Part shown: piece after piece, positions 1-64,000 of the stretch | Position numbering within the stretch: position 1 is the stretch's first letter | How the letters are laid out: each line of letters begins with the position of its first letter | Source: an uncultured Dokdonia sp. | Lineage (GTDB): Bacteria; Bacteroidota; Bacteroidia; Flavobacteriales; Flavobacteriaceae | Assembly (NCBI RefSeq): GCF_947496725.1 | Contig: NZ_CANMDS010000002.1 | Coordinates: 310,001 to 374,000, forward strand | Direction of reading: 5' to 3' | Length of the DNA stretch: 64,000 nt | The notes under the pieces: model-generated | The model's input: the letters and a program-made list of their open reading frames with translations, nothing else | What the model was told of the DNA's origin: nothing | The model's database searches: none | Translations under genes and position numbers: made by a program

Positions 1-586
<586 letters not shown>

Positions 587-587
<1 letters not shown>

Positions 588-1036
588 TGGTATATCACCT
601 TGCACAGCTCAATGTAGCCCGTATGAAGGGTGTCTCTATAGAAGATCCAGAGATGAAGGACTTTAGAGATAATACAGACCGTGTAAATGAGCTAGCCGAG
701 AGTTCGCCAGGGTTTATATGGCGTGACATTATAGATACCGAAGCCGCACCCGCTCCTAATGCGCTTAACGATGAACAGGTTCTTATTAATTTTTCTGTGT
801 GGGAAGATGTGGCGTCACTAAGAGAATTCACCTATAAAACCTTCCATAGTGCGATTATGAAACGCCAGAAAGAGTGGTTTCAAAAATATGGAACAGCACA
901 CTACGTACTCTGGTGGATTGAAGCAGGCACAACACCTACAGCGCAAGAAGGACTAGAGAAGCTCGAGTTCTTACAAAAGCACGGCGCAAGCAAAGAAGCA
1001 TTTACTTTTAAAGAGGTTTATGAGAAGTATGAGTAA
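587..1036 (+). CDS. DUF3291 domain protein
   Basis: A 149-residue soluble protein that reads as a complete DUF3291 family member: a ferredoxin-like (ABM-type) fold protein beginning YHLAQLNVAR, with a central NFSVWEDVASLREFTYKTFH segment and a tryptophan-rich strand ending in YVLWW. The family has no established biochemical role; it resembles antibiotic-biosynthesis-monooxygenase folds. No signal peptide or membrane segment is visible. The ATG overlaps the hemB stop by one base, so the two are probably cotranscribed, although a functional link to haem synthesis is only inferred from position. The iterated palindrome follows a few bases after the stop. Confidence 0.85.
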
Positions 1037-1038
1037 AA

Positions 1039-1060
1039 TTACGCTTTCGCGAAAGCGTAA
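1039..1060. repeat. Iterated palindrome, perfect 22-bp copy (intergenic)
   Basis: A perfect 22-base palindrome centred on TCGCGA. Its inner 18 bases, ACGCTTTCGCGAAAGCGT, are at 1041-1058. It lies between the DUF3291 stop and the CNNM gene. No T-tract follows it, so it does not look like an ordinary terminator. Confidence 0.95.
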
Positions 1061-1116
1061 AAGCACTTCTACTATACTCTCTTTTTCCATACATTTACAT
1101 AAATAGCAAACTAACT

Positions 1117-2220
1117 ATGGGTCAACTTTTACTTTGGGCAACGATTTCGATATTTTTTTCATTCTTGTGTTCTATACTTGAAGCTGTACTTCTAAGTGTG
1201 ACACCTACGTTTATAAACATCAAGAAAAACGAAGGAAAAGCCTACGCCGAAACTCTTGAAGAACTTAAAAAAGATGTAGATAAACCGCTTATTGCAATCC
1301 TTACCTTAAACACACTTGCACACACCGTAGGTGCAATGATGGTAGGTACTGTAGCTGCAGATTTATATCCCGAGTTTGTTATAAACTTAGGCTTTACAGA
1401 GATTAATTTTCTTGGTTTTGTCTCTGCAATAATGACCTTACTTATCTTAATTGCTAGTGAGATTATACCTAAAACTATAGGTGCAAAATTTTGGAAATCT
1501 CTAGCAAACTTCTCTGCAAAGACACTTAAGATAATGGTGCTACTTTTAAAGTACACAGGAGTATTATGGTTGCTACAACTTTTTACTCGTATGGTAGGTG
1601 GCGGTGGTCATCACGAGAGTGTGCTAAGCCGTGAGGACTTTACTGCAATGGCACAAATGGCTGGTGAAGATGGCGTTTTTGAAGAAAGTGAATCTAAAAT
1701 TCTTAATAACCTTCTTACTTTTAAAGAGGTACTTACTAAGGATATTATGACGCCACGTACAGTCATAAAAATGGCAGATGCAAACACAACCGTTGCAGAC
1801 TTTTTTGAAGAAAATCAATCGCTACGTTTTTCTAGGATTCCAATTTTTGAAGGAACACGTGATCACATCACTGGTATTGTTTTAAAGAGCGAGGTTTACC
1901 GTGAGATGGCACTAGATAATCACACAACAACTCTTAAAGAGATAGAACGTCCTATTTTAATCACAAAACGTAATTTGCCTATTCCAGATCTTTTTGAAGA
2001 ACTTATTTCTACAAAAAATCACATCGCCCTAGTGGTAGATGAGTATGGTACTATGAGTGGTCTTGTCACAATGGAAGATGTGATAGAAACTCTTCTTGGA
2101 CTAGAAATTATGGATGAAAGTGATAGTGTAGCAGACTTGCAAACGCTAGCCCGTCGCAACTGGCAAAAAAGAGCCAAAGCTCTAGGGCTTTATGATGAGA
2201 ATAGTCCTAAAAGCGAGTAA
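1117..2220 (+). CDS. CNNM (DUF21) / CBS-domain membrane protein, CorC-HlyC family
   Basis: A 367-residue integral membrane protein. The first about 175 residues form the CNNM/DUF21 transmembrane domain, with several hydrophobic helices and the conserved ASEIIPKTIGAKF segment. Next comes the acidic LSREDFTAMAQMAGEDG linker, then a pair of CBS domains starting near DIMTPRTVIKM and ending around VTMEDVIETLLG. Members of this family are implicated in Mg2+ or other cation efflux and are often annotated as haemolysins. The protein stops about 40 residues after the CBS pair and so lacks the CorC_HlyC C-terminal domain seen in many relatives. It stands alone on the plus strand and faces the convergent histidine kinase gene, with only 10 bases between stops. 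Confidence 0.9.
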   Translation: MGQLLLWATISIFFSFLCSILEAVLLSVTPTFINIKKNEGKAYAETLEELKKDVDKPLIAILTLNTLAHTVGAMMVGTVAADLYPEFVINLGFTEINFLGFVSAIMTLLILIASEIIPKTIGAKFWKSLANFSAKTLKIMVLLLKYTGVLWLLQLFTRMVGGGGHHESVLSREDFTAMAQMAGEDGVFEESESKILNNLLTFKEVLTKDIMTPRTVIKMADANTTVADFFEENQSLRFSRIPIFEGTRDHITGIVLKSEVYREMALDNHTTTLKEIERPILITKRNLPIPDLFEELISTKNHIALVVDEYGTMSGLVTMEDVIETLLGLEIMDESDSVADLQTLARRNWQKRAKALGLYDENSPKSE

Positions 2221-2230
2221 ACCAGCCACT

Positions 2231-4462
2231 TTATGCGGTTACAATATGTTTGTTTTTAATATTACGTACTAGCACGCTTAAAAACAGCGATACATCATAA
2301 GGTTTTACTAGAATGTCATCCATTCCTGCTGTATAAATTTTATGTCTTATCTCTTGTATTTCTACCGCTGTTAAGGCAACTATAGGTGTAGACTTATCAA
2401 ATGTTCTAATTTCTTTTGTGGCCTGTATACCATCTTTTTTAGGCATATGGATGTCCATAAGTATAAGGCTATATTCTTGATTTTTTGCCATCTCTACGGC
2501 CTCTATACCATCACTAGCTAGACTACACAATAAACCTTTGCTCTCAAGAAGTTTTTGAGTGATTTTTTGATTAATACGGTTATCATCTACCACAAGAATA
2601 TGAGCATCTTGTAGTGTGTGTACACTCTCTGTCCCTAACAACTCATTTGATGTAATAACTTGACGAGGTAATGCTGTGCTCTTAGGTTTTTCAAATTCTA
2701 TAACAAATGAGAAGGTTGCTCCTTGCCCCTCATCACTTTCTAATATAACCTCACTATTATATAATGCCAGTAGCTTTTTTACTATAGGTAAACCTAAACC
2801 GGTACCTTGATAATTATAGTTTTTATTCTCTACCTGAGTAAACTCTTCAAAAATGGTGTCTTGGCTACTTTTTGGTATACCCATACCATCATCTTTTACT
2901 ACAAACAAGATGCTATGACGCCCTTCATCTGTGTGGGCTTGCTGATGTATGTTTATCCAGATATTTCCATTTTCATTAAATTTTATAGCATTACCTATAA
3001 GGTTCATTAGTATTTGAGAAAGTCTCACAGAATCTCCTTGAAGCTCATTAGGGACCTCTGGGTCTATATGTAGATGAAGTTTATTGTTGTTTTGCTCAAG
3101 GCTAAACTCAAATGAGCGAGTAATACTGTGTAATAAGGTAGTAAGTTTAAAAGGTGCGTGCTCAAGTTTTATATCTTTTGCCTCCATCTTACTCATAAGG
3201 AGCACATCGTTTATAAGAGCAAGTAAATAATCTGCCGAAAACTTAAGCGACTTTAAGTCATCACGATGTGTTTTTATGATTTTATCTTCAAGTAAAATGG
3301 TAGCAATACCTATTACCCCATAAAGTGGCGTGCGTAACTCGTGGCTTATGGTAGAGAAAAATTGAGTCTTGAGCTTTGAGAGTTGTTCAGCTTCATTTTT
3401 GGCTTTTGTGAGTTCTATGTTTTTTTCGCGTAAGCGATCACTATAGTTTTTACGAGATTTATACATCGTGTAGATGATAAATAAACCTATAAGCAAGAGT
3501 AATGATGCAACTATAAGCACGGTATTTGCTCTACGTGAGCTTGCCGCTAGTATATCTGTAAGGCTTTTTTCTTTCTTGGTAATTTCTAGTTCGCGCTTAT
3601 TTGCTCTGTAATCAAACTGTGCGCTGGCAAGTCTTACTTCTTGTTGGGTTTCATTTTTATATAGTTGGTTTGCAAGTAATAGCTGTCGCTGCGAGTGATA
3701 ATATGCCTCTTCAAATTTTTTCTCTTGCTCATAGAGTCTCGCTATCTGTTGCTGTGCTTGTTCTTCTTGGGCAATGAGTTCTTGTTCAAAAGAAATATCT
3801 ATAGCTTCTAGTAAGGCTTCTTCGGCTAGAGTGCTTTTATCTTTTTTAATGTAATATTTACCTAATAGTGTAAGGATCTGTGCCCTTGGCTTAAAATTAA
3901 GTGTATCCCTTAGGCTCATCATTTTTGCCTCCATAAGGGCAGGGTAAGCCATTGCAATATTATCTCGTGTGAGATACATACGGCTTAACTCTATATATGA
4001 CTGGAGGGCATCATCTCTAAGGTTAAGCTTAGTATAAGTATCTATACTTTTTTTAAACAGTGTAGTAGCCCTTTCTTCAAACTCAGGATATACGCTATAT
4101 GTTTTACCTAGATTACTGTATGATATGGCAAGTAGTGTGTCATTTTTAGACTTTTGTGCCATTTTTAAGGCACGCTCAAATGCCTCGTGAGCTTTAGGTG
4201 TATCCTTAAGCATTAGATAGATGTCACCTAGTAATGTAAATCCTTGGAATTGCTTTTTTGAATCTTCTTCTATTGCTGAGGAGTTAAGTAACTCATCTAG
4301 TGTATGTATAGCGCTAGTGTATTCTTTACTTTGGAATTGCCCTTTTGCAATATCTAAGGTGTAAATTCTACCCTCATCATAGGTCTGAGCATTTTCTTGC
4401 CCAGAGACCTTATGACTAGATAAAAGTATAATAGGGATTATAAATACTAATAATAGACGCAT
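2231..4462 (-). CDS. Hybrid sensor histidine kinase with periplasmic TPR region and receiver domain
   Basis: A 743-residue membrane sensor. It has an N-terminal signal sequence (about 1-22) and a helical TPR-like region (about 30-290). A transmembrane helix (about 313-335) is followed by a short coiled coil. The HisKA dimerisation domain carries the phospho-acceptor motif FFSTISHELRTPLYG. An HATPase domain follows with the G boxes DDGMGIP and GTGLGLPIVKKLL, then a C-terminal receiver domain with ILVVDDNRINQ and LILMDIHMPKKDG (acceptor Asp). It should sense an envelope signal and pass phosphate from His to its own Asp; the final partner is not in the window. It is transcribed divergently from ogt, and the shared promoter region contains an inverted repeat. 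Confidence 0.93.
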   Translation of the reverse strand: MRLLLVFIIPIILLSSHKVSGQENAQTYDEGRIYTLDIAKGQFQSKEYTSAIHTLDELLNSSAIEEDSKKQFQGFTLLGDIYLMLKDTPKAHEAFERALKMAQKSKNDTLLAISYSNLGKTYSVYPEFEERATTLFKKSIDTYTKLNLRDDALQSYIELSRMYLTRDNIAMAYPALMEAKMMSLRDTLNFKPRAQILTLLGKYYIKKDKSTLAEEALLEAIDISFEQELIAQEEQAQQQIARLYEQEKKFEEAYYHSQRQLLLANQLYKNETQQEVRLASAQFDYRANKRELEITKKEKSLTDILAASSRRANTVLIVASLLLLIGLFIIYTMYKSRKNYSDRLREKNIELTKAKNEAEQLSKLKTQFFSTISHELRTPLYGVIGIATILLEDKIIKTHRDDLKSLKFSADYLLALINDVLLMSKMEAKDIKLEHAPFKLTTLLHSITRSFEFSLEQNNNKLHLHIDPEVPNELQGDSVRLSQILMNLIGNAIKFNENGNIWINIHQQAHTDEGRHSILFVVKDDGMGIPKSSQDTIFEEFTQVENKNYNYQGTGLGLPIVKKLLALYNSEVILESDEGQGATFSFVIEFEKPKSTALPRQVITSNELLGTESVHTLQDAHILVVDDNRINQKITQKLLESKGLLCSLASDGIEAVEMAKNQEYSLILMDIHMPKKDGIQATKEIRTFDKSTPIVALTAVEIQEIRHKIYTAGMDDILVKPYDVSLFLSVLVRNIKNKHIVTA

Positions 4463-4481
4463 ATGCCTGCCTTAAAACCAT

Positions 4482-4512
4482 CAAATGTACTGACTTACAG
4501 TACAATATACAA
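4482..4512 (-). promoter_or_regulatory. Promoter of the hybrid histidine kinase gene
   Basis: On the minus strand a -7 element TACATTTG (4489 to 4482) is preceded, after exactly 20 bases, by a TTG (4512 to 4510). This fits the Bacteroidota promoter pattern. The -7 overlaps the left arm of the inverted repeat at 4486-4504. Confidence 0.65.
4486..4504. promoter_or_regulatory. Operator-like inverted repeat between kinase and ogt genes
   Basis: TGTACTG, five bases (ACTTA), then CAGTACA: a perfect 7-5-7 inverted repeat. It covers the -7 region of the minus-strand kinase promoter and the -33 region expected for the ogt promoter, so a bound protein could control both genes. The regulator is unknown. 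Confidence 0.6.
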
Positions 4513-4525
4513 CACACTTAATTCC

Positions 4526-4533
4526 TATATTTG
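4526..4533 (+). promoter_or_regulatory. ogt promoter -7 element (possible leaderless mRNA)
   Basis: TATATTTG matches the Bacteroidota -7 consensus. Only five bases separate it from the ATG at 4539, so transcription would start at or next to the start codon. No TTG is seen at the expected -33 position; the inverted repeat lies there instead. Confidence 0.6.
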
Positions 4534-4538
4534 AAACT

Positions 4539-5012
4539 ATGGAAGCAGCTATTATATCAACACCTCTAGGTCTATTATTATTAGAAGGAAGCCAAGAAGG
4601 ACTCTGTGCTGCTACGTTTATTGAAAAAGAAGAAGCGGTTACAAAAGCAATTCCAGACGCTCTTCAAGAGGCTGTAAAACAACTTAAAGAATACTTTGCA
4701 GGAGAACGGAGTCATTTTGACCTCTCTCTTACCCCTAAGGGAACGACTTTTCAGCAAAAGGTCTGGATGGAACTTTGCACCATCCCTCACGGCAAGACTA
4801 CAACCTACCTCACAATGGCAAAACAACTGGGTGACCCAAAGGTAATACGTGCAGCAGCCAGTGCAAATGGTAAAAATCCTATTTCTATCATCATCCCTTG
4901 TCATCGCGTGATAGGTAGTGATGGCTCTCTCACGGGCTACGCTGGTGGACTACATCGCAAGAAGTGGCTCTTAGAACACGAGAGCCCAGTGACGCAAGGT
5001 TCTTTATTTTAG
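4539..5012 (+). CDS. ogt: Methylated-DNA--protein-cysteine S-methyltransferase
   Basis: A 157-residue suicide DNA-repair protein that transfers the methyl group from O6-methylguanine to its own cysteine. The C-terminal domain carries the diagnostic IIPCHRVIG motif (acceptor Cys) and the following GYAGGLHRKKWLLEHE segment. The helix-turn-helix DNA-binding part begins at FQQKVWMELCTIPHGKTTTY. The N-terminal domain is short, as in Ogt-type rather than Ada-type proteins. The start is supported by a strong -7 element ending five bases upstream. It shares a divergent control region with the hybrid kinase. Very secure at family level. Confidence 0.95.
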   Translation: MEAAIISTPLGLLLLEGSQEGLCAATFIEKEEAVTKAIPDALQEAVKQLKEYFAGERSHFDLSLTPKGTTFQQKVWMELCTIPHGKTTTYLTMAKQLGDPKVIRAAASANGKNPISIIIPCHRVIGSDGSLTGYAGGLHRKKWLLEHESPVTQGSLF

Positions 5013-5039
5013 ATTAGGCTTTTATTAAAGGTGAGTAAC

Positions 5040-5053
5040 GCTTTCGCGAAAGC
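5040..5053. repeat. Iterated palindrome, 14-bp core (intergenic)
   Basis: Perfect core GCTTTCGCGAAAGC between the ogt stop and the serine hydrolase start. The left flank extends one more base of the long form (CGC), but the right flank runs into an A-tract. Confidence 0.93.
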
Positions 5054-5090
5054 AAAAAAATAATACTTTTAAAATATCAATCTTTACAAA

Positions 5091-6239
5091 ATGAGGTATC
5101 TGAAAATTTTTTTTAAAGGCTTACTTTTTTTTATTGCTATCATTATAGCGGCTCTTTACATCACAGACTATGACTACATTTTAAAAGGTGTGCGCGTGGT
5201 ATATATGACTGGCCATACTACGGCTTTTATAGACGACTATGATTATTTTGATAACGCAACTATTGAAACTACCACCCCACAGACCTGGCCAAAGCATAAG
5301 CAATATAATAACATAGTACCTACAGAGCGTCTTTCTTCTGTTAATAGTGAGCTTGAGACCATTGCCTTTTTAATCATTAAAAACGATAGTGTTTTATATG
5401 AAGATTATGCAACGAGTTATAGCGAGAAAAGCAAGACTAACTCGTTCTCTATGGCAAAGAGCATTACCAGCGCGTTACTAGGTAAGGCCATACAAGACGG
5501 CTATATAAAATCACTAGATCAACCGGTGAGTAATTTTTTCATAGAATTTGCTGGTTCTGGTATGACTGTGGGAGATCTCTCCTCTATGGCTTCTGGTCTT
5601 AACTGGGATGAGAGTTACTCTAGCCCCTTTAGCCTTACAGCACGTTCTTATTATGATGATGACCTTGCCGAAACTATATTAAATCTCAAGGTTACAGAGC
5701 AACCCGGTCAATCTTTTAAATATCTCTCTGGCAACACACAATTGCTAGGTATGGTGATACAGAAAGCTAGTGGCATACCGCTACCGCAATACCTATCAGA
5801 CAGCTTCTGGAAACCTATGGGTATGGAGCAAGAAGCATTATGGCAGCTAGATGATGATGATAACAAGCTGGCAAAAACCTATTGCTGTATAGCAAGTAAC
5901 GCTAGAGACTTTGCCCGTTTTGGAAAACTTTATAAAGATGGTGGCTCTTGGAATGGCAAAAGATTACTTCCAAAAGATTTTGTAACGACCAGCATAAACC
6001 CACGCTTTGCTCAAGATACAGAGTATGGATACGGCTTCTGGCTAAGTAACTATCGCGATAAAAAAATATTTGCAATGCGAGGTATACTAGGGCAATATGT
6101 AATTACCATACCAGAAGACAATCTTATTATTGTAAGACTAGGACACCGTCGTGGTGACTCGGTAGAAGGAAAACCATTTACTCAAGACTTTTATGATTAC
6201 ATAGACGCAGGGTATGAAATGACTCAAAACACTGATTAG
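5091..6239 (+). CDS. Serine hydrolase, class C beta-lactamase / DD-peptidase fold, membrane-anchored
   Basis: A 382-residue protein with an N-terminal membrane segment (about 7-24) that probably anchors an extracytoplasmic catalytic domain. The nucleophile motif SxxK appears as SFSMAKS (S-M-A-K), followed by the family helix SALLGKAIQDGYI. The tyrosine-region motif appears as FKYLSGNTQLLG, and a late G-rich strand carries YGYGFWL. The family includes class C beta-lactamases, esterases and D-aminopeptidases, and the substrate cannot be assigned from sequence. The gene is preceded by a copy of the iterated palindrome and followed 52 bases later by the DUF4153 gene. Confidence 0.88.
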   Translation: MRYLKIFFKGLLFFIAIIIAALYITDYDYILKGVRVVYMTGHTTAFIDDYDYFDNATIETTTPQTWPKHKQYNNIVPTERLSSVNSELETIAFLIIKNDSVLYEDYATSYSEKSKTNSFSMAKSITSALLGKAIQDGYIKSLDQPVSNFFIEFAGSGMTVGDLSSMASGLNWDESYSSPFSLTARSYYDDDLAETILNLKVTEQPGQSFKYLSGNTQLLGMVIQKASGIPLPQYLSDSFWKPMGMEQEALWQLDDDDNKLAKTYCCIASNARDFARFGKLYKDGGSWNGKRLLPKDFVTTSINPRFAQDTEYGYGFWLSNYRDKKIFAMRGILGQYVITIPEDNLIIVRLGHRRGDSVEGKPFTQDFYDYIDAGYEMTQNTD

Positions 6240-6291
6240 CATAGAGTTCTATTAATTTATTGTATTTTTCAATACATTCAATCATCAATCA

Positions 6292-8046
6292 ATGCGATTA
6301 TTTTCCCCTTCAGAATTCATCATCAAGGCGCTTGCTGCCTTTAAGAGATTTCCTGTGACACTCATCTGGGTTATATTATTTACACTACTGCTAGTAGTAC
6401 TTGCCGAAAGAGATGTAGACGACATATTTGAAACCTATAACAACATTTCACTCACAGCAATAATAGGTGTGAGCTGGCTTATAGGGACTCAGTTTTACAT
6501 CGAGCAGTTTAAAAGAAAAGGACTCTGGTGGATTAAAGTTATTATCATATTACTCCTTGTTGCATTCTATTTTACATTACCTGACTATGACTTTCAAAAT
6601 AATAATGAGACCCCATATATAAGGTGGTTTGTACTACTTATAGTAGGTCATCTAGCGCTACTCTTTGCTCCTTTTATTACTGTATGGCACCCTAAAGCCT
6701 ACTGGAATTATCTGGCAGATATGCTTATGGCAATCGCCAGGAGTGCCTTGTTTTCTGGAGTGTTTTATCTAGGTATCGTACTTGCATTGCTAGCCATAGA
6801 GTATCTTTTTGATGTAAAAATAAATGGTAGGCGCTACTTCCAGTTATTCTTGCTGTGTTTAGGAATCATAAATACGTGGGTATACCTATCAGATTTTCCT
6901 AAAGAGGTACAACATAACATACACCTGCACTTTCATAAAGCTATTGAAGTCTTTGTAAAGTTTATACTCATACCGCTTGCCGCACTCTACATCACAATAC
7001 TGTATGCCTATGCTCTTAAAATCTGTATACAGTGGGAATTACCTAAGGGCTGGGTGAGCTACCTTATTATCGCACTTGCTGGGCTTCTATTTATCATTCA
7101 GTTTATTATTCACCCATTAAAAGCAACTCATACCTCTAGGGTTTTTAAAAACTTTCAGCCGCTAGCATATTGGTTATTACTACCCCTGCTCATCTTGTTT
7201 TATACTGCGATTTATAAAAGAGTATCAGATTACGGCATCACAGAGCCGCGATATTTTCTTATTGTAATTGCGATTTTTATAACAGGCGCTACGCTTTACT
7301 TGCTCTTCAGTCGCAAGCAGCAGCTTCGGTTTTTACCTATGGCTCTTGCGGTTATGGGATTGTTGAGCACTTTTGGGTTTTGGGGAGCCTTCGCTGTGAG
7401 TAAACGCAGCCAGATAGATGAATTTGAAAAGATGTATACCGCTTTCGCGAAAGCAGAAATTAAAGAAAACTCAGACCCCGTAGCTTATAGAAGATTTTCA
7501 TCTATCACAAGGTACCTCGTAGAACACGATGCCGCAGAAGATCTAAAACCCATCATAGGTTACAACCCGGTAGAAAAACATACCGATGTAACTACCTGGA
7601 AGTTGTCTAACTATATTTTAAAAGACTTAGGGTATAAAATGACGGCTAGTGATATAGAGAAAAAACGCGTACACTTTAACAACGCCTCTAGTGCAGCATA
7701 TGATATACGTGGCTATGACTGGAAGCAAGACTTTCACTTTAACCTAAACGGCCAGTCAGAATATATAGAAGAAGGCTTTTCTATGATGCTTAATGGGAAA
7801 GAAATTCTTATCACAACACAAGACAGCACAGCACTCACGATACCCACACAGGCATTTTTAAAACAACTAGAAGGTGAGGATATAAATAAACCCATTAACG
7901 ACCGAGATAAACTTACACTCCGTAAAACAAATGATCTTGTGGATGTAAAAATAATATTCAACTCCATAAATTTAAAGGTTGATGGTGGTGGTCAACGTGT
8001 TATAAATTATGCGAGTGGTAGTATACTTTTAAAAGTAAAAAAATGA
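6292..8046 (+). CDS. DUF4153-type polytopic membrane protein
   Basis: A 584-residue protein with about ten to twelve hydrophobic segments in its first 380 residues, followed by a soluble C-terminal domain of about 200 residues rich in beta-strand-like sequence. It is recognisable as a DUF4153 family member, which has no established function. In-frame copy number three of the iterated palindrome (7441-7454) encodes AFAKA at the junction between the last membrane segment and the soluble domain. The stop overlaps the ATG of the exonuclease gene by four bases (ATGA), implying translational coupling. Confidence 0.8.
   Translation: MRLFSPSEFIIKALAAFKRFPVTLIWVILFTLLLVVLAERDVDDIFETYNNISLTAIIGVSWLIGTQFYIEQFKRKGLWWIKVIIILLLVAFYFTLPDYDFQNNNETPYIRWFVLLIVGHLALLFAPFITVWHPKAYWNYLADMLMAIARSALFSGVFYLGIVLALLAIEYLFDVKINGRRYFQLFLLCLGIINTWVYLSDFPKEVQHNIHLHFHKAIEVFVKFILIPLAALYITILYAYALKICIQWELPKGWVSYLIIALAGLLFIIQFIIHPLKATHTSRVFKNFQPLAYWLLLPLLILFYTAIYKRVSDYGITEPRYFLIVIAIFITGATLYLLFSRKQQLRFLPMALAVMGLLSTFGFWGAFAVSKRSQIDEFEKMYTAFAKAEIKENSDPVAYRRFSSITRYLVEHDAAEDLKPIIGYNPVEKHTDVTTWKLSNYILKDLGYKMTASDIEKKRVHFNNASSAAYDIRGYDWKQDFHFNLNGQSEYIEEGFSMMLNGKEILITTQDSTALTIPTQAFLKQLEGEDINKPINDRDKLTLRKTNDLVDVKIIFNSINLKVDGGGQRVINYASGSILLKVKK
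7441..7454. repeat. Iterated palindrome, 14-bp core inside DUF4153 gene
   Basis: Perfect GCTTTCGCGAAAGC, read in frame as Ala-Phe-Ala-Lys-Ala, at a linker between the membrane and soluble parts of the host protein. Confidence 0.95.
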
Positions 8047-8759
8047 TACAAAGGCTTCAACTAGAACATATCCTTTTTTTGGATATTGAGACGGTACCTC
8101 AACATCCAGATTTTTCTGATCTAGACGATGTAGAAAAGGCACTTTATGCAGATAAAACAAGATACCTCCGCAAGGATGAGTATACACCAGAAGACTATTA
8201 TGAGCGTGCCGGCATCTGGGCAGAATTTGGAAAAATAGTGTGTATCTCTGTGGGCTATTTTAATACCAGTACAGATGGAAAACGCTTTAGAACCACCTCC
8301 TTTTTTGGTGATGATGAGACCAAGCTACTTAATGAGTTTAAAAATCTACTTGAAGATCATTTTAACCGCCGCGAGCACTTACTCTGTGCACATAATGGTA
8401 AAGAATTTGACTTCCCATATATCGCGCGACGTATGATCATAAATGGAGTTACGCTACCACAAAAGCTCAATCTTTTTGGCAAAAAACCTTGGGAGATACC
8501 TCATATAGACACCCTAGATTTATGGAAGTTTGGAGACTATAAACACTACACCTCTCTCAAGCTTATGACCAAAATTTTGGGAATCCCTTCTCCAAAAGAT
8601 GATATAGACGGCAGCCAGGTGCGCCAGGTATATTATGAAGAAAATGACATTGATCGCATAGTCGTATATTGTGAGAAAGACACCGTTGCCGTGGCTCAAA
8701 TTTTACTCAAACTACGCAACGAGCGCTTGCTTGATGAAGATGAAATAATATCGGTTTAA
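8043..8759 (+). CDS. Predicted 3'-5' exonuclease, PolB-like (DEDD fold)
   Basis: A 238-residue protein of the predicted PolB-like exonuclease family. The metal-binding motifs are visible in order: Exo I as LFLDIETVPQ near residue 12, Exo II as AHNGKEFDFPYIARRM near residue 117, and Exo III as YCEKDTVAVAQILLKL near residue 210. The catalytic acids D, E, D, D are intact, so the protein should be an active metal-dependent 3'-5' nuclease on single-stranded DNA or RNA; its cellular substrate is unknown. It overlaps the upstream membrane-protein gene by four bases and sits 13 bases before the small GldL-like gene. Confidence 0.9.
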   Translation: MIQRLQLEHILFLDIETVPQHPDFSDLDDVEKALYADKTRYLRKDEYTPEDYYERAGIWAEFGKIVCISVGYFNTSTDGKRFRTTSFFGDDETKLLNEFKNLLEDHFNRREHLLCAHNGKEFDFPYIARRMIINGVTLPQKLNLFGKKPWEIPHIDTLDLWKFGDYKHYTSLKLMTKILGIPSPKDDIDGSQVRQVYYEENDIDRIVVYCEKDTVAVAQILLKLRNERLLDEDEIISV

Positions 8760-8772
8760 AAAATCCATAGTT

Positions 8773-8970
8773 ATGAAAGTAAAACATATACTCGCTCTTT
8801 TTATTTTAGGGTTAATTTGCACTGTTCTAGGCGCATTATTTAAAATTATGCACTGGCCAGGAGCTCCAGAATTATTAACCGCTGGCACCTTCTTACAAGT
8901 TATCGCTGGCTTTTTAGGCATCTGGAAACTCTTTACTAATAAAGAGTTTAAGAAGTTCTTAAATAAATAG
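8773..8970 (+). CDS. Small membrane protein resembling the GldL N-terminus
   Basis: A 65-residue protein made almost entirely of two hydrophobic helices (about 5-25 and 37-53). Between them is KIMHWPGAPELL, which closely resembles the conserved turn of the T9SS motor protein GldL (helix, KIxHWPGA, helix). It lacks the long cytoplasmic tail of true GldL (about 200 residues) and ends in a basic KKFLNK tail. It probably inserts in the inner membrane. Family assignment is by motif recognition; a motor role is not shown. It is the last gene of a plus-strand group and is followed by the palindrome and a strong terminator. Confidence 0.75.
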   Translation: MKVKHILALFILGLICTVLGALFKIMHWPGAPELLTAGTFLQVIAGFLGIWKLFTNKEFKKFLNK

Positions 8971-8981
8971 TATTGCTTTAT

Positions 8982-9003
8982 TTACGCTTTCGCGAAAGCG
9001 TAA
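8982..9003. repeat. Iterated palindrome, perfect 22-bp copy (intergenic)
   Basis: Full 22-base form, identical to the copies at 1039 and 45958. It lies 11 bases after the GldL-like stop and just before a separate conventional terminator, so it is not needed as the terminator itself. Confidence 0.95.
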
Positions 9004-9015
9004 TAACAACAAAAA

Positions 9016-9045
9016 AAATCCCGACTTCATCTGAAGTCGGGATTT
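9016..9045. terminator. Bidirectional rho-independent terminator
   Basis: A 14-bp stem (AAATCCCGACTTCA and its complement) around a two-base centre. A-tracts on the left and T-rich sequence on the right suit termination in both directions, between the convergent GldL-like and M36 peptidase genes. Confidence 0.9.
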
Positions 9046-9068
9046 CTTATGTTTATAAATGACTGGCC

Positions 9069-12000
9069 TTACTTTTTGATAAAGCGTTTAATCATTTTTG
9101 AACCTTCAGTCTCTACTTGAATGACATAAACGCCAGCTTCAAGTCTCGACACATCAATTGTGTTTTCAAAATTACCTTTATGAACCGCTTGACCTAGAAG
9201 GTTAAATATAGTTACAGAGGTTGCTTCTGCTCCTTGTAAGCTTATATTTAATTCCCCACGAGTAACTGGGTTAGGAAAGATTGAGAAGTCTCCTTTTCCA
9301 AAGTCTGTAAATTCCGTATCACCTTCTGTATCTCCACCAAAGGCTGCACTACTTGATACATTTACAATGTAGTCTTCTACCTCTCCATAGTTAAAGCTTC
9401 CACAAGCAGCTGGCACAGCGTTATATCTCATAACCACTCTCATACGAGTAGCTCCTTGAGCCGCTCCAGAAGGTACTGTGATAGTACCACTTACCGGTGT
9501 AGCCTGCGTTGCAGAAATGGTAAGAGCCGTTTCTCCAGCATCTGCAAAGTCACCATCACGATTCCAGTCTACAAAAACAGCATAACCTTCACTGTAAGTG
9601 CTTCCTGGCCACTCTGGTGTTATAGTGATTGTTGCATTACCACTTAAGGCTGTTGAGATATTTGTAAAGTCTTGGTATCCGGCAGCATTTCTACCAGAAG
9701 CATTATCTATACTTCCTATCTGCACACGTGCGATATACTCTTCTGTACTGTTATTACCGTTTGCTGCACAGTATCCTGTAGGTGGAGTTGTGGTGTCATC
9801 TCCTCCGCCTCCAGCAGTAAGAGCAACATTATCTATTGCAACATCAGACTGCCACGTACTACCTGTAATACGGTTAAAACGTAACTGAACTGTACCTCCC
9901 GTATAAGCATCTAAGCTCACGGTAACTGCATTCCACTGGTTGCCTTGGTTTCCTGTCTGGTTCCATAGGCTTGTCCAGGTAGTACCACCGTCTGCACTCG
10001 CTTCTAGATCTACTTGACCTCCATCTGTCGAACCATACATATGATAATCAAATGTAAAGTTTGCCTCTGTCTCTGTAGATAAATCAAAACAAGGAGAGTT
10101 TAATATTGCTCTCTTGTTTGGGTATCCTGTACCGTTACCAGATGCTTCTACAAACATATAGAAAGATCCTTGTGATCCAGAAGATGGTCCTGTACCACTA
10201 GAAGGTGTTCCAGATGCATCACGTGTCCAGTTTATATCATCACTGCTATCTTGAGTCCATTGACCAAGTCCAGCTTCAAAACTTTCACTATATCCTGCTC
10301 CAGCGGTTGCTGTACAACCCGATGGAACTGTAGTAGTCTCTGTAGTGGCTGTTGCCGTATTACTCGCTCCAGAAACATTACCTGCCTCGTCTTTTGCTCG
10401 TACAGTAAACTGGTAAGTAGTTCCCTCTGCAAGACCAGTAACATTTGCGGTAGTCACTGTAACTTCTCCTAGGTTATTAGATCCTTGGTATACATCATAA
10501 GCTACCACACCTATATTATCTGTAGAAGCGTTCCAAGATAATGCAACACTAGAGGTTGTTACATCTGTAACAACAAGACTTGTAGGAGCTGTAGGAGCTT
10601 GCGTATCTGCCGGAGCAGTACCTTCTATAGCAAATCCATCTATAGCAATATCACCTTGCCAAGAGGCAGATGTAGTTGCTCTAAATCTTAATTGTGTAGA
10701 GGCATCATATGCCGCAAGACTTACCGTTGCATCTTGCCAGGCAGCTCCTTGATCTCCACTTTGAGACCATAACTCTGTCCACGTTTGTGAGCTATCATCT
10801 CTAGCTTCTAGTCTCACTGTACCTACTGAGTTACCTGTCATCTGGTAACTAAAAGTAGCCTCTGCAGCATTTACTCCTGCAAGGTTAAAACAAGGTGAGT
10901 TTATTGTAGTAGTCTTACTTCCAAAGTTAGGACTAGATGCTTCTACATAAATATAATATGATCCTTCATTTGCACCAGAAGGTCCTGTACTGTTAGAAGG
11001 TGTTCCTCCTGTACGAACTGTCCAGTCAAAATCATCTGATGTGTCTTGTGACCAAGCTCCTAAAGTATTTTCAAACCCTTCAGAATATGGGAAAGAACTC
11101 ACAGTAGAGTTACAAGATGCTGGTGGTGGTGGTCCAGAACAACCACTTGTAAATGAAGCGACTTGATCTGTATTTGTATTTGTACCACCGTTACTATTTT
11201 CTACAGCATCTACACCTACACCTCTTCTTGCAAAAGCGTCCCATATTAAACAGTTATACTGTCCTCCATAAAGATCTTGATCTGCTTGTAATATTCCATC
11301 ACGTCCAGAAACATATCCAGGGTTATTTGCCGTATTCTTAAGACCTTCTATAACAAGAGCCATTGCGATGTTGTTACCACCTGTACCATTATACTGGTCA
11401 TTATCATATCCTTCTAGATCTATAAGATCCCAAGTCATATCCCATAGTATCGTTGCAAAACCATACCCAACACCGTGAGGTACCACAAGGCTACTTACGT
11501 CATTATAAGTAGTACCATTTACAGCAAGATCTGTAGCATATCTCGTAGGTCTAATACCTGCTCCTGTAGTAGGCTGTCCTATAGCATATGTACCTACTCC
11601 TCTAGCAGTATCTCTAGTATCTCCTGGGCGTATAGTCATCACTAGACCTAACCAGTCTGACCATCCTTCACCCATTTGCTCACTACCTCCTAAGGCATTT
11701 GTACCAGGACCTCCTACAAGACGTGTAGAAATACCGTGACCGTACTCGTGGGCAATAATCACGTTGTCAAAATCTCCATCACGAGTAGGATTTGTAAATA
11801 AGAACATTTGCATTCTCGGGTTACTTCCATCTGGTGGTGTTGCAAAGTTTGCGTTATTTGTACCACTACCATCTTGGGCATCTGCATTTACAGAATCGCT
11901 TCCTATACCACCTTTACCATAGTTATTTTCTTGAAAATTACCTGCTGCCTCTGTAAACCCATACTGGTACCACACATCGTGCATAATATTATTCCAGTAA

Positions 12001-13022
12001 AATAAATTTGTAGTTGCTGCTGGTAAAAATGTAGATGGGGTATTATTTAAATTAAGTGCAAAGTCAAAGTTAAGAGCGCTCCCACCATTAGGACTTGTTC
12101 CAGAACCATTGTTACCATTTGTATCATCTTGAGCTAGAACGTTATTTCCTCTTGTAGTAGTAAACTCTGCTCCTGCAGAACCATTTGTATCGTGCCACCC
12201 GTATGGTGAAGCATTTGCCACAGCTGGATCTGTTACTATCGCGCGGTTACCGTGACTAGGGCTTTCTATACCTAGCGGGTACACATTATAAGAGCCTCCA
12301 CCTACTACTGCAGCTGCAGAGCTAGCTTTTACCGGACCGTAAATAGCATCTTCTTTTGCATTAGAACTAGTATGATTGTGCTCGCTGTGGTTTGGATCTT
12401 CCCAAGAGCAAGACACTACCCAATCTTCGGTTTTTAATATCTCACCTGTAGCAGCATCTACATTTACATTCCACCAGTGTTGAGCATCTAATTGATAGAT
12501 TGATACATTCCAAGTAAGGTGTAATTTGTTTCCTACAGATAGGTATCGCTTTTCTACTTTAATAGGCTCTATACTTATACCTGAGTTTGCATACTCAAAA
12601 GTATTACCGCTAGATTTTGTTGCCGAAAGATTGCGAGGTGCTTGCATCTTATGATGCTGTACCACTTTTTGTATCGCATTTTCTGGAGATAAGCTAGCAG
12701 CAGCTCCAGCACTCTTTGTTGCTACATCTTTAATAAACTGGTTAATCTCATAAGTAACCTGTCCATTTTTTACGGTAAGTTTATATGTTCCGTTTTGGAT
12801 AGGGATTCCTTGATACTGCTGTTGCACATAGACGTGCTGTATTTCGGGGTTGAGTGATGGGACAATATCTGTAACTGTCCATTGTGCAACGTCTGTAGTT
12901 TTTAAGCCTACTTCTTCTGCGTTTCCGCTCAAATATTTCTGGACAATGCCATCTACACTTTGAGCAATTGCTGTCGATCCTGCTAGGAGTACCAGTAGGA
13001 CAAAAGAGTACAATTTCTTCAT
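9069..13022 (-). CDS. Secreted M36 (fungalysin-like) metallopeptidase with T9SS sorting domain
   Basis: A 1317-residue multidomain exoenzyme. In order: signal peptide (about 1-20), FTP/PepSY-type propeptide, then the zinc peptidase domain with HEYGH at about 425-429 and the downstream glutamate ligand in GEGWSDW. Two similar MAM/jellyroll modules follow (each with a YSExFE start and NSPCF end), separated by a fibronectin type III domain. Then come a GEVED domain and a C-terminal Por-type sorting domain starting FSIFPNPV and ending in a basic KRFIKK tail. It should be exported by Sec, moved across the outer membrane by the type IX system, and degrade extracellular protein. It is a single gene with its own long AT-rich upstream region. 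Confidence 0.95.
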   Translation of the reverse strand: MKKLYSFVLLVLLAGSTAIAQSVDGIVQKYLSGNAEEVGLKTTDVAQWTVTDIVPSLNPEIQHVYVQQQYQGIPIQNGTYKLTVKNGQVTYEINQFIKDVATKSAGAAASLSPENAIQKVVQHHKMQAPRNLSATKSSGNTFEYANSGISIEPIKVEKRYLSVGNKLHLTWNVSIYQLDAQHWWNVNVDAATGEILKTEDWVVSCSWEDPNHSEHNHTSSNAKEDAIYGPVKASSAAAVVGGGSYNVYPLGIESPSHGNRAIVTDPAVANASPYGWHDTNGSAGAEFTTTRGNNVLAQDDTNGNNGSGTSPNGGSALNFDFALNLNNTPSTFLPAATTNLFYWNNIMHDVWYQYGFTEAAGNFQENNYGKGGIGSDSVNADAQDGSGTNNANFATPPDGSNPRMQMFLFTNPTRDGDFDNVIIAHEYGHGISTRLVGGPGTNALGGSEQMGEGWSDWLGLVMTIRPGDTRDTARGVGTYAIGQPTTGAGIRPTRYATDLAVNGTTYNDVSSLVVPHGVGYGFATILWDMTWDLIDLEGYDNDQYNGTGGNNIAMALVIEGLKNTANNPGYVSGRDGILQADQDLYGGQYNCLIWDAFARRGVGVDAVENSNGGTNTNTDQVASFTSGCSGPPPPASCNSTVSSFPYSEGFENTLGAWSQDTSDDFDWTVRTGGTPSNSTGPSGANEGSYYIYVEASSPNFGSKTTTINSPCFNLAGVNAAEATFSYQMTGNSVGTVRLEARDDSSQTWTELWSQSGDQGAAWQDATVSLAAYDASTQLRFRATTSASWQGDIAIDGFAIEGTAPADTQAPTAPTSLVVTDVTTSSVALSWNASTDNIGVVAYDVYQGSNNLGEVTVTTANVTGLAEGTTYQFTVRAKDEAGNVSGASNTATATTETTTVPSGCTATAGAGYSESFEAGLGQWTQDSSDDINWTRDASGTPSSGTGPSSGSQGSFYMFVEASGNGTGYPNKRAILNSPCFDLSTETEANFTFDYHMYGSTDGGQVDLEASADGGTTWTSLWNQTGNQGNQWNAVTVSLDAYTGGTVQLRFNRITGSTWQSDVAIDNVALTAGGGGDDTTTPPTGYCAANGNNSTEEYIARVQIGSIDNASGRNAAGYQDFTNISTALSGNATITITPEWPGSTYSEGYAVFVDWNRDGDFADAGETALTISATQATPVSGTITVPSGAAQGATRMRVVMRYNAVPAACGSFNYGEVEDYIVNVSSSAAFGGDTEGDTEFTDFGKGDFSIFPNPVTRGELNISLQGAEATSVTIFNLLGQAVHKGNFENTIDVSRLEAGVYVIQVETEGSKMIKRFIKK

Positions 13023-13127
13023 AATTTGATTATTAGATTAATGTTGGAGAATTTTAATTAAAAATGGATTGTTTGTAATTTTTTAATTAAAAAATGGTAT
13101 TTGAATCGTAAATAACGCCAATTCTTT

Positions 13128-13160
13128 GATTAAATCGTAATCTTTTCGATGAACTACACA
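13128..13160 (-). promoter_or_regulatory. Conserved direct-repeat element upstream of the M36 peptidase gene
   Basis: Reading the minus strand from 13160 down: TGTGTAGTTCATCGAAAAGA, then a second ATC half-site about 20 bases on. The first 30 bases match the element at 15371 at 23 positions. It lies about 105 bases before the peptidase ATG, so it may be the binding site of a regulator of this gene. No clear TAnnTTTG was found for this promoter. Confidence 0.5.
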
Positions 13161-13308
13161 TTTTTTTTTAACAAAACATTAATAAATACCTAATGTTTAC
13201 GCAAGTACCCCATATGCTAAACAAGAATTGTAGTTCCTTAATTAATTAGAATAAAAATAGACCAGGCTAGACCATTGTTATAGTTTACCATCTGGCATAT
13301 AAAAAACG

Positions 13309-13316
13309 TATTTTTG
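13309..13316 (+). promoter_or_regulatory. -7 element of the double-ATPase ABC gene (possible leaderless mRNA)
   Basis: TATTTTTG fits TAnnTTTG and ends four bases before the ATG at 13321, leaving essentially no 5' leader. No exact TTG is present at -33. Confidence 0.55.
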
Positions 13317-13320
13317 AGTA

Positions 13321-15009
13321 ATGCAATCGCGAGAACTTCTTTCTGTAAAACAGCTTCATATATCTTTCCGGCAGCAAGGAGAGGTAAATGAAGTGATACA
13401 CGGTATCTCTTTTGATTTATACCGTAATGAGATACTTGCCATTGTAGGAGAATCTGGTTCCGGAAAAAGTGTATCATCCCTCGCGGTGCTGGGTTTACTT
13501 CCTAAGAAAAACACACTTATAGAAGGTAATATCATTTTTGATGATGAGTCCCTAGTTCATCTGTCTGAAAAAAAATTTCAAACCATAAGAGGTAATGAGA
13601 TTTCTATGATTTTTCAAGAGCCTATGAGCAGTCTTAATCCTTCTATGCGATGTGGAGAACAAGTAGCAGAGATTTTGAGAAGGCATACTACGCTTTCGCG
13701 AAAGCGTATAAAAAACGAAGCACTAGCACTATTTGAAAAAGTAAAACTCCCTACTGCCTCAAAAATTTATGAGGCTTATCCTCACGAAATTTCTGGAGGT
13801 CAAAAACAACGGGTAATGATTGCAATGGCTATTGCTTGTAAGCCTAAAATTCTCATTGCAGATGAGCCCACAACGGCACTAGATGTTACGGTTCAAAAGG
13901 AAATTATATTACTACTTAAACAATTACAACAAGAAACCGAGATGAGTGTGATTTTTATATCTCACGACTTATCGCTGGTAAGTGATATTGCAGATCGCGT
14001 TCTTGTAATGTATAAAGGTGATATTGTAGAAACTGCAGAAGCACAACAACTCTTTAAGTCACCTCAACACGAATACACAAAAGCACTACTAAGTGCAAGA
14101 CCGTCGCTAGATGAGCGACTCAAAAAGCTCCCTACTATACAAGATTACCTAGACAACACAACTGCTTCTGAGGTGCAGTCTAAAACAGAGCGCGCTGCAC
14201 ATCTTAAAAAACTATACGACCAACCAGCATTACTAGAGGTTCATAATGTTGAGAAAACATACTTTTCTAACAGTGGCATTTTTAGCAAAGACAAAGGTTT
14301 TAAAGCGGTAGATGATGTTTCTTTTAAAATTTATGAGGGAGAAACGCTAGGTCTGGTAGGTGAGTCTGGATGTGGTAAGTCTACGCTAGGGAATGCGATA
14401 TTACAGCTAGATCGAGCAACAGCCGGACATATTTTATATAAAGGGATAGATATTACACGTTTAAGAGGTAAAGCGTTACGTAGCTTACGTAAAGAGGTGC
14501 AAATCATTTTTCAAGATCCGTTTGCTTCTCTTAACCCAAGATTAACCGTGGGCCAGGCTATTATTGAACCTATGGAAGTGCATAAACTATATGACTCTAC
14601 AAAGGAGCGTAAAGAACGTGTATTGCAATTACTAGAACGTGTAGGTCTAGAGAAAGAACATTATAATCGATACCCGCACGAGTTTTCTGGAGGGCAGCGC
14701 CAGCGCATAGGTATTGCACGCACTATAGCTGTAAACCCAAAACTTATTGTGTGTGATGAGTCTGTAAGCGCGTTAGATATCTCCGTACAAGCACAAGTGC
14801 TTAATCTACTTAATGAGCTTAAATTAGACTTTGGGTTTACTTATATTTTTATATCTCACGATCTCGCAGTAGTAAAATATATGTCTGATCAACTTGTGGT
14901 GATGAACAAAGGTATGATAGAAGAAATGGGGGATGCAGATGCTATTTATGAACAACCTCAACAAGCATATACTAAACGACTTATAGGAGCTATACCTAAA
15001 GGCATCTAG
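13321..15009 (+). CDS. Peptide ABC transporter, fused double ATP-binding subunit (YejF/DppDF type)
   Basis: A 562-residue cytoplasmic protein with two complete ABC ATPase domains, equivalent to DppD and DppF joined in one chain. Domain 1 has Walker A GESGSGKS (about 43-50), signature ISGGQKQR and Walker B ILIADEP. Domain 2 has Walker A GESGCGKS (about 347-354), signature FSGGQRQR and Walker B LIVCDES. It would energise uptake or export of oligopeptides, but no permease or binding-protein gene is adjacent. The iterated palindrome (13689-13708) encodes TLSRKR in a variable stretch of domain 1 without disturbing the frame. A -7 element ends four bases before the chosen ATG. Confidence 0.93.
   Translation: MQSRELLSVKQLHISFRQQGEVNEVIHGISFDLYRNEILAIVGESGSGKSVSSLAVLGLLPKKNTLIEGNIIFDDESLVHLSEKKFQTIRGNEISMIFQEPMSSLNPSMRCGEQVAEILRRHTTLSRKRIKNEALALFEKVKLPTASKIYEAYPHEISGGQKQRVMIAMAIACKPKILIADEPTTALDVTVQKEIILLLKQLQQETEMSVIFISHDLSLVSDIADRVLVMYKGDIVETAEAQQLFKSPQHEYTKALLSARPSLDERLKKLPTIQDYLDNTTASEVQSKTERAAHLKKLYDQPALLEVHNVEKTYFSNSGIFSKDKGFKAVDDVSFKIYEGETLGLVGESGCGKSTLGNAILQLDRATAGHILYKGIDITRLRGKALRSLRKEVQIIFQDPFASLNPRLTVGQAIIEPMEVHKLYDSTKERKERVLQLLERVGLEKEHYNRYPHEFSGGQRQRIGIARTIAVNPKLIVCDESVSALDISVQAQVLNLLNELKLDFGFTYIFISHDLAVVKYMSDQLVVMNKGMIEEMGDADAIYEQPQQAYTKRLIGAIPKGI
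13689..13708. repeat. Iterated palindrome, 20-bp copy inside ABC transporter gene
   Basis: TACGCTTTCGCGAAAGCGTA, read as Thr-Leu-Ser-Arg-Lys-Arg between the Q-loop and signature motif of the first ATPase domain. Motif spacing looks normal, suggesting replacement of variable sequence rather than insertion. Confidence 0.95.
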
Positions 15010-15152
15010 TCACTATAGTTATATCATAAATACTTTTCTTGCTAGTTTTATACAGTTTGATGTAAAGTAGAAACTATTTTGAACTCCAGTTGCGAGTTGT
15101 CTGGCTGAGTTTGTAATTTTTTTCATTCTTGCGTCAAATAGGGATTAAAACA

Positions 15153-15180
15153 AAATCCGCAGGGCTCCCCCCGCGGATTT
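15153..15180 (+). terminator. Probable terminator of the ABC transporter transcript
   Basis: The arms AAATCCGC and GCGGATTT flank a loop with an inner GGG/CCC pairing. It lies about 145 bases after the ABC stop. The following T-tract is weak, so termination efficiency is uncertain. Confidence 0.6.
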
Positions 15181-15370
15181 CTAACAAATCATAACTCAAA
15201 ACACTCTTATACGTTTAAGCTATACTATATGATGAAGCGAAATGTAGATTATCGAACTTACCTTGCACTTCATCGGAATCAATTACTTGATTTGGGAATG
15301 TAAATGTAAGATAATATTATAAATAGACAACGACCAAAAGTGTAGAAATAAGCGTCAAATGTTAATATTT

Positions 15371-15415
15371 TGTGTATTTCATCGAATAATTTAGTTTTTA
15401 GTCGATATTTTATCT
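15371..15415 (+). promoter_or_regulatory. Conserved direct-repeat element, second copy
   Basis: Begins TGTGTATTTCATCGAATAAT and repeats the TCGA half-site 20 bases later. It matches the 61514 element at 25 of the first 29 bases. It points toward the 3' end of the M91-like gene, so its target is unclear; it may drive antisense transcription or be a relic. Confidence 0.5.
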
Positions 15416-15453
15416 CAATGTTTAAAATTAATGCAGGTGCATTTTCATAAAAA

Positions 15454-15472
15454 AACCACTCTAAGAGTGGTT
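15454..15472 (-). terminator. Terminator of the M91-like gene
   Basis: AACCACTCT, one central base, AGAGTGGTT: a 9-bp stem. On the minus strand it is followed by a run of Ts (As at 15449-15455 on the plus strand). The stem overlaps the stop codon at 15461-15463. Confidence 0.8.
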
Positions 15473-16123
15473 AAATATTTGTGAGATTCTTCCGTTTTTC
15501 CGTTTTCCTTTCTTTCTAGGGTGGATAACTTCTTCTACTTCGTAATAACTACGCCCATAATTAGACCTTTTATCTTCTCCAAGTCTTTTGGCAACTTGGT
15601 TTGTCATACGTATTACAAATTCCTCCTCTTTATTAGGATAAGAAATATCATTACCGGCGCTATCTATTTTCTTTTTACGCGAAGTATGGTTTAATTTTCT
15701 AGCTTTATAATCTTCTGTTTCAAACAGCTCATTATAACAGTGTATTAACTCGTGAGCGAGTACTGCCATAGGAGAATTGTACCCCTTATTTTTTGAAAAC
15801 CATCGCTTACGATGATTCTTTCTAAAAACAATACCGTGTGTGTCATAAAACCCCACCGTATTTGTAGACGGCCTGTAATAGTTCTTGCGCTCTGAGTACA
15901 CGATATTAATGCCATTTACCACATCTGCTACTAATACATCTATGATATCTAGCGTTTTCTTTTCTCCCTCGTCTATATATGTAATCGTAAGAGCATTAGT
16001 TCTATATAAATAATCTAATGCCATAAAGGTATTACTCAAAAAACGATCACCTAGTTGCTCATAGTCTCTCCCGTCTACATATGTATAAACGTGTGGTGTA
16101 TTATGTAAATCATAGATAATCAT
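15461..16123 (-). CDS. Putative M91-type zinc metallopeptidase (NleD-like fold)
   Basis: A 220-residue protein without signal peptide or membrane helix. A clear HExxH zinc site, LAHELIHCYNE, lies near residue 123. The later segment YPNKEEEFVIRMTNQVAKRLGE resembles the glutamate-containing helix of Peptidase_M91 proteins, the family of the enteropathogenic effector NleD. A lysine-rich tail ends the protein. Similar domains occur in toxins and effectors and in uncharacterised proteins of free-living bacteria, so the target is unknown. The start is three bases beyond the scoB stop, suggesting cotranscription with scoAB, although no metabolic link is evident. Family call is by motif and moderately sure. 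Confidence 0.6.
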   Translation of the reverse strand: MIIYDLHNTPHVYTYVDGRDYEQLGDRFLSNTFMALDYLYRTNALTITYIDEGEKKTLDIIDVLVADVVNGINIVYSERKNYYRPSTNTVGFYDTHGIVFRKNHRKRWFSKNKGYNSPMAVLAHELIHCYNELFETEDYKARKLNHTSRKKKIDSAGNDISYPNKEEEFVIRMTNQVAKRLGEDKRSNYGRSYYEVEEVIHPRKKGKRKNGRISQIFNHS

Positions 16124-16126
16124 ACC

Positions 16127-16783
16127 TTAGAATTGCATCTCTGGTATATCTCCCTCCACAAGTAATGTGCCCTCTGTGGCCGCCTGTATCTCTTCTACAG
16201 AAACTCCAGGTGCACGTTCTAATAATTTAAACCCATCTGGTGTCACCTCTAGTACCGCAAGGTTACTTACTATCTTCTTTACACAACCTACGCCCGTGAG
16301 TGGTAAGCTACATTTTTTAAGAAGTTTAGAAGCCCCTGCTCTGTTGGTATGCATCATTGCCACGATAATATTTTCTGCACTTGCTACAAGATCCATAGCA
16401 CCTCCCATACCCTTTACCATTTTACCTGGTATCTTCCAGTTTGCTATGTCACCATTTTCGGCAACTTCCATTGCTCCTAGTATGGTTAAATCTACGTGCT
16501 TACCACGTATCATACTAAAACTGGTAGCACTGTCAAAAAAGCTAGCGCCAGGCAGTGTTGTGATGGTTTGTTTTCCGGCATTTATAATATCTGCATCCTC
16601 TTCTCCATCATAAGGAAAAGGCCCCATACCTAACACTCCGTTCTCACTTTGAAACTCTACTTCTATATCATCGCGTACATAGTTTGCAACTAGTGTAGGT
16701 ATACCTATACCCAGGTTTACGTAGTATCCATTTTGCACCTCTTTTGCGATGCGCTGTGCGATTTGATTTTTATCTAATGCCAT
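16127..16783 (-). CDS. scoB: 3-oxoacid CoA-transferase, subunit B
   Basis: A 218-residue beta subunit of succinyl-CoA:3-ketoacid CoA-transferase, which exchanges CoA between succinyl-CoA and acetoacetate. The catalytic glutamate lies in the family motif SENGVLGMGP, and the start (IAQRIAKEVQNGYYVNLGIGIPTLVANYV) and GGAMDLV segment are typical. Length is normal. It follows scoA by two bases, as expected for a two-subunit enzyme translated from one message. It allows use of ketone bodies or recovery of acetoacetate from amino-acid and butyrate breakdown. Confidence 0.95.
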   Translation of the reverse strand: MALDKNQIAQRIAKEVQNGYYVNLGIGIPTLVANYVRDDIEVEFQSENGVLGMGPFPYDGEEDADIINAGKQTITTLPGASFFDSATSFSMIRGKHVDLTILGAMEVAENGDIANWKIPGKMVKGMGGAMDLVASAENIIVAMMHTNRAGASKLLKKCSLPLTGVGCVKKIVSNLAVLEVTPDGFKLLERAPGVSVEEIQAATEGTLLVEGDIPEMQF

Positions 16784-16785
16784 AA

Positions 16786-17487
16786 TTAATCTCTTGTTCT
16801 TACCGTGCGTTGCTCTATTCTCTTCTCGTACGTCTCTCCTTTAAAGATGCGCTGTACAAAAATACCTGGTATATGTATCTGGTTAGGGTCTAGCTCACCT
16901 ACGGGTACAAGTTCTTCAACTTCGGCCACAGTGATGGTTGCTGCTCCACACATATTAGGGTTAAAATTACGTGCCGTTCCTTTAAAAATAAGATTACCCG
17001 CTGCATCACCTTTCCAAGCTTTTACAAAAGCAAAGTCTGCCTTAAATGCGTGCTCTAGCACATACATCTTCCCATCAAACTCTCTTGTCTCTTTACCCTC
17101 TGCTACTTCTGTACCGTAACCCGCTGGTGTATATATTGCTGGAAAACCTGCTTGAGCCGCTCTACAGCGCTCTGCAAGTGTACCTTGAGGTATTAACTCT
17201 ACATCAAGCTCACCGCTAAGCATCTGGCGTTCAAACTCGGCGTTTTCTCCCACGTAGCTAGAGATCATTTTTTTAACCTGCTTCTTCTGCAATAACAATC
17301 CTAGGCCAAAATCATCTACTCCCGCATTATTAGATATACAGGTGAGATTATCTATATTAAGTTCTACTAGCTTTGCAATAGCGTTTTCTGGAATACCACT
17401 CAGGCCAAACCCTCCTAGCATCATCGTCATACCGCTGGTTACACCTTCAAGAGCCGCATCTACTCCGGCAACTTTTTTTGTTATCAT
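16786..17487 (-). CDS. scoA: 3-oxoacid CoA-transferase, subunit A
   Basis: A 233-residue alpha subunit partner of scoB. The start ([31 protein letters not shown] region) holds the glycine-rich [13 protein letters not shown] motif that binds CoA. Later [20 protein letters not shown] is strongly conserved. It is the first gene of a scoA-scoB-(M91-like) run on the minus strand. A perfect copy of the iterated palindrome lies 45 bases upstream, within the probable promoter region. No clear TAnnTTTG was found there. Confidence 0.95.
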
Positions 17488-17531
17488 ATTCTTGGTTTTG
17501 AATGATTAAAAATACGGATTTTGTAATTGAT

Positions 17532-17551
17532 TACGCTTTCGCGAAAGCGTA
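17532..17551. repeat. Iterated palindrome, 20-bp copy upstream of scoA
   Basis: TACGCTTTCGCGAAAGCGTA in the region between the scoA start and the terminator of the PBP1A operon. Confidence 0.95.
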
Positions 17552-17574
17552 CTTATCATATTGATAGGTATAAA

Positions 17575-17605
17575 AAAAGAGTGTGATAGACTACCACACT
17601 CTTTT
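17575..17605 (-). terminator. Terminator of the ricT-gldH-PBP1A operon
   Basis: The 11-bp stem AAAAGAGTGTG/CACACTCTTTT has a nine-base loop and a T-run on the minus-strand side. It lies 25 bases after the PBP1A stop. Confidence 0.88.
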
Positions 17606-17629
17606 GAAACTTTATTGATACTACGTTTA

Positions 17630-19960
17630 TTAAAAATCTAGCTCATCTGGAAGCTCATCGTTTACGCCTTCACTTTTATAATTATCACAATCTATGGTAA
17701 TAGAAAGATCTTTAGGCTTATCAAACTCACTTTTTGAGATTTTTAAATCCTTGTTTTCATAAACGTCTTTCATATACATACCCCAGATAGGTAGTGCCAT
17801 TGTAGCTCCCTGACCATAATTAATGCCTGGGAAGTGCACCGCACGATCATCTCCTCCTACCCACACACCGGTAACCAGGTTTGGGACAATACCCATAAAC
17901 CATCCATCACTTTGGTTTTGAGTTGTACCCGTTTTACCAGCAATTGCGTTTGTAAATCCATAAGGATACCCTGTTACTGCTTTTCTATACACAGGGTCTT
18001 TGCCTCTCCAAGTATGACGTAATCTTGATCCAGAACCAGATCGGGTTACTCCCTCCATCATCTGTAAAGTTACATAAGCAGACTCTGCACTTAGTACATC
18101 ACGTGTTTCTGGCACGTGCTGGTAAAGAATAGTCCCGTTTTTATCTTGTATAGTACTTACTATTTGTGGTTTTACATATACCCCTTGATTTGCAAAAGCC
18201 CCGTATGCAGAGACCATCTCATAAAGACTTAAATCTGCAGTTCCTAAAGCAATAGATGGTACCGCAGGAATTTTACTAGTGTCTACCCCTAGCTTGCTTA
18301 CTAAGTCAATTACTGGCTCTGGGCCTACTTTATCCATTAGTCTAGCAGATACTGTGTTTACAGATTCAGCAAGTGCTTTTTTCATTGTGATCATTCCACC
18401 CATCTCGCCTCCAGAGTTTTCTGGACACCAGTCTTTAGTATTACCGTGACTTCCTGCCGCAATACAATAAATAGTATTAGGCAAGGTATCACAAGGAGAG
18501 ATTTTGAGTTGGTCTACCGCGGTGGCATATAAAAATGGCTTAAAGGTAGATCCCACTTGTCTCTTTCCTAACTGTACGTGATCGTACTGAAAGTGTGTCA
18601 TATTATTACCTCCTACCCAGGCACGTACTTCACCGGTTTGTGGCACCATAGACATCATACCGGTACGTAAAAACTTTTTGTAATAACGTATAGAGTCACG
18701 AGGAGTCATTACTGTATCTATCTCCCCTCCCCAAGAGAAGATGGTCATATCTGTCTTTATATCAAAAGACTTTCTTATTGCATCTTCAGACTTTCCTTGG
18801 GCTTTCATTTTACGCCATCTAGAAGAACTTTTTATAGCGTTGTTAAAAATTCTGTCTACATCCTCTTCTTCTATATCTCTAAAAGGCGCCGTTTTATTTT
18901 TTTCGTTTTGTCTATCAAACTCTTTTTGCAATCTAGGCATATGGGCTGCAACAGCATCCTCTGCAATTTTTTGCATACGCGAGTCTATGGTAGTGGTAAT
19001 GGTAAGACCATCTCTATAAATATTGTAATAAGTAAGATTACCTTCTAAATCCTCACCCTTTGGGTTTTCTTTTATCCAAGAGGCCATAAACTTCTTTAGG
19101 TTTTCTCTAAAGTAGGTAGCAATACCATCTGCGTGGCCTTCTGGTGTAAACTTCACCTCCATAGGTAGCGCTTGCAGGGAGTCTTTTTCGGCAGTGGTGA
19201 TCATACCGTTTTTCTCCATCTGCTTGAATACCTGATTACGTCTTCCTAGAGATTTTTCTCTAGAAATTTTACGATAAGGGTTGTACTGACGAGGGTTTTT
19301 AAGCATCGCAACAATTACTGCACTCTCGTGTAGCTCAAGCTCTTCTACATCCTTATTAAAATAAATACGTGCGGCAGAGCTTACCCCTATGGCATTAAAC
19401 AAGAAGTCTTGTTTATTGAGATACATTGCAATAATTTCTTGCTTTGTATACTGTCTCTCAAGACGAGTTGCGATAACATACTCCTTGATTTTTTGAGCAT
19501 AACGCTTCCATCCTCTAGCCGCTTGACCTGTAAATAAAAGCTTTGCAAGCTGCTGTGTGACTGTACTTGCTCCACCCTTTTGACCTAAATAAGCAAAGGC
19601 TCTTGTAGTCCCTCTAAAGTCTATACCAGAGTGATCATAATAACGCTCATCTTCTGTAGCAACGAGAGCATCTACTAGGTTTTGTGGTAGTTGCTCATAC
19701 TTGATAGGTGTTCTATTTTCATTATAGTAAGTTCCTAACTGCTTTCCATCTACAGAGATGATTTTTGTAGCAAGGTTACTCTCAGGGTTTTCTAACTCTT
19801 CAAAAGTAGGAAGCTCTCCAAAGGCGTTCCAGCTAGCAAGTAAGAACACCAGTATCACTAGTGCTAAACCTCCTACAAATAGTCTCCAGAACCAAGAAAT
19901 GTATTTACTGTAATCTCCACTACTCTCGGCAGTTTTTTTTGGAGCTTTTTTTGTTGCCAT
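17630..19960 (-). CDS. Penicillin-binding protein 1A (bifunctional transglycosylase/transpeptidase)
   Basis: A 776-residue class A PBP that polymerises glycan strands and crosslinks peptides in the periplasm. It has a cytoplasmic stub, then one transmembrane anchor (about 25-47). The GT51 glycosyltransferase domain carries EDERYYDHSGIDFRG and GASTVTQQLAKLLFTG. The transpeptidase domain has nucleophile motif STFK at about 471-474, SVN, and KTGT at about 675. The C-terminus is acidic. It is translated eight bases after gldH in an operon with ricT and gldH, a gene order common in Flavobacteriia. Confidence 0.95.
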   Translation of the reverse strand: MATKKAPKKTAESSGDYSKYISWFWRLFVGGLALVILVFLLASWNAFGELPTFEELENPESNLATKIISVDGKQLGTYYNENRTPIKYEQLPQNLVDALVATEDERYYDHSGIDFRGTTRAFAYLGQKGGASTVTQQLAKLLFTGQAARGWKRYAQKIKEYVIATRLERQYTKQEIIAMYLNKQDFLFNAIGVSSAARIYFNKDVEELELHESAVIVAMLKNPRQYNPYRKISREKSLGRRNQVFKQMEKNGMITTAEKDSLQALPMEVKFTPEGHADGIATYFRENLKKFMASWIKENPKGEDLEGNLTYYNIYRDGLTITTTIDSRMQKIAEDAVAAHMPRLQKEFDRQNEKNKTAPFRDIEEEDVDRIFNNAIKSSSRWRKMKAQGKSEDAIRKSFDIKTDMTIFSWGGEIDTVMTPRDSIRYYKKFLRTGMMSMVPQTGEVRAWVGGNNMTHFQYDHVQLGKRQVGSTFKPFLYATAVDQLKISPCDTLPNTIYCIAAGSHGNTKDWCPENSGGEMGGMITMKKALAESVNTVSARLMDKVGPEPVIDLVSKLGVDTSKIPAVPSIALGTADLSLYEMVSAYGAFANQGVYVKPQIVSTIQDKNGTILYQHVPETRDVLSAESAYVTLQMMEGVTRSGSGSRLRHTWRGKDPVYRKAVTGYPYGFTNAIAGKTGTTQNQSDGWFMGIVPNLVTGVWVGGDDRAVHFPGINYGQGATMALPIWGMYMKDVYENKDLKISKSEFDKPKDLSITIDCDNYKSEGVNDELPDELDF

Positions 19961-19968
19961 AGGTGTTT

Positions 19969-20445
19969 TTATTCTTGTTTTTCTATGCGTAAGCCTACTT
20001 CGGTAAGTCCTTCAAGATTTGAATCTCCATCTATATTACCGTTTTTTCTTACTGCGTGTTTTATGGTAAAGGTGTAGGTTCCGCTTTCGCGAAAGCGTAC
20101 TCCTTCTCTATATATTAATTTACTTTCTTTTATATCTCCAAAACCGTCTCCCATCCAGGTGCCATCTGGGTTTGCCATCTCATACTCTAGTGTATCTGTA
20201 ATGGTTCTACCACGCGGAAACTGCATTTCTGTTATTAAAAACAGGTTGCTGTACGGGTATTCATTATTGTTGCGCACAGTGATAAATGTATCGTATACCT
20301 GCATACTATCTAGCTCTGTAACTTCTAGCACAACAGGCTCGTCTATCTTCCAAGAGTCACCTAGCGAAATGTAACTATGGTACTCCTGCTTTGAATCGCA
20401 AGAGGAACAAAGTATGATGAGTATACCTAGTAATACGTTACGCAT
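19969..20445 (-). CDS. gldH: Gliding motility lipoprotein GldH
   Basis: A 158-residue outer-envelope lipoprotein needed for T9SS-dependent gliding in Flavobacteriia. The signal sequence MRNVLLGILIILCSSC ends in a lipobox with Cys16 as the lipidation site. The body matches GldH, with SLGDSWKIDEPVVLEV and the C-terminal GTYTFTIKHAVRKN segment. The start at 20445 overlaps the ricT stop region by eight bases; longer upstream frames merely read through ricT. The iterated palindrome at 20082-20097 encodes RFRES before GTYTF, where relatives have ordinary variable sequence. Confidence 0.9.
   Translation of the reverse strand: MRNVLLGILIILCSSCDSKQEYHSYISLGDSWKIDEPVVLEVTELDSMQVYDTFITVRNNNEYPYSNLFLITEMQFPRGRTITDTLEYEMANPDGTWMGDGFGDIKESKLIYREGVRFRESGTYTFTIKHAVRKNGNIDGDSNLEGLTEVGLRIEKQE
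20082..20097. repeat. Iterated palindrome, 16-bp copy inside gldH
   Basis: CGCTTTCGCGAAAGCG, read on the minus strand as Arg-Phe-Arg-Glu-Ser, close to the C-terminal strand region of GldH. Confidence 0.95.
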
Positions 20446-21754
20446 TAGGTTTTGGTTTATGAGGGCGCTTTTTATTTCTGTTATTTGGTTTTGTGCCACC
20501 TTGTTTTTGTCCTTCTTTTTGAGGTTTTTGAGTGGTTTTACCCTTCTGGCCGCCTTGCTTAGGTTTTTTAGGACCTTTAGGTTGTGAGCGCTTTGCTTGT
20601 GGTTTATTATCACTATTGCTACGCTTTTTCTTGCGATTGTTGCGGCGCTTGTTTGTTGTTTTTGGCTTATCAAAACGGGTGAGACTGTCTTGCCCTACCA
20701 CGTTGCCAAAATCTACAGTAGTCTCTACAATAAGCTCTGATGCAAATTCTTCTAGACTTGCAACAGGTTCTTTTTTTCTATTTGCAGTGATAATCTCATT
20801 TGCGTGATCTGTGGTGAGCTCGTGCCAGTTCATCCACTCGCCTTCATAAGCATACCATAATCTACCCTGAAAGATGTCTATCTTCTGGCATACTGCTGTA
20901 CCCTTCTTAGTATAAAGTTTTGTTTCTGTTTTTGGAAAACTCTTTAAGGCATCCATATAAGCATCAAGCTCATAATTGAGACAGCACTTTAATTTACCAC
21001 ATTGCCCTGCAAGTTTTTGAGGGTTAAGTGATAGTTGCTGGTATCTCGCTGCACTGGTTGTTACAGATCTAAAATCTGTTAACCACGTAGAGCAACATAA
21101 CTCACGACCACAAGACCCTATGCCTCCCAGACGAGCTGCCTCCTGGCGTAAACCTATCTGGCGCATCTCTATACGAGTACGGAACTCTTGTGCAAATTCT
21201 TTTATGAGCTGTCTAAAGTCTACACGATCTTCTGCCGTGTAGTAAAAAGTAGCTTTTGAGGCATCTCCTTGAAACTCTATGTCTGAGATTTTCATCTGTA
21301 GTTGTAGGCGTATTGCGATCTGTCTCGCACGTACCTTCATAGGTTCTTCCTTCTCACGAGCAGTAGTCCAGATATCTATATCACGCTGTGATGCTTTACG
21401 GTAAATTTTAAGAGTGTCTGGTGTGTCTTGTTTTATTTTCTTGCGTTTCATTTGCACGCGCACAAGTTCTCCGGTAAGGGTTACCATCCCTATATCGTGA
21501 CCAGACTCTGCCTGTGTCGCTACAATATCACCTATACTCAGGGTGATTTTGTCATCATTTTTATAGTAGTTCTTACGTCCGTTTTTAAACCGTACTTCTA
21601 CATAGTTAAAAGCTTCTTGTCCCTCTGGAAGAGACATATTAGAAAGCCAGTCAAACACCGTAAGTTTATTACATCCATCTGTCCCGCAGGTTCCGTTGTT
21701 TTTACAACCTTTAGGAGATCCGTCTGCACCTGTGCCACAATTGCCACACGCCAT
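20438..21754 (-). CDS. ricT: RicT/YaaT (PSP1 C-terminal domain) protein
   Basis: A 438-residue cytoplasmic protein. It has a Cys-rich N-terminus (CGNCG, CKNNGTCGTDGC), then the PSP1 domain containing the paired cysteine motifs CGRELCCSTWL and GQCGKLKCCLNYE. The tail of about 90 residues is very basic and low in complexity (Lys, Gln, Asn, Pro). In Bacillus, RicT is part of an Fe-S-containing complex that stimulates RNase Y-dependent mRNA processing; the role in Bacteroidota is inferred only. It heads an operon with gldH and PBP1A. Its length exceeds the roughly 275-residue Bacillus protein because of the N- and C-terminal extensions. Confidence 0.92.
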   Translation of the reverse strand: MACGNCGTGADGSPKGCKNNGTCGTDGCNKLTVFDWLSNMSLPEGQEAFNYVEVRFKNGRKNYYKNDDKITLSIGDIVATQAESGHDIGMVTLTGELVRVQMKRKKIKQDTPDTLKIYRKASQRDIDIWTTAREKEEPMKVRARQIAIRLQLQMKISDIEFQGDASKATFYYTAEDRVDFRQLIKEFAQEFRTRIEMRQIGLRQEAARLGGIGSCGRELCCSTWLTDFRSVTTSAARYQQLSLNPQKLAGQCGKLKCCLNYELDAYMDALKSFPKTETKLYTKKGTAVCQKIDIFQGRLWYAYEGEWMNWHELTTDHANEIITANRKKEPVASLEEFASELIVETTVDFGNVVGQDSLTRFDKPKTTNKRRNNRKKKRSNSDNKPQAKRSQPKGPKKPKQGGQKGKTTQKPQKEGQKQGGTKPNNRNKKRPHKPKPNA

Positions 21755-21853
21755 ATTATTTTATATTTAGAAGGTTTATCACTCTATATCAATCACTGCG
21801 ACTGCAACAGTAGTGTAAACACGTTATTTTTTTGTTCAAAACTGAACTATGGA

Positions 21854-21886
21854 TAAAGATAGGTAATCTCAAGCGCCTTTGCCAAA
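21854..21886 (-). promoter_or_regulatory. Probable ricT operon promoter
   Basis: On the minus strand TTTG (21886 to 21883) is followed after 21 bases by TATCTTTA (21861 to 21854), close to the consensus except for the last base. This places the transcript start about 100 bases before the ricT ATG. Confidence 0.45.
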
Positions 21887-21916
21887 CAGAAAATTGTAAG
21901 TTCTACTTCTACAGTC

Positions 21917-22948
21917 TTACTTCTTAAAAGCTAGCTTCTCAGATCTTCCTTTCTTAAATATCTTATTACTATTTCCTTTACCAGAACGTAATTTCTTTTG
22001 CTCTTCGTATGGTAGTGCGTTTATCTCTGCACACTCTGTAGAGCAGCAATTTTGGTTTGCTTTTGCACACTCTTCACATTGTATAAATAGAAGGTGGCAA
22101 GCCTCATTTGCACAGTTTACGTGCTCATCACAAGGGTCTCCGCACTGGTGACAGTTAGAAATCACATCGTCAGAGATGCGCTCCCCGCGACGATGGTCAA
22201 AAACAAAGTTCTTACCCTTAAATTTATTATCAAGCTTCTCTGCCTCTACCTGGCGAGCATATTCTATAATACCTCCCTCAAGCTGAAACACGTTTTTAAA
22301 ACCTTTATGTTTAAAATAAGCACTAGCCTTCTCGCATCGTATCCCACCGGTACAATACATTACTAGCTTTTTATCTTCTTTGTGGTCTTTGAGGTCTTCT
22401 TCTATAATATCAAGACTATCTCTAAAGGTATCTACATCTGGAGTGACTGCATTTTTAAAGTGACCTATCTCACTCTCATAGTGATTGCGCATATCTACAA
22501 GCACCGTATTATCATCTTCTATGAGCTCATTAAAGGTAGATGCATTTACGTGCACACCTTTATTAGTCACATCAAAACTTTCATCTTCTAGACCATCTGC
22601 CACAATCTTGTGACGCACCTTTACCTTGAGCTTTAAAAAAGATTTATTGTCCTGCTCTCTAGCTATATTAAGGCGTACATTTTCTAAGAAGTTTATACCA
22701 TCTAGGTGTTCCTTAAACTCTGTAAATCGCTTTGCCGGCACAGACATCTGGGCATTAATCCCTTCGTGAGCGACGTATATTCTACCTAAAGCCTCCATCG
22801 CGTCCCAGGCAATGAAAAGGTGATTTCTAAAAAGTTCTGGATTACCAATTTTATGGTACTGATAAAAAGAGAGTGTAAGACGTTCTTCCCCGGCTTGTTC
22901 TATAAGCTCTGCTCTCTCTTTTGCGCTTAGTTTATTGTACAGGTGCAT
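21917..22948 (-). CDS. trhO: tRNA uridine(34) hydroxylase, rhodanese family
   Basis: A 343-residue enzyme that makes 5-hydroxyuridine at the wobble position of certain tRNAs in an oxygen-dependent reaction. An N-terminal acylphosphatase-like domain contains AHEGINAQMSVP. The rhodanese domain has active-site loop VMYCTGGIRCEKA. The C-terminal Cys-rich region (CHQCGDPCDEH, CEECAKANQNCC) probably binds zinc, as is normal for the family, and a basic tail follows. Length is typical. It has its own promoter just upstream. Family identity is clear. Confidence 0.92.
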   Translation of the reverse strand: MHLYNKLSAKERAELIEQAGEERLTLSFYQYHKIGNPELFRNHLFIAWDAMEALGRIYVAHEGINAQMSVPAKRFTEFKEHLDGINFLENVRLNIAREQDNKSFLKLKVKVRHKIVADGLEDESFDVTNKGVHVNASTFNELIEDDNTVLVDMRNHYESEIGHFKNAVTPDVDTFRDSLDIIEEDLKDHKEDKKLVMYCTGGIRCEKASAYFKHKGFKNVFQLEGGIIEYARQVEAEKLDNKFKGKNFVFDHRRGERISDDVISNCHQCGDPCDEHVNCANEACHLLFIQCEECAKANQNCCSTECAEINALPYEEQKKLRSGKGNSNKIFKKGRSEKLAFKK

Positions 22949-22986
22949 ACTATACTTTGTTTAAGTTAAAAGAAAAATAATTCCGG

Positions 22987-23017
22987 CAAAGGTACATTTT
23001 CTAATCTCAAGGCACAA
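22987..23017 (-). promoter_or_regulatory. trhO promoter
   Basis: On the minus strand TTG (23017 to 23015) precedes TACCTTTG (22994 to 22987) with 20 bases between, a good match to the Bacteroidota promoter. The -33 element lies inside the arm of the adjacent hairpin. Confidence 0.7.
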
Positions 23018-23054
23018 AAAATGCCTCTACATCGATATAAAGGCATTTTTTGTG
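23013..23054. terminator. Orphan bidirectional terminator-like hairpin
   Basis: A perfect 14-bp stem (CACAAAAAATGCCT and its complement) with a 14-base loop, and six Ts in each 3' arm. It lies between two divergent genes, where no known transcript ends. Confidence 0.8.
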
Positions 23055-23362
23055 AATTGTGGCTAATTCAGATTTTTACTTATTAATAATTCTCATAAGT
23101 ACTATTTTATATCACTATCTCGCTTTGGGCCTTCCTTTTCATACGTTCGTGCATCATTTTAAAAACGGACATATGTTAAGGGAATTATTGTTTTATTAAG
23201 GGTTAATAATTCAACTTACAATACTACTTCATAGTAAAGACGTAAGAATTCCAAATGGTTGCGTTGTGACATATATTTTATCACAGTTGTCTGGTAACAA
23301 ACACCTTAATTGATCCTTTAAAATGATTATTGCTTCTATAATAGTAGTCATACCGTGTCATT

Positions 23363-23375
23363 AGGAATAATTCCT
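23363..23375. promoter_or_regulatory. Inverted repeat upstream of recA
   Basis: AGGAATAATTCCT, symmetrical around one base, lies about 30 bases before the possible recA -7 element at 23406. It is a candidate operator; no link to LexA can be shown from sequence alone. Confidence 0.35.
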
Positions 23376-23485
23376 TTATAAATTAGTAAAGATTCCAAAT
23401 TTTAGTATCTTCGCCATATCAATTTAATATTGGGCGCTATAATTCTGAGTAATTATACACTTAGAAATGATGTTAAAAAGTATTA

Positions 23486-23501
23486 CGCTTTCGCGAAAGC
23501 G
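23486..23501. repeat. Iterated palindrome, 16-bp copy in recA leader
   Basis: CGCTTTCGCGAAAGCG about 55 bases before the recA ATG, probably inside the 5' untranslated region. Confidence 0.94.
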
Positions 23502-23554
23502 AACCTTGCTTAAGCCTCTATTAAAAGTTATTTTTACAAGACAAAAAAGAAGAT

Positions 23555-24562
23555 ATGAGCAGCGAAAAAGATGCAAAATTAAAAGCCTTAAAGCTTACCC
23601 TTGATAAACTAGACAAAACGTATGGTAAGGGTGCCGTAATGAAAATGGGCGATCAAGCCATAGTAGATGTAGAGTCTATACCTACTGGATCTTTAGGTCT
23701 TGATGTAGCACTTGGTGTAGGAGGATATCCTCGCGGTCGTGTTATAGAAATTTATGGACCAGAATCTTCTGGTAAAACCACCTTAACACTACACGCTATA
23801 GCAGAGGCACAAAAAGCTGGAGGTATTGCAGCATTTATTGATGCAGAGCACGCTTTTGATCGTTTTTATGCAGAAAAGCTCAATGTAGATATAGATAACC
23901 TTATTATATCGCAACCAGATAACGGAGAGCAAGCTCTTGAGATAGCAGATAACTTGATACGCTCAGGCGCTATTGATATCGTAGTAATTGACTCTGTAGC
24001 CGCACTTACACCTAAAAGTGAGATAGAAGGCGAGATGGGAGACTCAAAAATGGGACTTCACGCTCGATTAATGTCACAAGCACTTCGTAAACTCACGGGA
24101 TCTATAAGCAAAACTAACTGTACAGTGATTTTTATTAACCAACTTCGTGAGAAGATTGGGGTAATGTTTGGAAACCCAGAAACTACTACGGGTGGTAATG
24201 CTCTTAAGTTTTATGCTTCTGTACGTTTAGACATACGTCGTTCTACGCAAATAAAGGATAGCAATGCAAACGTAATGGGTAATAAAACTCGTGTTAAGAT
24301 TGTTAAAAATAAAGTAGCGCCACCTTTCCGTATGGCAGAGTTTGACATTATGTATGGAGAAGGAGTTTCTAAAGTAGGAGAGATTATAGATATAGGTGTT
24401 AACTATGAGATTATCAAAAAAGCCGGTTCTTGGTTTAGCTATCAAGATACTAAGCTAGGACAAGGTAGAGATGCTGTAAAAGCATTACTACTAGATAATC
24501 CAGACCTTATGGAAGAACTAGAGACAAAAATACACGCTGCCATAAAGGTGAGCAACGAGTAA
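23555..24562 (+). CDS. recA: Recombinase RecA
   Basis: A 335-residue ATP-dependent DNA strand-exchange protein central to homologous recombination and SOS induction. Walker A is GPESSGKTT, followed by the family stretch FIDAEHAFD. Walker B lies in [10 protein letters not shown]. Loop 1 reads [24 protein letters not shown], and [34 protein letters not shown] is diagnostic. The length is slightly short because the acidic C-terminal tail is trimmed. The upstream region carries an inverted repeat and the palindrome; a terminator follows about 20 bases after the stop. Confidence 0.98.
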
Positions 24563-24582
24563 AAACTCAATATGTTTTATTT

Positions 24583-24610
24583 AAAAACCTCCTGCTCAGG
24601 AGGTTTTTTT
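24583..24610 (+). terminator. recA terminator
   Basis: A 12-bp stem AAAAACCTCCTG/CAGGAGGTTTTT around a CT loop, followed by more Ts. Confidence 0.92.
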
Positions 24611-24742
24611 TGTTACTACGCAACCTTTATAGACATTTTGCATCTACTTAGTGCAAACTAGAATAAAAAACCCCTGTTATACGAAGAGACGTGATTATAC
24701 GATATCACAAAGTGGAAGAAAGAACCCTTTAAAAAGATATCT

Positions 24743-24763
24743 GTTCTTATATTTAATGAGAAC
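24743..24763 (+). promoter_or_regulatory. Possible promoter with overlapping operator for the ECF sigma gene
   Basis: TATATTTA (24748-24755) resembles a -7 element about 28 bases before the TTG start. It is bracketed by GTTCTTAT and ATGAGAAC, an inverted repeat with one mismatch per arm pair, which could be an operator. Confidence 0.35.
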
Positions 24764-24783
24764 ATAAACAAAACCAACAACAG

Positions 24784-25329
24784 TTGAGTCAAGACCAACT
24801 CATAAAAAACTGTAAGAAGAAGCAACCTAAGGCACAGGCCGATTTATACAAGCGATATGCGAGTGTACTTTTTTCTGTTTGTCTCAAATATGCTCCTAAT
24901 TACGCCGAAGCGGAAGACATTCTGCAAGATGCGTTTATAATCATATTTGATAAGATTACCCAGTATAAAAATAAAGGTTCTTTTGAGGGTTGGTTAAAAA
25001 GAGTCGCTATCAATACTGCGTTACAACGGTACCGTAAACCAGGAGTTTATAGCCTTGTAAATGAAGAAAATATAAAAGAAGTAGAAGTCGAGGTAGAAGA
25101 AGATGCTATCCCGCTAGATTACTTACTTAGTATTATACAAGAGTTGCCAGATCGTTATAGAATGGTTTTTAACCTTTATGTAATGGATGGCTACTCACAT
25201 AGAGAAATATCAGAATTGCTTACTATTTCTCAAGGCACCTCAAAGTCAAACCTTGCGCGTGCTAGAATGATATTAAAAGAAAAAATTGAGACGAGCCAGC
25301 ATAGCTTGCAGAGCAAATCTCACCTATAA
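24784..25329 (+). CDS. ECF-type RNA polymerase sigma factor
   Basis: A 181-residue sigma-70 family factor of the extracytoplasmic function class. Region 2 is seen as YAEAEDILQDAFIIIFDKITQYKNKGSFEGWLKRVAIN. Region 4 is a helix-turn-helix in PDRYRMVFNLYVMDGYSHREISELLTISQGTSKSNLARAR. The only in-frame start is a TTG at 24784, with no ATG before region 2. Two bases separate its stop from the next ATG, so it is cotranscribed with the membrane protein that probably holds it inactive. An inverted repeat surrounds its putative -7 element. Confidence 0.9.
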   Translation: MSQDQLIKNCKKKQPKAQADLYKRYASVLFSVCLKYAPNYAEAEDILQDAFIIIFDKITQYKNKGSFEGWLKRVAINTALQRYRKPGVYSLVNEENIKEVEVEVEEDAIPLDYLLSIIQELPDRYRMVFNLYVMDGYSHREISELLTISQGTSKSNLARARMILKEKIETSQHSLQSKSHL

Positions 25330-25331
25330 TA

Positions 25332-26780
25332 ATGAAGGAGAAGAAGAACATAGACAGACTTTTTCAAGAAAAGTTTAAAAACTTTGAAGCACACCCTAGT
25401 GATCGTGTGTGGGCTGGTATTGCCCAAAATCAAAAGAAAGATAATCGTACTATCATACCACTATGGTGGAAGGTAGGTGGTATTGCCGCAGGACTTTTGT
25501 TACTTTTTGGACTTGGGACCTTGTTTGTTCCTTCTAGCACTAACGAGGTAACACCTATTGTAAACCAAAATACCATCACAACAGAGTCTGGCACAAATCA
25601 ATCTATAGTTAAAGCCTCTTCAGATAGTAAAGAACAACAGGCATCAGATCAAACAACTATTTTAAGTAATAATCTGCCTGTAGATGAGATTAACTCGTCT
25701 ATTACAAATCCTGAAGAGAAAGGCAACTTAACAAACCTTACTAAAACTAGTAACTCAGAAGAGAGTAAGGCAACTGCAAATAATTTCAGAACTAATAGAC
25801 AATTACAAAAAACAAACAAGTCACAAGAACTTATTGCGTACAGCGATGTAAATAATACGACTACATCTTCTACAGAAAAGAAGGCAACTACCACAAATCA
25901 AGTAACAAAAGATCAAAAAACAACAATAGGAAAAGAAGATAACCCTACTACTATCGCAGCAAATGAGACAGTTGCCATAAAAGAGAAAGACCTCGTAGAA
26001 GAAGCAAAACAAATTGAACTTAACAAAGAAGAAAACACAGTTGCGCTAGAAGAAGAAAACACAAATAGCTCTAGATGGGATGTAGGCGCTGTAGCAGCAC
26101 CTGTATATTACGGAGATTTTGGAGGGTCTGGACTCGATAAGCAATTTGCAGATAATGATAAGTCTGGCGATGTAAACCTGAGTTATGGAGTTCAAGTAAG
26201 TTATGCCATAAGTCCTAAATTAAAAATACGCACCGGTGTAAATAACGTAGATTTAAGTTATAATACTAACGAGATTTCATTTTCTACTAACAGCCTGGGG
26301 CGTACATTAAGAGGTGTTAATTATTCTGATAACGCAAAGACAATTGCTATTGCAGATAACAGTACAGCTCAAAATAATTTTAATACAGACGGCGCTATAC
26401 CAAATATAGGGGTCACTGCAAATGGATCGCTGCAACAACAACTTAGCTATCTAGAAGTACCTCTAGAGGCAATCTATGTTATTACAGATAAGCGCGTGGG
26501 AGTATCACTAGTGGGAGGAGTAAGCACATTATTTCTAAGTGATAACGAGGTTATACTTAAGTCTAATGAACTAAGTACCAACCTAGGTACAGCAAGCGGA
26601 GTAAATGACGTGAGCTTTACCACAAATATTGGAATAGGATTAGATTATAAAATGACAGATAAGGTCATATTTAATATAGAACCATCACTTAAATATCAAC
26701 TCAACAGTTTTGATAATACAGTGGTAGACTTTCAGCCGTATTACATAGGTGTGTATACAGGTGTAAGTTATAAGTTCTAG
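25332..26780 (+). CDS. Anti-sigma-like membrane protein fused to an outer-membrane beta-barrel-like domain
   Basis: A 482-residue protein paired with the ECF sigma gene. Residues 1-45 are a charged cytosolic helix region (DRLFQEKFKNFEAHPSDRVWAGI) typical of Bacteroidota anti-sigma-like proteins. One transmembrane segment follows (about 48-69, KVGGIAAGLLLLFGLGTLF). A linker of about 180 residues is very rich in Thr, Asn, Ser, Lys and Glu. The C-terminal part of about 220 residues (from SRWDVGAVAAPVYYGDFGG) alternates like a porin-type barrel and ends in VYTGVSYKF, with a terminal Phe. This would span inner membrane, periplasm and outer membrane. The role is inferred from layout; no zinc-binding anti-sigma motif is present. 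Confidence 0.7.
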   Translation: MKEKKNIDRLFQEKFKNFEAHPSDRVWAGIAQNQKKDNRTIIPLWWKVGGIAAGLLLLFGLGTLFVPSSTNEVTPIVNQNTITTESGTNQSIVKASSDSKEQQASDQTTILSNNLPVDEINSSITNPEEKGNLTNLTKTSNSEESKATANNFRTNRQLQKTNKSQELIAYSDVNNTTTSSTEKKATTTNQVTKDQKTTIGKEDNPTTIAANETVAIKEKDLVEEAKQIELNKEENTVALEEENTNSSRWDVGAVAAPVYYGDFGGSGLDKQFADNDKSGDVNLSYGVQVSYAISPKLKIRTGVNNVDLSYNTNEISFSTNSLGRTLRGVNYSDNAKTIAIADNSTAQNNFNTDGAIPNIGVTANGSLQQQLSYLEVPLEAIYVITDKRVGVSLVGGVSTLFLSDNEVILKSNELSTNLGTASGVNDVSFTTNIGIGLDYKMTDKVIFNIEPSLKYQLNSFDNTVVDFQPYYIGVYTGVSYKF

Positions 26781-26867
26781 TAAAGAAGCTATGCCAAGTG
26801 TAGTTTACTTGGTATTAGGTTAGTTTTTTAGTTGGTTAGGTAATCATTGCGCTTGCAGTGGTAACAA

Positions 26868-26896
26868 AAAAGGCTCCGCTGGTTACGGAGCCTTTT
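26868..26896 (+). terminator. Terminator of the sigma / anti-sigma operon
   Basis: The 11-bp stem AAAAGGCTCCG/CGGAGCCTTTT with a seven-base loop and T-rich tail. The left A-tract also allows it to end plsC transcripts from the other side. Confidence 0.9.
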
Positions 26897-26914
26897 ATTT
26901 TTTATGGTGGTTAT

Positions 26915-26934
26915 TACGCTTTCGCGAAAGCGTA
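26915..26934. repeat. Iterated palindrome, 20-bp copy next to plsC stop
   Basis: TACGCTTTCGCGAAAGCGTA, ending one base before the 3' end of plsC and adjacent to, but separate from, the terminator hairpin. Confidence 0.95.
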
Positions 26935-26935
26935 C

Positions 26936-27670
26936 TTAATCCCCTTTTAATTCTTCTAAAATTATAGCTCTTGTTTGCTCCCTAAGCGGCTTTTTATCGT
27001 CTTGAGTCATTCCTTCTGTAGGTATAAATGAATGTACTTTTGCACGCATCACACCAGGCTCACCTTCAAAGAATGAATAAGGAAATCTCTTCTTATTGTC
27101 ATAAAACGTCATAGGAACAATAGGCAACTTATGATCTATAGCAAGTCTAAAAGCACCATCCTTAAAAGTGTCTAGCACGATTGAAGTATCATCTGGCACG
27201 CCACCTTCTGGAAAAATACAGATACTAAACCCCTGACTGAGCCTGCGCTGTGCTTGATCAAAAACCTGCTTGCGGCTACGCGCGTTACCTCTATCTACAA
27301 GAATACAGGTACGTTTATAGAAAAACCCAAAAAGCGGGAGCTTTGCAAGCTCTGCTTTCCCCACAAACACAAAAGGACTTTTTGCAAGGTGCAACATAAG
27401 CAAGATATCCATCATAGAGGTGTGGTTACTCACGAGCATATATCCTTTGCCACGCACAAACTTTTCTTCACGAGTCACTTTTGGAAATAATCCCATAAGC
27501 AGCATAATTGTACGTGCCCATATTTGAGCAAGTCTAAAAAACATACCATACCAAGTCTCCTTAAGGATACTTACAATAAGTAATGGAGATAATATGAGAA
27601 TGACCACAAGCATTAAAAAGTAAAACCATACTTTCCAAAGTGCGACCGCTATTTTTCTTAATATGTGCAT
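26936..27670 (-). CDS. plsC: 1-acyl-sn-glycerol-3-phosphate acyltransferase
   Basis: A 244-residue membrane-bound enzyme that acylates lysophosphatidic acid to phosphatidic acid. A hydrophobic N-terminus (about 8-35) anchors it. The catalytic box is NHTSMMD (NHx4D), followed by FVGKAELAKLPLFG and the substrate-binding FPEGGVPDD. Length and motif spacing fit the PlsC family. It is divergent from trpS. Its -7 element TATTTTTG ends five bases before the ATG, so the mRNA may be leaderless. The exact acyl acceptor is not provable from sequence. Confidence 0.92.
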   Translation of the reverse strand: MHILRKIAVALWKVWFYFLMLVVILILSPLLIVSILKETWYGMFFRLAQIWARTIMLLMGLFPKVTREEKFVRGKGYMLVSNHTSMMDILLMLHLAKSPFVFVGKAELAKLPLFGFFYKRTCILVDRGNARSRKQVFDQAQRRLSQGFSICIFPEGGVPDDTSIVLDTFKDGAFRLAIDHKLPIVPMTFYDNKKRFPYSFFEGEPGVMRAKVHSFIPTEGMTQDDKKPLREQTRAIILEELKGD

Positions 27671-27675
27671 TCTTC

Positions 27676-27702
27676 CAAAAATAGGTAATTCAGCCTATGC
27701 AA
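27676..27702 (-). promoter_or_regulatory. plsC promoter (possible leaderless mRNA)
   Basis: On the minus strand TTG (27702 to 27700), 16 bases, then TATTTTTG (27683 to 27676). The ATG follows after five bases. Confidence 0.6.
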
Positions 27703-27716
27703 TGAACAGAAAAAGT

Positions 27717-27724
27717 TAACTTTG
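27717..27724 (+). promoter_or_regulatory. trpS promoter -7 element
   Basis: TAACTTTG matches TAnnTTTG and lies 17 bases before the trpS ATG, giving a short leader. The -33 element is not obvious. Confidence 0.6.
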
Positions 27725-27741
27725 CTTTTTACTTAAATTTT

Positions 27742-28713
27742 ATGTCAAGAATACTTACCGGAGTGCAAAGTACAGGCACACCACACTTAGGAAATTTACT
27801 AGGAGCTATTATACCAGCGATTGAGATGGCAAATAACCCTGCAAATGAGTCTTTTCTCTTTATTGCAGATATGCACTCGCTCACGCAAATAAAAGATGGA
27901 GCACAGCTACGTCACAACACCTACAGTACAGCAGCTACGTGGCTGGCCTTTGGTCTTGACATTAATAAAACGGTTTTTTACAGACAGAGTGACGTACCAC
28001 AAACGGCAGAGCTTACTTGGTATTTGAGCTGTTTCTTCCCGTACCAGCGACTTACACTTGCTCACAGTTTTAAGGATAAAGCAGACCGTCTAGAAGATGT
28101 AAACGCAGGTTTATTTACCTATCCTATGCTTATGGCGGCAGATATCTTGCTGTATGATGCAGAGGTTGTACCCGTGGGTAAAGATCAAGCGCAGCATATT
28201 GAGATGACGCGCGACGTGGCAAGCCGTTTTCACGCAGCTACAAAAACAGAAGTTTTTGTACTACCAGAAGCAAGCCACAATGAGGAGACAATGTATATAC
28301 CAGGTACAGACGGCGCAAAGATGTCTAAGTCTAAAGGTAATATCATAGATATCTTTTTACCAGACAAGAAGCTACGTAAGCAAATTATGGGGATAAAAAC
28401 AGACAGCACTCCTATGGAGGAACCTATGGAAACAGAGGGCTGTAATGTATTTAACCTTTATAAATTACTAGCAACTCCAGAACAAGTAGACCGCTTACGC
28501 GAAAATTATAAACGTACAGATTTTGGCTACGGTCACGCAAAGCAAGCTGTTTATGAGGTAATTATCGAGAAGTATGCTGCACAACGCGAGAAGTATGCGT
28601 ACTATATGGATAACCTCAACGAGATAGATGCTGCATTAAAAGTAGGAGCAGAAAAAGCGACCAAGGTTGCAAATGGAGTGATTGATCGTGTGCGTAAAGT
28701 AGTTGGGTATTAA
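27742..28713 (+). CDS. trpS: Tryptophanyl-tRNA synthetase
   Basis: A 323-residue class I aminoacyl-tRNA synthetase that charges tRNA-Trp. The HIGH-like motif is GTPHLGNLLGA near residue 12, the family's DMHSLT segment follows, and the KMSKS loop appears as GAKMSKSKGN near residue 193. The Trp-pocket stretch GKDQAQHIEMTRDVASRF is also present. Length is normal for bacterial TrpRS. It is divergent from plsC, with both promoters in 71 bases, and is followed by a tiny membrane-protein frame. Confidence 0.96.
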   Translation: MSRILTGVQSTGTPHLGNLLGAIIPAIEMANNPANESFLFIADMHSLTQIKDGAQLRHNTYSTAATWLAFGLDINKTVFYRQSDVPQTAELTWYLSCFFPYQRLTLAHSFKDKADRLEDVNAGLFTYPMLMAADILLYDAEVVPVGKDQAQHIEMTRDVASRFHAATKTEVFVLPEASHNEETMYIPGTDGAKMSKSKGNIIDIFLPDKKLRKQIMGIKTDSTPMEEPMETEGCNVFNLYKLLATPEQVDRLRENYKRTDFGYGHAKQAVYEVIIEKYAAQREKYAYYMDNLNEIDAALKVGAEKATKVANGVIDRVRKVVGY

Positions 28714-28733
28714 TAAACTAAAATAGAAATAGT

Positions 28734-28835
28734 ATGGACATTATGAGCTTTTTAAGCGGTAACGGTTTGTTCCTCATCTTGGGACTTGTATTGATTATCG
28801 TAGTTTTGTACAACAAATTTAGAAACAGACGTTAA
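28734..28835 (+). CDS. Small single-pass membrane protein, 33 residues
   Basis: An ATG-initiated frame 20 bases after the trpS stop. It encodes 33 residues: a short polar start with SFLSGNG, one strongly hydrophobic helix (LFLILGLVLIIVVLY), and a basic NKFRNRR end that would stay in the cytoplasm. The clean composition (helix plus positive-inside tail) argues that it is a real small protein, but no family is recognised and no function can be given. It could be cotranscribed with trpS. Confidence 0.55.
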   Translation: MDIMSFLSGNGLFLILGLVLIIVVLYNKFRNRR

Positions 28836-28852
28836 GTCGTATAGGTTTCAAT

Positions 28853-28862
28853 TTTCGCGAAA
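28853..28862. repeat. Iterated palindrome, decayed copy before queD
   Basis: The inner TTTCGCGAAA is intact and the right arm continues AAGCG, but the left arm reads ATTTT instead of CGCTT. It ends about 20 bases before the queD ATG. Confidence 0.7.
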
Positions 28863-28882
28863 GCGAAAACCAATAATACAGT

Positions 28883-29335
28883 ATGTCAAAAATTAGAATT
28901 ACAAAACAGTTTACCTTTGAGACAGGTCACGCGCTTTATGGCTATGATGGCAAGTGTAAGAATGTACACGGGCACAGTTACAAACTTAGCGTTACCGTAA
29001 TAGGAGAACCTATTACAGATATGGGCAACGCAAAGCTGGGAATGGTTATCGATTTTGGTGACTTAAAGAAAATTGTAAATAGAGAGATTGTAAACGTTTT
29101 TGATCACGCTACCGTTTTTAATAAAAACACACCGCACGTAGAGCTTGCAAAAGAACTATCTGATCGTGGTCACGATGTACTACTTGTAGATTACCAGCCT
29201 ACGAGTGAGATGATGGTGATAGACTTTGCTGCAAAGATTCAATCATTTTTACCAGATACAATAAAATTACACTCACTACGCCTTTCTGAAACAGCAACAA
29301 GCTATGCAGAGTGGCACGCGGCAGATCAACTCTAG
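28883..29335 (+). CDS. queD: 6-carboxy-tetrahydropterin / 6-pyruvoyl-tetrahydropterin synthase family
   Basis: A 150-residue enzyme of the PTPS/QueD family. Zinc ligands are seen in FETGHALYGYDG and the NVHGHSYKL motif (His-x-His), and the catalytic cysteine is in GKCKNVHG. QueD makes 6-carboxy-tetrahydropterin from dihydroneopterin triphosphate for queuosine synthesis. Other queuosine genes are not in the window, so a pterin role cannot be excluded. The stop directly abuts the lpxH ATG with no spacer, indicating translational coupling. Confidence 0.87.
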   Translation: MSKIRITKQFTFETGHALYGYDGKCKNVHGHSYKLSVTVIGEPITDMGNAKLGMVIDFGDLKKIVNREIVNVFDHATVFNKNTPHVELAKELSDRGHDVLLVDYQPTSEMMVIDFAAKIQSFLPDTIKLHSLRLSETATSYAEWHAADQL

Positions 29336-30103
29336 ATGACTATTAACCTCCCAAAAGGAAAGAAAATATACTTCTCAAGTGATAACCACTTGGGTGCTCC
29401 CACTATGGAGGAAAGTAGACCGCGAGAGCGCATATTCTTGCAGTGGCTAGAGATGGCTCGTAAGGATGCACAGGCTATTTTCTTAATGGGGGATCTTTTT
29501 GACTTTTGGTTTGAGTATAAAACGGTAGTGCCTAAAGGTTTTGTGCGCACACTAGGCAAACTTGCCGAGATGCGTGATGAGGGCATCGAGATTTATTTTT
29601 TTGTAGGGAATCACGACCTATGGATGAACGGCTATTTTGAAGAAGAGCTGGGCATTCCCGTATATCACGACCCTAAAGTGTTTACTATAGATGATAAGAA
29701 GTTCTTTTTAGGTCACGGAGACGGCTTAGGCCCTGGAGATAATGGATATAAGCGTATGAAGAAAGTCTTCCGTGGTAAGTTTTTTCAGTGGTTATTTCGC
29801 TGGGGACATCCAGATATTGGGATGAAAATTGCTCAGTATATGTCTGTAAAAAACAAGCTCATCTCTGGTGATGATGATCACGTATTTCTTGGAGAAGAAA
29901 ATGAGTGGCTTGCAGCTTATGCAAAGCGCAAACTTGAGACTGCTCACTATGATTATTTTGTTTTTGGGCACCGTCATTTACCTATGACCATACAGGTGGG
30001 AGAAAACAGCACCTATTACAATATAGGTGACTGGATTGCGCACTACACCTATGGAGTGTATGATGAGAATGGCTTTAAACTCGAGGAGTTTCTCAAGAAA
30101 TAA
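29336..30103 (+). CDS. lpxH: UDP-2,3-diacylglucosamine diphosphatase
   Basis: A 255-residue metallophosphoesterase that hydrolyses UDP-2,3-diacylglucosamine to lipid X in lipid A synthesis at the inner membrane. The metal-binding motifs are in order: SDNHLG (D-x-H-type), LMGDLFDFW (GDxxD), VGNHDLWM (GNHD), LGHGDGLGPGD and FGHRHLP (GHRH). Length matches the Bacteroidota LpxH family. It starts immediately after the queD stop. Annotation is firm at family level; LpxH versus a related phosphoesterase rests on Bacteroidota-specific similarity. Confidence 0.88.
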   Translation: MTINLPKGKKIYFSSDNHLGAPTMEESRPRERIFLQWLEMARKDAQAIFLMGDLFDFWFEYKTVVPKGFVRTLGKLAEMRDEGIEIYFFVGNHDLWMNGYFEEELGIPVYHDPKVFTIDDKKFFLGHGDGLGPGDNGYKRMKKVFRGKFFQWLFRWGHPDIGMKIAQYMSVKNKLISGDDDHVFLGEENEWLAAYAKRKLETAHYDYFVFGHRHLPMTIQVGENSTYYNIGDWIAHYTYGVYDENGFKLEEFLKK

Positions 30104-30156
30104 AGCCTCAAAATCGATTTCATAGTAGACTTCGCTATCTTTAGAAAAACTTTTTG

Positions 30157-31092
30157 ATGCGATTTCTAGTTCTTACTCTCTGTGCTATTGCACTTTTTTC
30201 TTGCAAACCATACCAATCTACTACTGCTCGCAAAGGGCAAATAACGTATGACGGCTTTCGCCAAAATCAGAAAACTTTCAACACTAGTGATGGCGCTATC
30301 GCTTATATAGATAAGGGTAAAAGCGATAAAGTGATTGTACTCTTACACGGCGTACCTACGTCTGGATGGCTTTATCGAAAAATGATAGACCCACTTGTAG
30401 ATGCAGGCTACCGAGTGATTATTCCAGATATGCTAGGTTACGGAAGCAGTGACAACCCAAAAGGCTACGACATCTATTCTGAAGAAAATCACGCACAGCG
30501 ATTACTAGAGTTGCTAGATAATCTCAACATCACAACCTGGTCTCACGTGATGCACGACGCCGGCGGGCTATGGACGTGGGAGTTGCTAAAAAAACAACCA
30601 CAGCGCATCAATAACCTCATACTTCTCAATACCATTATTTATGAAGAAGGTTTTGATCCTCCCGTACGATTTAAGGAAGGGTTTATGGCTCGCACGGCTA
30701 TGTGGGGTTACCGTAATGGCATCACCACAAATGTGATGCTCAAAAATTTATTTAAATCTGGAATGTTACAAAACAACCTCAACAAGATAGACGTAGCAGG
30801 ATATAAAACACCATTGCGAGAGGGTAAAACAAGAGGGATGTATTACTTCTTTACACAAACGTGCAACACCTTACCAGATTACACATCACTCACTAAAAGT
30901 CTGGATATACCAACCGCAGTGATTTGGGGAAAAGAAGACACCTTCTTACGCATAGAACCTCAAATAACCCAACTACAATCTTCTCTAAATATAAAAGAAG
31001 AAAATATACACCTACTAGAAGCCAAACACTTTATTCAAGAAGAAAAACCAGAGGAGATAGTCACTATTATTTCGGCTTTTTTAAAAGAGTAA
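30157..31092 (+). CDS. Alpha/beta-fold hydrolase lipoprotein, haloalkane dehalogenase/epoxide hydrolase-like
   Basis: A 311-residue protein with a lipoprotein signal (FLVLTLCAIALFSC, Cys16 the likely lipidation site) and then an alpha/beta hydrolase domain. The oxyanion region is LLHGVPTSGWLYRKM. The nucleophile elbow is MHDAGGLW, with Asp rather than Ser as in haloalkane dehalogenases and epoxide hydrolases. The acid follows WGKED and the late His is in AKHFIQEE. It is therefore probably an envelope-anchored hydrolase of unknown substrate. An in-frame TTG three bases earlier is less likely than the ATG at 30157. It converges on recJ with eight bases between stops. Confidence 0.82.
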   Translation: MRFLVLTLCAIALFSCKPYQSTTARKGQITYDGFRQNQKTFNTSDGAIAYIDKGKSDKVIVLLHGVPTSGWLYRKMIDPLVDAGYRVIIPDMLGYGSSDNPKGYDIYSEENHAQRLLELLDNLNITTWSHVMHDAGGLWTWELLKKQPQRINNLILLNTIIYEEGFDPPVRFKEGFMARTAMWGYRNGITTNVMLKNLFKSGMLQNNLNKIDVAGYKTPLREGKTRGMYYFFTQTCNTLPDYTSLTKSLDIPTAVIWGKEDTFLRIEPQITQLQSSLNIKEENIHLLEAKHFIQEEKPEEIVTIISAFLKE

Positions 31093-31100
31093 TGACCGCT

Positions 31101-32792
31101 TTACTTAATATCTTTTAGTCTAAGCTGGAGACTTACATTACCATTCCACTCATTTTCATCTATGGCGTAGACTGCCATAAATGGCTTTTTATTTGTAATT
31201 AAATCATACTTACCTCCTAGATTAAAACCTATACACCCTATCTGTGAGCCTCTGCTGTTTTGAACAACAGCCGCTTTAAGATGTGTTTGATCTGCTCCTA
31301 CTTTTTTACCATAACCAGTATCTGTCAAGTTTTTAGTCATAAACGTAGGTGACATATTACGTGGCCCAAACGGCGCAAACTGCTTTATAATACGGTGAAA
31401 CTTAGGTGTAATATCTGCGAGGTTTATCTCACTATCTATAGAAATTTCTGGCACTAGCAAGCGCTCATCGCAACTAGCGGCAACCACCTCCTCAAACTTT
31501 GCTTTAAAAGCCTCATATTGTTCTGGTAACAAAGTAAGTCCTGCAGCATATTTATGTCCACCAAACTGCTCTATATGATCTGCACACTCGTGTAGGGCGT
31601 TATATACATCAAAACCTTTTACAGATCTCGCAGAGGCTGCATACTTATCACCGCTTCTTGTAAAAACAAGCGTAGGTCTGTAATATGTCTCAATAAGCCT
31701 AGAAGCCACAATCCCTATCACCCCTTTATGCCAGTCTTCTTGAAAAACAACGGTGGTTTTATTTCCTTCCTCTTGATTCTCTATAATTTGATCTAGAGCT
31801 TGCTGAGTAATACTCTTATCTGCTTCCTTTCGGTCGGAGTTATATTGCTCTATCTCTGATGCAAACTTGGTTGCTGTCTCTAGGTCTGTCTCTCGTAATA
31901 AGGTCACCGCGTGGTTACCGTGCACCATTCTTCCCGCAGCATTTATACGTGGTCCTATGATAAAAACAACATCTGTGATGGTAAGCGTTTGCTTTTTGAC
32001 TTGCTTTATAATGGCTTCAAAACCGGCTCGAGGTGCTTGGTTTATCACATTGAGTCCGTGATAGGCAAGTATTCTGTTTTCTCCTGTGATAGGTACAATA
32101 TCTGCGCCTATTGCGGTGGCAACAAGATCTAGGTAAGGAAGAAGCTCTTCAAAATTTTGCTTTCGCGAAAGCGCAATTGCACTTATAAGTTTAAAACCTA
32201 CACCACACCCGCATAACTCATCATAAGGATACGAGCAATCTTCTCTTTTTGGGTCTAAAATAGCAACCGCATCTGGCAGGTCATCACCGGGTCTGTGGTG
32301 ATCACAAATAATAAAGTCGATTCCTTTTTCTTTTGCATAAGCCACTTTCTCAATCGCTTTAACACCACAATCTAGTGCGATAATCAGTGTCATATCATTA
32401 TCTGCCGCAAAGTCTATTCCCATATAAGAAACACCATAACCCTCTGCATAGCGATCTGGAATATAGGTTGCCACCTGCGGGTGAATGGTATCGAGATAAG
32501 AACTCATCAAAGCGACACTCGTGGTACCATCTACATCATAATCGCCAAAAACGAGAATGTTTTCGCCTTGAGCTATTGCCTGCTCGATACGTGCCACAGC
32601 TTTATCCATATCTTTCATCAAGAATGGATCGTGCAAAGCATCTAGAGAGGGTCTAAAAAAGTTTTTTGCTTTTTCAAACGTGTCAATATCTCGCTGTATA
32701 AGGAGTGTTGCAATAGGAGCTTCTACTCCCAGCTCTTGTGCTAGTTTTGCTACTTTTTGTGCCTCTGGTTTTGGTTTTAAAGTCCAGCGCAT
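31101..32792 (-). CDS. recJ: Single-stranded-DNA-specific exonuclease RecJ
   Basis: A 563-residue DHH-family 5'-3' exonuclease used in recombinational repair and mismatch repair. DHH-subfamily motifs are visible: FGDYDVDGTTS near residue 78, ALDCG, DHHRPGD (motif III) and GRMVHGNHA. The DHHA1 domain carries FGGHKYAAGLTL, and an OB-fold C-terminus follows. Its start overlaps the stop of the upstream SPOR-protein gene by one base, so it is coupled in an OsmC-SPOR-recJ run. The iterated palindrome at 32159-32172 encodes LSRK in a variable stretch. Confidence 0.95.
   Translation of the reverse strand: MRWTLKPKPEAQKVAKLAQELGVEAPIATLLIQRDIDTFEKAKNFFRPSLDALHDPFLMKDMDKAVARIEQAIAQGENILVFGDYDVDGTTSVALMSSYLDTIHPQVATYIPDRYAEGYGVSYMGIDFAADNDMTLIIALDCGVKAIEKVAYAKEKGIDFIICDHHRPGDDLPDAVAILDPKREDCSYPYDELCGCGVGFKLISAIALSRKQNFEELLPYLDLVATAIGADIVPITGENRILAYHGLNVINQAPRAGFEAIIKQVKKQTLTITDVVFIIGPRINAAGRMVHGNHAVTLLRETDLETATKFASEIEQYNSDRKEADKSITQQALDQIIENQEEGNKTTVVFQEDWHKGVIGIVASRLIETYYRPTLVFTRSGDKYAASARSVKGFDVYNALHECADHIEQFGGHKYAAGLTLLPEQYEAFKAKFEEVVAASCDERLLVPEISIDSEINLADITPKFHRIIKQFAPFGPRNMSPTFMTKNLTDTGYGKKVGADQTHLKAAVVQNSRGSQIGCIGFNLGGKYDLITNKKPFMAVYAIDENEWNGNVSLQLRLKDIK
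32159..32172. repeat. Iterated palindrome, 14-bp core inside recJ
   Basis: GCTTTCGCGAAAGC, read on the minus strand within Leu-Ser-Arg-Lys, ahead of the conserved LPYLDLVATAI segment. Confidence 0.94.
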
Positions 32793-34345
32793 TAATTAAG
32801 GTTCGTTTTAAGCATCCACGTTTTTTCTAAACCTGGTATTTGTTTAGTCACTTTAAGTTTATCGTACAAAGAGGCCGCATCCTTACCTGCCTCTGTAAAT
32901 ACATAAAAGAGCTCATTATCTGGGCGGTAAAACATTTGTGGCTGTAAATCTTTTTGTTGCAACGTTTCCATCCACCGTTCTGCATTTGCAGCGTTAGAAA
33001 ATGCGTTTGTAATAATGTAATACCCCGGCGCTATACCTTCTATAGTAATTGACGGCTTTTCTAATAAAGCGGCTAGGTCTTTATTTACCACCGCTGGTGG
33101 CTCATATTTTTTCTCTTCGTTTACGGTAACATCTGGCACCGCAATTGCTACTTTTTGGTTTACAATAACTTTTTTAGGCTTAGGCACATTCGGCTCTTTT
33201 ACAATAGCAACGGTAGCAGTCTCTGCGGTAGGCGAGCCTACACGTTTCTCATTATAATAGCGCTCACTTATGGTGGTTTGGAAAGCTGTAAAAAATAAAA
33301 AGAAACGATCTGAGCGTGTTTTAAATCTCATTTTTACACCACCCGTGCTGTTTGCAATAATCTTATTTTGAGCTGTCGGAATTTTAATTTTTGCAAGGTC
33401 AAAACCTAACGTATTAAGACTGCTAGGCACTCTTTTTGTAAACCGCTTGTCGTTTATAGTAATCGTACTGTTAAAGAAGTTGCTAGAAGCTCTCACCTCA
33501 TTATCTAGTGTGACAAATATTTTAGTTTGTGGGTCAAAAATACTTATCTCATCACGACCTAAGTTACCATCACCCTCCAGTGCTCCTATAGTTACAGCTG
33601 TCTCTAGCTCACCATTTTCTGAGGATTGAAAATTTCCAAAATCAATTTCTACGGCTTTTTTATTTACAAATTCAAGTCCATTAAACGTAGTGATATATTG
33701 TAGTGGCTCACTATCGTCTTCATACACTACATATAGTAACCATCCAGCAGAGCTTCCTCCTATAATTTCACCTTGAGTGGCACTTACATTTGCGACTGTA
33801 ATCTCCCCATCTACAAAAGCCTGCATTTGTTCTGTTACATCTGCCACACACGCATATGGTGCTCTAGATTTTACAGAAACATTGGTTGCATTTTCTCCAT
33901 CATACACTAGGGAACCACGCACGCGTTGATAAGCTCCGTTAGGTAATTTAAGTACAACTTCTTGTATGTCGTGTGCACGCTCATCAAGCATTTTATGATA
34001 GACCTTACCATCTTTCATACGTTTGCCACTACGCTCACCATTATAAGTGCCAGACCAGTGCAAACCAGCATAAACTATGTTAACATCTTTCTTGAGATTA
34101 AGATATGCGCTACTAGAGCTCCAGGTACTAGCATCGTTATCTATGTCTACATACTTCATCTTAAACTCATCGTTCACCTTTTCTAAGTCATTAAAAGGCT
34201 TTTCGGCGTTTTTGCTCAAGATATTATTGCCTATTACAGCTGTGTTACCACGCACATAAAATTCTTTGTCACGTGTAAAAGCTTGTGAATCTTGGGCAAT
34301 TGCAATGACAGGTAATGTGCAGAGTATGAGTAACCATTTTCTCAT
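32792..34345 (-). CDS. Exported surface-type protein with SPOR-like C-terminus
   Basis: A 517-residue protein with a cleavable signal peptide (MRKWLLILCTLPVIAIAQ). The long N-terminal region resembles the start of large Flavobacteriia adhesins (GNNILSKN, SSSAYLNL, YAGLHWSGTY). A Pro/Val/Lys-rich linker (about 375-425) leads to a C-terminal module of about 75 residues with SPOR-like features (GYYIITNAFSNAANAERWMETLQ), which may bind denuded glycan. No T9SS sorting domain is present, so it may remain in the periplasm or outer membrane. Function is not established. It overlaps recJ by one base and starts 11 bases after the OsmC gene ends. Confidence 0.65.
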   Translation of the reverse strand: MRKWLLILCTLPVIAIAQDSQAFTRDKEFYVRGNTAVIGNNILSKNAEKPFNDLEKVNDEFKMKYVDIDNDASTWSSSSAYLNLKKDVNIVYAGLHWSGTYNGERSGKRMKDGKVYHKMLDERAHDIQEVVLKLPNGAYQRVRGSLVYDGENATNVSVKSRAPYACVADVTEQMQAFVDGEITVANVSATQGEIIGGSSAGWLLYVVYEDDSEPLQYITTFNGLEFVNKKAVEIDFGNFQSSENGELETAVTIGALEGDGNLGRDEISIFDPQTKIFVTLDNEVRASSNFFNSTITINDKRFTKRVPSSLNTLGFDLAKIKIPTAQNKIIANSTGGVKMRFKTRSDRFFLFFTAFQTTISERYYNEKRVGSPTAETATVAIVKEPNVPKPKKVIVNQKVAIAVPDVTVNEEKKYEPPAVVNKDLAALLEKPSITIEGIAPGYYIITNAFSNAANAERWMETLQQKDLQPQMFYRPDNELFYVFTEAGKDAASLYDKLKVTKQIPGLEKTWMLKTNLN

Positions 34346-34356
34346 TACTTGCTGTG

Positions 34357-34806
34357 TTATGAGTTGCTAGTTTCTAAGGCGGCTTCTGGGTGGTAGTGAA
34401 CCGCTATTTCTAGCTTACAGAATTTTCTAAACATTTCCATAACCCCACAGTATTGCTCTTCAGAGAGTGTTACTGCTTTTTGGATTTTTTCTTCATTTAA
34501 GTCATCACCATAAAAGTGATAATCTAGCCATACGGTGTGATATGTTTTAGGGTGCTCCTCTGTAAGTTCTCCTTTTACGACCATTTTAAATTTTGGTACA
34601 TCTACCCTCATCTTGTTGAGTACAAATACCACATCAAGACCAGTACATCCCGCAAGACCAGAAAGCATCATTGCCTTAGGACCCATCCCGTCGTTATTGC
34701 CTCCATTTTCTGGAGAAGTATCTATGAGTACTTTATAACCCGTAGGGCTATCTGTCTCAAATTGCATTCCTTGTTTATAGATTGTAGTTACTGTATGTCC
34801 AGCCAT
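34357..34806 (-). CDS. OsmC/Ohr family protein
   Basis: A 149-residue protein of the OsmC superfamily, thiol-dependent peroxidases that reduce organic hydroperoxides. The start MAGHTVTTIYKQ is chosen because the longer frame to 34896 runs through the intergenic palindrome and has no family-like sequence. The family core is seen at GPKAMMLSGLAGCTGLDVVFVLNKM, with one Cys in the active-site helix and the second in SEEQYCGVMEMF. It is probably the first gene of a minus-strand run continuing into the SPOR protein and recJ. It is divergent from an AhpD-like gene, which also suits an oxidative-stress role. Confidence 0.85.
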   Translation of the reverse strand: MAGHTVTTIYKQGMQFETDSPTGYKVLIDTSPENGGNNDGMGPKAMMLSGLAGCTGLDVVFVLNKMRVDVPKFKMVVKGELTEEHPKTYHTVWLDYHFYGDDLNEEKIQKAVTLSEEQYCGVMEMFRKFCKLEIAVHYHPEAALETSNS

Positions 34807-34868
34807 TTTATGTGTTTGTTTTGCTTGAAATATGAAGGTACAAAATTGGTAGATAAAATGCCTATATT

Positions 34869-34882
34869 GCTTTCGCGAAAGC
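34869..34882. repeat. Iterated palindrome, 14-bp core between OsmC and AhpD-like genes
   Basis: GCTTTCGCGAAAGC in the 108-base divergent region, with the right side continuing into the longer form (GCGTAA). Confidence 0.94.
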
Positions 34883-34914
34883 GTAAATAAGAACATTAAT
34901 TTAAAATATATACG

Positions 34915-35505
34915 ATGCCATTAGTAACACCACTCTCTGCCGAACACGACGAAACAACCAAAGAACTTGCCCTATTTTTTAATGAGACACTAGGCTTTTG
35001 TCCCAACTCGGTACTTACAATGCAGCGTCGTCCTGATATCTCCCGCGCATTTATAAATCTTAACAAAGCTGTGATGGCAAACCAAGGCCGAGTGACTTCT
35101 GCCTTAAAACGTATGATTGCTTGGGTGTCTAGTAATGCTACTGGATGTCGTTATTGCCAGGCGCACGCTATACGTGCTGCAGAGCGTTATGGAGCAGAGC
35201 AAGAGCAACTAGATAATATCTGGGAGTATCGCACACACGATGCCTTTTCTGATGCTGAGCGTGCTGCGCTTGATTTCTCTCTGGCAGCAAGCCAAGTACC
35301 AAATGCCGTAGATGCAAAAATCAAGGAGGAATTATATAAATACTGGGATGAAGGTGAGATTGTAGAGATGCTGGGAGTGATTTCACTATTTGGATACCTC
35401 AACCGTTGGAACGACTCTATGGGAACTACCCTAGAGGAAGATGCCATAGATTCTGGAAATCAATATCTCGGAAAACACGGATTTGAAGTAGGAAAACACG
35501 TGTAA
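34915..35505 (+). CDS. AhpD / carboxymuconolactone decarboxylase family protein
   Basis: A 196-residue all-helical protein. The redox CxxC motif with following His is visible as GCRYCQAHAI, the arrangement of AhpD-like peroxidase partners. The region FNETLGFCPNSVLTMQRRPD and the later DAERAALDFSLAAS are typical of the longer CMD-domain peroxidase-related enzymes. It probably takes part in peroxide detoxification, though the electron donor is unknown. It is divergent from the OsmC gene and lies 28 bases before a small outer-membrane barrel gene. Confidence 0.87.
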   Translation: MPLVTPLSAEHDETTKELALFFNETLGFCPNSVLTMQRRPDISRAFINLNKAVMANQGRVTSALKRMIAWVSSNATGCRYCQAHAIRAAERYGAEQEQLDNIWEYRTHDAFSDAERAALDFSLAASQVPNAVDAKIKEELYKYWDEGEIVEMLGVISLFGYLNRWNDSMGTTLEEDAIDSGNQYLGKHGFEVGKHV

Positions 35506-35533
35506 GTTTATATTTGAAATTTAATTTAAAAGA

Positions 35534-36169
35534 ATGAAAAAAATAATTTTCTCATTAACAATTTGCCTTCTTATAGCTGCAGTTTCTTATGCTCAAAATG
35601 ATATAAGTTATGGCATTAAAGGTGGACTCAATTACAGTAATCTCGTTTATGAATTTGAAGATTCAAACAATGATTTTTTAGATTTTAATGCTAAAGTTGG
35701 CTTTTATGCAGGCGGTTTTATAAACATTAGCCTCAGTGATAAGTTTGCACTACAACCAGAATTACTCTATAGTAGTCAAGGAGCTAAACTAGACATAGAT
35801 TATAGTCAAGTTTTAATTTTTGATCAAAACGACCCTACATTTCTTGAAAATGAAGAAGATGTAAATGTAAAACAGAGTAAGCTGCTGCTGCCTGTACTTT
35901 TACAGTATAAGATTGGTAGTGACTTTAGCTTATTTCTTGGTCCACAAATAACCTACACCCTAAACTTCGAAACAGAAGTAGATAGTGGTGATGAGTTAGT
36001 AGTTTCTCGATTTCAAGATGATGACAAAATTGGGATTGATGTAAGCGCAAGATTAGGCTATAAAGTTTCAGAAAATATGATGATTGAACTTGGCTATTTT
36101 AGAGGTCTCACTAATCAAAATTCTGTTAAGTCTTCAGTCTTTCAGCTAGGCTTAGCACACAAGCTTTAA
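35534..36169 (+). CDS. Porin-family outer-membrane beta-barrel protein
   Basis: A 211-residue protein with a signal peptide (MKKIIFSLTICLLIAAVSYAQ) and a small PorT/OmpW-like barrel: it begins YGIKGGLNYSN, alternates polar and hydrophobic residues, and ends QLGLAHKL. Long acidic loops (DSNNDFLDF, NDPTFLENEEDVN) would face outward. Proteins of this type are common and mostly uncharacterised in Bacteroidota. It is followed by a strong terminator, so it is probably a single unit or ends the AhpD-like transcript. Confidence 0.82.
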   Translation: MKKIIFSLTICLLIAAVSYAQNDISYGIKGGLNYSNLVYEFEDSNNDFLDFNAKVGFYAGGFINISLSDKFALQPELLYSSQGAKLDIDYSQVLIFDQNDPTFLENEEDVNVKQSKLLLPVLLQYKIGSDFSLFLGPQITYTLNFETEVDSGDELVVSRFQDDDKIGIDVSARLGYKVSENMMIELGYFRGLTNQNSVKSSVFQLGLAHKL

Positions 36170-36192
36170 TTCACTATAAAATATTCTTTACG

Positions 36193-36211
36193 AGCGCCCT
36201 AATGGGGCGCT
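36193..36211 (+). terminator. Terminator after the barrel-protein gene
   Basis: The seven-base arms AGCGCCC/GGGCGCT surround a short loop, followed by TTCTTTATT. Confidence 0.85.
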
Positions 36212-36265
36212 TCTTTATTGCCTAAAAATCTCGTAAATTCGCGCACAACATTTAAAGACTACAAA

Positions 36266-39200
36266 ATGAGCGCTAAGTTCACTGAATATAAAGGATTAGA
36301 CCTTCCTAACATCGCTAGCGAGGTACTTGCCTACTGGAAAGAAAATGACGTTTTTGAGAAGTCGGTTACTTCTCGAGAAGGAGCAAAACCGTACGTGTTT
36401 TTTGAAGGACCACCTTCGGCAAACGGACTACCGGGTGTACACCACGTACTAGCACGTGCGATTAAAGATATTTTTCCTCGTTATAAAACGATGAAAGGCT
36501 TTCAGGTAAAGCGTAAAGCGGGATGGGATACACACGGACTTCCTGTAGAACTTGGTGTTGAAAAAGAACTTGGTATTACCAAAGAAGATATCGGCACAAA
36601 AATCACTGTAGAAGAGTATAACGAAGCTTGTAAAAAAGCCGTGATGCGCTACACAGATATCTGGAACGACCTTACCGAAAAAATGGGCTACTGGGTAGAT
36701 ATGGAAGATCCATACATCACCTACAAGGCTAAGTATATGGAAACCGTATGGTGGCTACTTAAGCAAATCTATAACAAAGATTTACTATACAAAGGGTACA
36801 CCATCCAGCCGTATTCTCCTAAGGCGGGAACGGGATTAAGCTCTCACGAACTTAACCAGCCTGGATGTTACCGTGATGTTACGGATACAACGGTGGTTGC
36901 ACAATTTAAAATCACAGATCAAGGTGAAAACCCACTTGCAAAAGAACTTGCAGATGGGCAAACCTACTTTATCGCCTGGACGACGACTCCTTGGACACTA
37001 CCTTCAAACACGGCACTTACCGTAGGGAAGAAGATAGATTATGTACTCGTTGAGACATTTAACCAGTACACATTTGAGCCAGTAAAAGTTATCCTTGCTA
37101 AGAATTTAATCTCTAAGCAGTTTGATAAGAAATTTGTTTCCGCTTCCGCGAAAGAAGAGCTGGACGCATATACTGCTGGAGATAAAAAAATACCATACTT
37201 CGTAGCTAGAGAATTTAAAGGAGCAGACCTTCTTGAACTTCGCTACGAGCAACTGTTTGACTTTGTACAACCTAATGATAATCCTCAAGATGCCTTCCGA
37301 GTAATTGCAGGAGACTTTGTAACTACAGAGGATGGAACAGGTATTGTACACACAGCACCTACTTTTGGTGCAGATGATGCTTTGGTTGCAAAACTAGCTT
37401 CACCAGAAATTCCGCCACTTCTTATTAAAAATGAAGATGGTAACCTTGTGCCGCTTGTGGATCTTCAGGGTAAATTTCGCCCTGAGCTCAAAGAGTTTGG
37501 AAACAAGTACATCAAGAATGAATATTATGCAGATGGTGAGGCTCCAGAACGTTCTATGGACGTGGAACTTGCGATACGCTTAAAAGAAGAAAACAAAGCC
37601 TTTAAGGTAGAGAAGTACGTGCACAGTTACCCACACTGCTGGCGTACAGATAAGCCGGTACTTTACTACCCGCTAGATTCTTGGTTTATAAAAGTGACCG
37701 ATTTTAAAGATCGTATGCACGAGCTTAACCTTGGCGTAAACTGGAAACCTAAGTCTACAGGAGAAGGACGTTTTGGAAACTGGCTTGCAAATGCAAACGA
37801 CTGGAATTTATCACGTAGCCGTTTCTGGGGAATACCACTTCCTATATGGCGTACCGAAGATGGAAAAGAAGAAATCCTCATAGGCTCTATAGCCGAACTT
37901 AAAGCCGAAATCCAAAAGGCACTTGACAAAGGTGTGATGGACACAGATCCTTTTGAAGGGTTTAAAGTAGGCGATATGAGTGAGGAGAATTATGAGCTTG
38001 TAGATCTCCATAAAAACATTGTAGATAAAATTACGCTAGTCTCAGATAGCGGCCAGCCTATGACACGTGAGGCAGACCTTATAGATGTATGGTTTGACTC
38101 TGGATCTATGCCGTATGCCCAATGGCACTACCCTTTTGAAAATAAAGAACTCGTAGAAGACACTTGGCGTAAAGCAGATTTTATAGCCGAAGGTGTAGAC
38201 CAAACTCGTGGATGGTTTTATACACTACACGCGATTGCAACGATGATCTTTGACGATGTAGCATATAAAAATGTAGTTTCTAACGGACTTGTACTTGACA
38301 AGAATGGGCAGAAGATGTCTAAGCGTCTTGGTAATGCAACAGATCCTTTTGAAACCTTAGAAAAATACGGACCAGATGCAACGCGCTGGTATATGATTTC
38401 TAACGCAAACCCTTGGGATAACCTCAAGTTTGATTTGGAAGGAATAGAAGAAGTAAAACGTAAGTTCTTTGGAACACTTTACAACACGTATAACTTCTTT
38501 GCGCTGTATGCAAATCTTGATAATTTCGCTTTCGCGGAAGCGGAAATAGAACTTTCTCAACGTCCAGAAATAGACAGATGGATACTATCAGAACTTCATA
38601 GTCTTATAGCAGAAGTAGATAAGTTTTATGCCGAATATGAGCCTACCAAAGCAACAAGGGCGATAGACACTTTTGTACAAGAAAACCTGTCTAACTGGTT
38701 TGTACGATTAAGTAGAAGACGTTTCTGGAAAGGTGAATATGCTACCGATAAAATCTCTGCATACCAAACATTATATACCTGTCTTGAGACGGTAGCAAAG
38801 CTTAGTGCTCCCGTAGCACCATTCTTTATGGAAAAACTCTATAAGGACCTCAACGCTGCTACTGGAAAAGAAGATTTTGAGAGCATACACCTCGCAGAAT
38901 TCCCTGTGAGCGATGCCGCTTATATAGACACTGCGCTTGAGCACAAAATGCAAAAGGCACAGATAGTAAGCTCACTAACACTCTCATTAAGAGCAAAAGA
39001 AAAGATCAAAGTACGCCAACCTTTACAGCGTATTATGATCCCTGTGCTTAATGAAAATGACAAAAATGAGATCCTAGCCGTAGCAGATTTGATTAAATCT
39101 GAGGTAAACGTCAAGGAGATTGAGCTCATTTCTGACGATTCTGGGATTTTAGTGAAGCAAATCAAGCCTAATTTTAAGGTGTTAGGACCTCGTTTTGGAA

Positions 39201-39673
39201 AAGATATGAAGCTGGTTGCCAGCAAGATAAATTCTTTACAAGCTGAGGATATCGCAAAAATTGAGCAAGATGGAGAATTAACCGTTGAAATTAATGGGGA
39301 AAATACTATTTTGCAAGCCGGCGACGTTGAGATAACATCGCAAGATATTGAAGGCTGGCTAGTTGCGAGCAACGCTGGAGTAACTGTTGCACTAGATGTA
39401 ACGATAAGTGATGAGCTTAAAAAAGAAGGTGTGGCACGAGAATTGGTTAACCGTATACAGAACCTGCGTAAGGACTCTGGATTTGAAGTGACAGATCGCA
39501 TACACATACAGTTACAAGATGAGCCAGCAATTGCTCAAACGGTAGCTGCAAATGCAGACTATATTAAAGCAGAAACACTAGCAGATACTCTAGAAATTGT
39601 ACCTACACTAAGTGAAGGGCTAGAGATTGCTTTTGACGATATAACAACATTTTTAACCATTTCAAAACACTAG
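36266..39673 (+). CDS. ileS: Isoleucyl-tRNA synthetase
   Basis: A 1135-residue class I synthetase that charges tRNA-Ile and edits valine. The HIGH-type motif is seen in FEGPPSANGLPGVHH, the tRNA-editing domain in WTTTPWTLPSNTALTVG, and the KMSKS loop as GQKMSKRLGN at about residue 682. The anticodon-binding and C-terminal domains are complete. The ATG at 36266 is preferred over an in-frame TTG at 36218, whose extra 16 residues do not resemble the family. Two decayed palindrome copies lie inside, at 37141 and 38528. It is followed two bases later by a DksA-like gene. Confidence 0.97.
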   Translation: MSAKFTEYKGLDLPNIASEVLAYWKENDVFEKSVTSREGAKPYVFFEGPPSANGLPGVHHVLARAIKDIFPRYKTMKGFQVKRKAGWDTHGLPVELGVEKELGITKEDIGTKITVEEYNEACKKAVMRYTDIWNDLTEKMGYWVDMEDPYITYKAKYMETVWWLLKQIYNKDLLYKGYTIQPYSPKAGTGLSSHELNQPGCYRDVTDTTVVAQFKITDQGENPLAKELADGQTYFIAWTTTPWTLPSNTALTVGKKIDYVLVETFNQYTFEPVKVILAKNLISKQFDKKFVSASAKEELDAYTAGDKKIPYFVAREFKGADLLELRYEQLFDFVQPNDNPQDAFRVIAGDFVTTEDGTGIVHTAPTFGADDALVAKLASPEIPPLLIKNEDGNLVPLVDLQGKFRPELKEFGNKYIKNEYYADGEAPERSMDVELAIRLKEENKAFKVEKYVHSYPHCWRTDKPVLYYPLDSWFIKVTDFKDRMHELNLGVNWKPKSTGEGRFGNWLANANDWNLSRSRFWGIPLPIWRTEDGKEEILIGSIAELKAEIQKALDKGVMDTDPFEGFKVGDMSEENYELVDLHKNIVDKITLVSDSGQPMTREADLIDVWFDSGSMPYAQWHYPFENKELVEDTWRKADFIAEGVDQTRGWFYTLHAIATMIFDDVAYKNVVSNGLVLDKNGQKMSKRLGNATDPFETLEKYGPDATRWYMISNANPWDNLKFDLEGIEEVKRKFFGTLYNTYNFFALYANLDNFAFAEAEIELSQRPEIDRWILSELHSLIAEVDKFYAEYEPTKATRAIDTFVQENLSNWFVRLSRRRFWKGEYATDKISAYQTLYTCLETVAKLSAPVAPFFMEKLYKDLNAATGKEDFESIHLAEFPVSDAAYIDTALEHKMQKAQIVSSLTLSLRAKEKIKVRQPLQRIMIPVLNENDKNEILAVADLIKSEVNVKEIELISDDSGILVKQIKPNFKVLGPRFGKDMKLVASKINSLQAEDIAKIEQDGELTVEINGENTILQAGDVEITSQDIEGWLVASNAGVTVALDVTISDELKKEGVARELVNRIQNLRKDSGFEVTDRIHIQLQDEPAIAQTVAANADYIKAETLADTLEIVPTLSEGLEIAFDDITTFLTISKH
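38528..38541. repeat. Iterated palindrome, decayed copy in ileS
   Basis: GCTTTCGCGGAAGC has one change from the core and reads AFAEA in frame. A more decayed copy (CGCTTCCGCGAAAG) is at 37141-37154. Both lie in variable parts of the protein. Confidence 0.65.
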
Positions 39674-39675
39674 TA

Positions 39676-40059
39676 ATGGCAAACGACACACAAGAAAGAT
39701 TTGGCGATGCACAGCTCGCTGAGTTTAGAGAATTAATAGAAAAGAAGATTGAGAAAGCACAACACGATCTCGAGCTTATCAAAAGTGCATACCTCAACGA
39801 TGGTAACAACGGTACAGATGATACGTCACCGCAGTTTAAATCTTTTGACGAAGGTAGCGCCACAATGAGTAAAGAGGCAAACAGTGCACTTGCTATACGT
39901 CAAGAGAAGTTTATACGTGATCTTAAAAATGCGATTACTCGTATTAATAACAAGACGTACGGTATATGCCGTGTGACCGGAAAGCTTATCAACCCAGAAC
40001 GCTTAAAGCTCGTACCACACGCTACATTGAGCATTGAGGCAAAGAATATGCAGTCATAA
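39676..40059 (+). CDS. TraR/DksA-type zinc-finger-like regulator
   Basis: A 127-residue cytoplasmic protein. It has a coiled-coil N-terminus (about 8-45) and a C-terminal segment YGICRVTGKLINPERLKLVPHATLS that aligns with the DksA/TraR zinc finger. Only one cysteine of the usual four remains, so zinc binding is doubtful; this degenerate form is usual among Bacteroidota homologues. By family it may bind the secondary channel of RNA polymerase. It begins two bases after ileS and is followed by a terminator before the next gene. Confidence 0.85.
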   Translation: MANDTQERFGDAQLAEFRELIEKKIEKAQHDLELIKSAYLNDGNNGTDDTSPQFKSFDEGSATMSKEANSALAIRQEKFIRDLKNAITRINNKTYGICRVTGKLINPERLKLVPHATLSIEAKNMQS

Positions 40060-40081
40060 TAGTTGTTATATATCAATAAAT

Positions 40082-40108
40082 AAAAGCGTTCTTATGAGCG
40101 CTTTTTTT
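40082..40108 (+). terminator. Terminator after the DksA-like gene
   Basis: The ten-base arms AAAAGCGTTC/GAGCGCTTTT (one G-T pair), TTAT loop, and T-run. Confidence 0.88.
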
Positions 40109-40127
40109 GTAACCGGTCTTTAAATTT

Positions 40128-40754
40128 TTGAATTTACGTTTATCCATATTGTTTATACTAGTCACGATGAGTTTATATGCTCAAAAACGACTTACACAAA
40201 CCTATGATGCAACAGCTATAAAGGAGTTGTATATAAATAGCAATGAAATTTTTAAGATTAAGATTACTACTGGAGAGGTAAGAGAGATTACAGTAGCGAC
40301 CATTATAGATGGGGAGACTTTTGCAAGTACATTACTTAATACTTCTACAAACGATGGCGTACTTAAAATCACTACGGGAAAGACTCCAGATTACATCCCT
40401 TTTAATGATAAACTCGCTGCTCATAAGGTGCTGGCTATTGAGCTTGAGATTACAATTCCCAGAAGCTTAGATGTTTCTATTTACTCAACTTTGGCAAGTG
40501 TAGACACTTATGGAAAGCTTGGCCAAGTACGCATAGATTTAGGTCGTGGGCATTTTAAGGGGGAAGAATTCCGCTTTCGCGAAAGCGGAAAAATAAACAC
40601 TATATCTGGTAGTATTTATGTCTCAAGCAATCTGGTTAATGTCACCGCACAATCTAGAAATGGAAAGATTAACATCCCTCCTACTCAAGCGGATGGCCCA
40701 CTGCTAGAAATCAAAAGTATACACGGTGATGTGACGGTAGTAAAATCGTTGTGA
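40128..40754 (+). CDS. Exported beta-helix/adhesin-like protein (DUF4097-like)
   Basis: A 208-residue protein that begins with a TTG codon, the only start giving a complete signal peptide (LRLSILFILVTMSLYAQ). The mature part has repeated short strand-turn units (YINSNEIFKIKI, SLDVSIYSTLASVDTYG, INTISGSIYVSSN) suggestive of a DUF4097-like right-handed fold found in putative surface proteins. No function is known. The palindrome at 40569-40590 encodes FRFRESGK within it. It lies 34 bases before lspA. Confidence 0.6.
   Translation: MNLRLSILFILVTMSLYAQKRLTQTYDATAIKELYINSNEIFKIKITTGEVREITVATIIDGETFASTLLNTSTNDGVLKITTGKTPDYIPFNDKLAAHKVLAIELEITIPRSLDVSIYSTLASVDTYGKLGQVRIDLGRGHFKGEEFRFRESGKINTISGSIYVSSNLVNVTAQSRNGKINIPPTQADGPLLEIKSIHGDVTVVKSL
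40569..40590. repeat. Iterated palindrome variant, perfect 22-bp copy in the exported protein gene
   Basis: The 16-base core CGCTTTCGCGAAAGCG is flanked by TTC and GAA, giving a perfect 22-base palindrome whose outer bases differ from the usual TTA/TAA. It reads Phe-Arg-Phe-Arg-Glu-Ser-Gly. Confidence 0.95.
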
Positions 40755-40788
40755 ATACCCTATTTTTGTCACGTTTCAAAACTATATT

Positions 40789-41421
40789 ATGTCGTTAAAA
40801 AAAGTTGCTCTTATCGTATTCTTGATACTTCTAGTAGATCAAGTACTTAAGGTATATATTAAAACTAATTTTTACCTACGTGAGAGTATACAGGTTTTTG
40901 GTCTAGACTGGTTTCAGATTTTCTTTGTAGAAAATCAAGGAGCTGCTTGGGGCGTAGAGTTACCAGGTAAATATGGTAAAATCACGCTCTCACTCTTTAG
41001 ACTTATTATAGCCCCAGTGATAGGGTATTACTTATATAAGTCTGTAAAAAACAATGCGCCAAAACTGCTGGTTATCGCATTATCACTGGTCTTTGCTGGT
41101 GCAGTAGGTAATATTATAGATTCTCTTATTTATGGATCTATTTTTAGCGCGAGCACGCCTAGCCAGATTGCGACATTTATGCCAGAAGGTGGTGGTTATG
41201 CAGATCCTCTCTTTGGAAAAGTGGTAGATATGCTCTACTTCCCTTTTATACAAGATGCTATGTGGCCAGAATGGGTTCCTTTTTTAGGAGGTAAAACCTT
41301 TACATTTTTTAATGCCATATTTAATATAGCAGATATGGCGATAAGTACGGGCGTAGGTATCCTACTTGTATTTAACAAGCGCGTGTTTCCTCAAGAGGAA
41401 AAAGTAACTACGGCGCAGTAG
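40789..41421 (+). CDS. lspA: Lipoprotein signal peptidase (signal peptidase II)
   Basis: A 210-residue inner-membrane aspartic protease that removes signal peptides of prolipoproteins after lipidation. Four membrane segments are seen. The catalytic region motifs are VENQGAAWG, AGAVGNIIDSLIYG (first Asp) and FNAIFNIADMAIS (second Asp). An extra loop of about 45 residues between the aspartates (roughly SASTPSQ to FLGGKTF) is common in Bacteroidota LspA. It fits the several lipoproteins in this window. Its 3' end overlaps the convergent response regulator gene by 14 bases. Confidence 0.95.
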   Translation: MSLKKVALIVFLILLVDQVLKVYIKTNFYLRESIQVFGLDWFQIFFVENQGAAWGVELPGKYGKITLSLFRLIIAPVIGYYLYKSVKNNAPKLLVIALSLVFAGAVGNIIDSLIYGSIFSASTPSQIATFMPEGGGYADPLFGKVVDMLYFPFIQDAMWPEWVPFLGGKTFTFFNAIFNIADMAISTGVGILLVFNKRVFPQEEKVTTAQ

Positions 41422-41827
41422 GTGCTTCTGAAAATATCTCTATCAGCTCGTTAGGACCTATAGGTTTTACAATAAAGTCTTTTACGAGGTTAAAGTGCTT
41501 AGAGCGCTCTATATCTACGGGGTTTATAGAGCTACTCACAATATACAGTGTACAGTTGTTAAGTGCAGGAAAGTCGTGCTTGCTTAATTCTTCAAGAAAT
41601 CCCCATCCATCCATTATAGGCATATTGAGGTCTAGTAAAATTATTTGTGGTACAGGCTGTCCTTGAGGGTCTTTAAAGCTGCTTACGAAGTGGTTTAACG
41701 CCTCTTCACCGTTTTTGAATACAAGTATTTCTTCTGCTAGTTTACGTATGTCTATGAGCTTTGTAAGTAGGCTCACGTACATATCATCGTCATCTATGAG
41801 ACAAGCTAGTTTTATAGGGTAGTTCAT
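41408..41827 (-). CDS. Single-domain response regulator
   Basis: A 139-residue protein consisting only of a receiver domain: acidic pocket CLIDDDDMY near residue 11, phospho-acceptor Asp in LLDLNMPIMDGWGF near residue 68, the conserved Ser/Thr region YIVSSSINP, and the Lys in FIVKPIGP. With no output domain it probably works by protein contact or phosphotransfer. It lies 28 bases after the PAS histidine kinase gene and is almost certainly its partner. Its 3' end overlaps lspA by 14 bases tail to tail. Confidence 0.9.
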   Translation of the reverse strand: MNYPIKLACLIDDDDMYVSLLTKLIDIRKLAEEILVFKNGEEALNHFVSSFKDPQGQPVPQIILLDLNMPIMDGWGFLEELSKHDFPALNNCTLYIVSSSINPVDIERSKHFNLVKDFIVKPIGPNELIEIFSEAPTAP

Positions 41828-41855
41828 ATGTCTATTTGGGGGAGTTAACTATAAT

Positions 41856-43007
41856 CTACTGTAATGTAACAATAAATTTTGAACCTTTACCTAGTTTGCT
41901 TTCTACCGTGATATCACCGCCCATTGCTTGGACTTCATTACGTGTGAGAAATAGCCCTAAGCCCAAGGCATCCTTATTACCGTGGAAGGTTTTATATAAT
42001 TTAAAAAGATCTTTGCCGTGCTTGTCTAGATCTATACCTAAACCATTATCGCGTACCATAAGGTATTTCTTGCCATTTTCTTCATAAGCAAAGACAGTTA
42101 TCTCTGGATCACGATCTGGGTGTTTATATCGCAGTGCATTAGTTATCAAGTTTTGTAATATACTCTCTAAGTAAGCCTCTATATACATCACCTCTTCTAC
42201 TTCAGAAAATTCTGTATACATAATAGCCCTACTAGACCTTATGTCTTGACTAAGACCTGCGACTACACGGTCATACACTTCTTTTATTACTACTGGCTCC
42301 AGCTTTGTACTTGAGATATTATGAACACTTACAATCTTATTGAGGTGCTGTAATGTTACGTCTAGGCTGTTACCTATTTTTTCAAAATTATCTACAAGCT
42401 CAATTTGCTCATTGGTAAGATTACTTTTATCCATTAAGGCAGAGCACATTTGTAAATTGCTTACCTGTGACCTTAAATTATGGGATATTATATGTGCAAA
42501 ATCATAGAGCCTAGAGTTATGTCCCTCTATGAGCTTAAGGGATTGCTTGAGTTGCTGCTCTCTTTTCTTTTGTTCATCTATTTTTCTAAAAACGCCTCGT
42601 ATCCCTATAATCTCTCCAGATTCATCTCTAAGCGGTTTTCCTTTTGCAATCGCCCAGAAAATCTCTCCGTTATAAGTTTGCATTTTTATTTCTGTAGAGA
42701 ATGGTTTCCCCTCTGCACAGCCAAAAAAGAACTCTGTTGCTCGATCTAGATGCTCTTCTGCATAAAATGTATATCCAGATCTTAGCGTGGGCACATAATC
42801 TTTAGGAACATCAAGAATAATGCGAGCTTGATGGTCAAAATGACTTGTTTTGTTTTTAAAATCTACACTCCAGCCGCCAGCCTCAGTTAAGGCAGAAATT
42901 TCTTGATAGTAAAATTTATCAATAGAAAACTGATCAGACTTTTCCATAGGTGATGAGTGGGTGTGAGAATCTCTCCTTCTCTTCATTGTAAAGGCAGTTA
43001 TATTCAT
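41856..43007 (-). CDS. PAS-domain sensor histidine kinase (soluble)
   Basis: A 383-residue protein without membrane segments. A PAS/PAC domain (about 38-155) contains GEIFWAIAKGKPLRDESGEIIGIRG. The phospho-acceptor helix reads FAHIISHNLRSQVSNLQM, a variant H box common in Bacteroidota. An HATPase domain follows with LITNALRYKH (N box), RDNGLGID (G1) and GLGLFLTRNEVQAMGG (G2). A cytosolic signal is likely. It is paired with the single-domain regulator downstream. A shorter start seven residues in is possible. Confidence 0.9.
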   Translation of the reverse strand: MNITAFTMKRRRDSHTHSSPMEKSDQFSIDKFYYQEISALTEAGGWSVDFKNKTSHFDHQARIILDVPKDYVPTLRSGYTFYAEEHLDRATEFFFGCAEGKPFSTEIKMQTYNGEIFWAIAKGKPLRDESGEIIGIRGVFRKIDEQKKREQQLKQSLKLIEGHNSRLYDFAHIISHNLRSQVSNLQMCSALMDKSNLTNEQIELVDNFEKIGNSLDVTLQHLNKIVSVHNISSTKLEPVVIKEVYDRVVAGLSQDIRSSRAIMYTEFSEVEEVMYIEAYLESILQNLITNALRYKHPDRDPEITVFAYEENGKKYLMVRDNGLGIDLDKHGKDLFKLYKTFHGNKDALGLGLFLTRNEVQAMGGDITVESKLGKGSKFIVTLQ

Positions 43008-43052
43008 AAATATGATTTGGGATTATGAATATAACAAATAAATCAAAAAGGC

Positions 43053-43613
43053 CTAAAAATGATACACCTTTTTCGGTGTAATACAGCTATTTAGCGCAAT
43101 GTCTTGACTGTTTTTTGCGATTATCTCTTCTTCTGGTTCAAAAAAACTAAGTCCCACTTTTACCACATCACTCTTACATTGAGATAAAAAGCGATCATAA
43201 AATCCCTTGCCGTAGCCCACCCTATTACCTTCTTGGTCATAAGCTAGTAGAGGTATAAAAACAACGTCTATATTTTTTACAGGTATTTCAATACCGCCAG
43301 CTGGTTCTGGAATACTATACTTATTTACAACAAGCTTTGTGTTGTCTGTAAGCAAATAATGCTTCATCGTATTGTCGTTAAAATTTGATGACGAGAGTAC
43401 AATATTCTTGTCTTTACCTCCTAAAATGGATAATAGAAACTCTGTGTTAATTTCGCGTAAGCGTTCTATAGGTAAAAAGATGTGATAAAAGTCGTGATTC
43501 CATATATCAAGACTCAAAGCTTGGTTTGCAATTTTAAGACTGAGCTCATCCTGCTCGTCTGTAGTTAAGGTATTGCGTAAATCTTTATACTTCTTCCTCA
43601 GCTCCTGCTTCAT
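43053..43613 (-). CDS. fthC: 5-formyltetrahydrofolate cyclo-ligase
   Basis: A roughly 186-residue enzyme that converts 5-formyl-THF to 5,10-methenyl-THF with ATP. Motifs seen: ELRKKYKDLRNTL at the start, FVFIPLLAYDQEGNRVGYGKGFYDRFL (ATP/folate site) near the C-terminal third, and LNSCITPKKVYHF at the end. The start at 43613 gives the family-typical first residues; other in-frame ATGs at 43625 and 43658 extend deeper into the upstream gene. All choices overlap that gene, by 29 bases for the chosen one, so translation is coupled to the AspA-like gene. Confidence 0.88.
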   Translation of the reverse strand: MKQELRKKYKDLRNTLTTDEQDELSLKIANQALSLDIWNHDFYHIFLPIERLREINTEFLLSILGGKDKNIVLSSSNFNDNTMKHYLLTDNTKLVVNKYSIPEPAGGIEIPVKNIDVVFIPLLAYDQEGNRVGYGKGFYDRFLSQCKSDVVKVGLSFFEPEEEIIAKNSQDIALNSCITPKKVYHF

Positions 43614-44595
43614 CTTGGTCTTCATTGTGGTCTCTAGAGATATTAAAAATAGCATCACCTTGGTAAACGAGCGAAGCCTCGTTTACATTTATGACATAGC
43701 CCTCATTTTTTGCTTTCACCACGTGCCTAAATTTCCCATAGGGATCTGTAATGGTTGCAATGTGTTGCCCTTCTTCAAGTCGCTCGCCGCAAATAACTTT
43801 TGTATGTAATAAGCCTGAGTATTTTGCTCGCATCCAGCGAGTGCTCTCTACAAGTACTGATGGTTCTGGTGCTTCTGGCACTGTAAACGTATCACCAAGC
43901 ATCTCTAGATGGCTTAAAACTCGCATTGTACCATATACTCCCTCGCGGGCTATTTCCTTATCGCTTACTTTAGATTTACCTCCCTCAAAGAGAATGGTAG
44001 ATTTATTCATTCTTGAGCACGTAGCGCGATATGACTTTGAGATTACTTTAGAATGTAAGGTAAATGGCGCATTAAAGATAGTTGCATACTTCATAGAGTT
44101 TACATCTAGGGGATCTATACGCACTTGTGCTACGTTAAAACGAGAGGCACCTCCAGTATGAAAGTCAAGACAAAGATCTGCTACGGGTAAAATTTTCTTT
44201 ACAAACTGGTAAGCAAACCTACTAGCAAGTGACCCTCTAGGGTTACCAGGAAAAACTCTATTGAGGTCTCTCCCATCTGGAAAAGCCCGTTTCATATCTA
44301 AAAAACCAAAGATATTTACGACAGGCACGCAGATTATAGTCCCTATTTTAGGCCTATTGATTTTCTTTGCGATAAGCTGGCGCACTATCTCTACTCCATT
44401 TATCTCGTCACCGTGTATCCCCGAGGTGATTAATATGACGGGGCCAGGCTCTACCGCCCTTTCTATTATAATAGGCACCTCAACAGAGGATGCCGTGTAC
44501 AACTTTGCAATATTAAAATTTACCGTTGCGCTCTTACCTGGTAAGATTTGCTCACCTAGTATGGTGAGAACGTTATGTTCATCTATTTGTGCCAA
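43585..44595 (-). CDS. Succinylglutamate desuccinylase/aspartoacylase (M14-type) family protein
   Basis: A 336-residue zinc-dependent deacylase/carboxypeptidase-fold protein. Zinc and catalytic residues are visible in SGIHGDEINGVEIVRQL (H..E) and CLDFHTGG (second His). The late EGGKSKVSDKEIAREG region is typical, as is the beta-strand C-terminal domain (YSGLLHTKVICGERLEEGQ). The family cleaves N-acyl amino acids or C-terminal residues; relatives occur beside RimK. Here it lies 13 bases after rimK in one run (RimB-like, RimK, this, fthC), so a role in removing glutamate or processing a RimK product is inferred. The C-terminus is very acidic. Confidence 0.87.
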   Translation of the reverse strand: MAQIDEHNVLTILGEQILPGKSATVNFNIAKLYTASSVEVPIIIERAVEPGPVILITSGIHGDEINGVEIVRQLIAKKINRPKIGTIICVPVVNIFGFLDMKRAFPDGRDLNRVFPGNPRGSLASRFAYQFVKKILPVADLCLDFHTGGASRFNVAQVRIDPLDVNSMKYATIFNAPFTLHSKVISKSYRATCSRMNKSTILFEGGKSKVSDKEIAREGVYGTMRVLSHLEMLGDTFTVPEAPEPSVLVESTRWMRAKYSGLLHTKVICGERLEEGQHIATITDPYGKFRHVVKAKNEGYVINVNEASLVYQGDAIFNISRDHNEDQDEAGAEEEV

Positions 44596-44608
44596 ATGCT
44601 TCTGTTAA

Positions 44609-45481
44609 TTATATACTACGCTCTATGTAGCGTATGATTGTCTTTGCAATATCTTTTCCTGTTGCTTTCTCTATGCCCTCAAGGCCTGGTGATGAGTTTA
44701 CCTCTAATATGAGTGGGCCTCGCTCACTTTGTAGCATATCTACCCCGGCAACTCCTAGTCCCATAGCTTTTGCTGCCTTTATGGCTGCATTTTCTTCTTC
44801 GTCAGAAAGGGTAATAATCTCTGCCGTACCGCCACGATGTAGGTTAGATCTAAACTCTCCTTCTTTACCCTGTCGCTTCATAGCACCTACTATCTGGCCA
44901 TCTACTACAAAGGCTCTAATATCTGCTCCTTTTGCTTCTTTTATAAATTCTTGCACAATCACTCGGGCCTCAAGTCCATTAAAAGCTTCTATCACAGACT
45001 CGGCAGCATTTTTAGTCTCTGCAAGTACAACACCTAGCCCTTGGGTTCCTTCTAGTAATTTTATAATAAGGGGTGCTCCACCTACGTGAGCAATCATCTC
45101 CTCTACATCACGAGAGTAGTTTGTAAAAACAGTTTTAGGTAAACCTAGTTTTGATCTAGATAATATCTGTAAACTGCGCAGCTTGTCTCTACTGCGCACC
45201 AAGGCTTGTGATGTGGTGGTGGTAAAAGTATTCATCATCTCAAACTGTCTCACAACGGCCGTCCCATAAAAGGTAATTGACGCCCCTATGCGTGGTATGA
45301 CAGCATCTGCAGTCTCAAGGGTTCTATTTTTATAGAATACCGTAGGGTTTTTCTTCTCTATAATAAGATCACACTTAAGAGGGTCTATGACCTCTACACT
45401 GTGACCTCTTTTGAGACCAGCTTCTTGTAGCCTAGCCGTACTATATAAATTAGGATTACGAGATAAAATCTTTAGATTCAT
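44609..45481 (-). CDS. rimK: RimK-family ATP-grasp ligase
   Basis: A 290-residue ATP-dependent ligase that adds L-glutamate to a carboxyl group; the classic target of RimK is the C-terminus of ribosomal protein S6. ATP-grasp features seen: [20 protein letters not shown] (ATP-binding loop), [28 protein letters not shown], and the metal-binding [19 protein letters not shown]. Length is normal. The gene overlaps the retropepsin-like gene upstream by 26 bases and is followed by the aspartoacylase-like gene. The exact substrate (S6 or a small molecule) is not provable here. Confidence 0.92.
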
Positions 45482-45902
45482 TTTTTTTGAGATTATAAGA
45501 TACGTCTGTAAGTGAAGTATCTACTATGAATTTATTGGTAAGGAACTTACGACCTAAAAGTACAGGAAAACGCATATCTTCCCTAGAGGTTAAGGTAAGT
45601 GATATTTTATACGTTTTACCATATACGGTAATCTGGCTTTGCACCTCATAGCGATACTGTATCTCGCCATTACTACTGCGCACTGCAGCAATATCATAAT
45701 CGCTAAAGGTCATTACCTGCCCGTTGTACAATGGATGCTTTTTATCAAAAAAAGTACAAATAAGACTATCCTTTGCCTCTACAATGTTGTGACAGTGTAT
45801 GGATGAGGTATAGGCTCCCGTATCAATTTTTACATCGATATCTTGAAGCCCTAATAATGGGAAGTCTACTTTGTCTGTGCGACCTATAATACGTTTTGGC
45901 AT
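45456..45902 (-). CDS. RimB-like retropepsin-type protease (PF05618, 'ATP-dependent zinc protease' family)
   Basis: A 148-residue protein of the RimB/DUF785-like family. The aspartic-protease style motif is [15 protein letters not shown], and the later [16 protein letters not shown] fits the second conserved block. In Pseudomonas, RimB acts with RimK and trims the glutamates that RimK adds to S6; the same relation is inferred here from the 26-base overlap with rimK. It is the first gene of the run, with a divergent uvrC 103 bases away and a full-length palindrome copy between. Confidence 0.85.
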
Positions 45903-45957
45903 ACGATAGCAAGGTATAAAATATGCGCTTTCTTTAAGTAGAATTTAACGTGATTTT

Positions 45958-45979
45958 TTACGCTTTCGCGAAAGCGTAA
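45958..45979. repeat. Iterated palindrome, perfect 22-bp copy upstream of uvrC
   Basis: Full 22-base form. It lies across the expected -33 region of the uvrC promoter, 15 bases before its -7 element. Confidence 0.95.
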
Positions 45980-45993
45980 TCCCCATCATATAC

Positions 45994-46001
45994 TATCTTT
46001 G
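45994..46001 (+). promoter_or_regulatory. uvrC promoter -7 element (possible leaderless mRNA)
   Basis: TATCTTTG, a near-perfect consensus, ends three bases before the ATG at 46005. This implies transcription beginning at about the start codon, unless translation starts further in. Confidence 0.65.
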
Positions 46002-46004
46002 GGT

Positions 46005-47801
46005 ATGCCTGCTGCTCCAATAGAACTTCAACTCAAAACACTCCCTACCAGTCCGGGGATTTACCAGTATTACGACAAGAACGAAAAACTACTATACGTA
46101 GGTAAGGCAAAAAACCTCAAAAAACGTGTGTTATCTTACTTTAACAAAACACACGATAACGGGCGTATACGCACAATGGTCAAGAAAATTTACGAGATGA
46201 AACACATCGTCGTAGAGACCGAAACAGATGCGCTCCTTCTGGAAAACAGCCTTATAAAAGAGTACCAGCCGCGATATAATGTCTTGCTTAAAGATGATAA
46301 AAGCTACCCGTGGATATGTATTAAAAATGAGCGCTTCCCCAGAGTGTTTCCTACGCGTAGATTAATTAAGGATGGTAGTGAGTACTTTGGCCCATACACG
46401 AGTATGAAAACCGTGCGCACGCTACTAGATTTGATAAAAAGTCTTTATAAACTACGCACTTGTAATTATGACCTTTCTAAAGAAAAAGTAGACGCAGGTA
46501 AATTTAAGGTCTGTCTTGAGTATCATCTAGGTAATTGCGAGGGGCCTTGTGAGGCAAAGCAGTCTGAGCAAGAATATCACGAGCATATAGAGCATATACG
46601 TCAGATTGTAAAAGGAGATTTTAAAGACTCGTTAACACGCTTTCGCGAAAAAATGAAAGCCCACGCCGCAGCTATGGAGTTTGAAGATGCACAGCGCATT
46701 AAAGAAAAACTAGACATACTGGAAGGCTATCAATCTAAGAGTACGGTTGTAAACCCAAAAATTAGTAATGTTGATGTGTTCTCAATCATAAGCGATGAGG
46801 GATATGGGTATGTAAACTTCTTACAGATAAGCCACGGTGCCATCATAAAATCACACACCTTAGAACTCAAAAAACAACTAGACGAAACAGATAAAGAATT
46901 ACTAGAACTAGGTATCATAGAAATACAACAACGCTTTGATCATAACTCAAGAGAGATATATGTTCCTTTTGAGGTAAACCTGGGTGATAGATTTAAAATC
47001 ACCGTGCCCAAGCTAGGTGACAAAAAGCGAATACTAGAACTCTCTGAGCGCAACGCAAAATACTACCGTATGGAGCGTTTTAAACAAACTAAGATTGTAG
47101 ATCCAGATCGCCATACTAATAGAATTATGGCACAAATGAAGGCAGACTTACGTCTTAATGTAGAGCCTAGACACATAGAGTGTTTTGACAACTCAAACAT
47201 ACAAGGTACAAATCCCGTAGCCGCTTGCGTGGTGTTCAAAAACGGTAAGCCCAGTAAGAGTGACTACCGTAAGTTTAATATAAAAACTGTTGAGGGTCCA
47301 GATGATTTTGCAAGTATGGAAGAGGTGGTCTTTAGAAGGTATAAACGCTTGCTCAATGAAGGAGAACCTCTACCTCAACTCATTATAGTAGATGGGGGTA
47401 AAGGACAACTATCAAGCGGTGTAAAAGCACTTGACGACTTAGGCTTGCGTGGTAAAATAGCCATTATAGGTATTGCAAAAAGGCTAGAAGAATTATTTTA
47501 TCCGGGAGATAGTATACCTTTATATCTAGACAAGAAGAGTGAAACACTTAAAATCATACAGCACCTACGTAACGAGGCACACCGTTTTGGCATCACCTTT
47601 CATCGCAACCAGCGTAGTAATGCTGCTCTAGGAACAGAGCTAGATACCATAAGAGGTATAGGCGAAAAAACCATTGTAGATTTACTCAAGCACTATAGAT
47701 CTGTATCAAAGGTAAAGGCGGCTTCAAAAAAGAGTCTAACCGAGGTAATAGGCCCAGCAAAAGCAACTATTATCTATAATCACTATCACGTAAAACAATG
47801 A
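46005..47801 (+). CDS. uvrC: Excinuclease ABC subunit C
   Basis: A 598-residue nuclease subunit of nucleotide excision repair that makes both incisions. It has an N-terminal GIY-YIG domain (SPGIYQYYDKNEKLLYVGKA), a UVR domain (KAHAAAMEFEDAQRIKEKLD) that contacts UvrB, a UvrC RNase H-like domain (HIECFDNSNIQG; IIVDGGKGQLSS) and a C-terminal helix-hairpin-helix (IRGIGEKTIVDLL). The ATG at 46005 is preferred to a TTG two codons upstream that lies inside the -7 element. A partial palindrome at 46639-46650 encodes RFRE just before the UVR domain. The stop overlaps the patatin gene by four bases. Confidence 0.96.
   Translation: MPAAPIELQLKTLPTSPGIYQYYDKNEKLLYVGKAKNLKKRVLSYFNKTHDNGRIRTMVKKIYEMKHIVVETETDALLLENSLIKEYQPRYNVLLKDDKSYPWICIKNERFPRVFPTRRLIKDGSEYFGPYTSMKTVRTLLDLIKSLYKLRTCNYDLSKEKVDAGKFKVCLEYHLGNCEGPCEAKQSEQEYHEHIEHIRQIVKGDFKDSLTRFREKMKAHAAAMEFEDAQRIKEKLDILEGYQSKSTVVNPKISNVDVFSIISDEGYGYVNFLQISHGAIIKSHTLELKKQLDETDKELLELGIIEIQQRFDHNSREIYVPFEVNLGDRFKITVPKLGDKKRILELSERNAKYYRMERFKQTKIVDPDRHTNRIMAQMKADLRLNVEPRHIECFDNSNIQGTNPVAACVVFKNGKPSKSDYRKFNIKTVEGPDDFASMEEVVFRRYKRLLNEGEPLPQLIIVDGGKGQLSSGVKALDDLGLRGKIAIIGIAKRLEELFYPGDSIPLYLDKKSETLKIIQHLRNEAHRFGITFHRNQRSNAALGTELDTIRGIGEKTIVDLLKHYRSVSKVKAASKKSLTEVIGPAKATIIYNHYHVKQ
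46639..46650. repeat. Iterated palindrome, partial copy in uvrC
   Basis: GCTTTCGCGAAA with a complete left arm (CGC before it) but a right arm that changes to AAAAT after the inner ten bases. Reads Arg-Phe-Arg-Glu. Confidence 0.75.
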
Positions 47802-50029
47802 GAAAACTCCTCCTCATCGCAATAACGCTACTAGCCATACCTATCTATGCGCAAGATATAGCAAAAGAGGATGTAAAGGTAGGTCTTGTATTAAGTGGTG
47901 GTGGAGCAAAAGGACTTGCCCATATAGGCGTTCTTAAAGCTATAGAAGATGCAGGTGTGCGTGTAGATTATATTGCTGGCACAAGTATGGGAGCCATAGT
48001 AGGAGGTCTTTATGCATCTGGTTATAATGCCCAGCAACTAGATTCTATTTTTACTGCGGTAAATTTTGACAATATCATACAAGATAATTTACCTCGCCGT
48101 GCAAAAACCCCTTATGAGCGTCACGATGATGAGCGATATGCAATCACACTCCCTTTTGACAATTTTAAGATCTCCCTACCTAGCTCGCTCAGTAAGGGAC
48201 AAAACACCTACAACCTTCTCGTTAAGAACCTTGATCACGTATCTGACTTGACAGATTTTAGAAAATTACCTATCCCCTTTTTATGCATCGCTACAGATGT
48301 AGAAAATGGTGAGCAGGTTGTACTAGAAAATGGTTATCTACCAGAAGCACTAAGTGCAAGTGGTGCACTGCCTTCTCTTTTTAGCCCAGTGTTATTAAAC
48401 GATAAACTATTAATAGATGGTGGGGTGACAAATAATTACCCCATTGAAGAACTACGTGCAAAAGGTATGGAAGTGATTATAGGTGTGGATGTACAAGACA
48501 CTTTAAAATCAAGAGACAACCTTACATCTGCTACAGAGGTACTGTTACAAATAAATAACTATCGTACCGCAAAAGCGATGGAAACTAAAAGAAAAGAAAC
48601 AGACGTTTACATTAGACCTGCGATAGACAAGTACTCTGTTGTTTCTTTTGACGAAGGTAGCACCATAATAGACTTAGGTGAGAATAAGGCAAAGGAGCAG
48701 TTTCCAGCCCTACAAAAACTAGCAATGAGGCAAAGACCGCTTTCGCGAAAGCGTATAAAAACCTCTCCACAAGACTCGATACAAATTGCCACAGTTACTA
48801 TTTCCGGAAATGAAAAATACACAAGAGCGTATGTTTTAGGAAAACTTAAACTCACACCACCGGTAAAGCTATCTTATGAAGCTTTTTATAATGGGCTTAA
48901 TAACCTCTCTGCCACCGAAAATTTTGAAAAAATAGGCCACCGTTTACAAAAGGTAGAAGATGGAAGAGTATTACATCTAGAACTACAAGAATCAAAAAGC
49001 ACACAATCACTACGTCTCGCTTTACATTATGATGATCTATATCGTACGGCAGGTCTAGTAAATTTTACAAAAAAGAGAGTGCTATTTAAAAATGATGTGG
49101 CGTCTTTTGATCTTATACTTGGTGATAATATTAGATACAATTTTGATTATTATATAGACAAAGGTTTTTACTGGAGTGTAGGTCTTAAGTCTTCATATAC
49201 CTCTTTTGAAAAGGGGGTAAACGCACGGCTTTTTGACGCGACAGATGGTGTTTCATTAGAGGGCATTAACCGAGTTAACCTAGGTTATCAAGATGTTTCA
49301 AATAAAATATATTTACAGACCATTCTTGCAAAACAGTTCTCTTTTAATATAGGCTTACAACATAAATTTCTTGATATAGAGACAGAGACTGTGCTTCCTA
49401 CTACAGATGGCGAGACGGCAGTAATTTTTGATAAAAGTCATATGGGTGGTGCCTATTCTCAACTCAAGTATGACTCACTAGACAACAAGTATTTTCCTAA
49501 CTCTGGAATTCTATTTGATGCAGATTTTGATGTATACTTATTCTCTTCAGACTACAATAATAATTTTAGTGAGTTTGGAATTGCAAATGCAAGATTTATG
49601 TATGCCGCAAGTATTACAGATCGCATAACCACAACTATAGAAACCGCTGGCGGGTTTAAAGTAGGTGGCACAGATAACAGATCGCTAGATTTTGCGCTAG
49701 GAGGTTATGGTGCAAAACGAATAAATAACATTATCCCTTTCTTAGGATATGATTACTTAAGCATACTAGGCGACAGTTATGTTAAGGCCACTATTGATAT
49801 AGATTATGAAGTTTTCCCAAAAAATCACATCAATGCCTCTGCAAATTTTGCAAATGTAGGGTATGACCTTTTTGACAGTACTAAGTCGTGGTTACCTCCA
49901 CCAGAGTATTCTGGATACTCCTTAGGTTATGGCGCAGAGACGCTACTAGGACCTATAATTATAAAGTATACTTACAGTCCAGAAATAAAGAGTAGTGAGT
50001 GGTTTATTAATCTTGGTTTTGAATTTTAA
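47798..50029 (+). CDS. Patatin-like phospholipase fused to POTRA and outer-membrane barrel (PlpD-like)
   Basis: A 743-residue protein with a signal peptide (MRKLLLIAITLLAIPIYAQ). The patatin domain has the oxyanion GGGAKG, the nucleophile GTSMG with Ser63, and the catalytic Asp in DGG at about 207. A POTRA-like segment (IATVTISGNEKYTRAYVLGKL, about 328-350) follows, then a C-terminal Omp85-type barrel of about 350 residues ending WFINLGFEF. This is the layout of type Vd autotransporters such as PlpD; here the lipase may be displayed at or beyond the outer membrane. The palindrome (48738-48753, LSRKR) sits exactly in the linker between lipase and POTRA. It overlaps uvrC by four bases. Confidence 0.9.
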   Translation: MRKLLLIAITLLAIPIYAQDIAKEDVKVGLVLSGGGAKGLAHIGVLKAIEDAGVRVDYIAGTSMGAIVGGLYASGYNAQQLDSIFTAVNFDNIIQDNLPRRAKTPYERHDDERYAITLPFDNFKISLPSSLSKGQNTYNLLVKNLDHVSDLTDFRKLPIPFLCIATDVENGEQVVLENGYLPEALSASGALPSLFSPVLLNDKLLIDGGVTNNYPIEELRAKGMEVIIGVDVQDTLKSRDNLTSATEVLLQINNYRTAKAMETKRKETDVYIRPAIDKYSVVSFDEGSTIIDLGENKAKEQFPALQKLAMRQRPLSRKRIKTSPQDSIQIATVTISGNEKYTRAYVLGKLKLTPPVKLSYEAFYNGLNNLSATENFEKIGHRLQKVEDGRVLHLELQESKSTQSLRLALHYDDLYRTAGLVNFTKKRVLFKNDVASFDLILGDNIRYNFDYYIDKGFYWSVGLKSSYTSFEKGVNARLFDATDGVSLEGINRVNLGYQDVSNKIYLQTILAKQFSFNIGLQHKFLDIETETVLPTTDGETAVIFDKSHMGGAYSQLKYDSLDNKYFPNSGILFDADFDVYLFSSDYNNNFSEFGIANARFMYAASITDRITTTIETAGGFKVGGTDNRSLDFALGGYGAKRINNIIPFLGYDYLSILGDSYVKATIDIDYEVFPKNHINASANFANVGYDLFDSTKSWLPPPEYSGYSLGYGAETLLGPIIIKYTYSPEIKSSEWFINLGFEF
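48738..48753. repeat. Iterated palindrome, 16-bp copy in patatin-barrel gene
   Basis: CGCTTTCGCGAAAGCG, read Pro-Leu-Ser-Arg-Lys-Arg, in the linker between the lipase and POTRA domains. Confidence 0.95.
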
Positions 50030-50160
50030 ATCGTGCTAAGACAATAATAGCAAGGGCTAAGCGTTGTCACACATTTATCATTTTTTTAACGATAGTACGG
50101 TAATTTGTGGCACGTATCGTGGTTTCTCTTGATACATTGTTTAACTCAAAATCATCAATT

Positions 50161-50928
50161 ATGAAAAACCACGTCATCGCACTTTCCCTTATTCTTGTTG
50201 CATCATTCTCTAGCTGTAATTCTAAAACAGACATAGAAGAAGCACAAACTAATAGTGATCTCGCCGCAATTATAAACCCCAGTGAAAAGGCTACTGAAAC
50301 TTATTATTATGTAACTGCAAGCTCTGGTTTATCTCTGCGCTCTGGCACTAATCTCAAGTCAAAAAAGCTACTTGTGCTTCCTTATGGTGCTCAAGTAAAG
50401 CATCTAAGTTCTCCAGAGCATACAGCTATGACACTAGGTGGCATTACTGGAGAAATGATTGAAGTAAGTTATCAAGGAGCTACTGGCTTTGCCTTTAACG
50501 GGTATCTCACTACCCTAGCACCACCACAACCTAGTGAGACTATAAAAGATTATGCAAAACGCATAAGCACAACTGAGCACAAGGTAGATGTAATTACAAA
50601 AGCCCATAATAAAGGAGAAGATTACGGTATGACTACCTCAATAGAACTTCCAGCAAGAGACTGGAAAGAAACCTATAAGATAGCACAGCGCCTCTTTAAC
50701 TTACCGAAAAATATTCAGCCCGATTTTAACACCAAGGGTACAGTAACAATTTTAAATAAAGAAAAGAGGGAGCGAACACTTACAGATGAACTTACACTTA
50801 ATGTAAGCTCAAAAGGAGAATTACAGAACCTATCTTATGCATATAAGCTTAAAAACTATAAGCGCACAGTGATAATAACTAAAACAAAAAATGGCTTTCT
50901 CATTACTGAGGTAGAAGAGTCAAAGTAA
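50161..50928 (+). CDS. SH3b-domain lipoprotein
   Basis: A 255-residue lipoprotein. The signal MKNHVIALSLILVASFSSC has a lipobox with Cys19; a GTG 54 bases upstream would bury this signal, so the ATG at 50161 is chosen. Residues about 42-115 form a bacterial SH3 domain (YYYVTASSGLSLRSGTNLKSKKLL, then FAFNGYLTTL), a fold often used to bind peptidoglycan or peptides. The C-terminal half is unrecognised and rich in charged strands. It stands alone before a strong bidirectional terminator. Confidence 0.75.
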   Translation: MKNHVIALSLILVASFSSCNSKTDIEEAQTNSDLAAIINPSEKATETYYYVTASSGLSLRSGTNLKSKKLLVLPYGAQVKHLSSPEHTAMTLGGITGEMIEVSYQGATGFAFNGYLTTLAPPQPSETIKDYAKRISTTEHKVDVITKAHNKGEDYGMTTSIELPARDWKETYKIAQRLFNLPKNIQPDFNTKGTVTILNKEKRERTLTDELTLNVSSKGELQNLSYAYKLKNYKRTVIITKTKNGFLITEVEESK

Positions 50929-50950
50929 AATCTTGTTGTCCATATTGATT

Positions 50951-50980
50951 AAAAAAGGAGCTTTTCAAGCTCCTTTTTTT
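50951..50980. terminator. Bidirectional terminator between the SH3 lipoprotein and pyk genes
   Basis: A 13-bp stem AAAAAAGGAGCTT/AAGCTCCTTTTTT with a three-base loop; A- and T-tracts serve both strands. Confidence 0.92.
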
Positions 50981-51001
50981 AATTCTATAATTTCAATTGT
51001 T

Positions 51002-52429
51002 TTACACTTCAGAAACTCGTAGTGTGTTTACCATTCCTTTTTCTAGTAGTGGCATTGCTACAAGATTAATGAGCATATCTCCCTTACCTACTAGTTCTGT
51101 GTTTAAGGCAAGCTGTCTTATATCTTCTACAGTTTCATCTGTGCTTACAAACTTGTCATAAAATAATGCTTTTACCCCCCAAAGCAAGTTGAGTTGTGTA
51201 AGTATGCGCTTGTTAGATGTAAAAACAAGTATATGTGAAGACGGTCTCCACGCCGAAATTTGGAAAGCAGTATACCCACTATTAGTAAGTGTTGTAATCG
51301 CTTTTGCATCTATCTCATCTGCCATATGAGCAGCGTGGTAACATATTGCTTTTGTAATGTAACGTTTAGTCTTAATGTGTGGTGGTGCTTGTGGCACTTT
51401 TATTAAATCTGAATCTTCTACATTACGACATATAGACGCCATTTTTTCTATTACTTGTACTGGGTACTTCCCTACAGATGTCTCTCCAGATAGCATCACT
51501 GCATCTGCTCCATCCATTACAGAGTTTGCTACATCATTTACTTCTGCACGAGTAGGTGTGAGACTAGAGATCATAGTTTCCATCATTTGGGTTGCTATGA
51601 TTACTGGTATTCTTGCCTTTTTTGCTCTTAGTACTAATTGCTTTTGTACAAGTGGTACTTCGTGTGCTGGTATCTCTACTCCTAGATCGCCACGAGCCAC
51701 CATAAGAGCATCACAGTAAGCCACAATCTTATCTATATTTTCTACAGCCTCTGGCTTCTCTATTTTTGCAATAATAGGCACTTTATGATCTGAGTGCTCT
51801 TTAATAAGTTTTTGTAATTGCTGTAAATCTTCGGCGTGGCGTACAAAAGAAAGTGCCATCCAGTCTACTTTAAGCCCTAGCGCAAAAATGGCATCTTTTA
51901 CATCCTTTTTTGTAAGTGCTGGTAGTGATATATCTGTATTAGGTAGGTTTACCCCTTTTTTAGAACGTAGCGGCCCTCCTTGTATAACTTTTGCTTCGAC
52001 CTCAGTTTTTCCATCTGTCTTTACAACTTCAAACATTAGTTTTCCATCATCAAGCAGTATGCGTTCACCAGGTTTAACATCTCTAGGGAACTGCTTATAG
52101 TTCATATAAACGCGCTCCTTTGTTCCTTCAAATTCTTTTTCGGTAGAGAAGGTAATGATGTCTCCCGGGTTTACGATTACCTCTTCTTTCATTTTACCTA
52201 CCCTAAGCTTAGGTCCCTGTAAATCTGCAAGGATAGAGGTGTTAAAACCTGTCTCTTCACTGAGTTCACGTATCATTGCAACGCGCTCCTTAACGTCTTC
52301 ATAATCTGCGTGCGAAAAATTGATACGGAAAACATCTACCCCGGCATTCATCATATCGAGTAAAACTTCTCTCTTGCTAGTTGCTGGCCCTAAGGTTGCA
52401 ACAATTTTGGTTTTTTTTCTTTTCGACAT
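51002..52429 (-). CDS. pyk: Pyruvate kinase
   Basis: A 475-residue glycolytic enzyme that transfers phosphate from phosphoenolpyruvate to ADP. Motifs seen: KIVATLGPATSKREVLLDMMNAGVDVFRINFSHA at the start, the metal/PEP site IIAKIEKPEAVENID, MVARGDLGVEIP, and the effector region MMETMISSLTPTRAEVNDVANSVMDGADAVMLSGETSVGKYP. Length is normal. Its start shares one base with the stop of the IPExxxVDY gene, a coupled pair common in Flavobacteriia. Confidence 0.97.
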   Translation of the reverse strand: MSKRKKTKIVATLGPATSKREVLLDMMNAGVDVFRINFSHADYEDVKERVAMIRELSEETGFNTSILADLQGPKLRVGKMKEEVIVNPGDIITFSTEKEFEGTKERVYMNYKQFPRDVKPGERILLDDGKLMFEVVKTDGKTEVEAKVIQGGPLRSKKGVNLPNTDISLPALTKKDVKDAIFALGLKVDWMALSFVRHAEDLQQLQKLIKEHSDHKVPIIAKIEKPEAVENIDKIVAYCDALMVARGDLGVEIPAHEVPLVQKQLVLRAKKARIPVIIATQMMETMISSLTPTRAEVNDVANSVMDGADAVMLSGETSVGKYPVQVIEKMASICRNVEDSDLIKVPQAPPHIKTKRYITKAICYHAAHMADEIDAKAITTLTNSGYTAFQISAWRPSSHILVFTSNKRILTQLNLLWGVKALFYDKFVSTDETVEDIRQLALNTELVGKGDMLINLVAMPLLEKGMVNTLRVSEV

Positions 52430-52911
52430 TATTCAAAAATTAAGTGTTCTTTATTTTTTAATGTGCTTACGTCTACGTCATATGCCGTAACGATTTGCGG
52501 TATTTGGTTTAAGGTTTTTAAGGTTTTTGCTTTCGCGAAAGCGTTACCATCCTCAATTACTTTTATAAAATAGTCTACTTGTGGTAGCTCTGGTATAAAA
52601 TAAGCCGTTTTAAGGCTCTGTTGTGACTCAAATAAGCCTTGAGAAAGGTTTTGACTTACCGCCACCTTAGACTTGTTTGAGAGCACATAGTAGTCTATAT
52701 ACTGTTGCTTATCATTAAATTCAAAACAAGGATATCTTGCTGTACTTTCATATTGTGTTAATAAGAGGTCTTCACAAGTTCTTGCTAGACGAACATCTAA
52801 GTTTTTATTAAGTAAATATGCTAAGTAATATGGCTCTAATGAACCGTGTATGGCTATGAGCGTAAAGTCATAACCAATGGAATCTTCTAAAAGAATTTTA
52901 TACATTCCCAT
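52429..52911 (-). CDS. IPExxxVDY family protein
   Basis: A roughly 160-residue protein of a family found in Bacteroidota and named for its conserved motif, present here as IPELPQVDYF near the middle. Function is unknown. Conserved flanks include SLEPYYLAYLLNKNLDVRL near the N-terminus. The start at 52911 (or the ATG two codons later) fits the family; the frame extending to 52947 adds a hydrophobic stretch not seen in relatives. The palindrome at 52529-52542 encodes AFAKA. The gene is coupled to pyk by a one-base overlap. Confidence 0.85.
   Translation of the reverse strand: MGMYKILLEDSIGYDFTLIAIHGSLEPYYLAYLLNKNLDVRLARTCEDLLLTQYESTARYPCFEFNDKQQYIDYYVLSNKSKVAVSQNLSQGLFESQQSLKTAYFIPELPQVDYFIKVIEDGNAFAKAKTLKTLNQIPQIVTAYDVDVSTLKNKEHLIFE
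52529..52542. repeat. Iterated palindrome, 14-bp core in IPExxxVDY gene
   Basis: GCTTTCGCGAAAGC, read Ala-Phe-Ala-Lys-Ala on the minus strand, just after the conserved motif region. Confidence 0.94.
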
Positions 52912-53010
52912 AGTAATAAAGCAAGTGAGAAAGATACAAAGAAGCATCTAAAGCTAAGGGGGAGGTATGTAAAACTTACGTAAACGTTTTCGTTAGATTA
53001 AGGTATTTTT

Positions 53011-54651
53011 TTATGTTGTTAAAGGTAGCGTAAACGTTGCGATGGTTCCTTTACCCTGCTCAGATTCTATACTTAAGTACCCATTATGTGTTTTGATAAA
53101 CTCATTACAAAGTATAAGCCCAAGTCCAGATCCTTTTTCATTACGGGTTCCTTTTTGAATGGTAGTTTCTGTGAGGCTAAATAATTTCTTACGATAGACA
53201 TCTGTCATACCTACTCCATTATCTTCTATACTAAATGTAAAATCTTTTTCTGTTTTTGAAAACTCTATTACAATAATATCATTGTCTTTTGAAAATTTGA
53301 TCGCATTAGATAATAGATTTCGTATTACAGTTGCAATCATATTTTTATCACCCGTAACTTTACCCTTAAAACTAGATTCTAAGCGCACGTTTATTCCTTT
53401 TTGCTGGAGATTATTGCTGTAAACTTTTATTTGATCTTTAGTGATAGCAAGTATGTCTAGTGGTATGGGTTCAAACTTTATTTGACCTGTTTCTAGCCTT
53501 GACCATTTGAGCAAGTTATCTAGTAAAGATATGCTGTTGCGACTAGAATCTTCTAGTGAGTCTATAATCGCTGCGGTTTGCTTGCTTTTAAACTCTTCTT
53601 CTTTTAAAACATCTAAAAAGTTTATCACGGAAGAAAGTGGACTTCTTAAATCGTGCGCGACTATAGAGAAAAACTTGTTCTTTGTAGCAACTAACTCTGA
53701 GAGACGTTTATTTTGAGCTGCAATCATTTTATCCTTACGCTCATAGACGTAAAACTGTATAATTAAAAACAACATAAAGCCTAATATGGCTAAGTACCAT
53801 ATTAAAGAGGTTACAAACATTGTCATACTAGCCTCTTGTGGACGTTTATATGCTGTACTTACTATAAATTTTTTATTGTAAAAATTTACTGTGGTTGACA
53901 CATATAACTCATCTGGAATATTAAAGTTTTTAAAATATTCTGGATCTTCTGTCTTTGCATAGCATTTCTGTCCGTTATAAGATTTTGCCCTGTCAAAGTA
54001 ATTTCCATTTCCGGCTTGAAATCTATAAACAAAGTCAGCCTTATTTACGTTTTTATAGACACGATCTACAATAGGTGCAAACTCTGCTACGGTTGTAATA
54101 TACCCTATAGGTTTATTAGTATTATCTAGAATACCAAAACCTAGTGGTAAGCCCACAAAACCTTCAATTAAATTTGTTGGATTAGATGCATAAAAGTTAC
54201 GACTACGCATCAAGGTATCCATTCTAGTTATGCCTGATTTTCCTATAATTTTTTCTAGTGACGTTCCCTCTAGGTTCTCTAGAGCAGTCTCTCTCATTGT
54301 AAAATCAAACTGAAAAATATGATTTGTGTCTAAGTATGAGATGCTAAAAGGTGGTGGAATAGATAGATCTCTAAGCTGCATATCTAAGAGGTACTTAATG
54401 TCTTCCTCTTTTAAATATTGACCATCTGTTATCTCTACATACGCCTTGATTCCCGAAACGAGGGCTGCGTAAGTGTTTAAGGAGCTTTGTAGCTCAAAGG
54501 CTGCTCTTTTATTTGCTCGATCTAGTTGTATGTAGCGTGTTTCTTCTCTTTGCCTAGTAATGCTTGAGGTAACCCAGTATAGGGCAAGTGCTGTTACCAG
54601 CGCAAGTATTGTAAAAACAAGATAATATTTCTTAGGAAACTTCACTGACAT
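53011..54651 (-). CDS. Membrane sensor histidine kinase with CHASE-like extracytoplasmic domain
   Basis: A 546-residue sensor. Two transmembrane helices (about 9-27 and 283-304) bracket a CHASE-like domain of about 250 residues. The cytoplasmic part has a short coiled coil, then a HisKA domain with FFSIVAHDLRSPLSSV, then an HATPase with LLSNAIKFSKD (N box), EDNGVGM and GSGLGLILCNEF (G boxes). No receiver or regulator gene is adjacent, so the partner is unknown. It sits between rnc and the IPExxxVDY gene, splitting a cluster that is usually continuous in relatives. An ATG four codons upstream is also possible. Confidence 0.88.
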   Translation of the reverse strand: MSVKFPKKYYLVFTILALVTALALYWVTSSITRQREETRYIQLDRANKRAAFELQSSLNTYAALVSGIKAYVEITDGQYLKEEDIKYLLDMQLRDLSIPPPFSISYLDTNHIFQFDFTMRETALENLEGTSLEKIIGKSGITRMDTLMRSRNFYASNPTNLIEGFVGLPLGFGILDNTNKPIGYITTVAEFAPIVDRVYKNVNKADFVYRFQAGNGNYFDRAKSYNGQKCYAKTEDPEYFKNFNIPDELYVSTTVNFYNKKFIVSTAYKRPQEASMTMFVTSLIWYLAILGFMLFLIIQFYVYERKDKMIAAQNKRLSELVATKNKFFSIVAHDLRSPLSSVINFLDVLKEEEFKSKQTAAIIDSLEDSSRNSISLLDNLLKWSRLETGQIKFEPIPLDILAITKDQIKVYSNNLQQKGINVRLESSFKGKVTGDKNMIATVIRNLLSNAIKFSKDNDIIVIEFSKTEKDFTFSIEDNGVGMTDVYRKKLFSLTETTIQKGTRNEKGSGLGLILCNEFIKTHNGYLSIESEQGKGTIATFTLPLTT

Positions 54652-54740
54652 AACTATGAGCATTACTGCCCTACAACTTAATCTACTAGCACAAAGATGA
54701 TTACGGTGCTAATGTAGTGAAATGATTTAGGAATTATACC

Positions 54741-55478
54741 CTACAGAGATTGAATTTCTCGTTGATATGCATAAAATGCACGTTTAGAAGCAATTTCTTC
54801 GGCTTTTTTCTTACTTGTAGCTCGTGCTTTTGCGACAACCTCTCCATCTATACGTAAACGCACTCCAAAGTGTTTTACAGCATCTTGACCTGTGTCTTCA
54901 AAAGTTTCAAACTTAAATGTGTGCTTTTCTTTCTGGCACCATTCTATAAGAACGCTCTTATAACTAATAATTCGCCCTTCTAGCTTTTCGATATCGACAT
55001 AAGGTTCTACTACTCGCTTTGCTATAAACTTCTCACAATAGCGATAACCTCTATCTAGATATATAGCCCCTACTAATGCTTCAAAAAGGTTGCCGTGTAT
55101 ATTTGCTCCAAAATTTTCTATAGGTATACTGGCTTTTACATATCTCACCAAGTTAAGATCACGACCTAGCTCATTGAGATGTTTACGACTTACTACTTTA
55201 GATCGCATTTTTGTGAGATAACCTTCATTACCTCCTTGTACTTCATTAAAAAGGTGCGCAGCAATGACAGAACCTAGCATAGCATCTCCTAAAAACTCTA
55301 GTCTCTCATAGTTGAGAGGATTTCCATCCTCCTTTTTTAAGCCAAGGGATCTATGTGTAAAGGCTTTTTCATAAAACGCTATATTTTTAGGTTTAAAACC
55401 TATAATAGATTGCATACGCATAAAAAAACTCCCGTCCTTTTCAGAACGAGAGTTAAATATTTTTTTAAACGCACTCAT
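54741..55478 (-). CDS. rnc: Ribonuclease III
   Basis: A 245-residue endonuclease that cuts double-stranded RNA in rRNA maturation and mRNA decay. The catalytic signature YERLEFLGDAMLG (Glu and Asp metal ligands) lies near residue 60, and the second catalytic block is FEALVGAIYLDRGY. A C-terminal double-stranded-RNA-binding domain runs from SYKSVLIEWCQKE to KKKAEEIASKRA. It begins seven bases after fabF and belongs to the acpP-fabF-rnc run. Confidence 0.95.
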   Translation of the reverse strand: MSAFKKIFNSRSEKDGSFFMRMQSIIGFKPKNIAFYEKAFTHRSLGLKKEDGNPLNYERLEFLGDAMLGSVIAAHLFNEVQGGNEGYLTKMRSKVVSRKHLNELGRDLNLVRYVKASIPIENFGANIHGNLFEALVGAIYLDRGYRYCEKFIAKRVVEPYVDIEKLEGRIISYKSVLIEWCQKEKHTFKFETFEDTGQDAVKHFGVRLRIDGEVVAKARATSKKKAEEIASKRAFYAYQREIQSL

Positions 55479-55485
55479 CTATATA

Positions 55486-56739
55486 TTAAGCGTCTAGTTT
55501 TTTAAATAGTACACAAGCATTGTGACCTCCAAAACCGAAGGTATTGCTCATTGCAACATTTACTTCTTTTTCTTGCGCTTTGTTAAGCGTAAGATTAAAA
55601 GATGGATCTATATTTTCATCTACTGTAGTATGATTAATGGTAGGAGGTACAAGGCTATGTTGCATCGCAAGGATAGCAGCAATAGACTCTATAGCTCCAG
55701 CTGCACCTAGAAGGTGACCAGTCATAGACTTTGTAGAGTTAATATTAATATGTGCGGCGTGCTCACCAAAAACTTTAGAAATAGCCTTAAGCTCTGCAAC
55801 ATCTCCAAGAGGTGTTGATGTACCGTGGGTGTTAATATGGTCTACATCTTGAGGACTTAGTCCTGCATCGCGTAAACAATTAAGCATCACTCGCTCTACA
55901 CCTATACCGTCTGGATGTGGTGCTGTCATATGATAAGCATCACTAGACATACCTCCACCTAGAACCTCTGCATAAATTTTTGCGCCACGTGCTTTTGCGT
56001 GTTCATATTCTTCTAGTATTAATGCGCCTGCTCCTTCACCTAGTACAAAACCATCTCTGGTCGCATCAAAGGGTCTAGAAGCCGTCTCCATATCTTCATT
56101 TCTTGTAGATAGGGCGTGCATCGCATTAAAACCTCCCATACCTGCTGGTGTTACAGCAGCTTCACTTCCTCCAGTTACGATAACATCACAATGACCTAAA
56201 CGTATATAGTTTAGAGCATCTATCATCGCATTTGCAGAAGATGCACAGGCAGAGACCGTCGTATAATTAGGTCCCATAAAACCGTGCTTGATAGAGATAT
56301 TACCAGGAGCAATATCTGCAATCATTTTTGGGATAAAGAATGGGTTGAACCTCGGGGTACCGTCTCCAGCGCCAAAATTAAGCACTTCGTTCTGAAAAGT
56401 TTCCAGACCACCTATACCGGCTCCCCATATAACCCCAACTCTAAATTTATCAACCGAGTCAAGGTCTATGCCCGCATCATTGATAGCCTCATCTGAGGCT
56501 ACCAATGCGTACTGAGCAAATCTGTCTAGCTTACGAGCTTCTTTCCTATCAAAGAAGTCGAGAGCATTAAAGTTTTTAAGTTCACAAGCAAACCTCGTTT
56601 TAAACTTTTCTGCATCAAAATAGGTGATGGGCGCGCACCCGCTTTTCCCTGTAGAAAGTCCTTCCCAGTATTCCTGAATATTATTTCCTATCGGGGTAAG
56701 TGCACCAAGTCCGGTAACTACTACTCGCTTTAACTCCAT
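55486..56739 (-). CDS. fabF: 3-oxoacyl-[acyl-carrier-protein] synthase II
   Basis: A 417-residue condensing enzyme that elongates acyl-ACP with malonyl-ACP in fatty-acid synthesis. The catalytic Cys165 lies in TVSACASSAN, and the two active-site histidines in NTHGTSTPLGD and STKSMTGHLLGAAGA. Length and motifs are standard. It starts ten bases after acpP. The three genes acpP, fabF and rnc form a classic operon in many bacteria. Confidence 0.97.
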   Translation of the reverse strand: MELKRVVVTGLGALTPIGNNIQEYWEGLSTGKSGCAPITYFDAEKFKTRFACELKNFNALDFFDRKEARKLDRFAQYALVASDEAINDAGIDLDSVDKFRVGVIWGAGIGGLETFQNEVLNFGAGDGTPRFNPFFIPKMIADIAPGNISIKHGFMGPNYTTVSACASSANAMIDALNYIRLGHCDVIVTGGSEAAVTPAGMGGFNAMHALSTRNEDMETASRPFDATRDGFVLGEGAGALILEEYEHAKARGAKIYAEVLGGGMSSDAYHMTAPHPDGIGVERVMLNCLRDAGLSPQDVDHINTHGTSTPLGDVAELKAISKVFGEHAAHININSTKSMTGHLLGAAGAIESIAAILAMQHSLVPPTINHTTVDENIDPSFNLTLNKAQEKEVNVAMSNTFGFGGHNACVLFKKLDA

Positions 56740-56749
56740 ATGTAGGGAC

Positions 56750-56983
56750 TTATTTAGCCTCTTCTATATAAGATACTGCTTGACCTACGGTCGCAATATT
56801 TTCTGCTTGATCATCTGGAATCTGGATATCAAATTCCTTTTCAAACTCCATAATGAGTTCCACTGTGTCTAGTGAATCAGCGCCTAGGTCGTTTGTGAAG
56901 CTTGCTTCAGTTACAACTTCGTTTTCGTCTACTCCTAATTTGTCTACGATAATCGCTTTTACTCTTGATGCAATGTCTGACAT
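56750..56983 (-). CDS. acpP: Acyl carrier protein
   Basis: A 77-residue acidic four-helix carrier of fatty-acid intermediates. The phosphopantetheine site is Ser37 in [14 protein letters not shown]. Length and charge are typical. It is first in the operon with fabF and rnc, with a well-matched promoter about 30 bases upstream. Confidence 0.98.
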
Positions 56984-57014
56984 AATTTTCTAATTTAAAT
57001 TTTTATTTAAGTCG

Positions 57015-57043
57015 CAAAAATAACAAACTTTACGGTTAAACAA
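57015..57043 (-). promoter_or_regulatory. acpP-fabF-rnc operon promoter
   Basis: On the minus strand TTG (57043 to 57041), 18 bases, then TATTTTTG (57022 to 57015): an excellent match to the Bacteroidota sigma-A promoter. It gives a leader of about 25-30 bases before the acpP ATG. Confidence 0.75.
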
Positions 57044-57160
57044 GTTTGCAACTCAAAAATGTGAAGGTAATTTACGGAAATATAAAATAAGTTCCTTTCT
57101 ATAACCTTCAAATAGTTACTAATATTTCTTTATTTCGCACCCACAACAGCAACAAGAAAA

Positions 57161-57754
57161 ATGAAACGAATTGTGATTTTTGCCTCGGGTAACGGTACAA
57201 ATGCCCAGCGTATTATAGAGTATTTTCGGGATCGTACGGATGCACAAGTCGTGCAAGTACTTACTAACAACCCGCGTGCCAAAGTTTTAGAACGCGCCAC
57301 AAAACTGGATGTACCCGCATTAAGTTTTAACAGAAAAGCTTTTTATAAAAGTGATGATGTACTGCATTTACTCACTGCAACAAAGCCAGATCTTATCGTT
57401 CTTGCTGGTTTTTTATGGCTTTTTCCAGAAAAAATCATTTCGGCATTTCCAGATAAGGTCATAAATATACATCCTGCGTTGCTACCTAACTTTGGCGGTA
57501 AAGGGATGTACGGTATGAATGTGCACGAGGCTGTTTACGCTTTCGCGAAAGCGGAGTACCTTAAGAATCCCACTCAAAAAATTCACACAGGCATCACCAT
57601 ACACAAGGTAACACCCGAGTATGATAAGGGAGATTTCTTATTTCAAGCCAAAGTTGAAGTCACTCCAGAAGACACCCCAGAAGCAATTGCCAAAAAAATA
57701 CACCAGCTAGAATACACGCACTTTCCAGAGGTAATCGCAAAGTTCTTATCTTAG
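57161..57754 (+). CDS. purN: Phosphoribosylglycinamide formyltransferase
   Basis: A 197-residue enzyme that formylates GAR with 10-formyl-THF in purine synthesis. Motifs seen: FASGNGTNAQRIIEYF near the start, LAGFLWLFPE, the catalytic NIHPALLPNFGGKGMYGMNVHEAV (Asn, His) and HKVTPEYDKGDFLFQ (catalytic Asp). Between HEAV and the conserved TGITIH the protein has a stretch (YAFAKAEYLKNPTQKIH) about ten residues longer than usual, part of which is encoded by the iterated palindrome. It is followed four bases later by the RNase H gene. Confidence 0.95.
   Translation: MKRIVIFASGNGTNAQRIIEYFRDRTDAQVVQVLTNNPRAKVLERATKLDVPALSFNRKAFYKSDDVLHLLTATKPDLIVLAGFLWLFPEKIISAFPDKVINIHPALLPNFGGKGMYGMNVHEAVYAFAKAEYLKNPTQKIHTGITIHKVTPEYDKGDFLFQAKVEVTPEDTPEAIAKKIHQLEYTHFPEVIAKFLS
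57538..57553. repeat. Iterated palindrome, 16-bp copy in purN
   Basis: CGCTTTCGCGAAAGCG, read Tyr-Ala-Phe-Ala-Lys-Ala-Glu, inside an apparently extended loop of PurN. Confidence 0.95.
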
Positions 57755-57758
57755 AGAG

Positions 57759-58394
57759 ATGGCAAAAAAAGAAAAATTCTACGTGGTCTGGGAGGGTAAA
57801 AAGCCTGGAATCTATACATCTTGGAAAGATTGCAAGGCAATGATTACCGGTTATGCTGGGGCAAAATACAAGAGTTTTGACACCTTTGCTAAAGCAAAAA
57901 CCGCTTACAATGGAGACTATAATGACTTTAAAGGCTCCTCAAAAAAGAAAAAAGTACTCACCGCCGAAGAAAAAGCAACATACGGCGAGCCTAACCTCTA
58001 CTCTATAGCGGTAGATGCGGCAAGCTCTGGTAACCCAGGCGTGATGGAATATCGTGGGGTAGATACTCAGACAGTAAAGCAACTCTTTCACCAAGGTCCT
58101 TTTAAACAAGGGACTAATAATATAGGAGAGTTTCTAGCCCTTGTACACGGGCTGGCCTACTTAAAAAAGATAGGTAGCGACCGTCTTATATATAGTGACT
58201 CCCGTATAGCAATAGGCTGGGTAAAAAAGAAGCATTGCAAGACTAACCTCAAACAAAGTCAAAAAAACAAAGATGTTTTTGACCTCATCACACGGGCAGA
58301 GCAGTGGCTTAAAACAAACACCTACACAACCACCATCGTAAAATGGGAAACCAAAGCCTGGGGAGAAATCCCAGCAGATTTTGGAAGGAAATAA
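57759..58394 (+). CDS. Ribonuclease HI with N-terminal viroplasmin (RNA-binding) domain
   Basis: A 211-residue endonuclease that degrades the RNA strand of RNA:DNA hybrids. The first about 50 residues form the caulimovirus-viroplasmin-type domain (FYVVWEGKKPGIYTSWKDCKAMITGYAGAKYKSF), which binds hybrids. The catalytic domain (about 75-211) carries Asp in YSIAVDAASSGNPG, Glu in NNIGEFLALVHGL and Asp in YSDSRIAIGWV. This is the bacterial/eukaryotic RNase H1 layout. It starts four bases after purN, so the two are probably cotranscribed. Confidence 0.92.
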   Translation: MAKKEKFYVVWEGKKPGIYTSWKDCKAMITGYAGAKYKSFDTFAKAKTAYNGDYNDFKGSSKKKKVLTAEEKATYGEPNLYSIAVDAASSGNPGVMEYRGVDTQTVKQLFHQGPFKQGTNNIGEFLALVHGLAYLKKIGSDRLIYSDSRIAIGWVKKKHCKTNLKQSQKNKDVFDLITRAEQWLKTNTYTTTIVKWETKAWGEIPADFGRK

Positions 58395-58396
58395 GT

Positions 58397-58486
58397 ATGA
58401 TTATGAAGACAGAAAAAAAGAGAATATATACGATAGCAATTTCGGCTTTTCTTACCACGCTGGTTATAAGAAACTGGGATGCTTAA
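58397..58486 (+). CDS. Possible 29-residue small protein
   Basis: A short frame just after the RNase H stop: a basic start (MKTEKKR region), a moderately hydrophobic helix (IYTIAISAFLTTLVI) and a short polar end. Composition is compatible with a small membrane protein, but it could be chance. No family recognised. Confidence 0.3.
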   Translation: MIMKTEKKRIYTIAISAFLTTLVIRNWDA

Positions 58487-58529
58487 AAAAGTTTTATTGC
58501 CAGTTTATTTGTATAATTTAATTTAAAAT

Positions 58530-58539
58530 TTTCGCGAAA
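58530..58539. repeat. Iterated palindrome, decayed copy before the PfkB kinase gene
   Basis: The inner TTTCGCGAAA is intact and continues AAGCGG on the right, but the left arm reads AAATT. It is 20 bases upstream of the kinase promoter's TTG. Confidence 0.7.
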
Positions 58540-58559
58540 GCGGTCTCCTTAAAGTTGAG

Positions 58560-58587
58560 TTGTCAAACATTCAAAACCGTATATTTG
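58560..58587 (+). promoter_or_regulatory. Promoter of the PfkB-family kinase gene
   Basis: TTG (58560-58562), 17 bases, TATATTTG (58580-58587). A textbook Bacteroidota promoter 14 bases before the ATG. Confidence 0.78.
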
Positions 58588-58601
58588 CACAAAAATTATA
58601 G

Positions 58602-59534
58602 ATGAGTAAATTGGTTATAGTTGGTTCTTGCGCTTTTGATGCTATAGAAACACCTTTTGGAAAAACAGATAAAATTATTGGGGGAGCTTCTCCTTATATA
58701 GGACTTGCTGCGGCACAGTTTGATAATGTTGATCCAGCCATCGTAGCCGTAGTAGGTGATGACTTCCCTCAAGAGTATCTTGATTTTCTTGCAGAGAGAG
58801 GTATTAACACAGACGGTATAGAGGTTGTAAAAGGTGGTAAAACATTTTTCTGGAGTGGTAAATATCATAATGATATGAACTCTAGAGATACACTAGCAAC
58901 AGAGCTTAATGTACTAGCAGATTTTTCTCCTAAGGTTCCTGCATCGCACAAGGAAGCACCTATTGTAATGCTAGGTAACTTGCAACCACAAGTACAGCTT
59001 AGTGTTATCGAGCAAATGGATGTAAAGCCTAAGCTTGTGATACTAGACACAATGAACTTCTGGATGGATATCGCGCTTGATGAGCTTAAAACTACGCTCA
59101 AAAAAGTAGATGTTATTACTATAAATGACGAGGAAGCACGCCAGTTGAGCGGTGAGTACTCTCTTGTGACTGCTGCAAAGAAGATTCACGAGATGGGACC
59201 TAAGTATGTAGTCATTAAGAAAGGTGAGCACGGAGCACTTATCTTTGAAGGAGATAAAATGTTTTTTGCACCAGCATTACCACTAGCAGATGTTTTTGAC
59301 CCTACGGGAGCTGGAGACACCTTTGCAGGAGGATTTGCAGGTTATATTGCACAAGCAGGAGACACTTCTTTTGAAACAATGAAGACGGCTCTTATATATG
59401 GCTCTTGTCTAGCATCCTTTACTGTAGAAAAATTTGGAACAGAGCGATTACAATCTGTGACACCAGAAGAAATAAAAGAAAGATTGCATCAGTTTAAACA
59501 ACTTGTTCAATTTGACATAAACATAAACGACTAA
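58602..59534 (+). CDS. PfkB-family carbohydrate/nucleoside kinase
   Basis: A 310-residue cytosolic kinase. PfkB signatures: GGASPYIGLAAAQ near the start, and DPTGAGDTFAGGFAGYI near residue 235, which contains the catalytic Asp and anion hole. The VITINDEEARQLSG segment is also typical. The sugar or nucleoside acceptor cannot be told from sequence. It has a strong promoter and ends in a terminator before the PurF-like gene. The neighbourhood (purN, PurF paralogue) might hint at ribose or nucleoside metabolism. Confidence 0.9.
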   Translation: MSKLVIVGSCAFDAIETPFGKTDKIIGGASPYIGLAAAQFDNVDPAIVAVVGDDFPQEYLDFLAERGINTDGIEVVKGGKTFFWSGKYHNDMNSRDTLATELNVLADFSPKVPASHKEAPIVMLGNLQPQVQLSVIEQMDVKPKLVILDTMNFWMDIALDELKTTLKKVDVITINDEEARQLSGEYSLVTAAKKIHEMGPKYVVIKKGEHGALIFEGDKMFFAPALPLADVFDPTGAGDTFAGGFAGYIAQAGDTSFETMKTALIYGSCLASFTVEKFGTERLQSVTPEEIKERLHQFKQLVQFDININD

Positions 59535-59539
59535 ATCCT

Positions 59540-59565
59540 GCGCTCCAAATTTTTGGAGCGCTTTT
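59540..59565 (+). terminator. Terminator after the PfkB kinase gene
   Basis: The ten-base arms GCGCTCCAAA/TTTGGAGCGC with a minimal loop, followed by TTTTGTTTT. It lies only 14 bases before the next ATG, so read-through or an attenuator role is possible. Confidence 0.88.
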
Positions 59566-59578
59566 GTTTTATAAAGCT

Positions 59579-61477
59579 ATGAGTGACGCTATTAAGCACG
59601 AATGTGGTATTGCAGTAATAAGACTAAAAAAACCACTAGAATTTTATAAAGAAAAATACGGTACCGCTTTTTACGGTGTAAACAAGATGTACCTTATGAT
59701 GGAAAAACAGCACAACCGTGGTCAAGACGGAGCTGGTTTTGCCAGTATAAAACTAGATGTTGCTCCGGGTGAGCGTTACATCTCAAGACAGCGCTCTACG
59801 GCACAACAACCCATACAAGATATTTTTGCAGAGATTAATGGGCGTATCAATACCCTTATGACGGCAAATCCAGATAAAAAGGATGACGTAGCCTGGCAAA
59901 AAAGTAATGTCCCTTACATAGGTGAGCTACTATTAGGTCACGTGCGTTATGGGACCTTTGGAAAAAACAGTGTAGAGAGTGTACACCCTTTCTTGCGTCA
60001 AAACAACTGGATGCACCGTAACCTCATAGTTGCTGGTAATTTTAATATGACTAATGTAAACAAGCTTTTTAACAAGCTCGTTTCATTAGGACAGCACCCT
60101 AAGGAGCAAGCAGACACCATCACAGTGATGGAAAAAATAGGTCACTTTCTTGATGATGAAGTAGCAAAACTTTACAAAAAACTTAAAAAGGAAGGTTTTA
60201 ATAAACAACAAGCCTCCCCTCAAATTGCAGAGCGCCTTAAGGTGGCAAAAATTTTACGCCGTGCTTCAAAAGATTGGGATGGGGGTTATGCAATGGCAGG
60301 ACTTCTAGGTCACGGAGATGCATTTGTACTAAGAGATCCAGCAGGTATACGTCCAGCATATTATTTTGAAAATGACGAGGTAGCCGTGGTAGCAAGTGAG
60401 CGCCCAGTTATACAAACCGCCTTTAACGTGCCTTTTGAAGAGGTAAAAGAGCTAGATCCAGGTGCCGCAGTTATTGTAAAGAAAAACGGAACGCTTACTG
60501 TAGAACAAATTTTAGAACCGCTTACGCGAAAAGCGTGTTCTTTTGAGCGCATTTATTTCTCAAGAGGATCTGATGCCGAGATTTATAAAGAGCGCAAAAT
60601 GCTAGGTCGCTTATTAATGCCTCGTGTATTAGAAAGTATAGATCACGACACAAAAAACTCTGTTTTTTCATTTATACCTAATACCGCCGAAACATCTTTT
60701 TATGGGATGGTAGAAGCAGCGCAAGATGAGCTTAACAGACAAAAGGGAGAAAAAATTCTCGCAGCAAAGGGTAACCTTACAGAAGCGCAGCTTACAGAAA
60801 TTTTATCGCAGCGATTACGTACTGAGAAGATAGCTATAAAAGATGCAAAGCTTCGTACGTTTATTACAGAAGATAGTAGTCGCGATGATCTAGTAGCTCA
60901 CGTGTATGATGTTACCTACGGAGTAATAAAGCCAGAAGACAAGCTAGTAATTATAGACGATAGTATCGTAAGAGGTACCACTCTTAAAAAGAGTATTATC
61001 AAAATGATGGCTCGTTTAAATCCTGCCAAAATAATAGTAGTTTCAAGTGCTCCTCAAATACGATACCCAGATTGTTATGGTATAGATATGGCGAGACTTG
61101 AAGATTTTATTGCCTTTAGAGCAGCTATAGAGCTTCTTAAAGATACTGGTAAGGAGAGTCTTATAGATGAGGTTTACAAACAGTGTAAAGAACAAGTAGA
61201 TCTTAAAGATAAACACGTTAAGAATTATGTAAAGCGTATTTATGAACCATTTACGCAGCGTGAGATTTCTAAAAAAATCGCTCAGCTACTTACAGACAGT
61301 ACTATAAAAACAGAAGTAGAAATCATTTACCAAACCGTAGAGAGTTTACACGAAGCGTGTCCAGAAAACCTAGGAGACTGGTATTTTACCGGAGACTATC
61401 CTACTAATGGTGGACACCGTGTAGTTAATAGAGCTTTTATAAACTTTGTAGAAGGAAATAAAGAAAGAGCCTATTAA
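59579..61477 (+). CDS. PurF-like class II glutamine amidotransferase / phosphoribosyltransferase
   Basis: A 632-residue protein with the two domains of amidophosphoribosyltransferase. The class II glutaminase domain has its nucleophile at Cys9 (HECGIAVIR) and motifs QHNRGQDGAGF and GHVRYGTFG. The phosphoribosyltransferase domain has the PRPP loop LVIIDDSIVRGTTLKKS and ERIYFSRGSDAEIYKERK. At 632 residues it exceeds typical PurF (about 480-510), with extra segments around 60-90 and 175-215 and a C-terminal tail. It may be a paralogue rather than the main PurF. The ATG at 59579 is chosen because it puts the Cys close to the N-terminus. A degenerate palindrome (60519-60535) lies before the CSFERIYF motif. 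Confidence 0.85.
   Translation: MSDAIKHECGIAVIRLKKPLEFYKEKYGTAFYGVNKMYLMMEKQHNRGQDGAGFASIKLDVAPGERYISRQRSTAQQPIQDIFAEINGRINTLMTANPDKKDDVAWQKSNVPYIGELLLGHVRYGTFGKNSVESVHPFLRQNNWMHRNLIVAGNFNMTNVNKLFNKLVSLGQHPKEQADTITVMEKIGHFLDDEVAKLYKKLKKEGFNKQQASPQIAERLKVAKILRRASKDWDGGYAMAGLLGHGDAFVLRDPAGIRPAYYFENDEVAVVASERPVIQTAFNVPFEEVKELDPGAAVIVKKNGTLTVEQILEPLTRKACSFERIYFSRGSDAEIYKERKMLGRLLMPRVLESIDHDTKNSVFSFIPNTAETSFYGMVEAAQDELNRQKGEKILAAKGNLTEAQLTEILSQRLRTEKIAIKDAKLRTFITEDSSRDDLVAHVYDVTYGVIKPEDKLVIIDDSIVRGTTLKKSIIKMMARLNPAKIIVVSSAPQIRYPDCYGIDMARLEDFIAFRAAIELLKDTGKESLIDEVYKQCKEQVDLKDKHVKNYVKRIYEPFTQREISKKIAQLLTDSTIKTEVEIIYQTVESLHEACPENLGDWYFTGDYPTNGGHRVVNRAFINFVEGNKERAY
60519..60535. repeat. Iterated palindrome, decayed copy in PurF-like gene
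   Basis: CGCTTACGCGAAAAGCG: arms of the palindrome with one substitution and one extra base. Reads Leu-Thr-Arg-Lys. Weakly supported as a relic. Confidence 0.45.
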
Positions 61478-61513
61478 TGAGCTTCTTAAGAAAACCTTAA
61501 ATTATTAAAAAAC

Positions 61514-61558
61514 TGTGTATTTCGTCTAAAAATTGAGTTTTTTATCTAAAAATTAAGT
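61514..61558 (+). promoter_or_regulatory. Conserved direct-repeat element, third copy
   Basis: TGTGTATTTC followed by TCTAAAAATTGAGT (61525-61538) and TCTAAAAATTAAGT (61545-61558): two 14-base direct repeats with a 20-base period. They lie about 20-55 bases before a possible -7 element, as expected of an activator site. Confidence 0.6.
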
Positions 61559-61591
61559 AATACTTAAAAAATGACACCTATATTAGCAAAG

Positions 61592-61661
61592 CCATAACAT
61601 AAGTAGGTTAAGTTAATGGTAGATTTGGGGCAAAAAAAGGTGGATCTTTCCGCCTTTTTTT
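61592..61661 (+). ncRNA. Candidate small non-coding RNA of about 70 bases
   Basis: Predicted to start just after TATATTAG (61579-61586) and end at the terminator hairpin 61632-61661. It has no coding frame and belongs to no recognised RNA family. The evidence is only the order of activator-like repeats, -7 element and terminator; the hairpin could instead end read-through from the PurF-like gene. Confidence 0.35.
61632..61661 (+). terminator. Rho-independent terminator
   Basis: The 13-base arms AAAAAAAGGTGGA/TCCGCCTTTTTTT (one G-T pair) with a four-base loop, about 155 bases after the PurF-like stop. Confidence 0.85.
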
Positions 61662-61771
61662 ATGCGCAATTTTCACCTAGAGCGATGTAGTCAATTTCTT
61701 ATTAAAAGATTTTTATCACTCCTCATTACAAACTTTAGTAGCGTACTCTCTCAGAGAGTTAAAACATAAAA

Positions 61772-61799
61772 AAAGGTCCATTCTAACGAATGGACCTTT
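61772..61799 (-). terminator. sodA terminator
   Basis: The 12-base arms AAAGGTCCATTC/GAATGGACCTTT with a TAAC loop. A-tract at 61767-61774 gives the U-run on the minus strand, 21 bases after the sodA stop. Confidence 0.92.
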
Positions 61800-61819
61800 G
61801 TAATTATATAGGCTATCGC

Positions 61820-62428
61820 TTATTTATTCTGAGCATATAGAGCGCTTACTTTATCCCAGTTTATAACATTAAAAAATGCGTTTACATAATCTGGGCGTCT
61901 GTTTTGGTAATTAAGGTAGTATGCGTGCTCCCATACATCAAGTCCTAAGATAGGAGTTCCTCCACAACCTACTTTAGGCATAAGTGGGTTATCTTGATTA
62001 GGTGTTGAGCAAACCTCAACTTTTCCTCCTTCGTGCACACATAGCCAAGCCCATCCTGAACCAAACTGTCCTCCTGCTGCAGATGAGAACTTGTCTTTAA
62101 AAGACTCAAAGTTTCCATAAGCGGCATTTATTGCATCTGCTAGTTCACCCGTAGGCTCTCCTCCACCGTCTGGAGACATTACTTCCCAAAAAAGTCTGTG
62201 GTTATAAAAACCTCCACCGTTATTACGCACAGCAGTGTTAGACATATCTAGGTTAATAAGTATATTTTCTATAGTCTTACCGTCAAGGTCTGTTCCCTCT
62301 ATGGCTTTGTTAAGTTTTGTAGTATATCCAGCGTGGTGTTTTCCGTGGTGGATCTCCATTGTCTTTGCATCAATGTTAGGCTCTAGAGCATCTTTTGCAT
62401 ATGGTAATTCTGGTAAGGTAAATGACAT
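61820..62428 (-). CDS. sodA: Superoxide dismutase, Fe/Mn family
   Basis: A 202-residue metalloenzyme that converts superoxide to peroxide and oxygen. Metal ligands are visible: His27 in MEIHHGKHH, His about 80 in NHRLFWEVM, and Asp and His in the signature [18 protein letters not shown]. No signal peptide, so cytosolic. Choice of Fe or Mn cannot be settled by sequence inspection. A -7 element and terminator frame it as a single-gene unit. Confidence 0.96.
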
Positions 62429-62468
62429 TTCTCTTTCGTTTTTGGTTAAACTTCAATTCTGATTTTAA

Positions 62469-62476
62469 CAAAGTTA
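62469..62476 (-). promoter_or_regulatory. sodA promoter -7 element
   Basis: TAACTTTG on the minus strand (62476 to 62469), about 40 bases before the sodA ATG. No clear TTG at -33. Confidence 0.55.
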
Positions 62477-62523
62477 CATAAAGTAAGGTATTCTTTGTGT
62501 TATAGAATTCTTATAAATGGGTG

Positions 62524-62543
62524 TACGCTTTCGCGAAAGCGTA
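62524..62543. repeat. Iterated palindrome, 20-bp copy between sodA and helicase genes
   Basis: TACGCTTTCGCGAAAGCGTA in the 267-base divergent region, upstream of the sodA -7 element. Confidence 0.95.
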
Positions 62544-62593
62544 ATAATACTCAACAAATTAACGCAACTATTTAGAAAATAATGGTCTTACAC

Positions 62594-62633
62594 ATATAGA
62601 CACTCATTTTAGGGGTATTATATGTGTCTATAT
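62594..62633 (+). terminator. Long hairpin, possible terminator or operator
   Basis: The ten-base arms ATATAGACAC/GTGTCTATAT separated by 20 bases and followed by TTTTTATT. It is weak as a terminator because of its AT content and long loop, but exact in symmetry. Confidence 0.45.
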
Positions 62634-62655
62634 TTTTATTAGTTTGATGTTTGAC

Positions 62656-62682
62656 AAGGCCACCTTTTATGGGTGGCTTTTG
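62656..62682 (+). terminator. Hairpin immediately before the helicase promoter
   Basis: The stem AAGGCCACC/GGTGGCTTT (one G-T pair) with a seven-base loop and a short T-run, directly followed by the -7-like TATATTAG (62684-62691) of the helicase gene. Confidence 0.65.
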
Positions 62683-62683
62683 C

Positions 62684-62691
62684 TATATTAG
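62684..62691 (+). promoter_or_regulatory. Possible -7 element of the helicase gene
   Basis: TATATTAG, one base from TAnnTTTG, ends four bases before the ATG at 62696. It is identical to the -7-like sequence at 61579. Confidence 0.45.
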
Positions 62692-62695
62692 TGCT

Positions 62696-64000
62696 ATGAC
62701 CGAAAAGAATAGCTTTATTGTTCTCAATGCTTCTGCAGGATCTGGTAAAACATACAGCCTTGTAAAGCAATATATCACTACACTTCTTAAAAGTAATGAC
62801 CCTAACAAGTTTAGACATTTACTAGCCATCACTTTTACAAACAAGGCTGTGGCAGAGATGAAAAACAGGGTGCTAGATACTCTTAAAGCTATAGGTGATT
62901 ATAATGGTGTTGACAAACCAGATATGCTAGAAGACCTAGCAGTAGCTAGTAATATGCCCGTAAATGTTGTGGTAAAAAAAGCTAAGGAAATCCTCAATAG
63001 GATTCTCCATAATTATGCGGCTTTTGATATTGTTACTATCGATACACTTACACATAGAATTATACGCACCTTTGCAAAAGATCTTAATATCTCTAGCAGT
63101 TTTGAAGTGTCTCTAGATCAAAAAACGCTTAGTGCGCAGGCCGTAGATGCTCTTGTGGCAAAGGTGGGTGTAGATGACACCATTACTAAGGTGCTCGTAG
63201 ATTTTGCTCTTGAAAAGGCAGATGATGATAAAAGCTGGGATATAAGCAGAGATTTACTAGAAATTGCCTCACTACTACATAATGAAAATGACCTTAAGGC
63301 GCTGGACCGACTTAAAAGCAAGTCGCTATCAGACTTTGATGCACTTGCTACATTTCTTAACACTCAAATTAAGTCCCTAGCTAGCAAGCAACAAGAAATG
63401 GGCAAAAACCTTATAGATTTTATACACGGGTTAGGTCTTGATCAAAAAAGTTTTGCCAGCGGCTACTATTATAAATTTATAGTCCAAGTGGCAAGTGGTG
63501 TAAGAGGTCTAAAATATTCTGGTTCTGGTTATAAAGACAATATTGAGGAATATGCGTTCTATACAAAAGGACAAAAAGATGATATAAAATCCATAATAGA
63601 TGCAAACAGGCAGCGCTTTGTAGATGACTTTTTAAAACTAAAATCTCTTGCCGGTAAGCAAAAAAAGTATGAGGCTTTTCGCTCTAAGCTTATACCCCTT
63701 TCTGTTTTACACCTTATTAAAAAGGAGCTCGACCTTATTAAAGAAGAAGAAAATGTATTGCTCATATCAGATTTTAATGCCCTTATCTCAAAATCGCTTA
63801 AAGATCAACCTGCTGCATTTTTATATGAGCGACTAGGTGAGCGTTATACAAACTACTTTATAGACGAGTTTCAAGACACCTCTGTGATGCAGTGGGATAA
63901 CCTTGTCCCACTTATAGATAATACCATAAGTAGTGCTTCTGGTGATGAAGTAAGTAATTCTCTACTACTAGTGGGTGATCCAAAACAAGCAATTTATAGA
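62696..64000 (+). CDS. UvrD/AddA-like superfamily 1 helicase, 5' part
   Basis: At least 435 residues; the frame is open to the window edge. Walker A is LNASAGSGKTYSL near residue 15, motif Ia LLAITFTNKAVAEMK follows, and motif II is YFIDEFQDTS near residue 385. Motif III-like VGDPKQAIYR is at the very edge. The ASAGSGKT form and the long insert between motifs Ia and II match the AddA/RecB-type branch, which in Bacteroidota is usually over 1000 residues and ends in a nuclease domain (outside this window). Probable role: processing of double-strand breaks for RecA. Confidence 0.9.
   Translation, partial: MTEKNSFIVLNASAGSGKTYSLVKQYITTLLKSNDPNKFRHLLAITFTNKAVAEMKNRVLDTLKAIGDYNGVDKPDMLEDLAVASNMPVNVVVKKAKEILNRILHNYAAFDIVTIDTLTHRIIRTFAKDLNISSSFEVSLDQKTLSAQAVDALVAKVGVDDTITKVLVDFALEKADDDKSWDISRDLLEIASLLHNENDLKALDRLKSKSLSDFDALATFLNTQIKSLASKQQEMGKNLIDFIHGLGLDQKSFASGYYYKFIVQVASGVRGLKYSGSGYKDNIEEYAFYTKGQKDDIKSIIDANRQRFVDDFLKLKSLAGKQKKYEAFRSKLIPLSVLHLIKKELDLIKEEENVLLISDFNALISKSLKDQPAAFLYERLGERYTNYFIDEFQDTSVMQWDNLVPLIDNTISSASGDEVSNSLLLVGDPKQAIYR

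Follow-up and report, generated by a model that had tools for sequence, protein, structure and literature searches.

An evenly spaced, selectively maintained palindrome iterated across Dokdonia chromosomes

Known Chi sites are non-palindromic words of 5-8 bases that are read as single strands and occur at about one per few kb. parS and Noc-binding sites are palindromes of 14-16 bp with TTTC...GAAA arms. To our knowledge, site-specific chromosome organisers of such type either occur only at the origin or the terminus or avoid these regions, and the known DNA uptake sequences, DUS of Neisseria and USS of Pasteurellaceae, are not palindromic. HIP1 (GCGATCGC) of cyanobacteria was described in 1995, and its function is still given as unsettled in a paper of 2015 (PMC4390886). 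Here, we describe a chromosomal signpost in Bacteroidota that is iterated at even intervals and strongly conserved. The literature searches made gave no report of this palindrome, in agreement with a sequence-only reading of the DNA, which knew of no assigned function for it.

The window, the whole 64-kb stretch of DNA analysed here from the genus Dokdonia (Flavobacteriaceae), contains 17 exact copies of the core GCTTTCGCGAAAGC. These are the 17 perfect 14-base cores that the sequence-only reading had listed, with starts that refer to the longer palindromic stretch and lie 0-4 bases ahead of the 14-mer. Allowing for up to two mismatches, we find 22 matches against 0.25 expected and a maximum of 2 in 100 dinucleotide shuffles. 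Five of six copies proposed as decayed are among these matches, while the one near 60519 has no match at two or fewer mismatches. The unit is real and iterated, and it is larger than the 14 bases claimed: the identity footprint of a site spans 16-18 bp, the consensus is the 22-bp dyad TTACGCTTTCGCGAAAGCGTAA, and about 25 bp of flank on either side are under compositional selection. The first observation is confirmed as correct, and was understated.

Eight of the 17 cores are intergenic as judged by ORFs of at least 100 aa, and a ninth (34869..34882; same place in 4/10 congeners) sits at the beginning of minus-strand ORF 34357-34896, so the nine intergenic copies claimed are a fair count. The intergenic cores include 1043..1056, part of a 22-bp palindrome at 1039-1060 that is terminator-like on the minus strand, 5040..5053, 62527..62540 and 8986..8999, which a separate terminator-like hairpin adjoins at 9013-9048. 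Compared with 10 congeners, the intergenic core 17535..17548 is found at the same place in 4 (G016, G005, G007 and G008), is lost in G013 and is unaligned in 5; 23487..23500 is kept in 9/10 with 1 unaligned, 26918..26931 in 6/10 with 4 unaligned, and 45962..45975 in 6/10. Within ORFs lie 7441..7454 (ORF 6292-8046), 13692..13705 (13321-15009), 20083..20096 (19969-20673; same place in 8/10, 2 unaligned), 32159..32172 (31101-32792; 7/10), 40573..40586 (40128-40754; 9/10, 1 unaligned), 48739..48752 (47798-50029; 4/10, lost in 3), 52529..52542 (52429-52947; 6/10) and 57539..57552 (57161-57754). At 32159..32172, the palindrome of L033 sits 6 bp off in a gapless alignment, and it is also 6 bp off in G014 and G010. 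The decayed copy at 28851..28864, with 2 mismatches and one arm lost, is perfect in G014, G010, G013 and L033, and that at 37142..37155 (2 mismatches, inside IleRS) is perfect in G014 and G010. The others are 38528..38541 (1 mismatch, also inside IleRS), 46639..46652 (2 mismatches) and 58528..58541 (2 mismatches, one arm lost).

The palindrome is not confined to this segment. The window's own genome carries 905 copies of GCTTTCGCGAAAGC and none of a reversed control, a count far above compositional expectation that places the motif among the highly iterated palindromes (HIP). All 17 congeners contain 369-903 copies. Among the genomes searched, hundreds of copies are found in only two other genera, g11 (578-664) and g210 (408), and every remaining genome has at most 19. 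The motif is genus-wide in Dokdonia; Leeuwenhoekiella and two genomes grouping with it have few copies (10, 9 and 6), and a distant genus has many. In the IleRS tree, g11 is placed far from Dokdonia; it shares the core, the C-poor flanks and an even spacing (coefficient of variation (CV) of gaps 0.50), and its flank consensus differs slightly. In g210, the flanks are weak and the gap CV is 0.72 (18 gaps). Density amounts to 3.6 kb per copy in the window's own genome, about 7.5 in G013 and about 7.8 in g210, and this roughly twofold variation between genomes means that no fixed tract length is implied.

The palindrome is laid out as an even grid across the chromosome. Gaps between sites have a CV of 0.49 where about 1 is expected (null 1.03, with the intergenic preference allowed for), a gamma shape of 3.8 and a Kolmogorov-Smirnov value against the exponential of 2e-12. 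Within the window they measure 1.5-5.7 kb, slightly beyond the 1.5-5.5 kb given for most of them before. In a complete congener genome, each of 20 sampled 20-kb stretches holds 3-9 copies, the counts are underdispersed (index 0.28), and no trend from origin to terminus, as had been proposed for inspection, is seen. Across 464 kb, with simple longest-ORF gene calls, 59/137 sites are intergenic while intergenic bases make up 9.5%, in line with the earlier estimate of under a tenth for the window and with the enrichment there; the other 78/137 are genic.

Sites are kept between species as the surrounding DNA drifts, and they are strongly selected. In G005, at 80% identity, 46/56 aligned sites are perfect (46 vs 27+20 conserved sites under two readings of the mapping), compared with 14% for all aligned 14-mers. 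The corresponding values are 30/39 over a background of 15% in G008, and 73/74 in G016, at 93.6% identity. At third codon positions, the value for sites is 0.938 versus 0.601. Single-mismatch copies are rare, with 8 against 194 perfect ones. In the aligned pairs listed, site and non-site alleles occupy stretches of the same length (10 pairs with the site only here, 4 with the site only in G005) and differ by substitution, not insertion. Between G000 and G005, new sites are often found close to those that were lost, at a P of 0.045 that is only suggestive. Selection and biased transmission (drive) are not separable with these data.

The flanks, of about 25 bp, are depleted of C on the 5' side and of G on the 3' side. 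Flank changes into C number 15 against 34 expected, and changes out of C 18 against 9.5; mutation alone is excluded as the cause of the skew, since changes into C are suppressed besides those out of C being raised. Constraint on site and flank persists between G000 and G016. An extended hairpin is likewise rejected, as the complementarity of the flank arms is not above chance in genes (0.276 vs 0.299) or between genes (0.323 vs 0.332), with 4/194 sites at gene edges left out of this comparison. We conclude that selection maintains the palindrome as part of a DNA element of about 70 bp, the 22-bp dyad with about 25 bp of flank on each side. The motif is not an oriented, non-palindromic short word: in 654 kb there are 194 perfect dyads, 24 one-armed sites and 3 isolated half-site words CGCGAAAGCG where 0.2 are expected. 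The one-armed sites together with the small CGCGAAAGCG excess suggest that the complete dyad may be dispensable in some cases. In 78 loci from other genera, CGCGAAAGCG occurs 18 times against 0.8 expected; these loci are orthologous around IleRS, and word counts in the set may reflect shared genes.

Copies are also found on mobile elements (efflux islands) and on phage contigs. At least 120 viral stretches match, and among the matches listed 109 are single-copy. The latter have on average unskewed flanks (12.1 vs 12.4 bases per site) and are probably mostly unrelated, while flanks at 24 sites of multi-copy viral loci among the matches listed are skewed (6.5 vs 9.4); the values for host sites are 3.9 vs 11.3.

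Our preferred reading, to which we give a probability of roughly 0.35, is a dyad site for a putative, horizontally transferable dimeric protein, with DNA-end processing, recombination or self-marking of a Chi-like kind as its likeliest use. A dedicated dimer would read the dyad as double-stranded DNA, and its gene would be able to move between genera. The g11 genomes support such a moving factor, being far off in the IleRS tree yet sharing core, C-poor flanks and even spacing. The site may act as a two-way signpost: whichever side a machine came from, it would encounter a copy every few kb and, past each copy, a GT-rich 3'-ending strand. Such a strand would suit RecA-type recombinases; RecA filaments are described as most stable on TGG-type DNA (PMC3763553). 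Against this, the same source reports no nucleation of RecA at Chi, and the GT-rich 5' flank could equally serve as shape readout by the bound dimer. Even spacing would limit the amount of DNA processed in a single event, and carrying sites would benefit resident phages and mobile elements.

The sequence-only reading had likened the motif to HIP1 and to uptake motifs, and the comparison holds in kind. As a DNA uptake sequence, the motif would cause free DNA that bears it to be taken up preferentially, and copies would accumulate by molecular drive and selection. It shares with DUS and USS the published signature of fairly even spacing, a conservation of exact copies that clearly exceeds background, permissive placement between genes and AT-rich flanking parts (PMC2397512, PMC7811141), as well as dialects, here that of the g11 flanks, and the use in spotting mobile elements (PMC3630211, PMC7371117). 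ComEC is encoded in 26/26 genomes, Riemerella of the same family is described as naturally competent with R. columbina preferring its own DNA (PMC7965970), and the nearness of new to lost sites would also fit. We nevertheless consider uptake somewhat unlikely. The ATPase of type IV pili and type II secretion (PF00437) is above the cut-off in 5/13 motif-rich genomes and missing in 8/13, including G016, G005, G008, G011 and the window's own, where type IV pilus-type uptake is thus unsupported, yet constraint on site and flank goes on between G000 and G016. The palindromic form also departs from the known uptake sequences. Moreover, DUS is reported to be absent from recently acquired genes (PMC2397512), whereas sites here show no drop in density outside alignable DNA: within the covered segment, 9 occur in the 31.6 kb that do not align to G005 and 56 in the 189.6 kb that do. 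The former is only a rough stand-in for acquired DNA, and n is small.

Unlikely as well is a chromosome-organising site, at which a nucleoid protein on the grid would loop, bridge or position the chromosome. Dyad symmetry, strong conservation per site and a uniform grid without origin-terminus trend in the 20 sampled stretches would suit this role, but the organisers of such type that we know of are tied to, or kept from, origin or terminus. The usual candidate family offers no extra member either: a single ParB of about 300 aa is encoded in each of 26 genomes, motif-rich or motif-poor, and extra ParB-domain proteins of about 600 aa occur in 1/13 motif-rich (616 aa, G010) and 4/13 motif-poor genomes, which rejects an additional ParB-family reader of parS/Noc type common to the motif-rich genomes. 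Alone, an organiser would also leave the sites on phage and mobile-element DNA and the strand asymmetry of the flanks unexplained. Improbable is a HIP1-like origin, in which a solitary methyltransferase would recognise TCGCGA or TTTCGCGAAA at the centre and mismatch repair guided by methylation would make and keep palindromes. Any resident DNA would then gain sites, and in own-genome DNA the mismatch falls on an outermost base in 6/8 single-mismatch copies, while TTTCGCGAAA is retained with an outer arm lost at 24 sites, as reported for HIP1 (PMC4390886). However, selection covers 16-22 bp and a further 25 bp or so of flank, far more than a methylase site, TCGCGA outside the motif is near expectation (ratio 1.17), and a methylase alone leaves flanks and even spacing unexplained. 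A REP/MITE-type mobile repeat or a transcription terminator is very improbable despite the palindrome and the intergenic preference: the aligned site/non-site pairs shown give no insertion origin, more than half of the sites lie within genes, and the window holds no Rfam family at the gathering threshold. Tails with at least 5 T in 8 are found at only 23/388 versus 8.3% in background, so the earlier view that the copies are not terminators stands for the class, the minus-strand copy at 1039-1060 excepted.

Set against the known systems, the Dokdonia motif shares the TTTC...GAAA-armed palindrome with parS and Noc sites and differs in arm spacing and in its hundreds of uniformly spread copies, in genomes without an extra ParB save the protein in G010; an exact match to canonical parS occurs in three genomes of g11 and in G017, and the other 22, the window's own included, have none. 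With Chi it has in common an occurrence of about one per few kb; it differs as a palindromic dyad of 14-22 bp, and RecC (PF04257), from the one Chi-reading complex looked for by family, is found in 0/26 genomes. A further likeness to Chi is the TG-rich surroundings (PMC3763553). HIP1 is likewise a highly iterated perfect palindrome, in which variation is greatest at the outer positions and which is extended palindromically in some genomes (PMC4390886). It measures 8-10 bp and belongs to a different phylum; even spacing and strand-asymmetric flanks are features shown here for the Dokdonia motif. The conserved even grid points to a putative reader protein with a chromosome-wide job, and dyad, flank polarity, spacing law and abundance in a distant genus sharply constrain the mechanism. 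Motif-rich and motif-poor genera, with complete genomes at graded divergence, provide a clean comparative design. The dyad-read signpost may, tentatively, be a horizontally transferable genome marking, in which a putative dimeric protein reads the 22-bp dyad with its GT/AC flanks on double-stranded DNA, and chromosome, phages and mobile elements would evolve the site grid because unmarked stretches are lost, degraded or left unrepaired. If true, such marking would parallel Chi while lying outside RecBCD, being two-way and read as a dyad.

Genome-wide counting extends the 17 exact copies of the 14-base palindrome, which the sequence-only reading had counted correctly in the window, to 905 in the 3.29-Mb own genome, with none for a reversed-letter control. 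At up to two mismatches, the window holds 22 matches against 0.25 expected. The IleRS relatives assign the genome to Dokdonia (D. sinensis IleRS, 92% identical), and the motif is indeed abundant in relatives, with 857 copies in D. sinensis and 369-903 copies each in 17 of 17 congeners. A match is found in 80 of 397 family genomes. Six of these are motif-rich, namely two Dokdonia, three genomes of a second genus, g11 (578, 664 and 609 copies), and one of a third, g210 (408); the remaining 74 hold 1-19 copies. Leeuwenhoekiella blandensis has 10 copies, and two genomes grouping with Leeuwenhoekiella have 9 and 6. Within the class, 24 of 395 genomes have a match, and only the window's own genome exceeds four copies. 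In a 94-row IleRS tree built by a quick method and rooted at the midpoint, g210 clusters with Leeuwenhoekiella and Dokdonia (support 99) and g11 with Flavobacterium and Myroides (support 87). Since g11 is distant from Dokdonia yet motif-rich, the system would either have been transferred horizontally or have originated twice with identical 14 bases.

Own-genome copies give the consensus TTACGCTTTCGCGAAAGCGTAA. Read along either strand, C is depleted over some 25 bases 5' of it (6-10% C, 23-29% G), G is depleted 3' of it, and base composition is normal beyond about 25 bp. Genic (109) and intergenic (81) copies alike show this skew, regardless of coding strand, and the flank arms show no complementarity beyond that from composition. 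Flanks in g11 match those of Dokdonia, with a slightly different consensus beside the core (G or A at -5; C, T or A at -2), and flank depletion in g210 is weak. That the copies are not terminators holds for them as a group, whose tails are T-rich in 23 of 388 cases against a background of 8.3%, though the copy at 1039-1060 is terminator-like on the minus strand.

Copies are evenly spaced. Over 654 kb of own-genome DNA, the 192 gaps average 3.3 kb with a CV of 0.49 (gamma shape 3.8; KS against exponential 2e-12), and short gaps are scarce, with 1 below 500 bp against 27 expected and 8 below 1 kb against 50. In a 400-kb part the CV is 0.50, where a null with intergenic preference gives 1.03 and a minimum of 0.77 over 3000 draws. 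The CV is 0.50 in g11 (mean 5.7 kb, 28 gaps) and 0.72 in g210 (18 gaps). Sampled at twenty 20-kb stretches, a complete congener genome shows 3-9 copies per stretch (dispersion index 0.28) and no trend of density with origin or terminus, a comparison that the sequence-only reading had proposed.

Site positions are conserved. Over 40 kb around IleRS with 10 window sites, the congeners G016, G005, G007 and G008 each have 10 of 10 at the same place. G003 and G017 each have 7 the same, 1 lost and 2 unaligned; G014 has 3 the same and 2 near, G010 2 and 2, and G013 4 the same, with 1 near and 3 lost; the remaining sites of all three are unaligned. In G011, with 3.8 kb of alignable DNA only, no site aligned. 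On larger segments, G016 keeps 73 of 74 sites at 93.6% identity, G005 46 of 56 at 80% identity (background of all aligned 14-mers, 14%) and G008 30 of 39 (background 15%). Genic and intergenic sites are similarly conserved (27/32 and 20/24), and third codon positions are 93.8% identical within sites (n=146) against 60.1% elsewhere, which places the constraint on the DNA. Conservation extends over a footprint of 16-18 bp. In the aligned pairs examined, site and non-site alleles differ via substitutions; one site has shifted by 6 bp in a gapless alignment. Polarised flank substitutions number 15 to C against 34 expected and 18 from C against 9.5, which fits weak selection, or biased transmission, acting on every flank base.

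Near-copies are few: against 194 perfect copies, the 654 kb of own-genome DNA contain 8 with one mismatch and 26 with two, and the corresponding numbers for 226 kb of G005 are 58, 8 and 16. Because isolated half-site words are scarce (CGCGAAAGCG, 3 against 0.2 expected; TCGCGAAA, 3 against 4.8), the dyad is the main unit. At 24 own-genome sites TTTCGCGAAA is retained and the outer arm gone, and this one-armed form may be functional as well.

Other words are unusual in these genomes. The window contains no CATG. Across 654 kb of own-genome DNA (G000:C1:1-400000 and C2:160001-414000) this tetranucleotide is found 9 times against about 1950 expected; G016 has 0 in 255 kb, D. sinensis 0.09 of the expected number in 40 kb, and G005 434 in 226 kb. 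Aligned to the own genome, 0 of 375 G005 CATG are kept (controls: GTAC 296/620, ACGT 218/549), with alterations at each of the four bases; this is avoidance of an extreme and recent kind, such as strong restriction would cause. In 60 kb of a g11 genome (G027, L143-L145), TTCG and TTCGC outside the motif are strongly under-represented, at 0.35 and 0.22 of expectation. An uncultured Tenacibaculum stretch (L059) contains the palindrome TGGAATTCCA six times in 23 kb, possibly a separate iterated palindrome of another genus.

In low-copy genomes the copies are often clustered, and a 933-bp pair recurs in five (G149, G262, G135, G126, G208). Efflux genes (RND pumps, outer-membrane efflux proteins, heavy-metal P-type ATPases) lie in 6 of 7 cluster stretches with listed ORFs, as assigned by Pfam for nine proteins of L131, L132, L133, L138, L139 and L141; in the seventh, L140, none were apparent by eye. 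The copies there sit within genes. Among the copies examined, those in otherwise motif-lacking genera mark metal-efflux islands in these six stretches, DNA that probably once resided in a motif-rich genus, and the motif is usable as a provenance tag. At least 11 viral loci are multi-copy, with two or three copies each. Such copies lie a few kb apart on the phage contigs L315 (portal and major head genes), L336 (sharing proteins with L315, by eye), L264 (integrase and tape-measure genes) and L250 (terminase gene). Among the matches listed, flanks of 24 copies in multi-copy viral loci have a weaker, host-like skew, with 6.5 C-left/G-right and 9.4 G-left/C-right bases per site, compared with 3.9 and 11.3 in the host. 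The skew is absent in at least 109 single-copy viral loci (12.1 against 12.4).

Candidate readers were surveyed in 13 motif-rich and 13 motif-poor genomes. A ParB of about 300 aa occurs once in each of the 26, additional ParB-domain proteins of about 600 aa occur in the congener G010 and four motif-poor genomes, and exact canonical parS is found in three g11 genomes and one Dokdonia and is missing from the other 22, the own genome included; ParB is therefore an unlikely reader on this census. ComEC is present in 26 of 26 genomes and RecC in 0 of 26. A T4P/T2SS ATPase scores above cut-off in five motif-rich and two motif-poor genomes, out of 13 each. Its patchiness (4 of 9 tested Dokdonia, 1 of 3 g11; L400-L406) suggests that a pilus-type system was lost or gained more than once.

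Open-licence papers yielded no report on this motif, iterated palindromes, uptake sequences or Chi in this group. We tentatively favor, at a probability of about 0.35, a bound dimer that serves as a signpost, working both ways, for recombination or the processing of DNA ends. A putative dimer at the dyad would be readable from both directions, and the 3'-ending strand past the site is GT-rich whichever side it is approached from, which would suit RecA filaments. According to PMC3763553, these are most stable on TGG-type sequence, and RecA nucleation at Chi was not found. If the signpost reading holds, such a dimer would account for the dyad and the grid as well as for flank polarity and for the sites that phages and mobile elements carry.

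A HIP1-like origin through methylation is rather improbable; a methylase would account for the variable outer positions (PMC4390886) but leaves flanks and spacing unexplained. A role in chromosome architecture is unlikely, if less so. DNA uptake is doubtful but comes ahead of both. Against it in this lineage stand the palindromic form, the pilus-type ATPase, for which nothing scores above cut-off in the own genome, and the equal density of sites in alignable (56 in 189.6 kb) and non-alignable DNA (9 in 31.6 kb). In its evolution, however, the motif closely resembles the profile published for uptake sequences (PMC2397512, PMC7811141).
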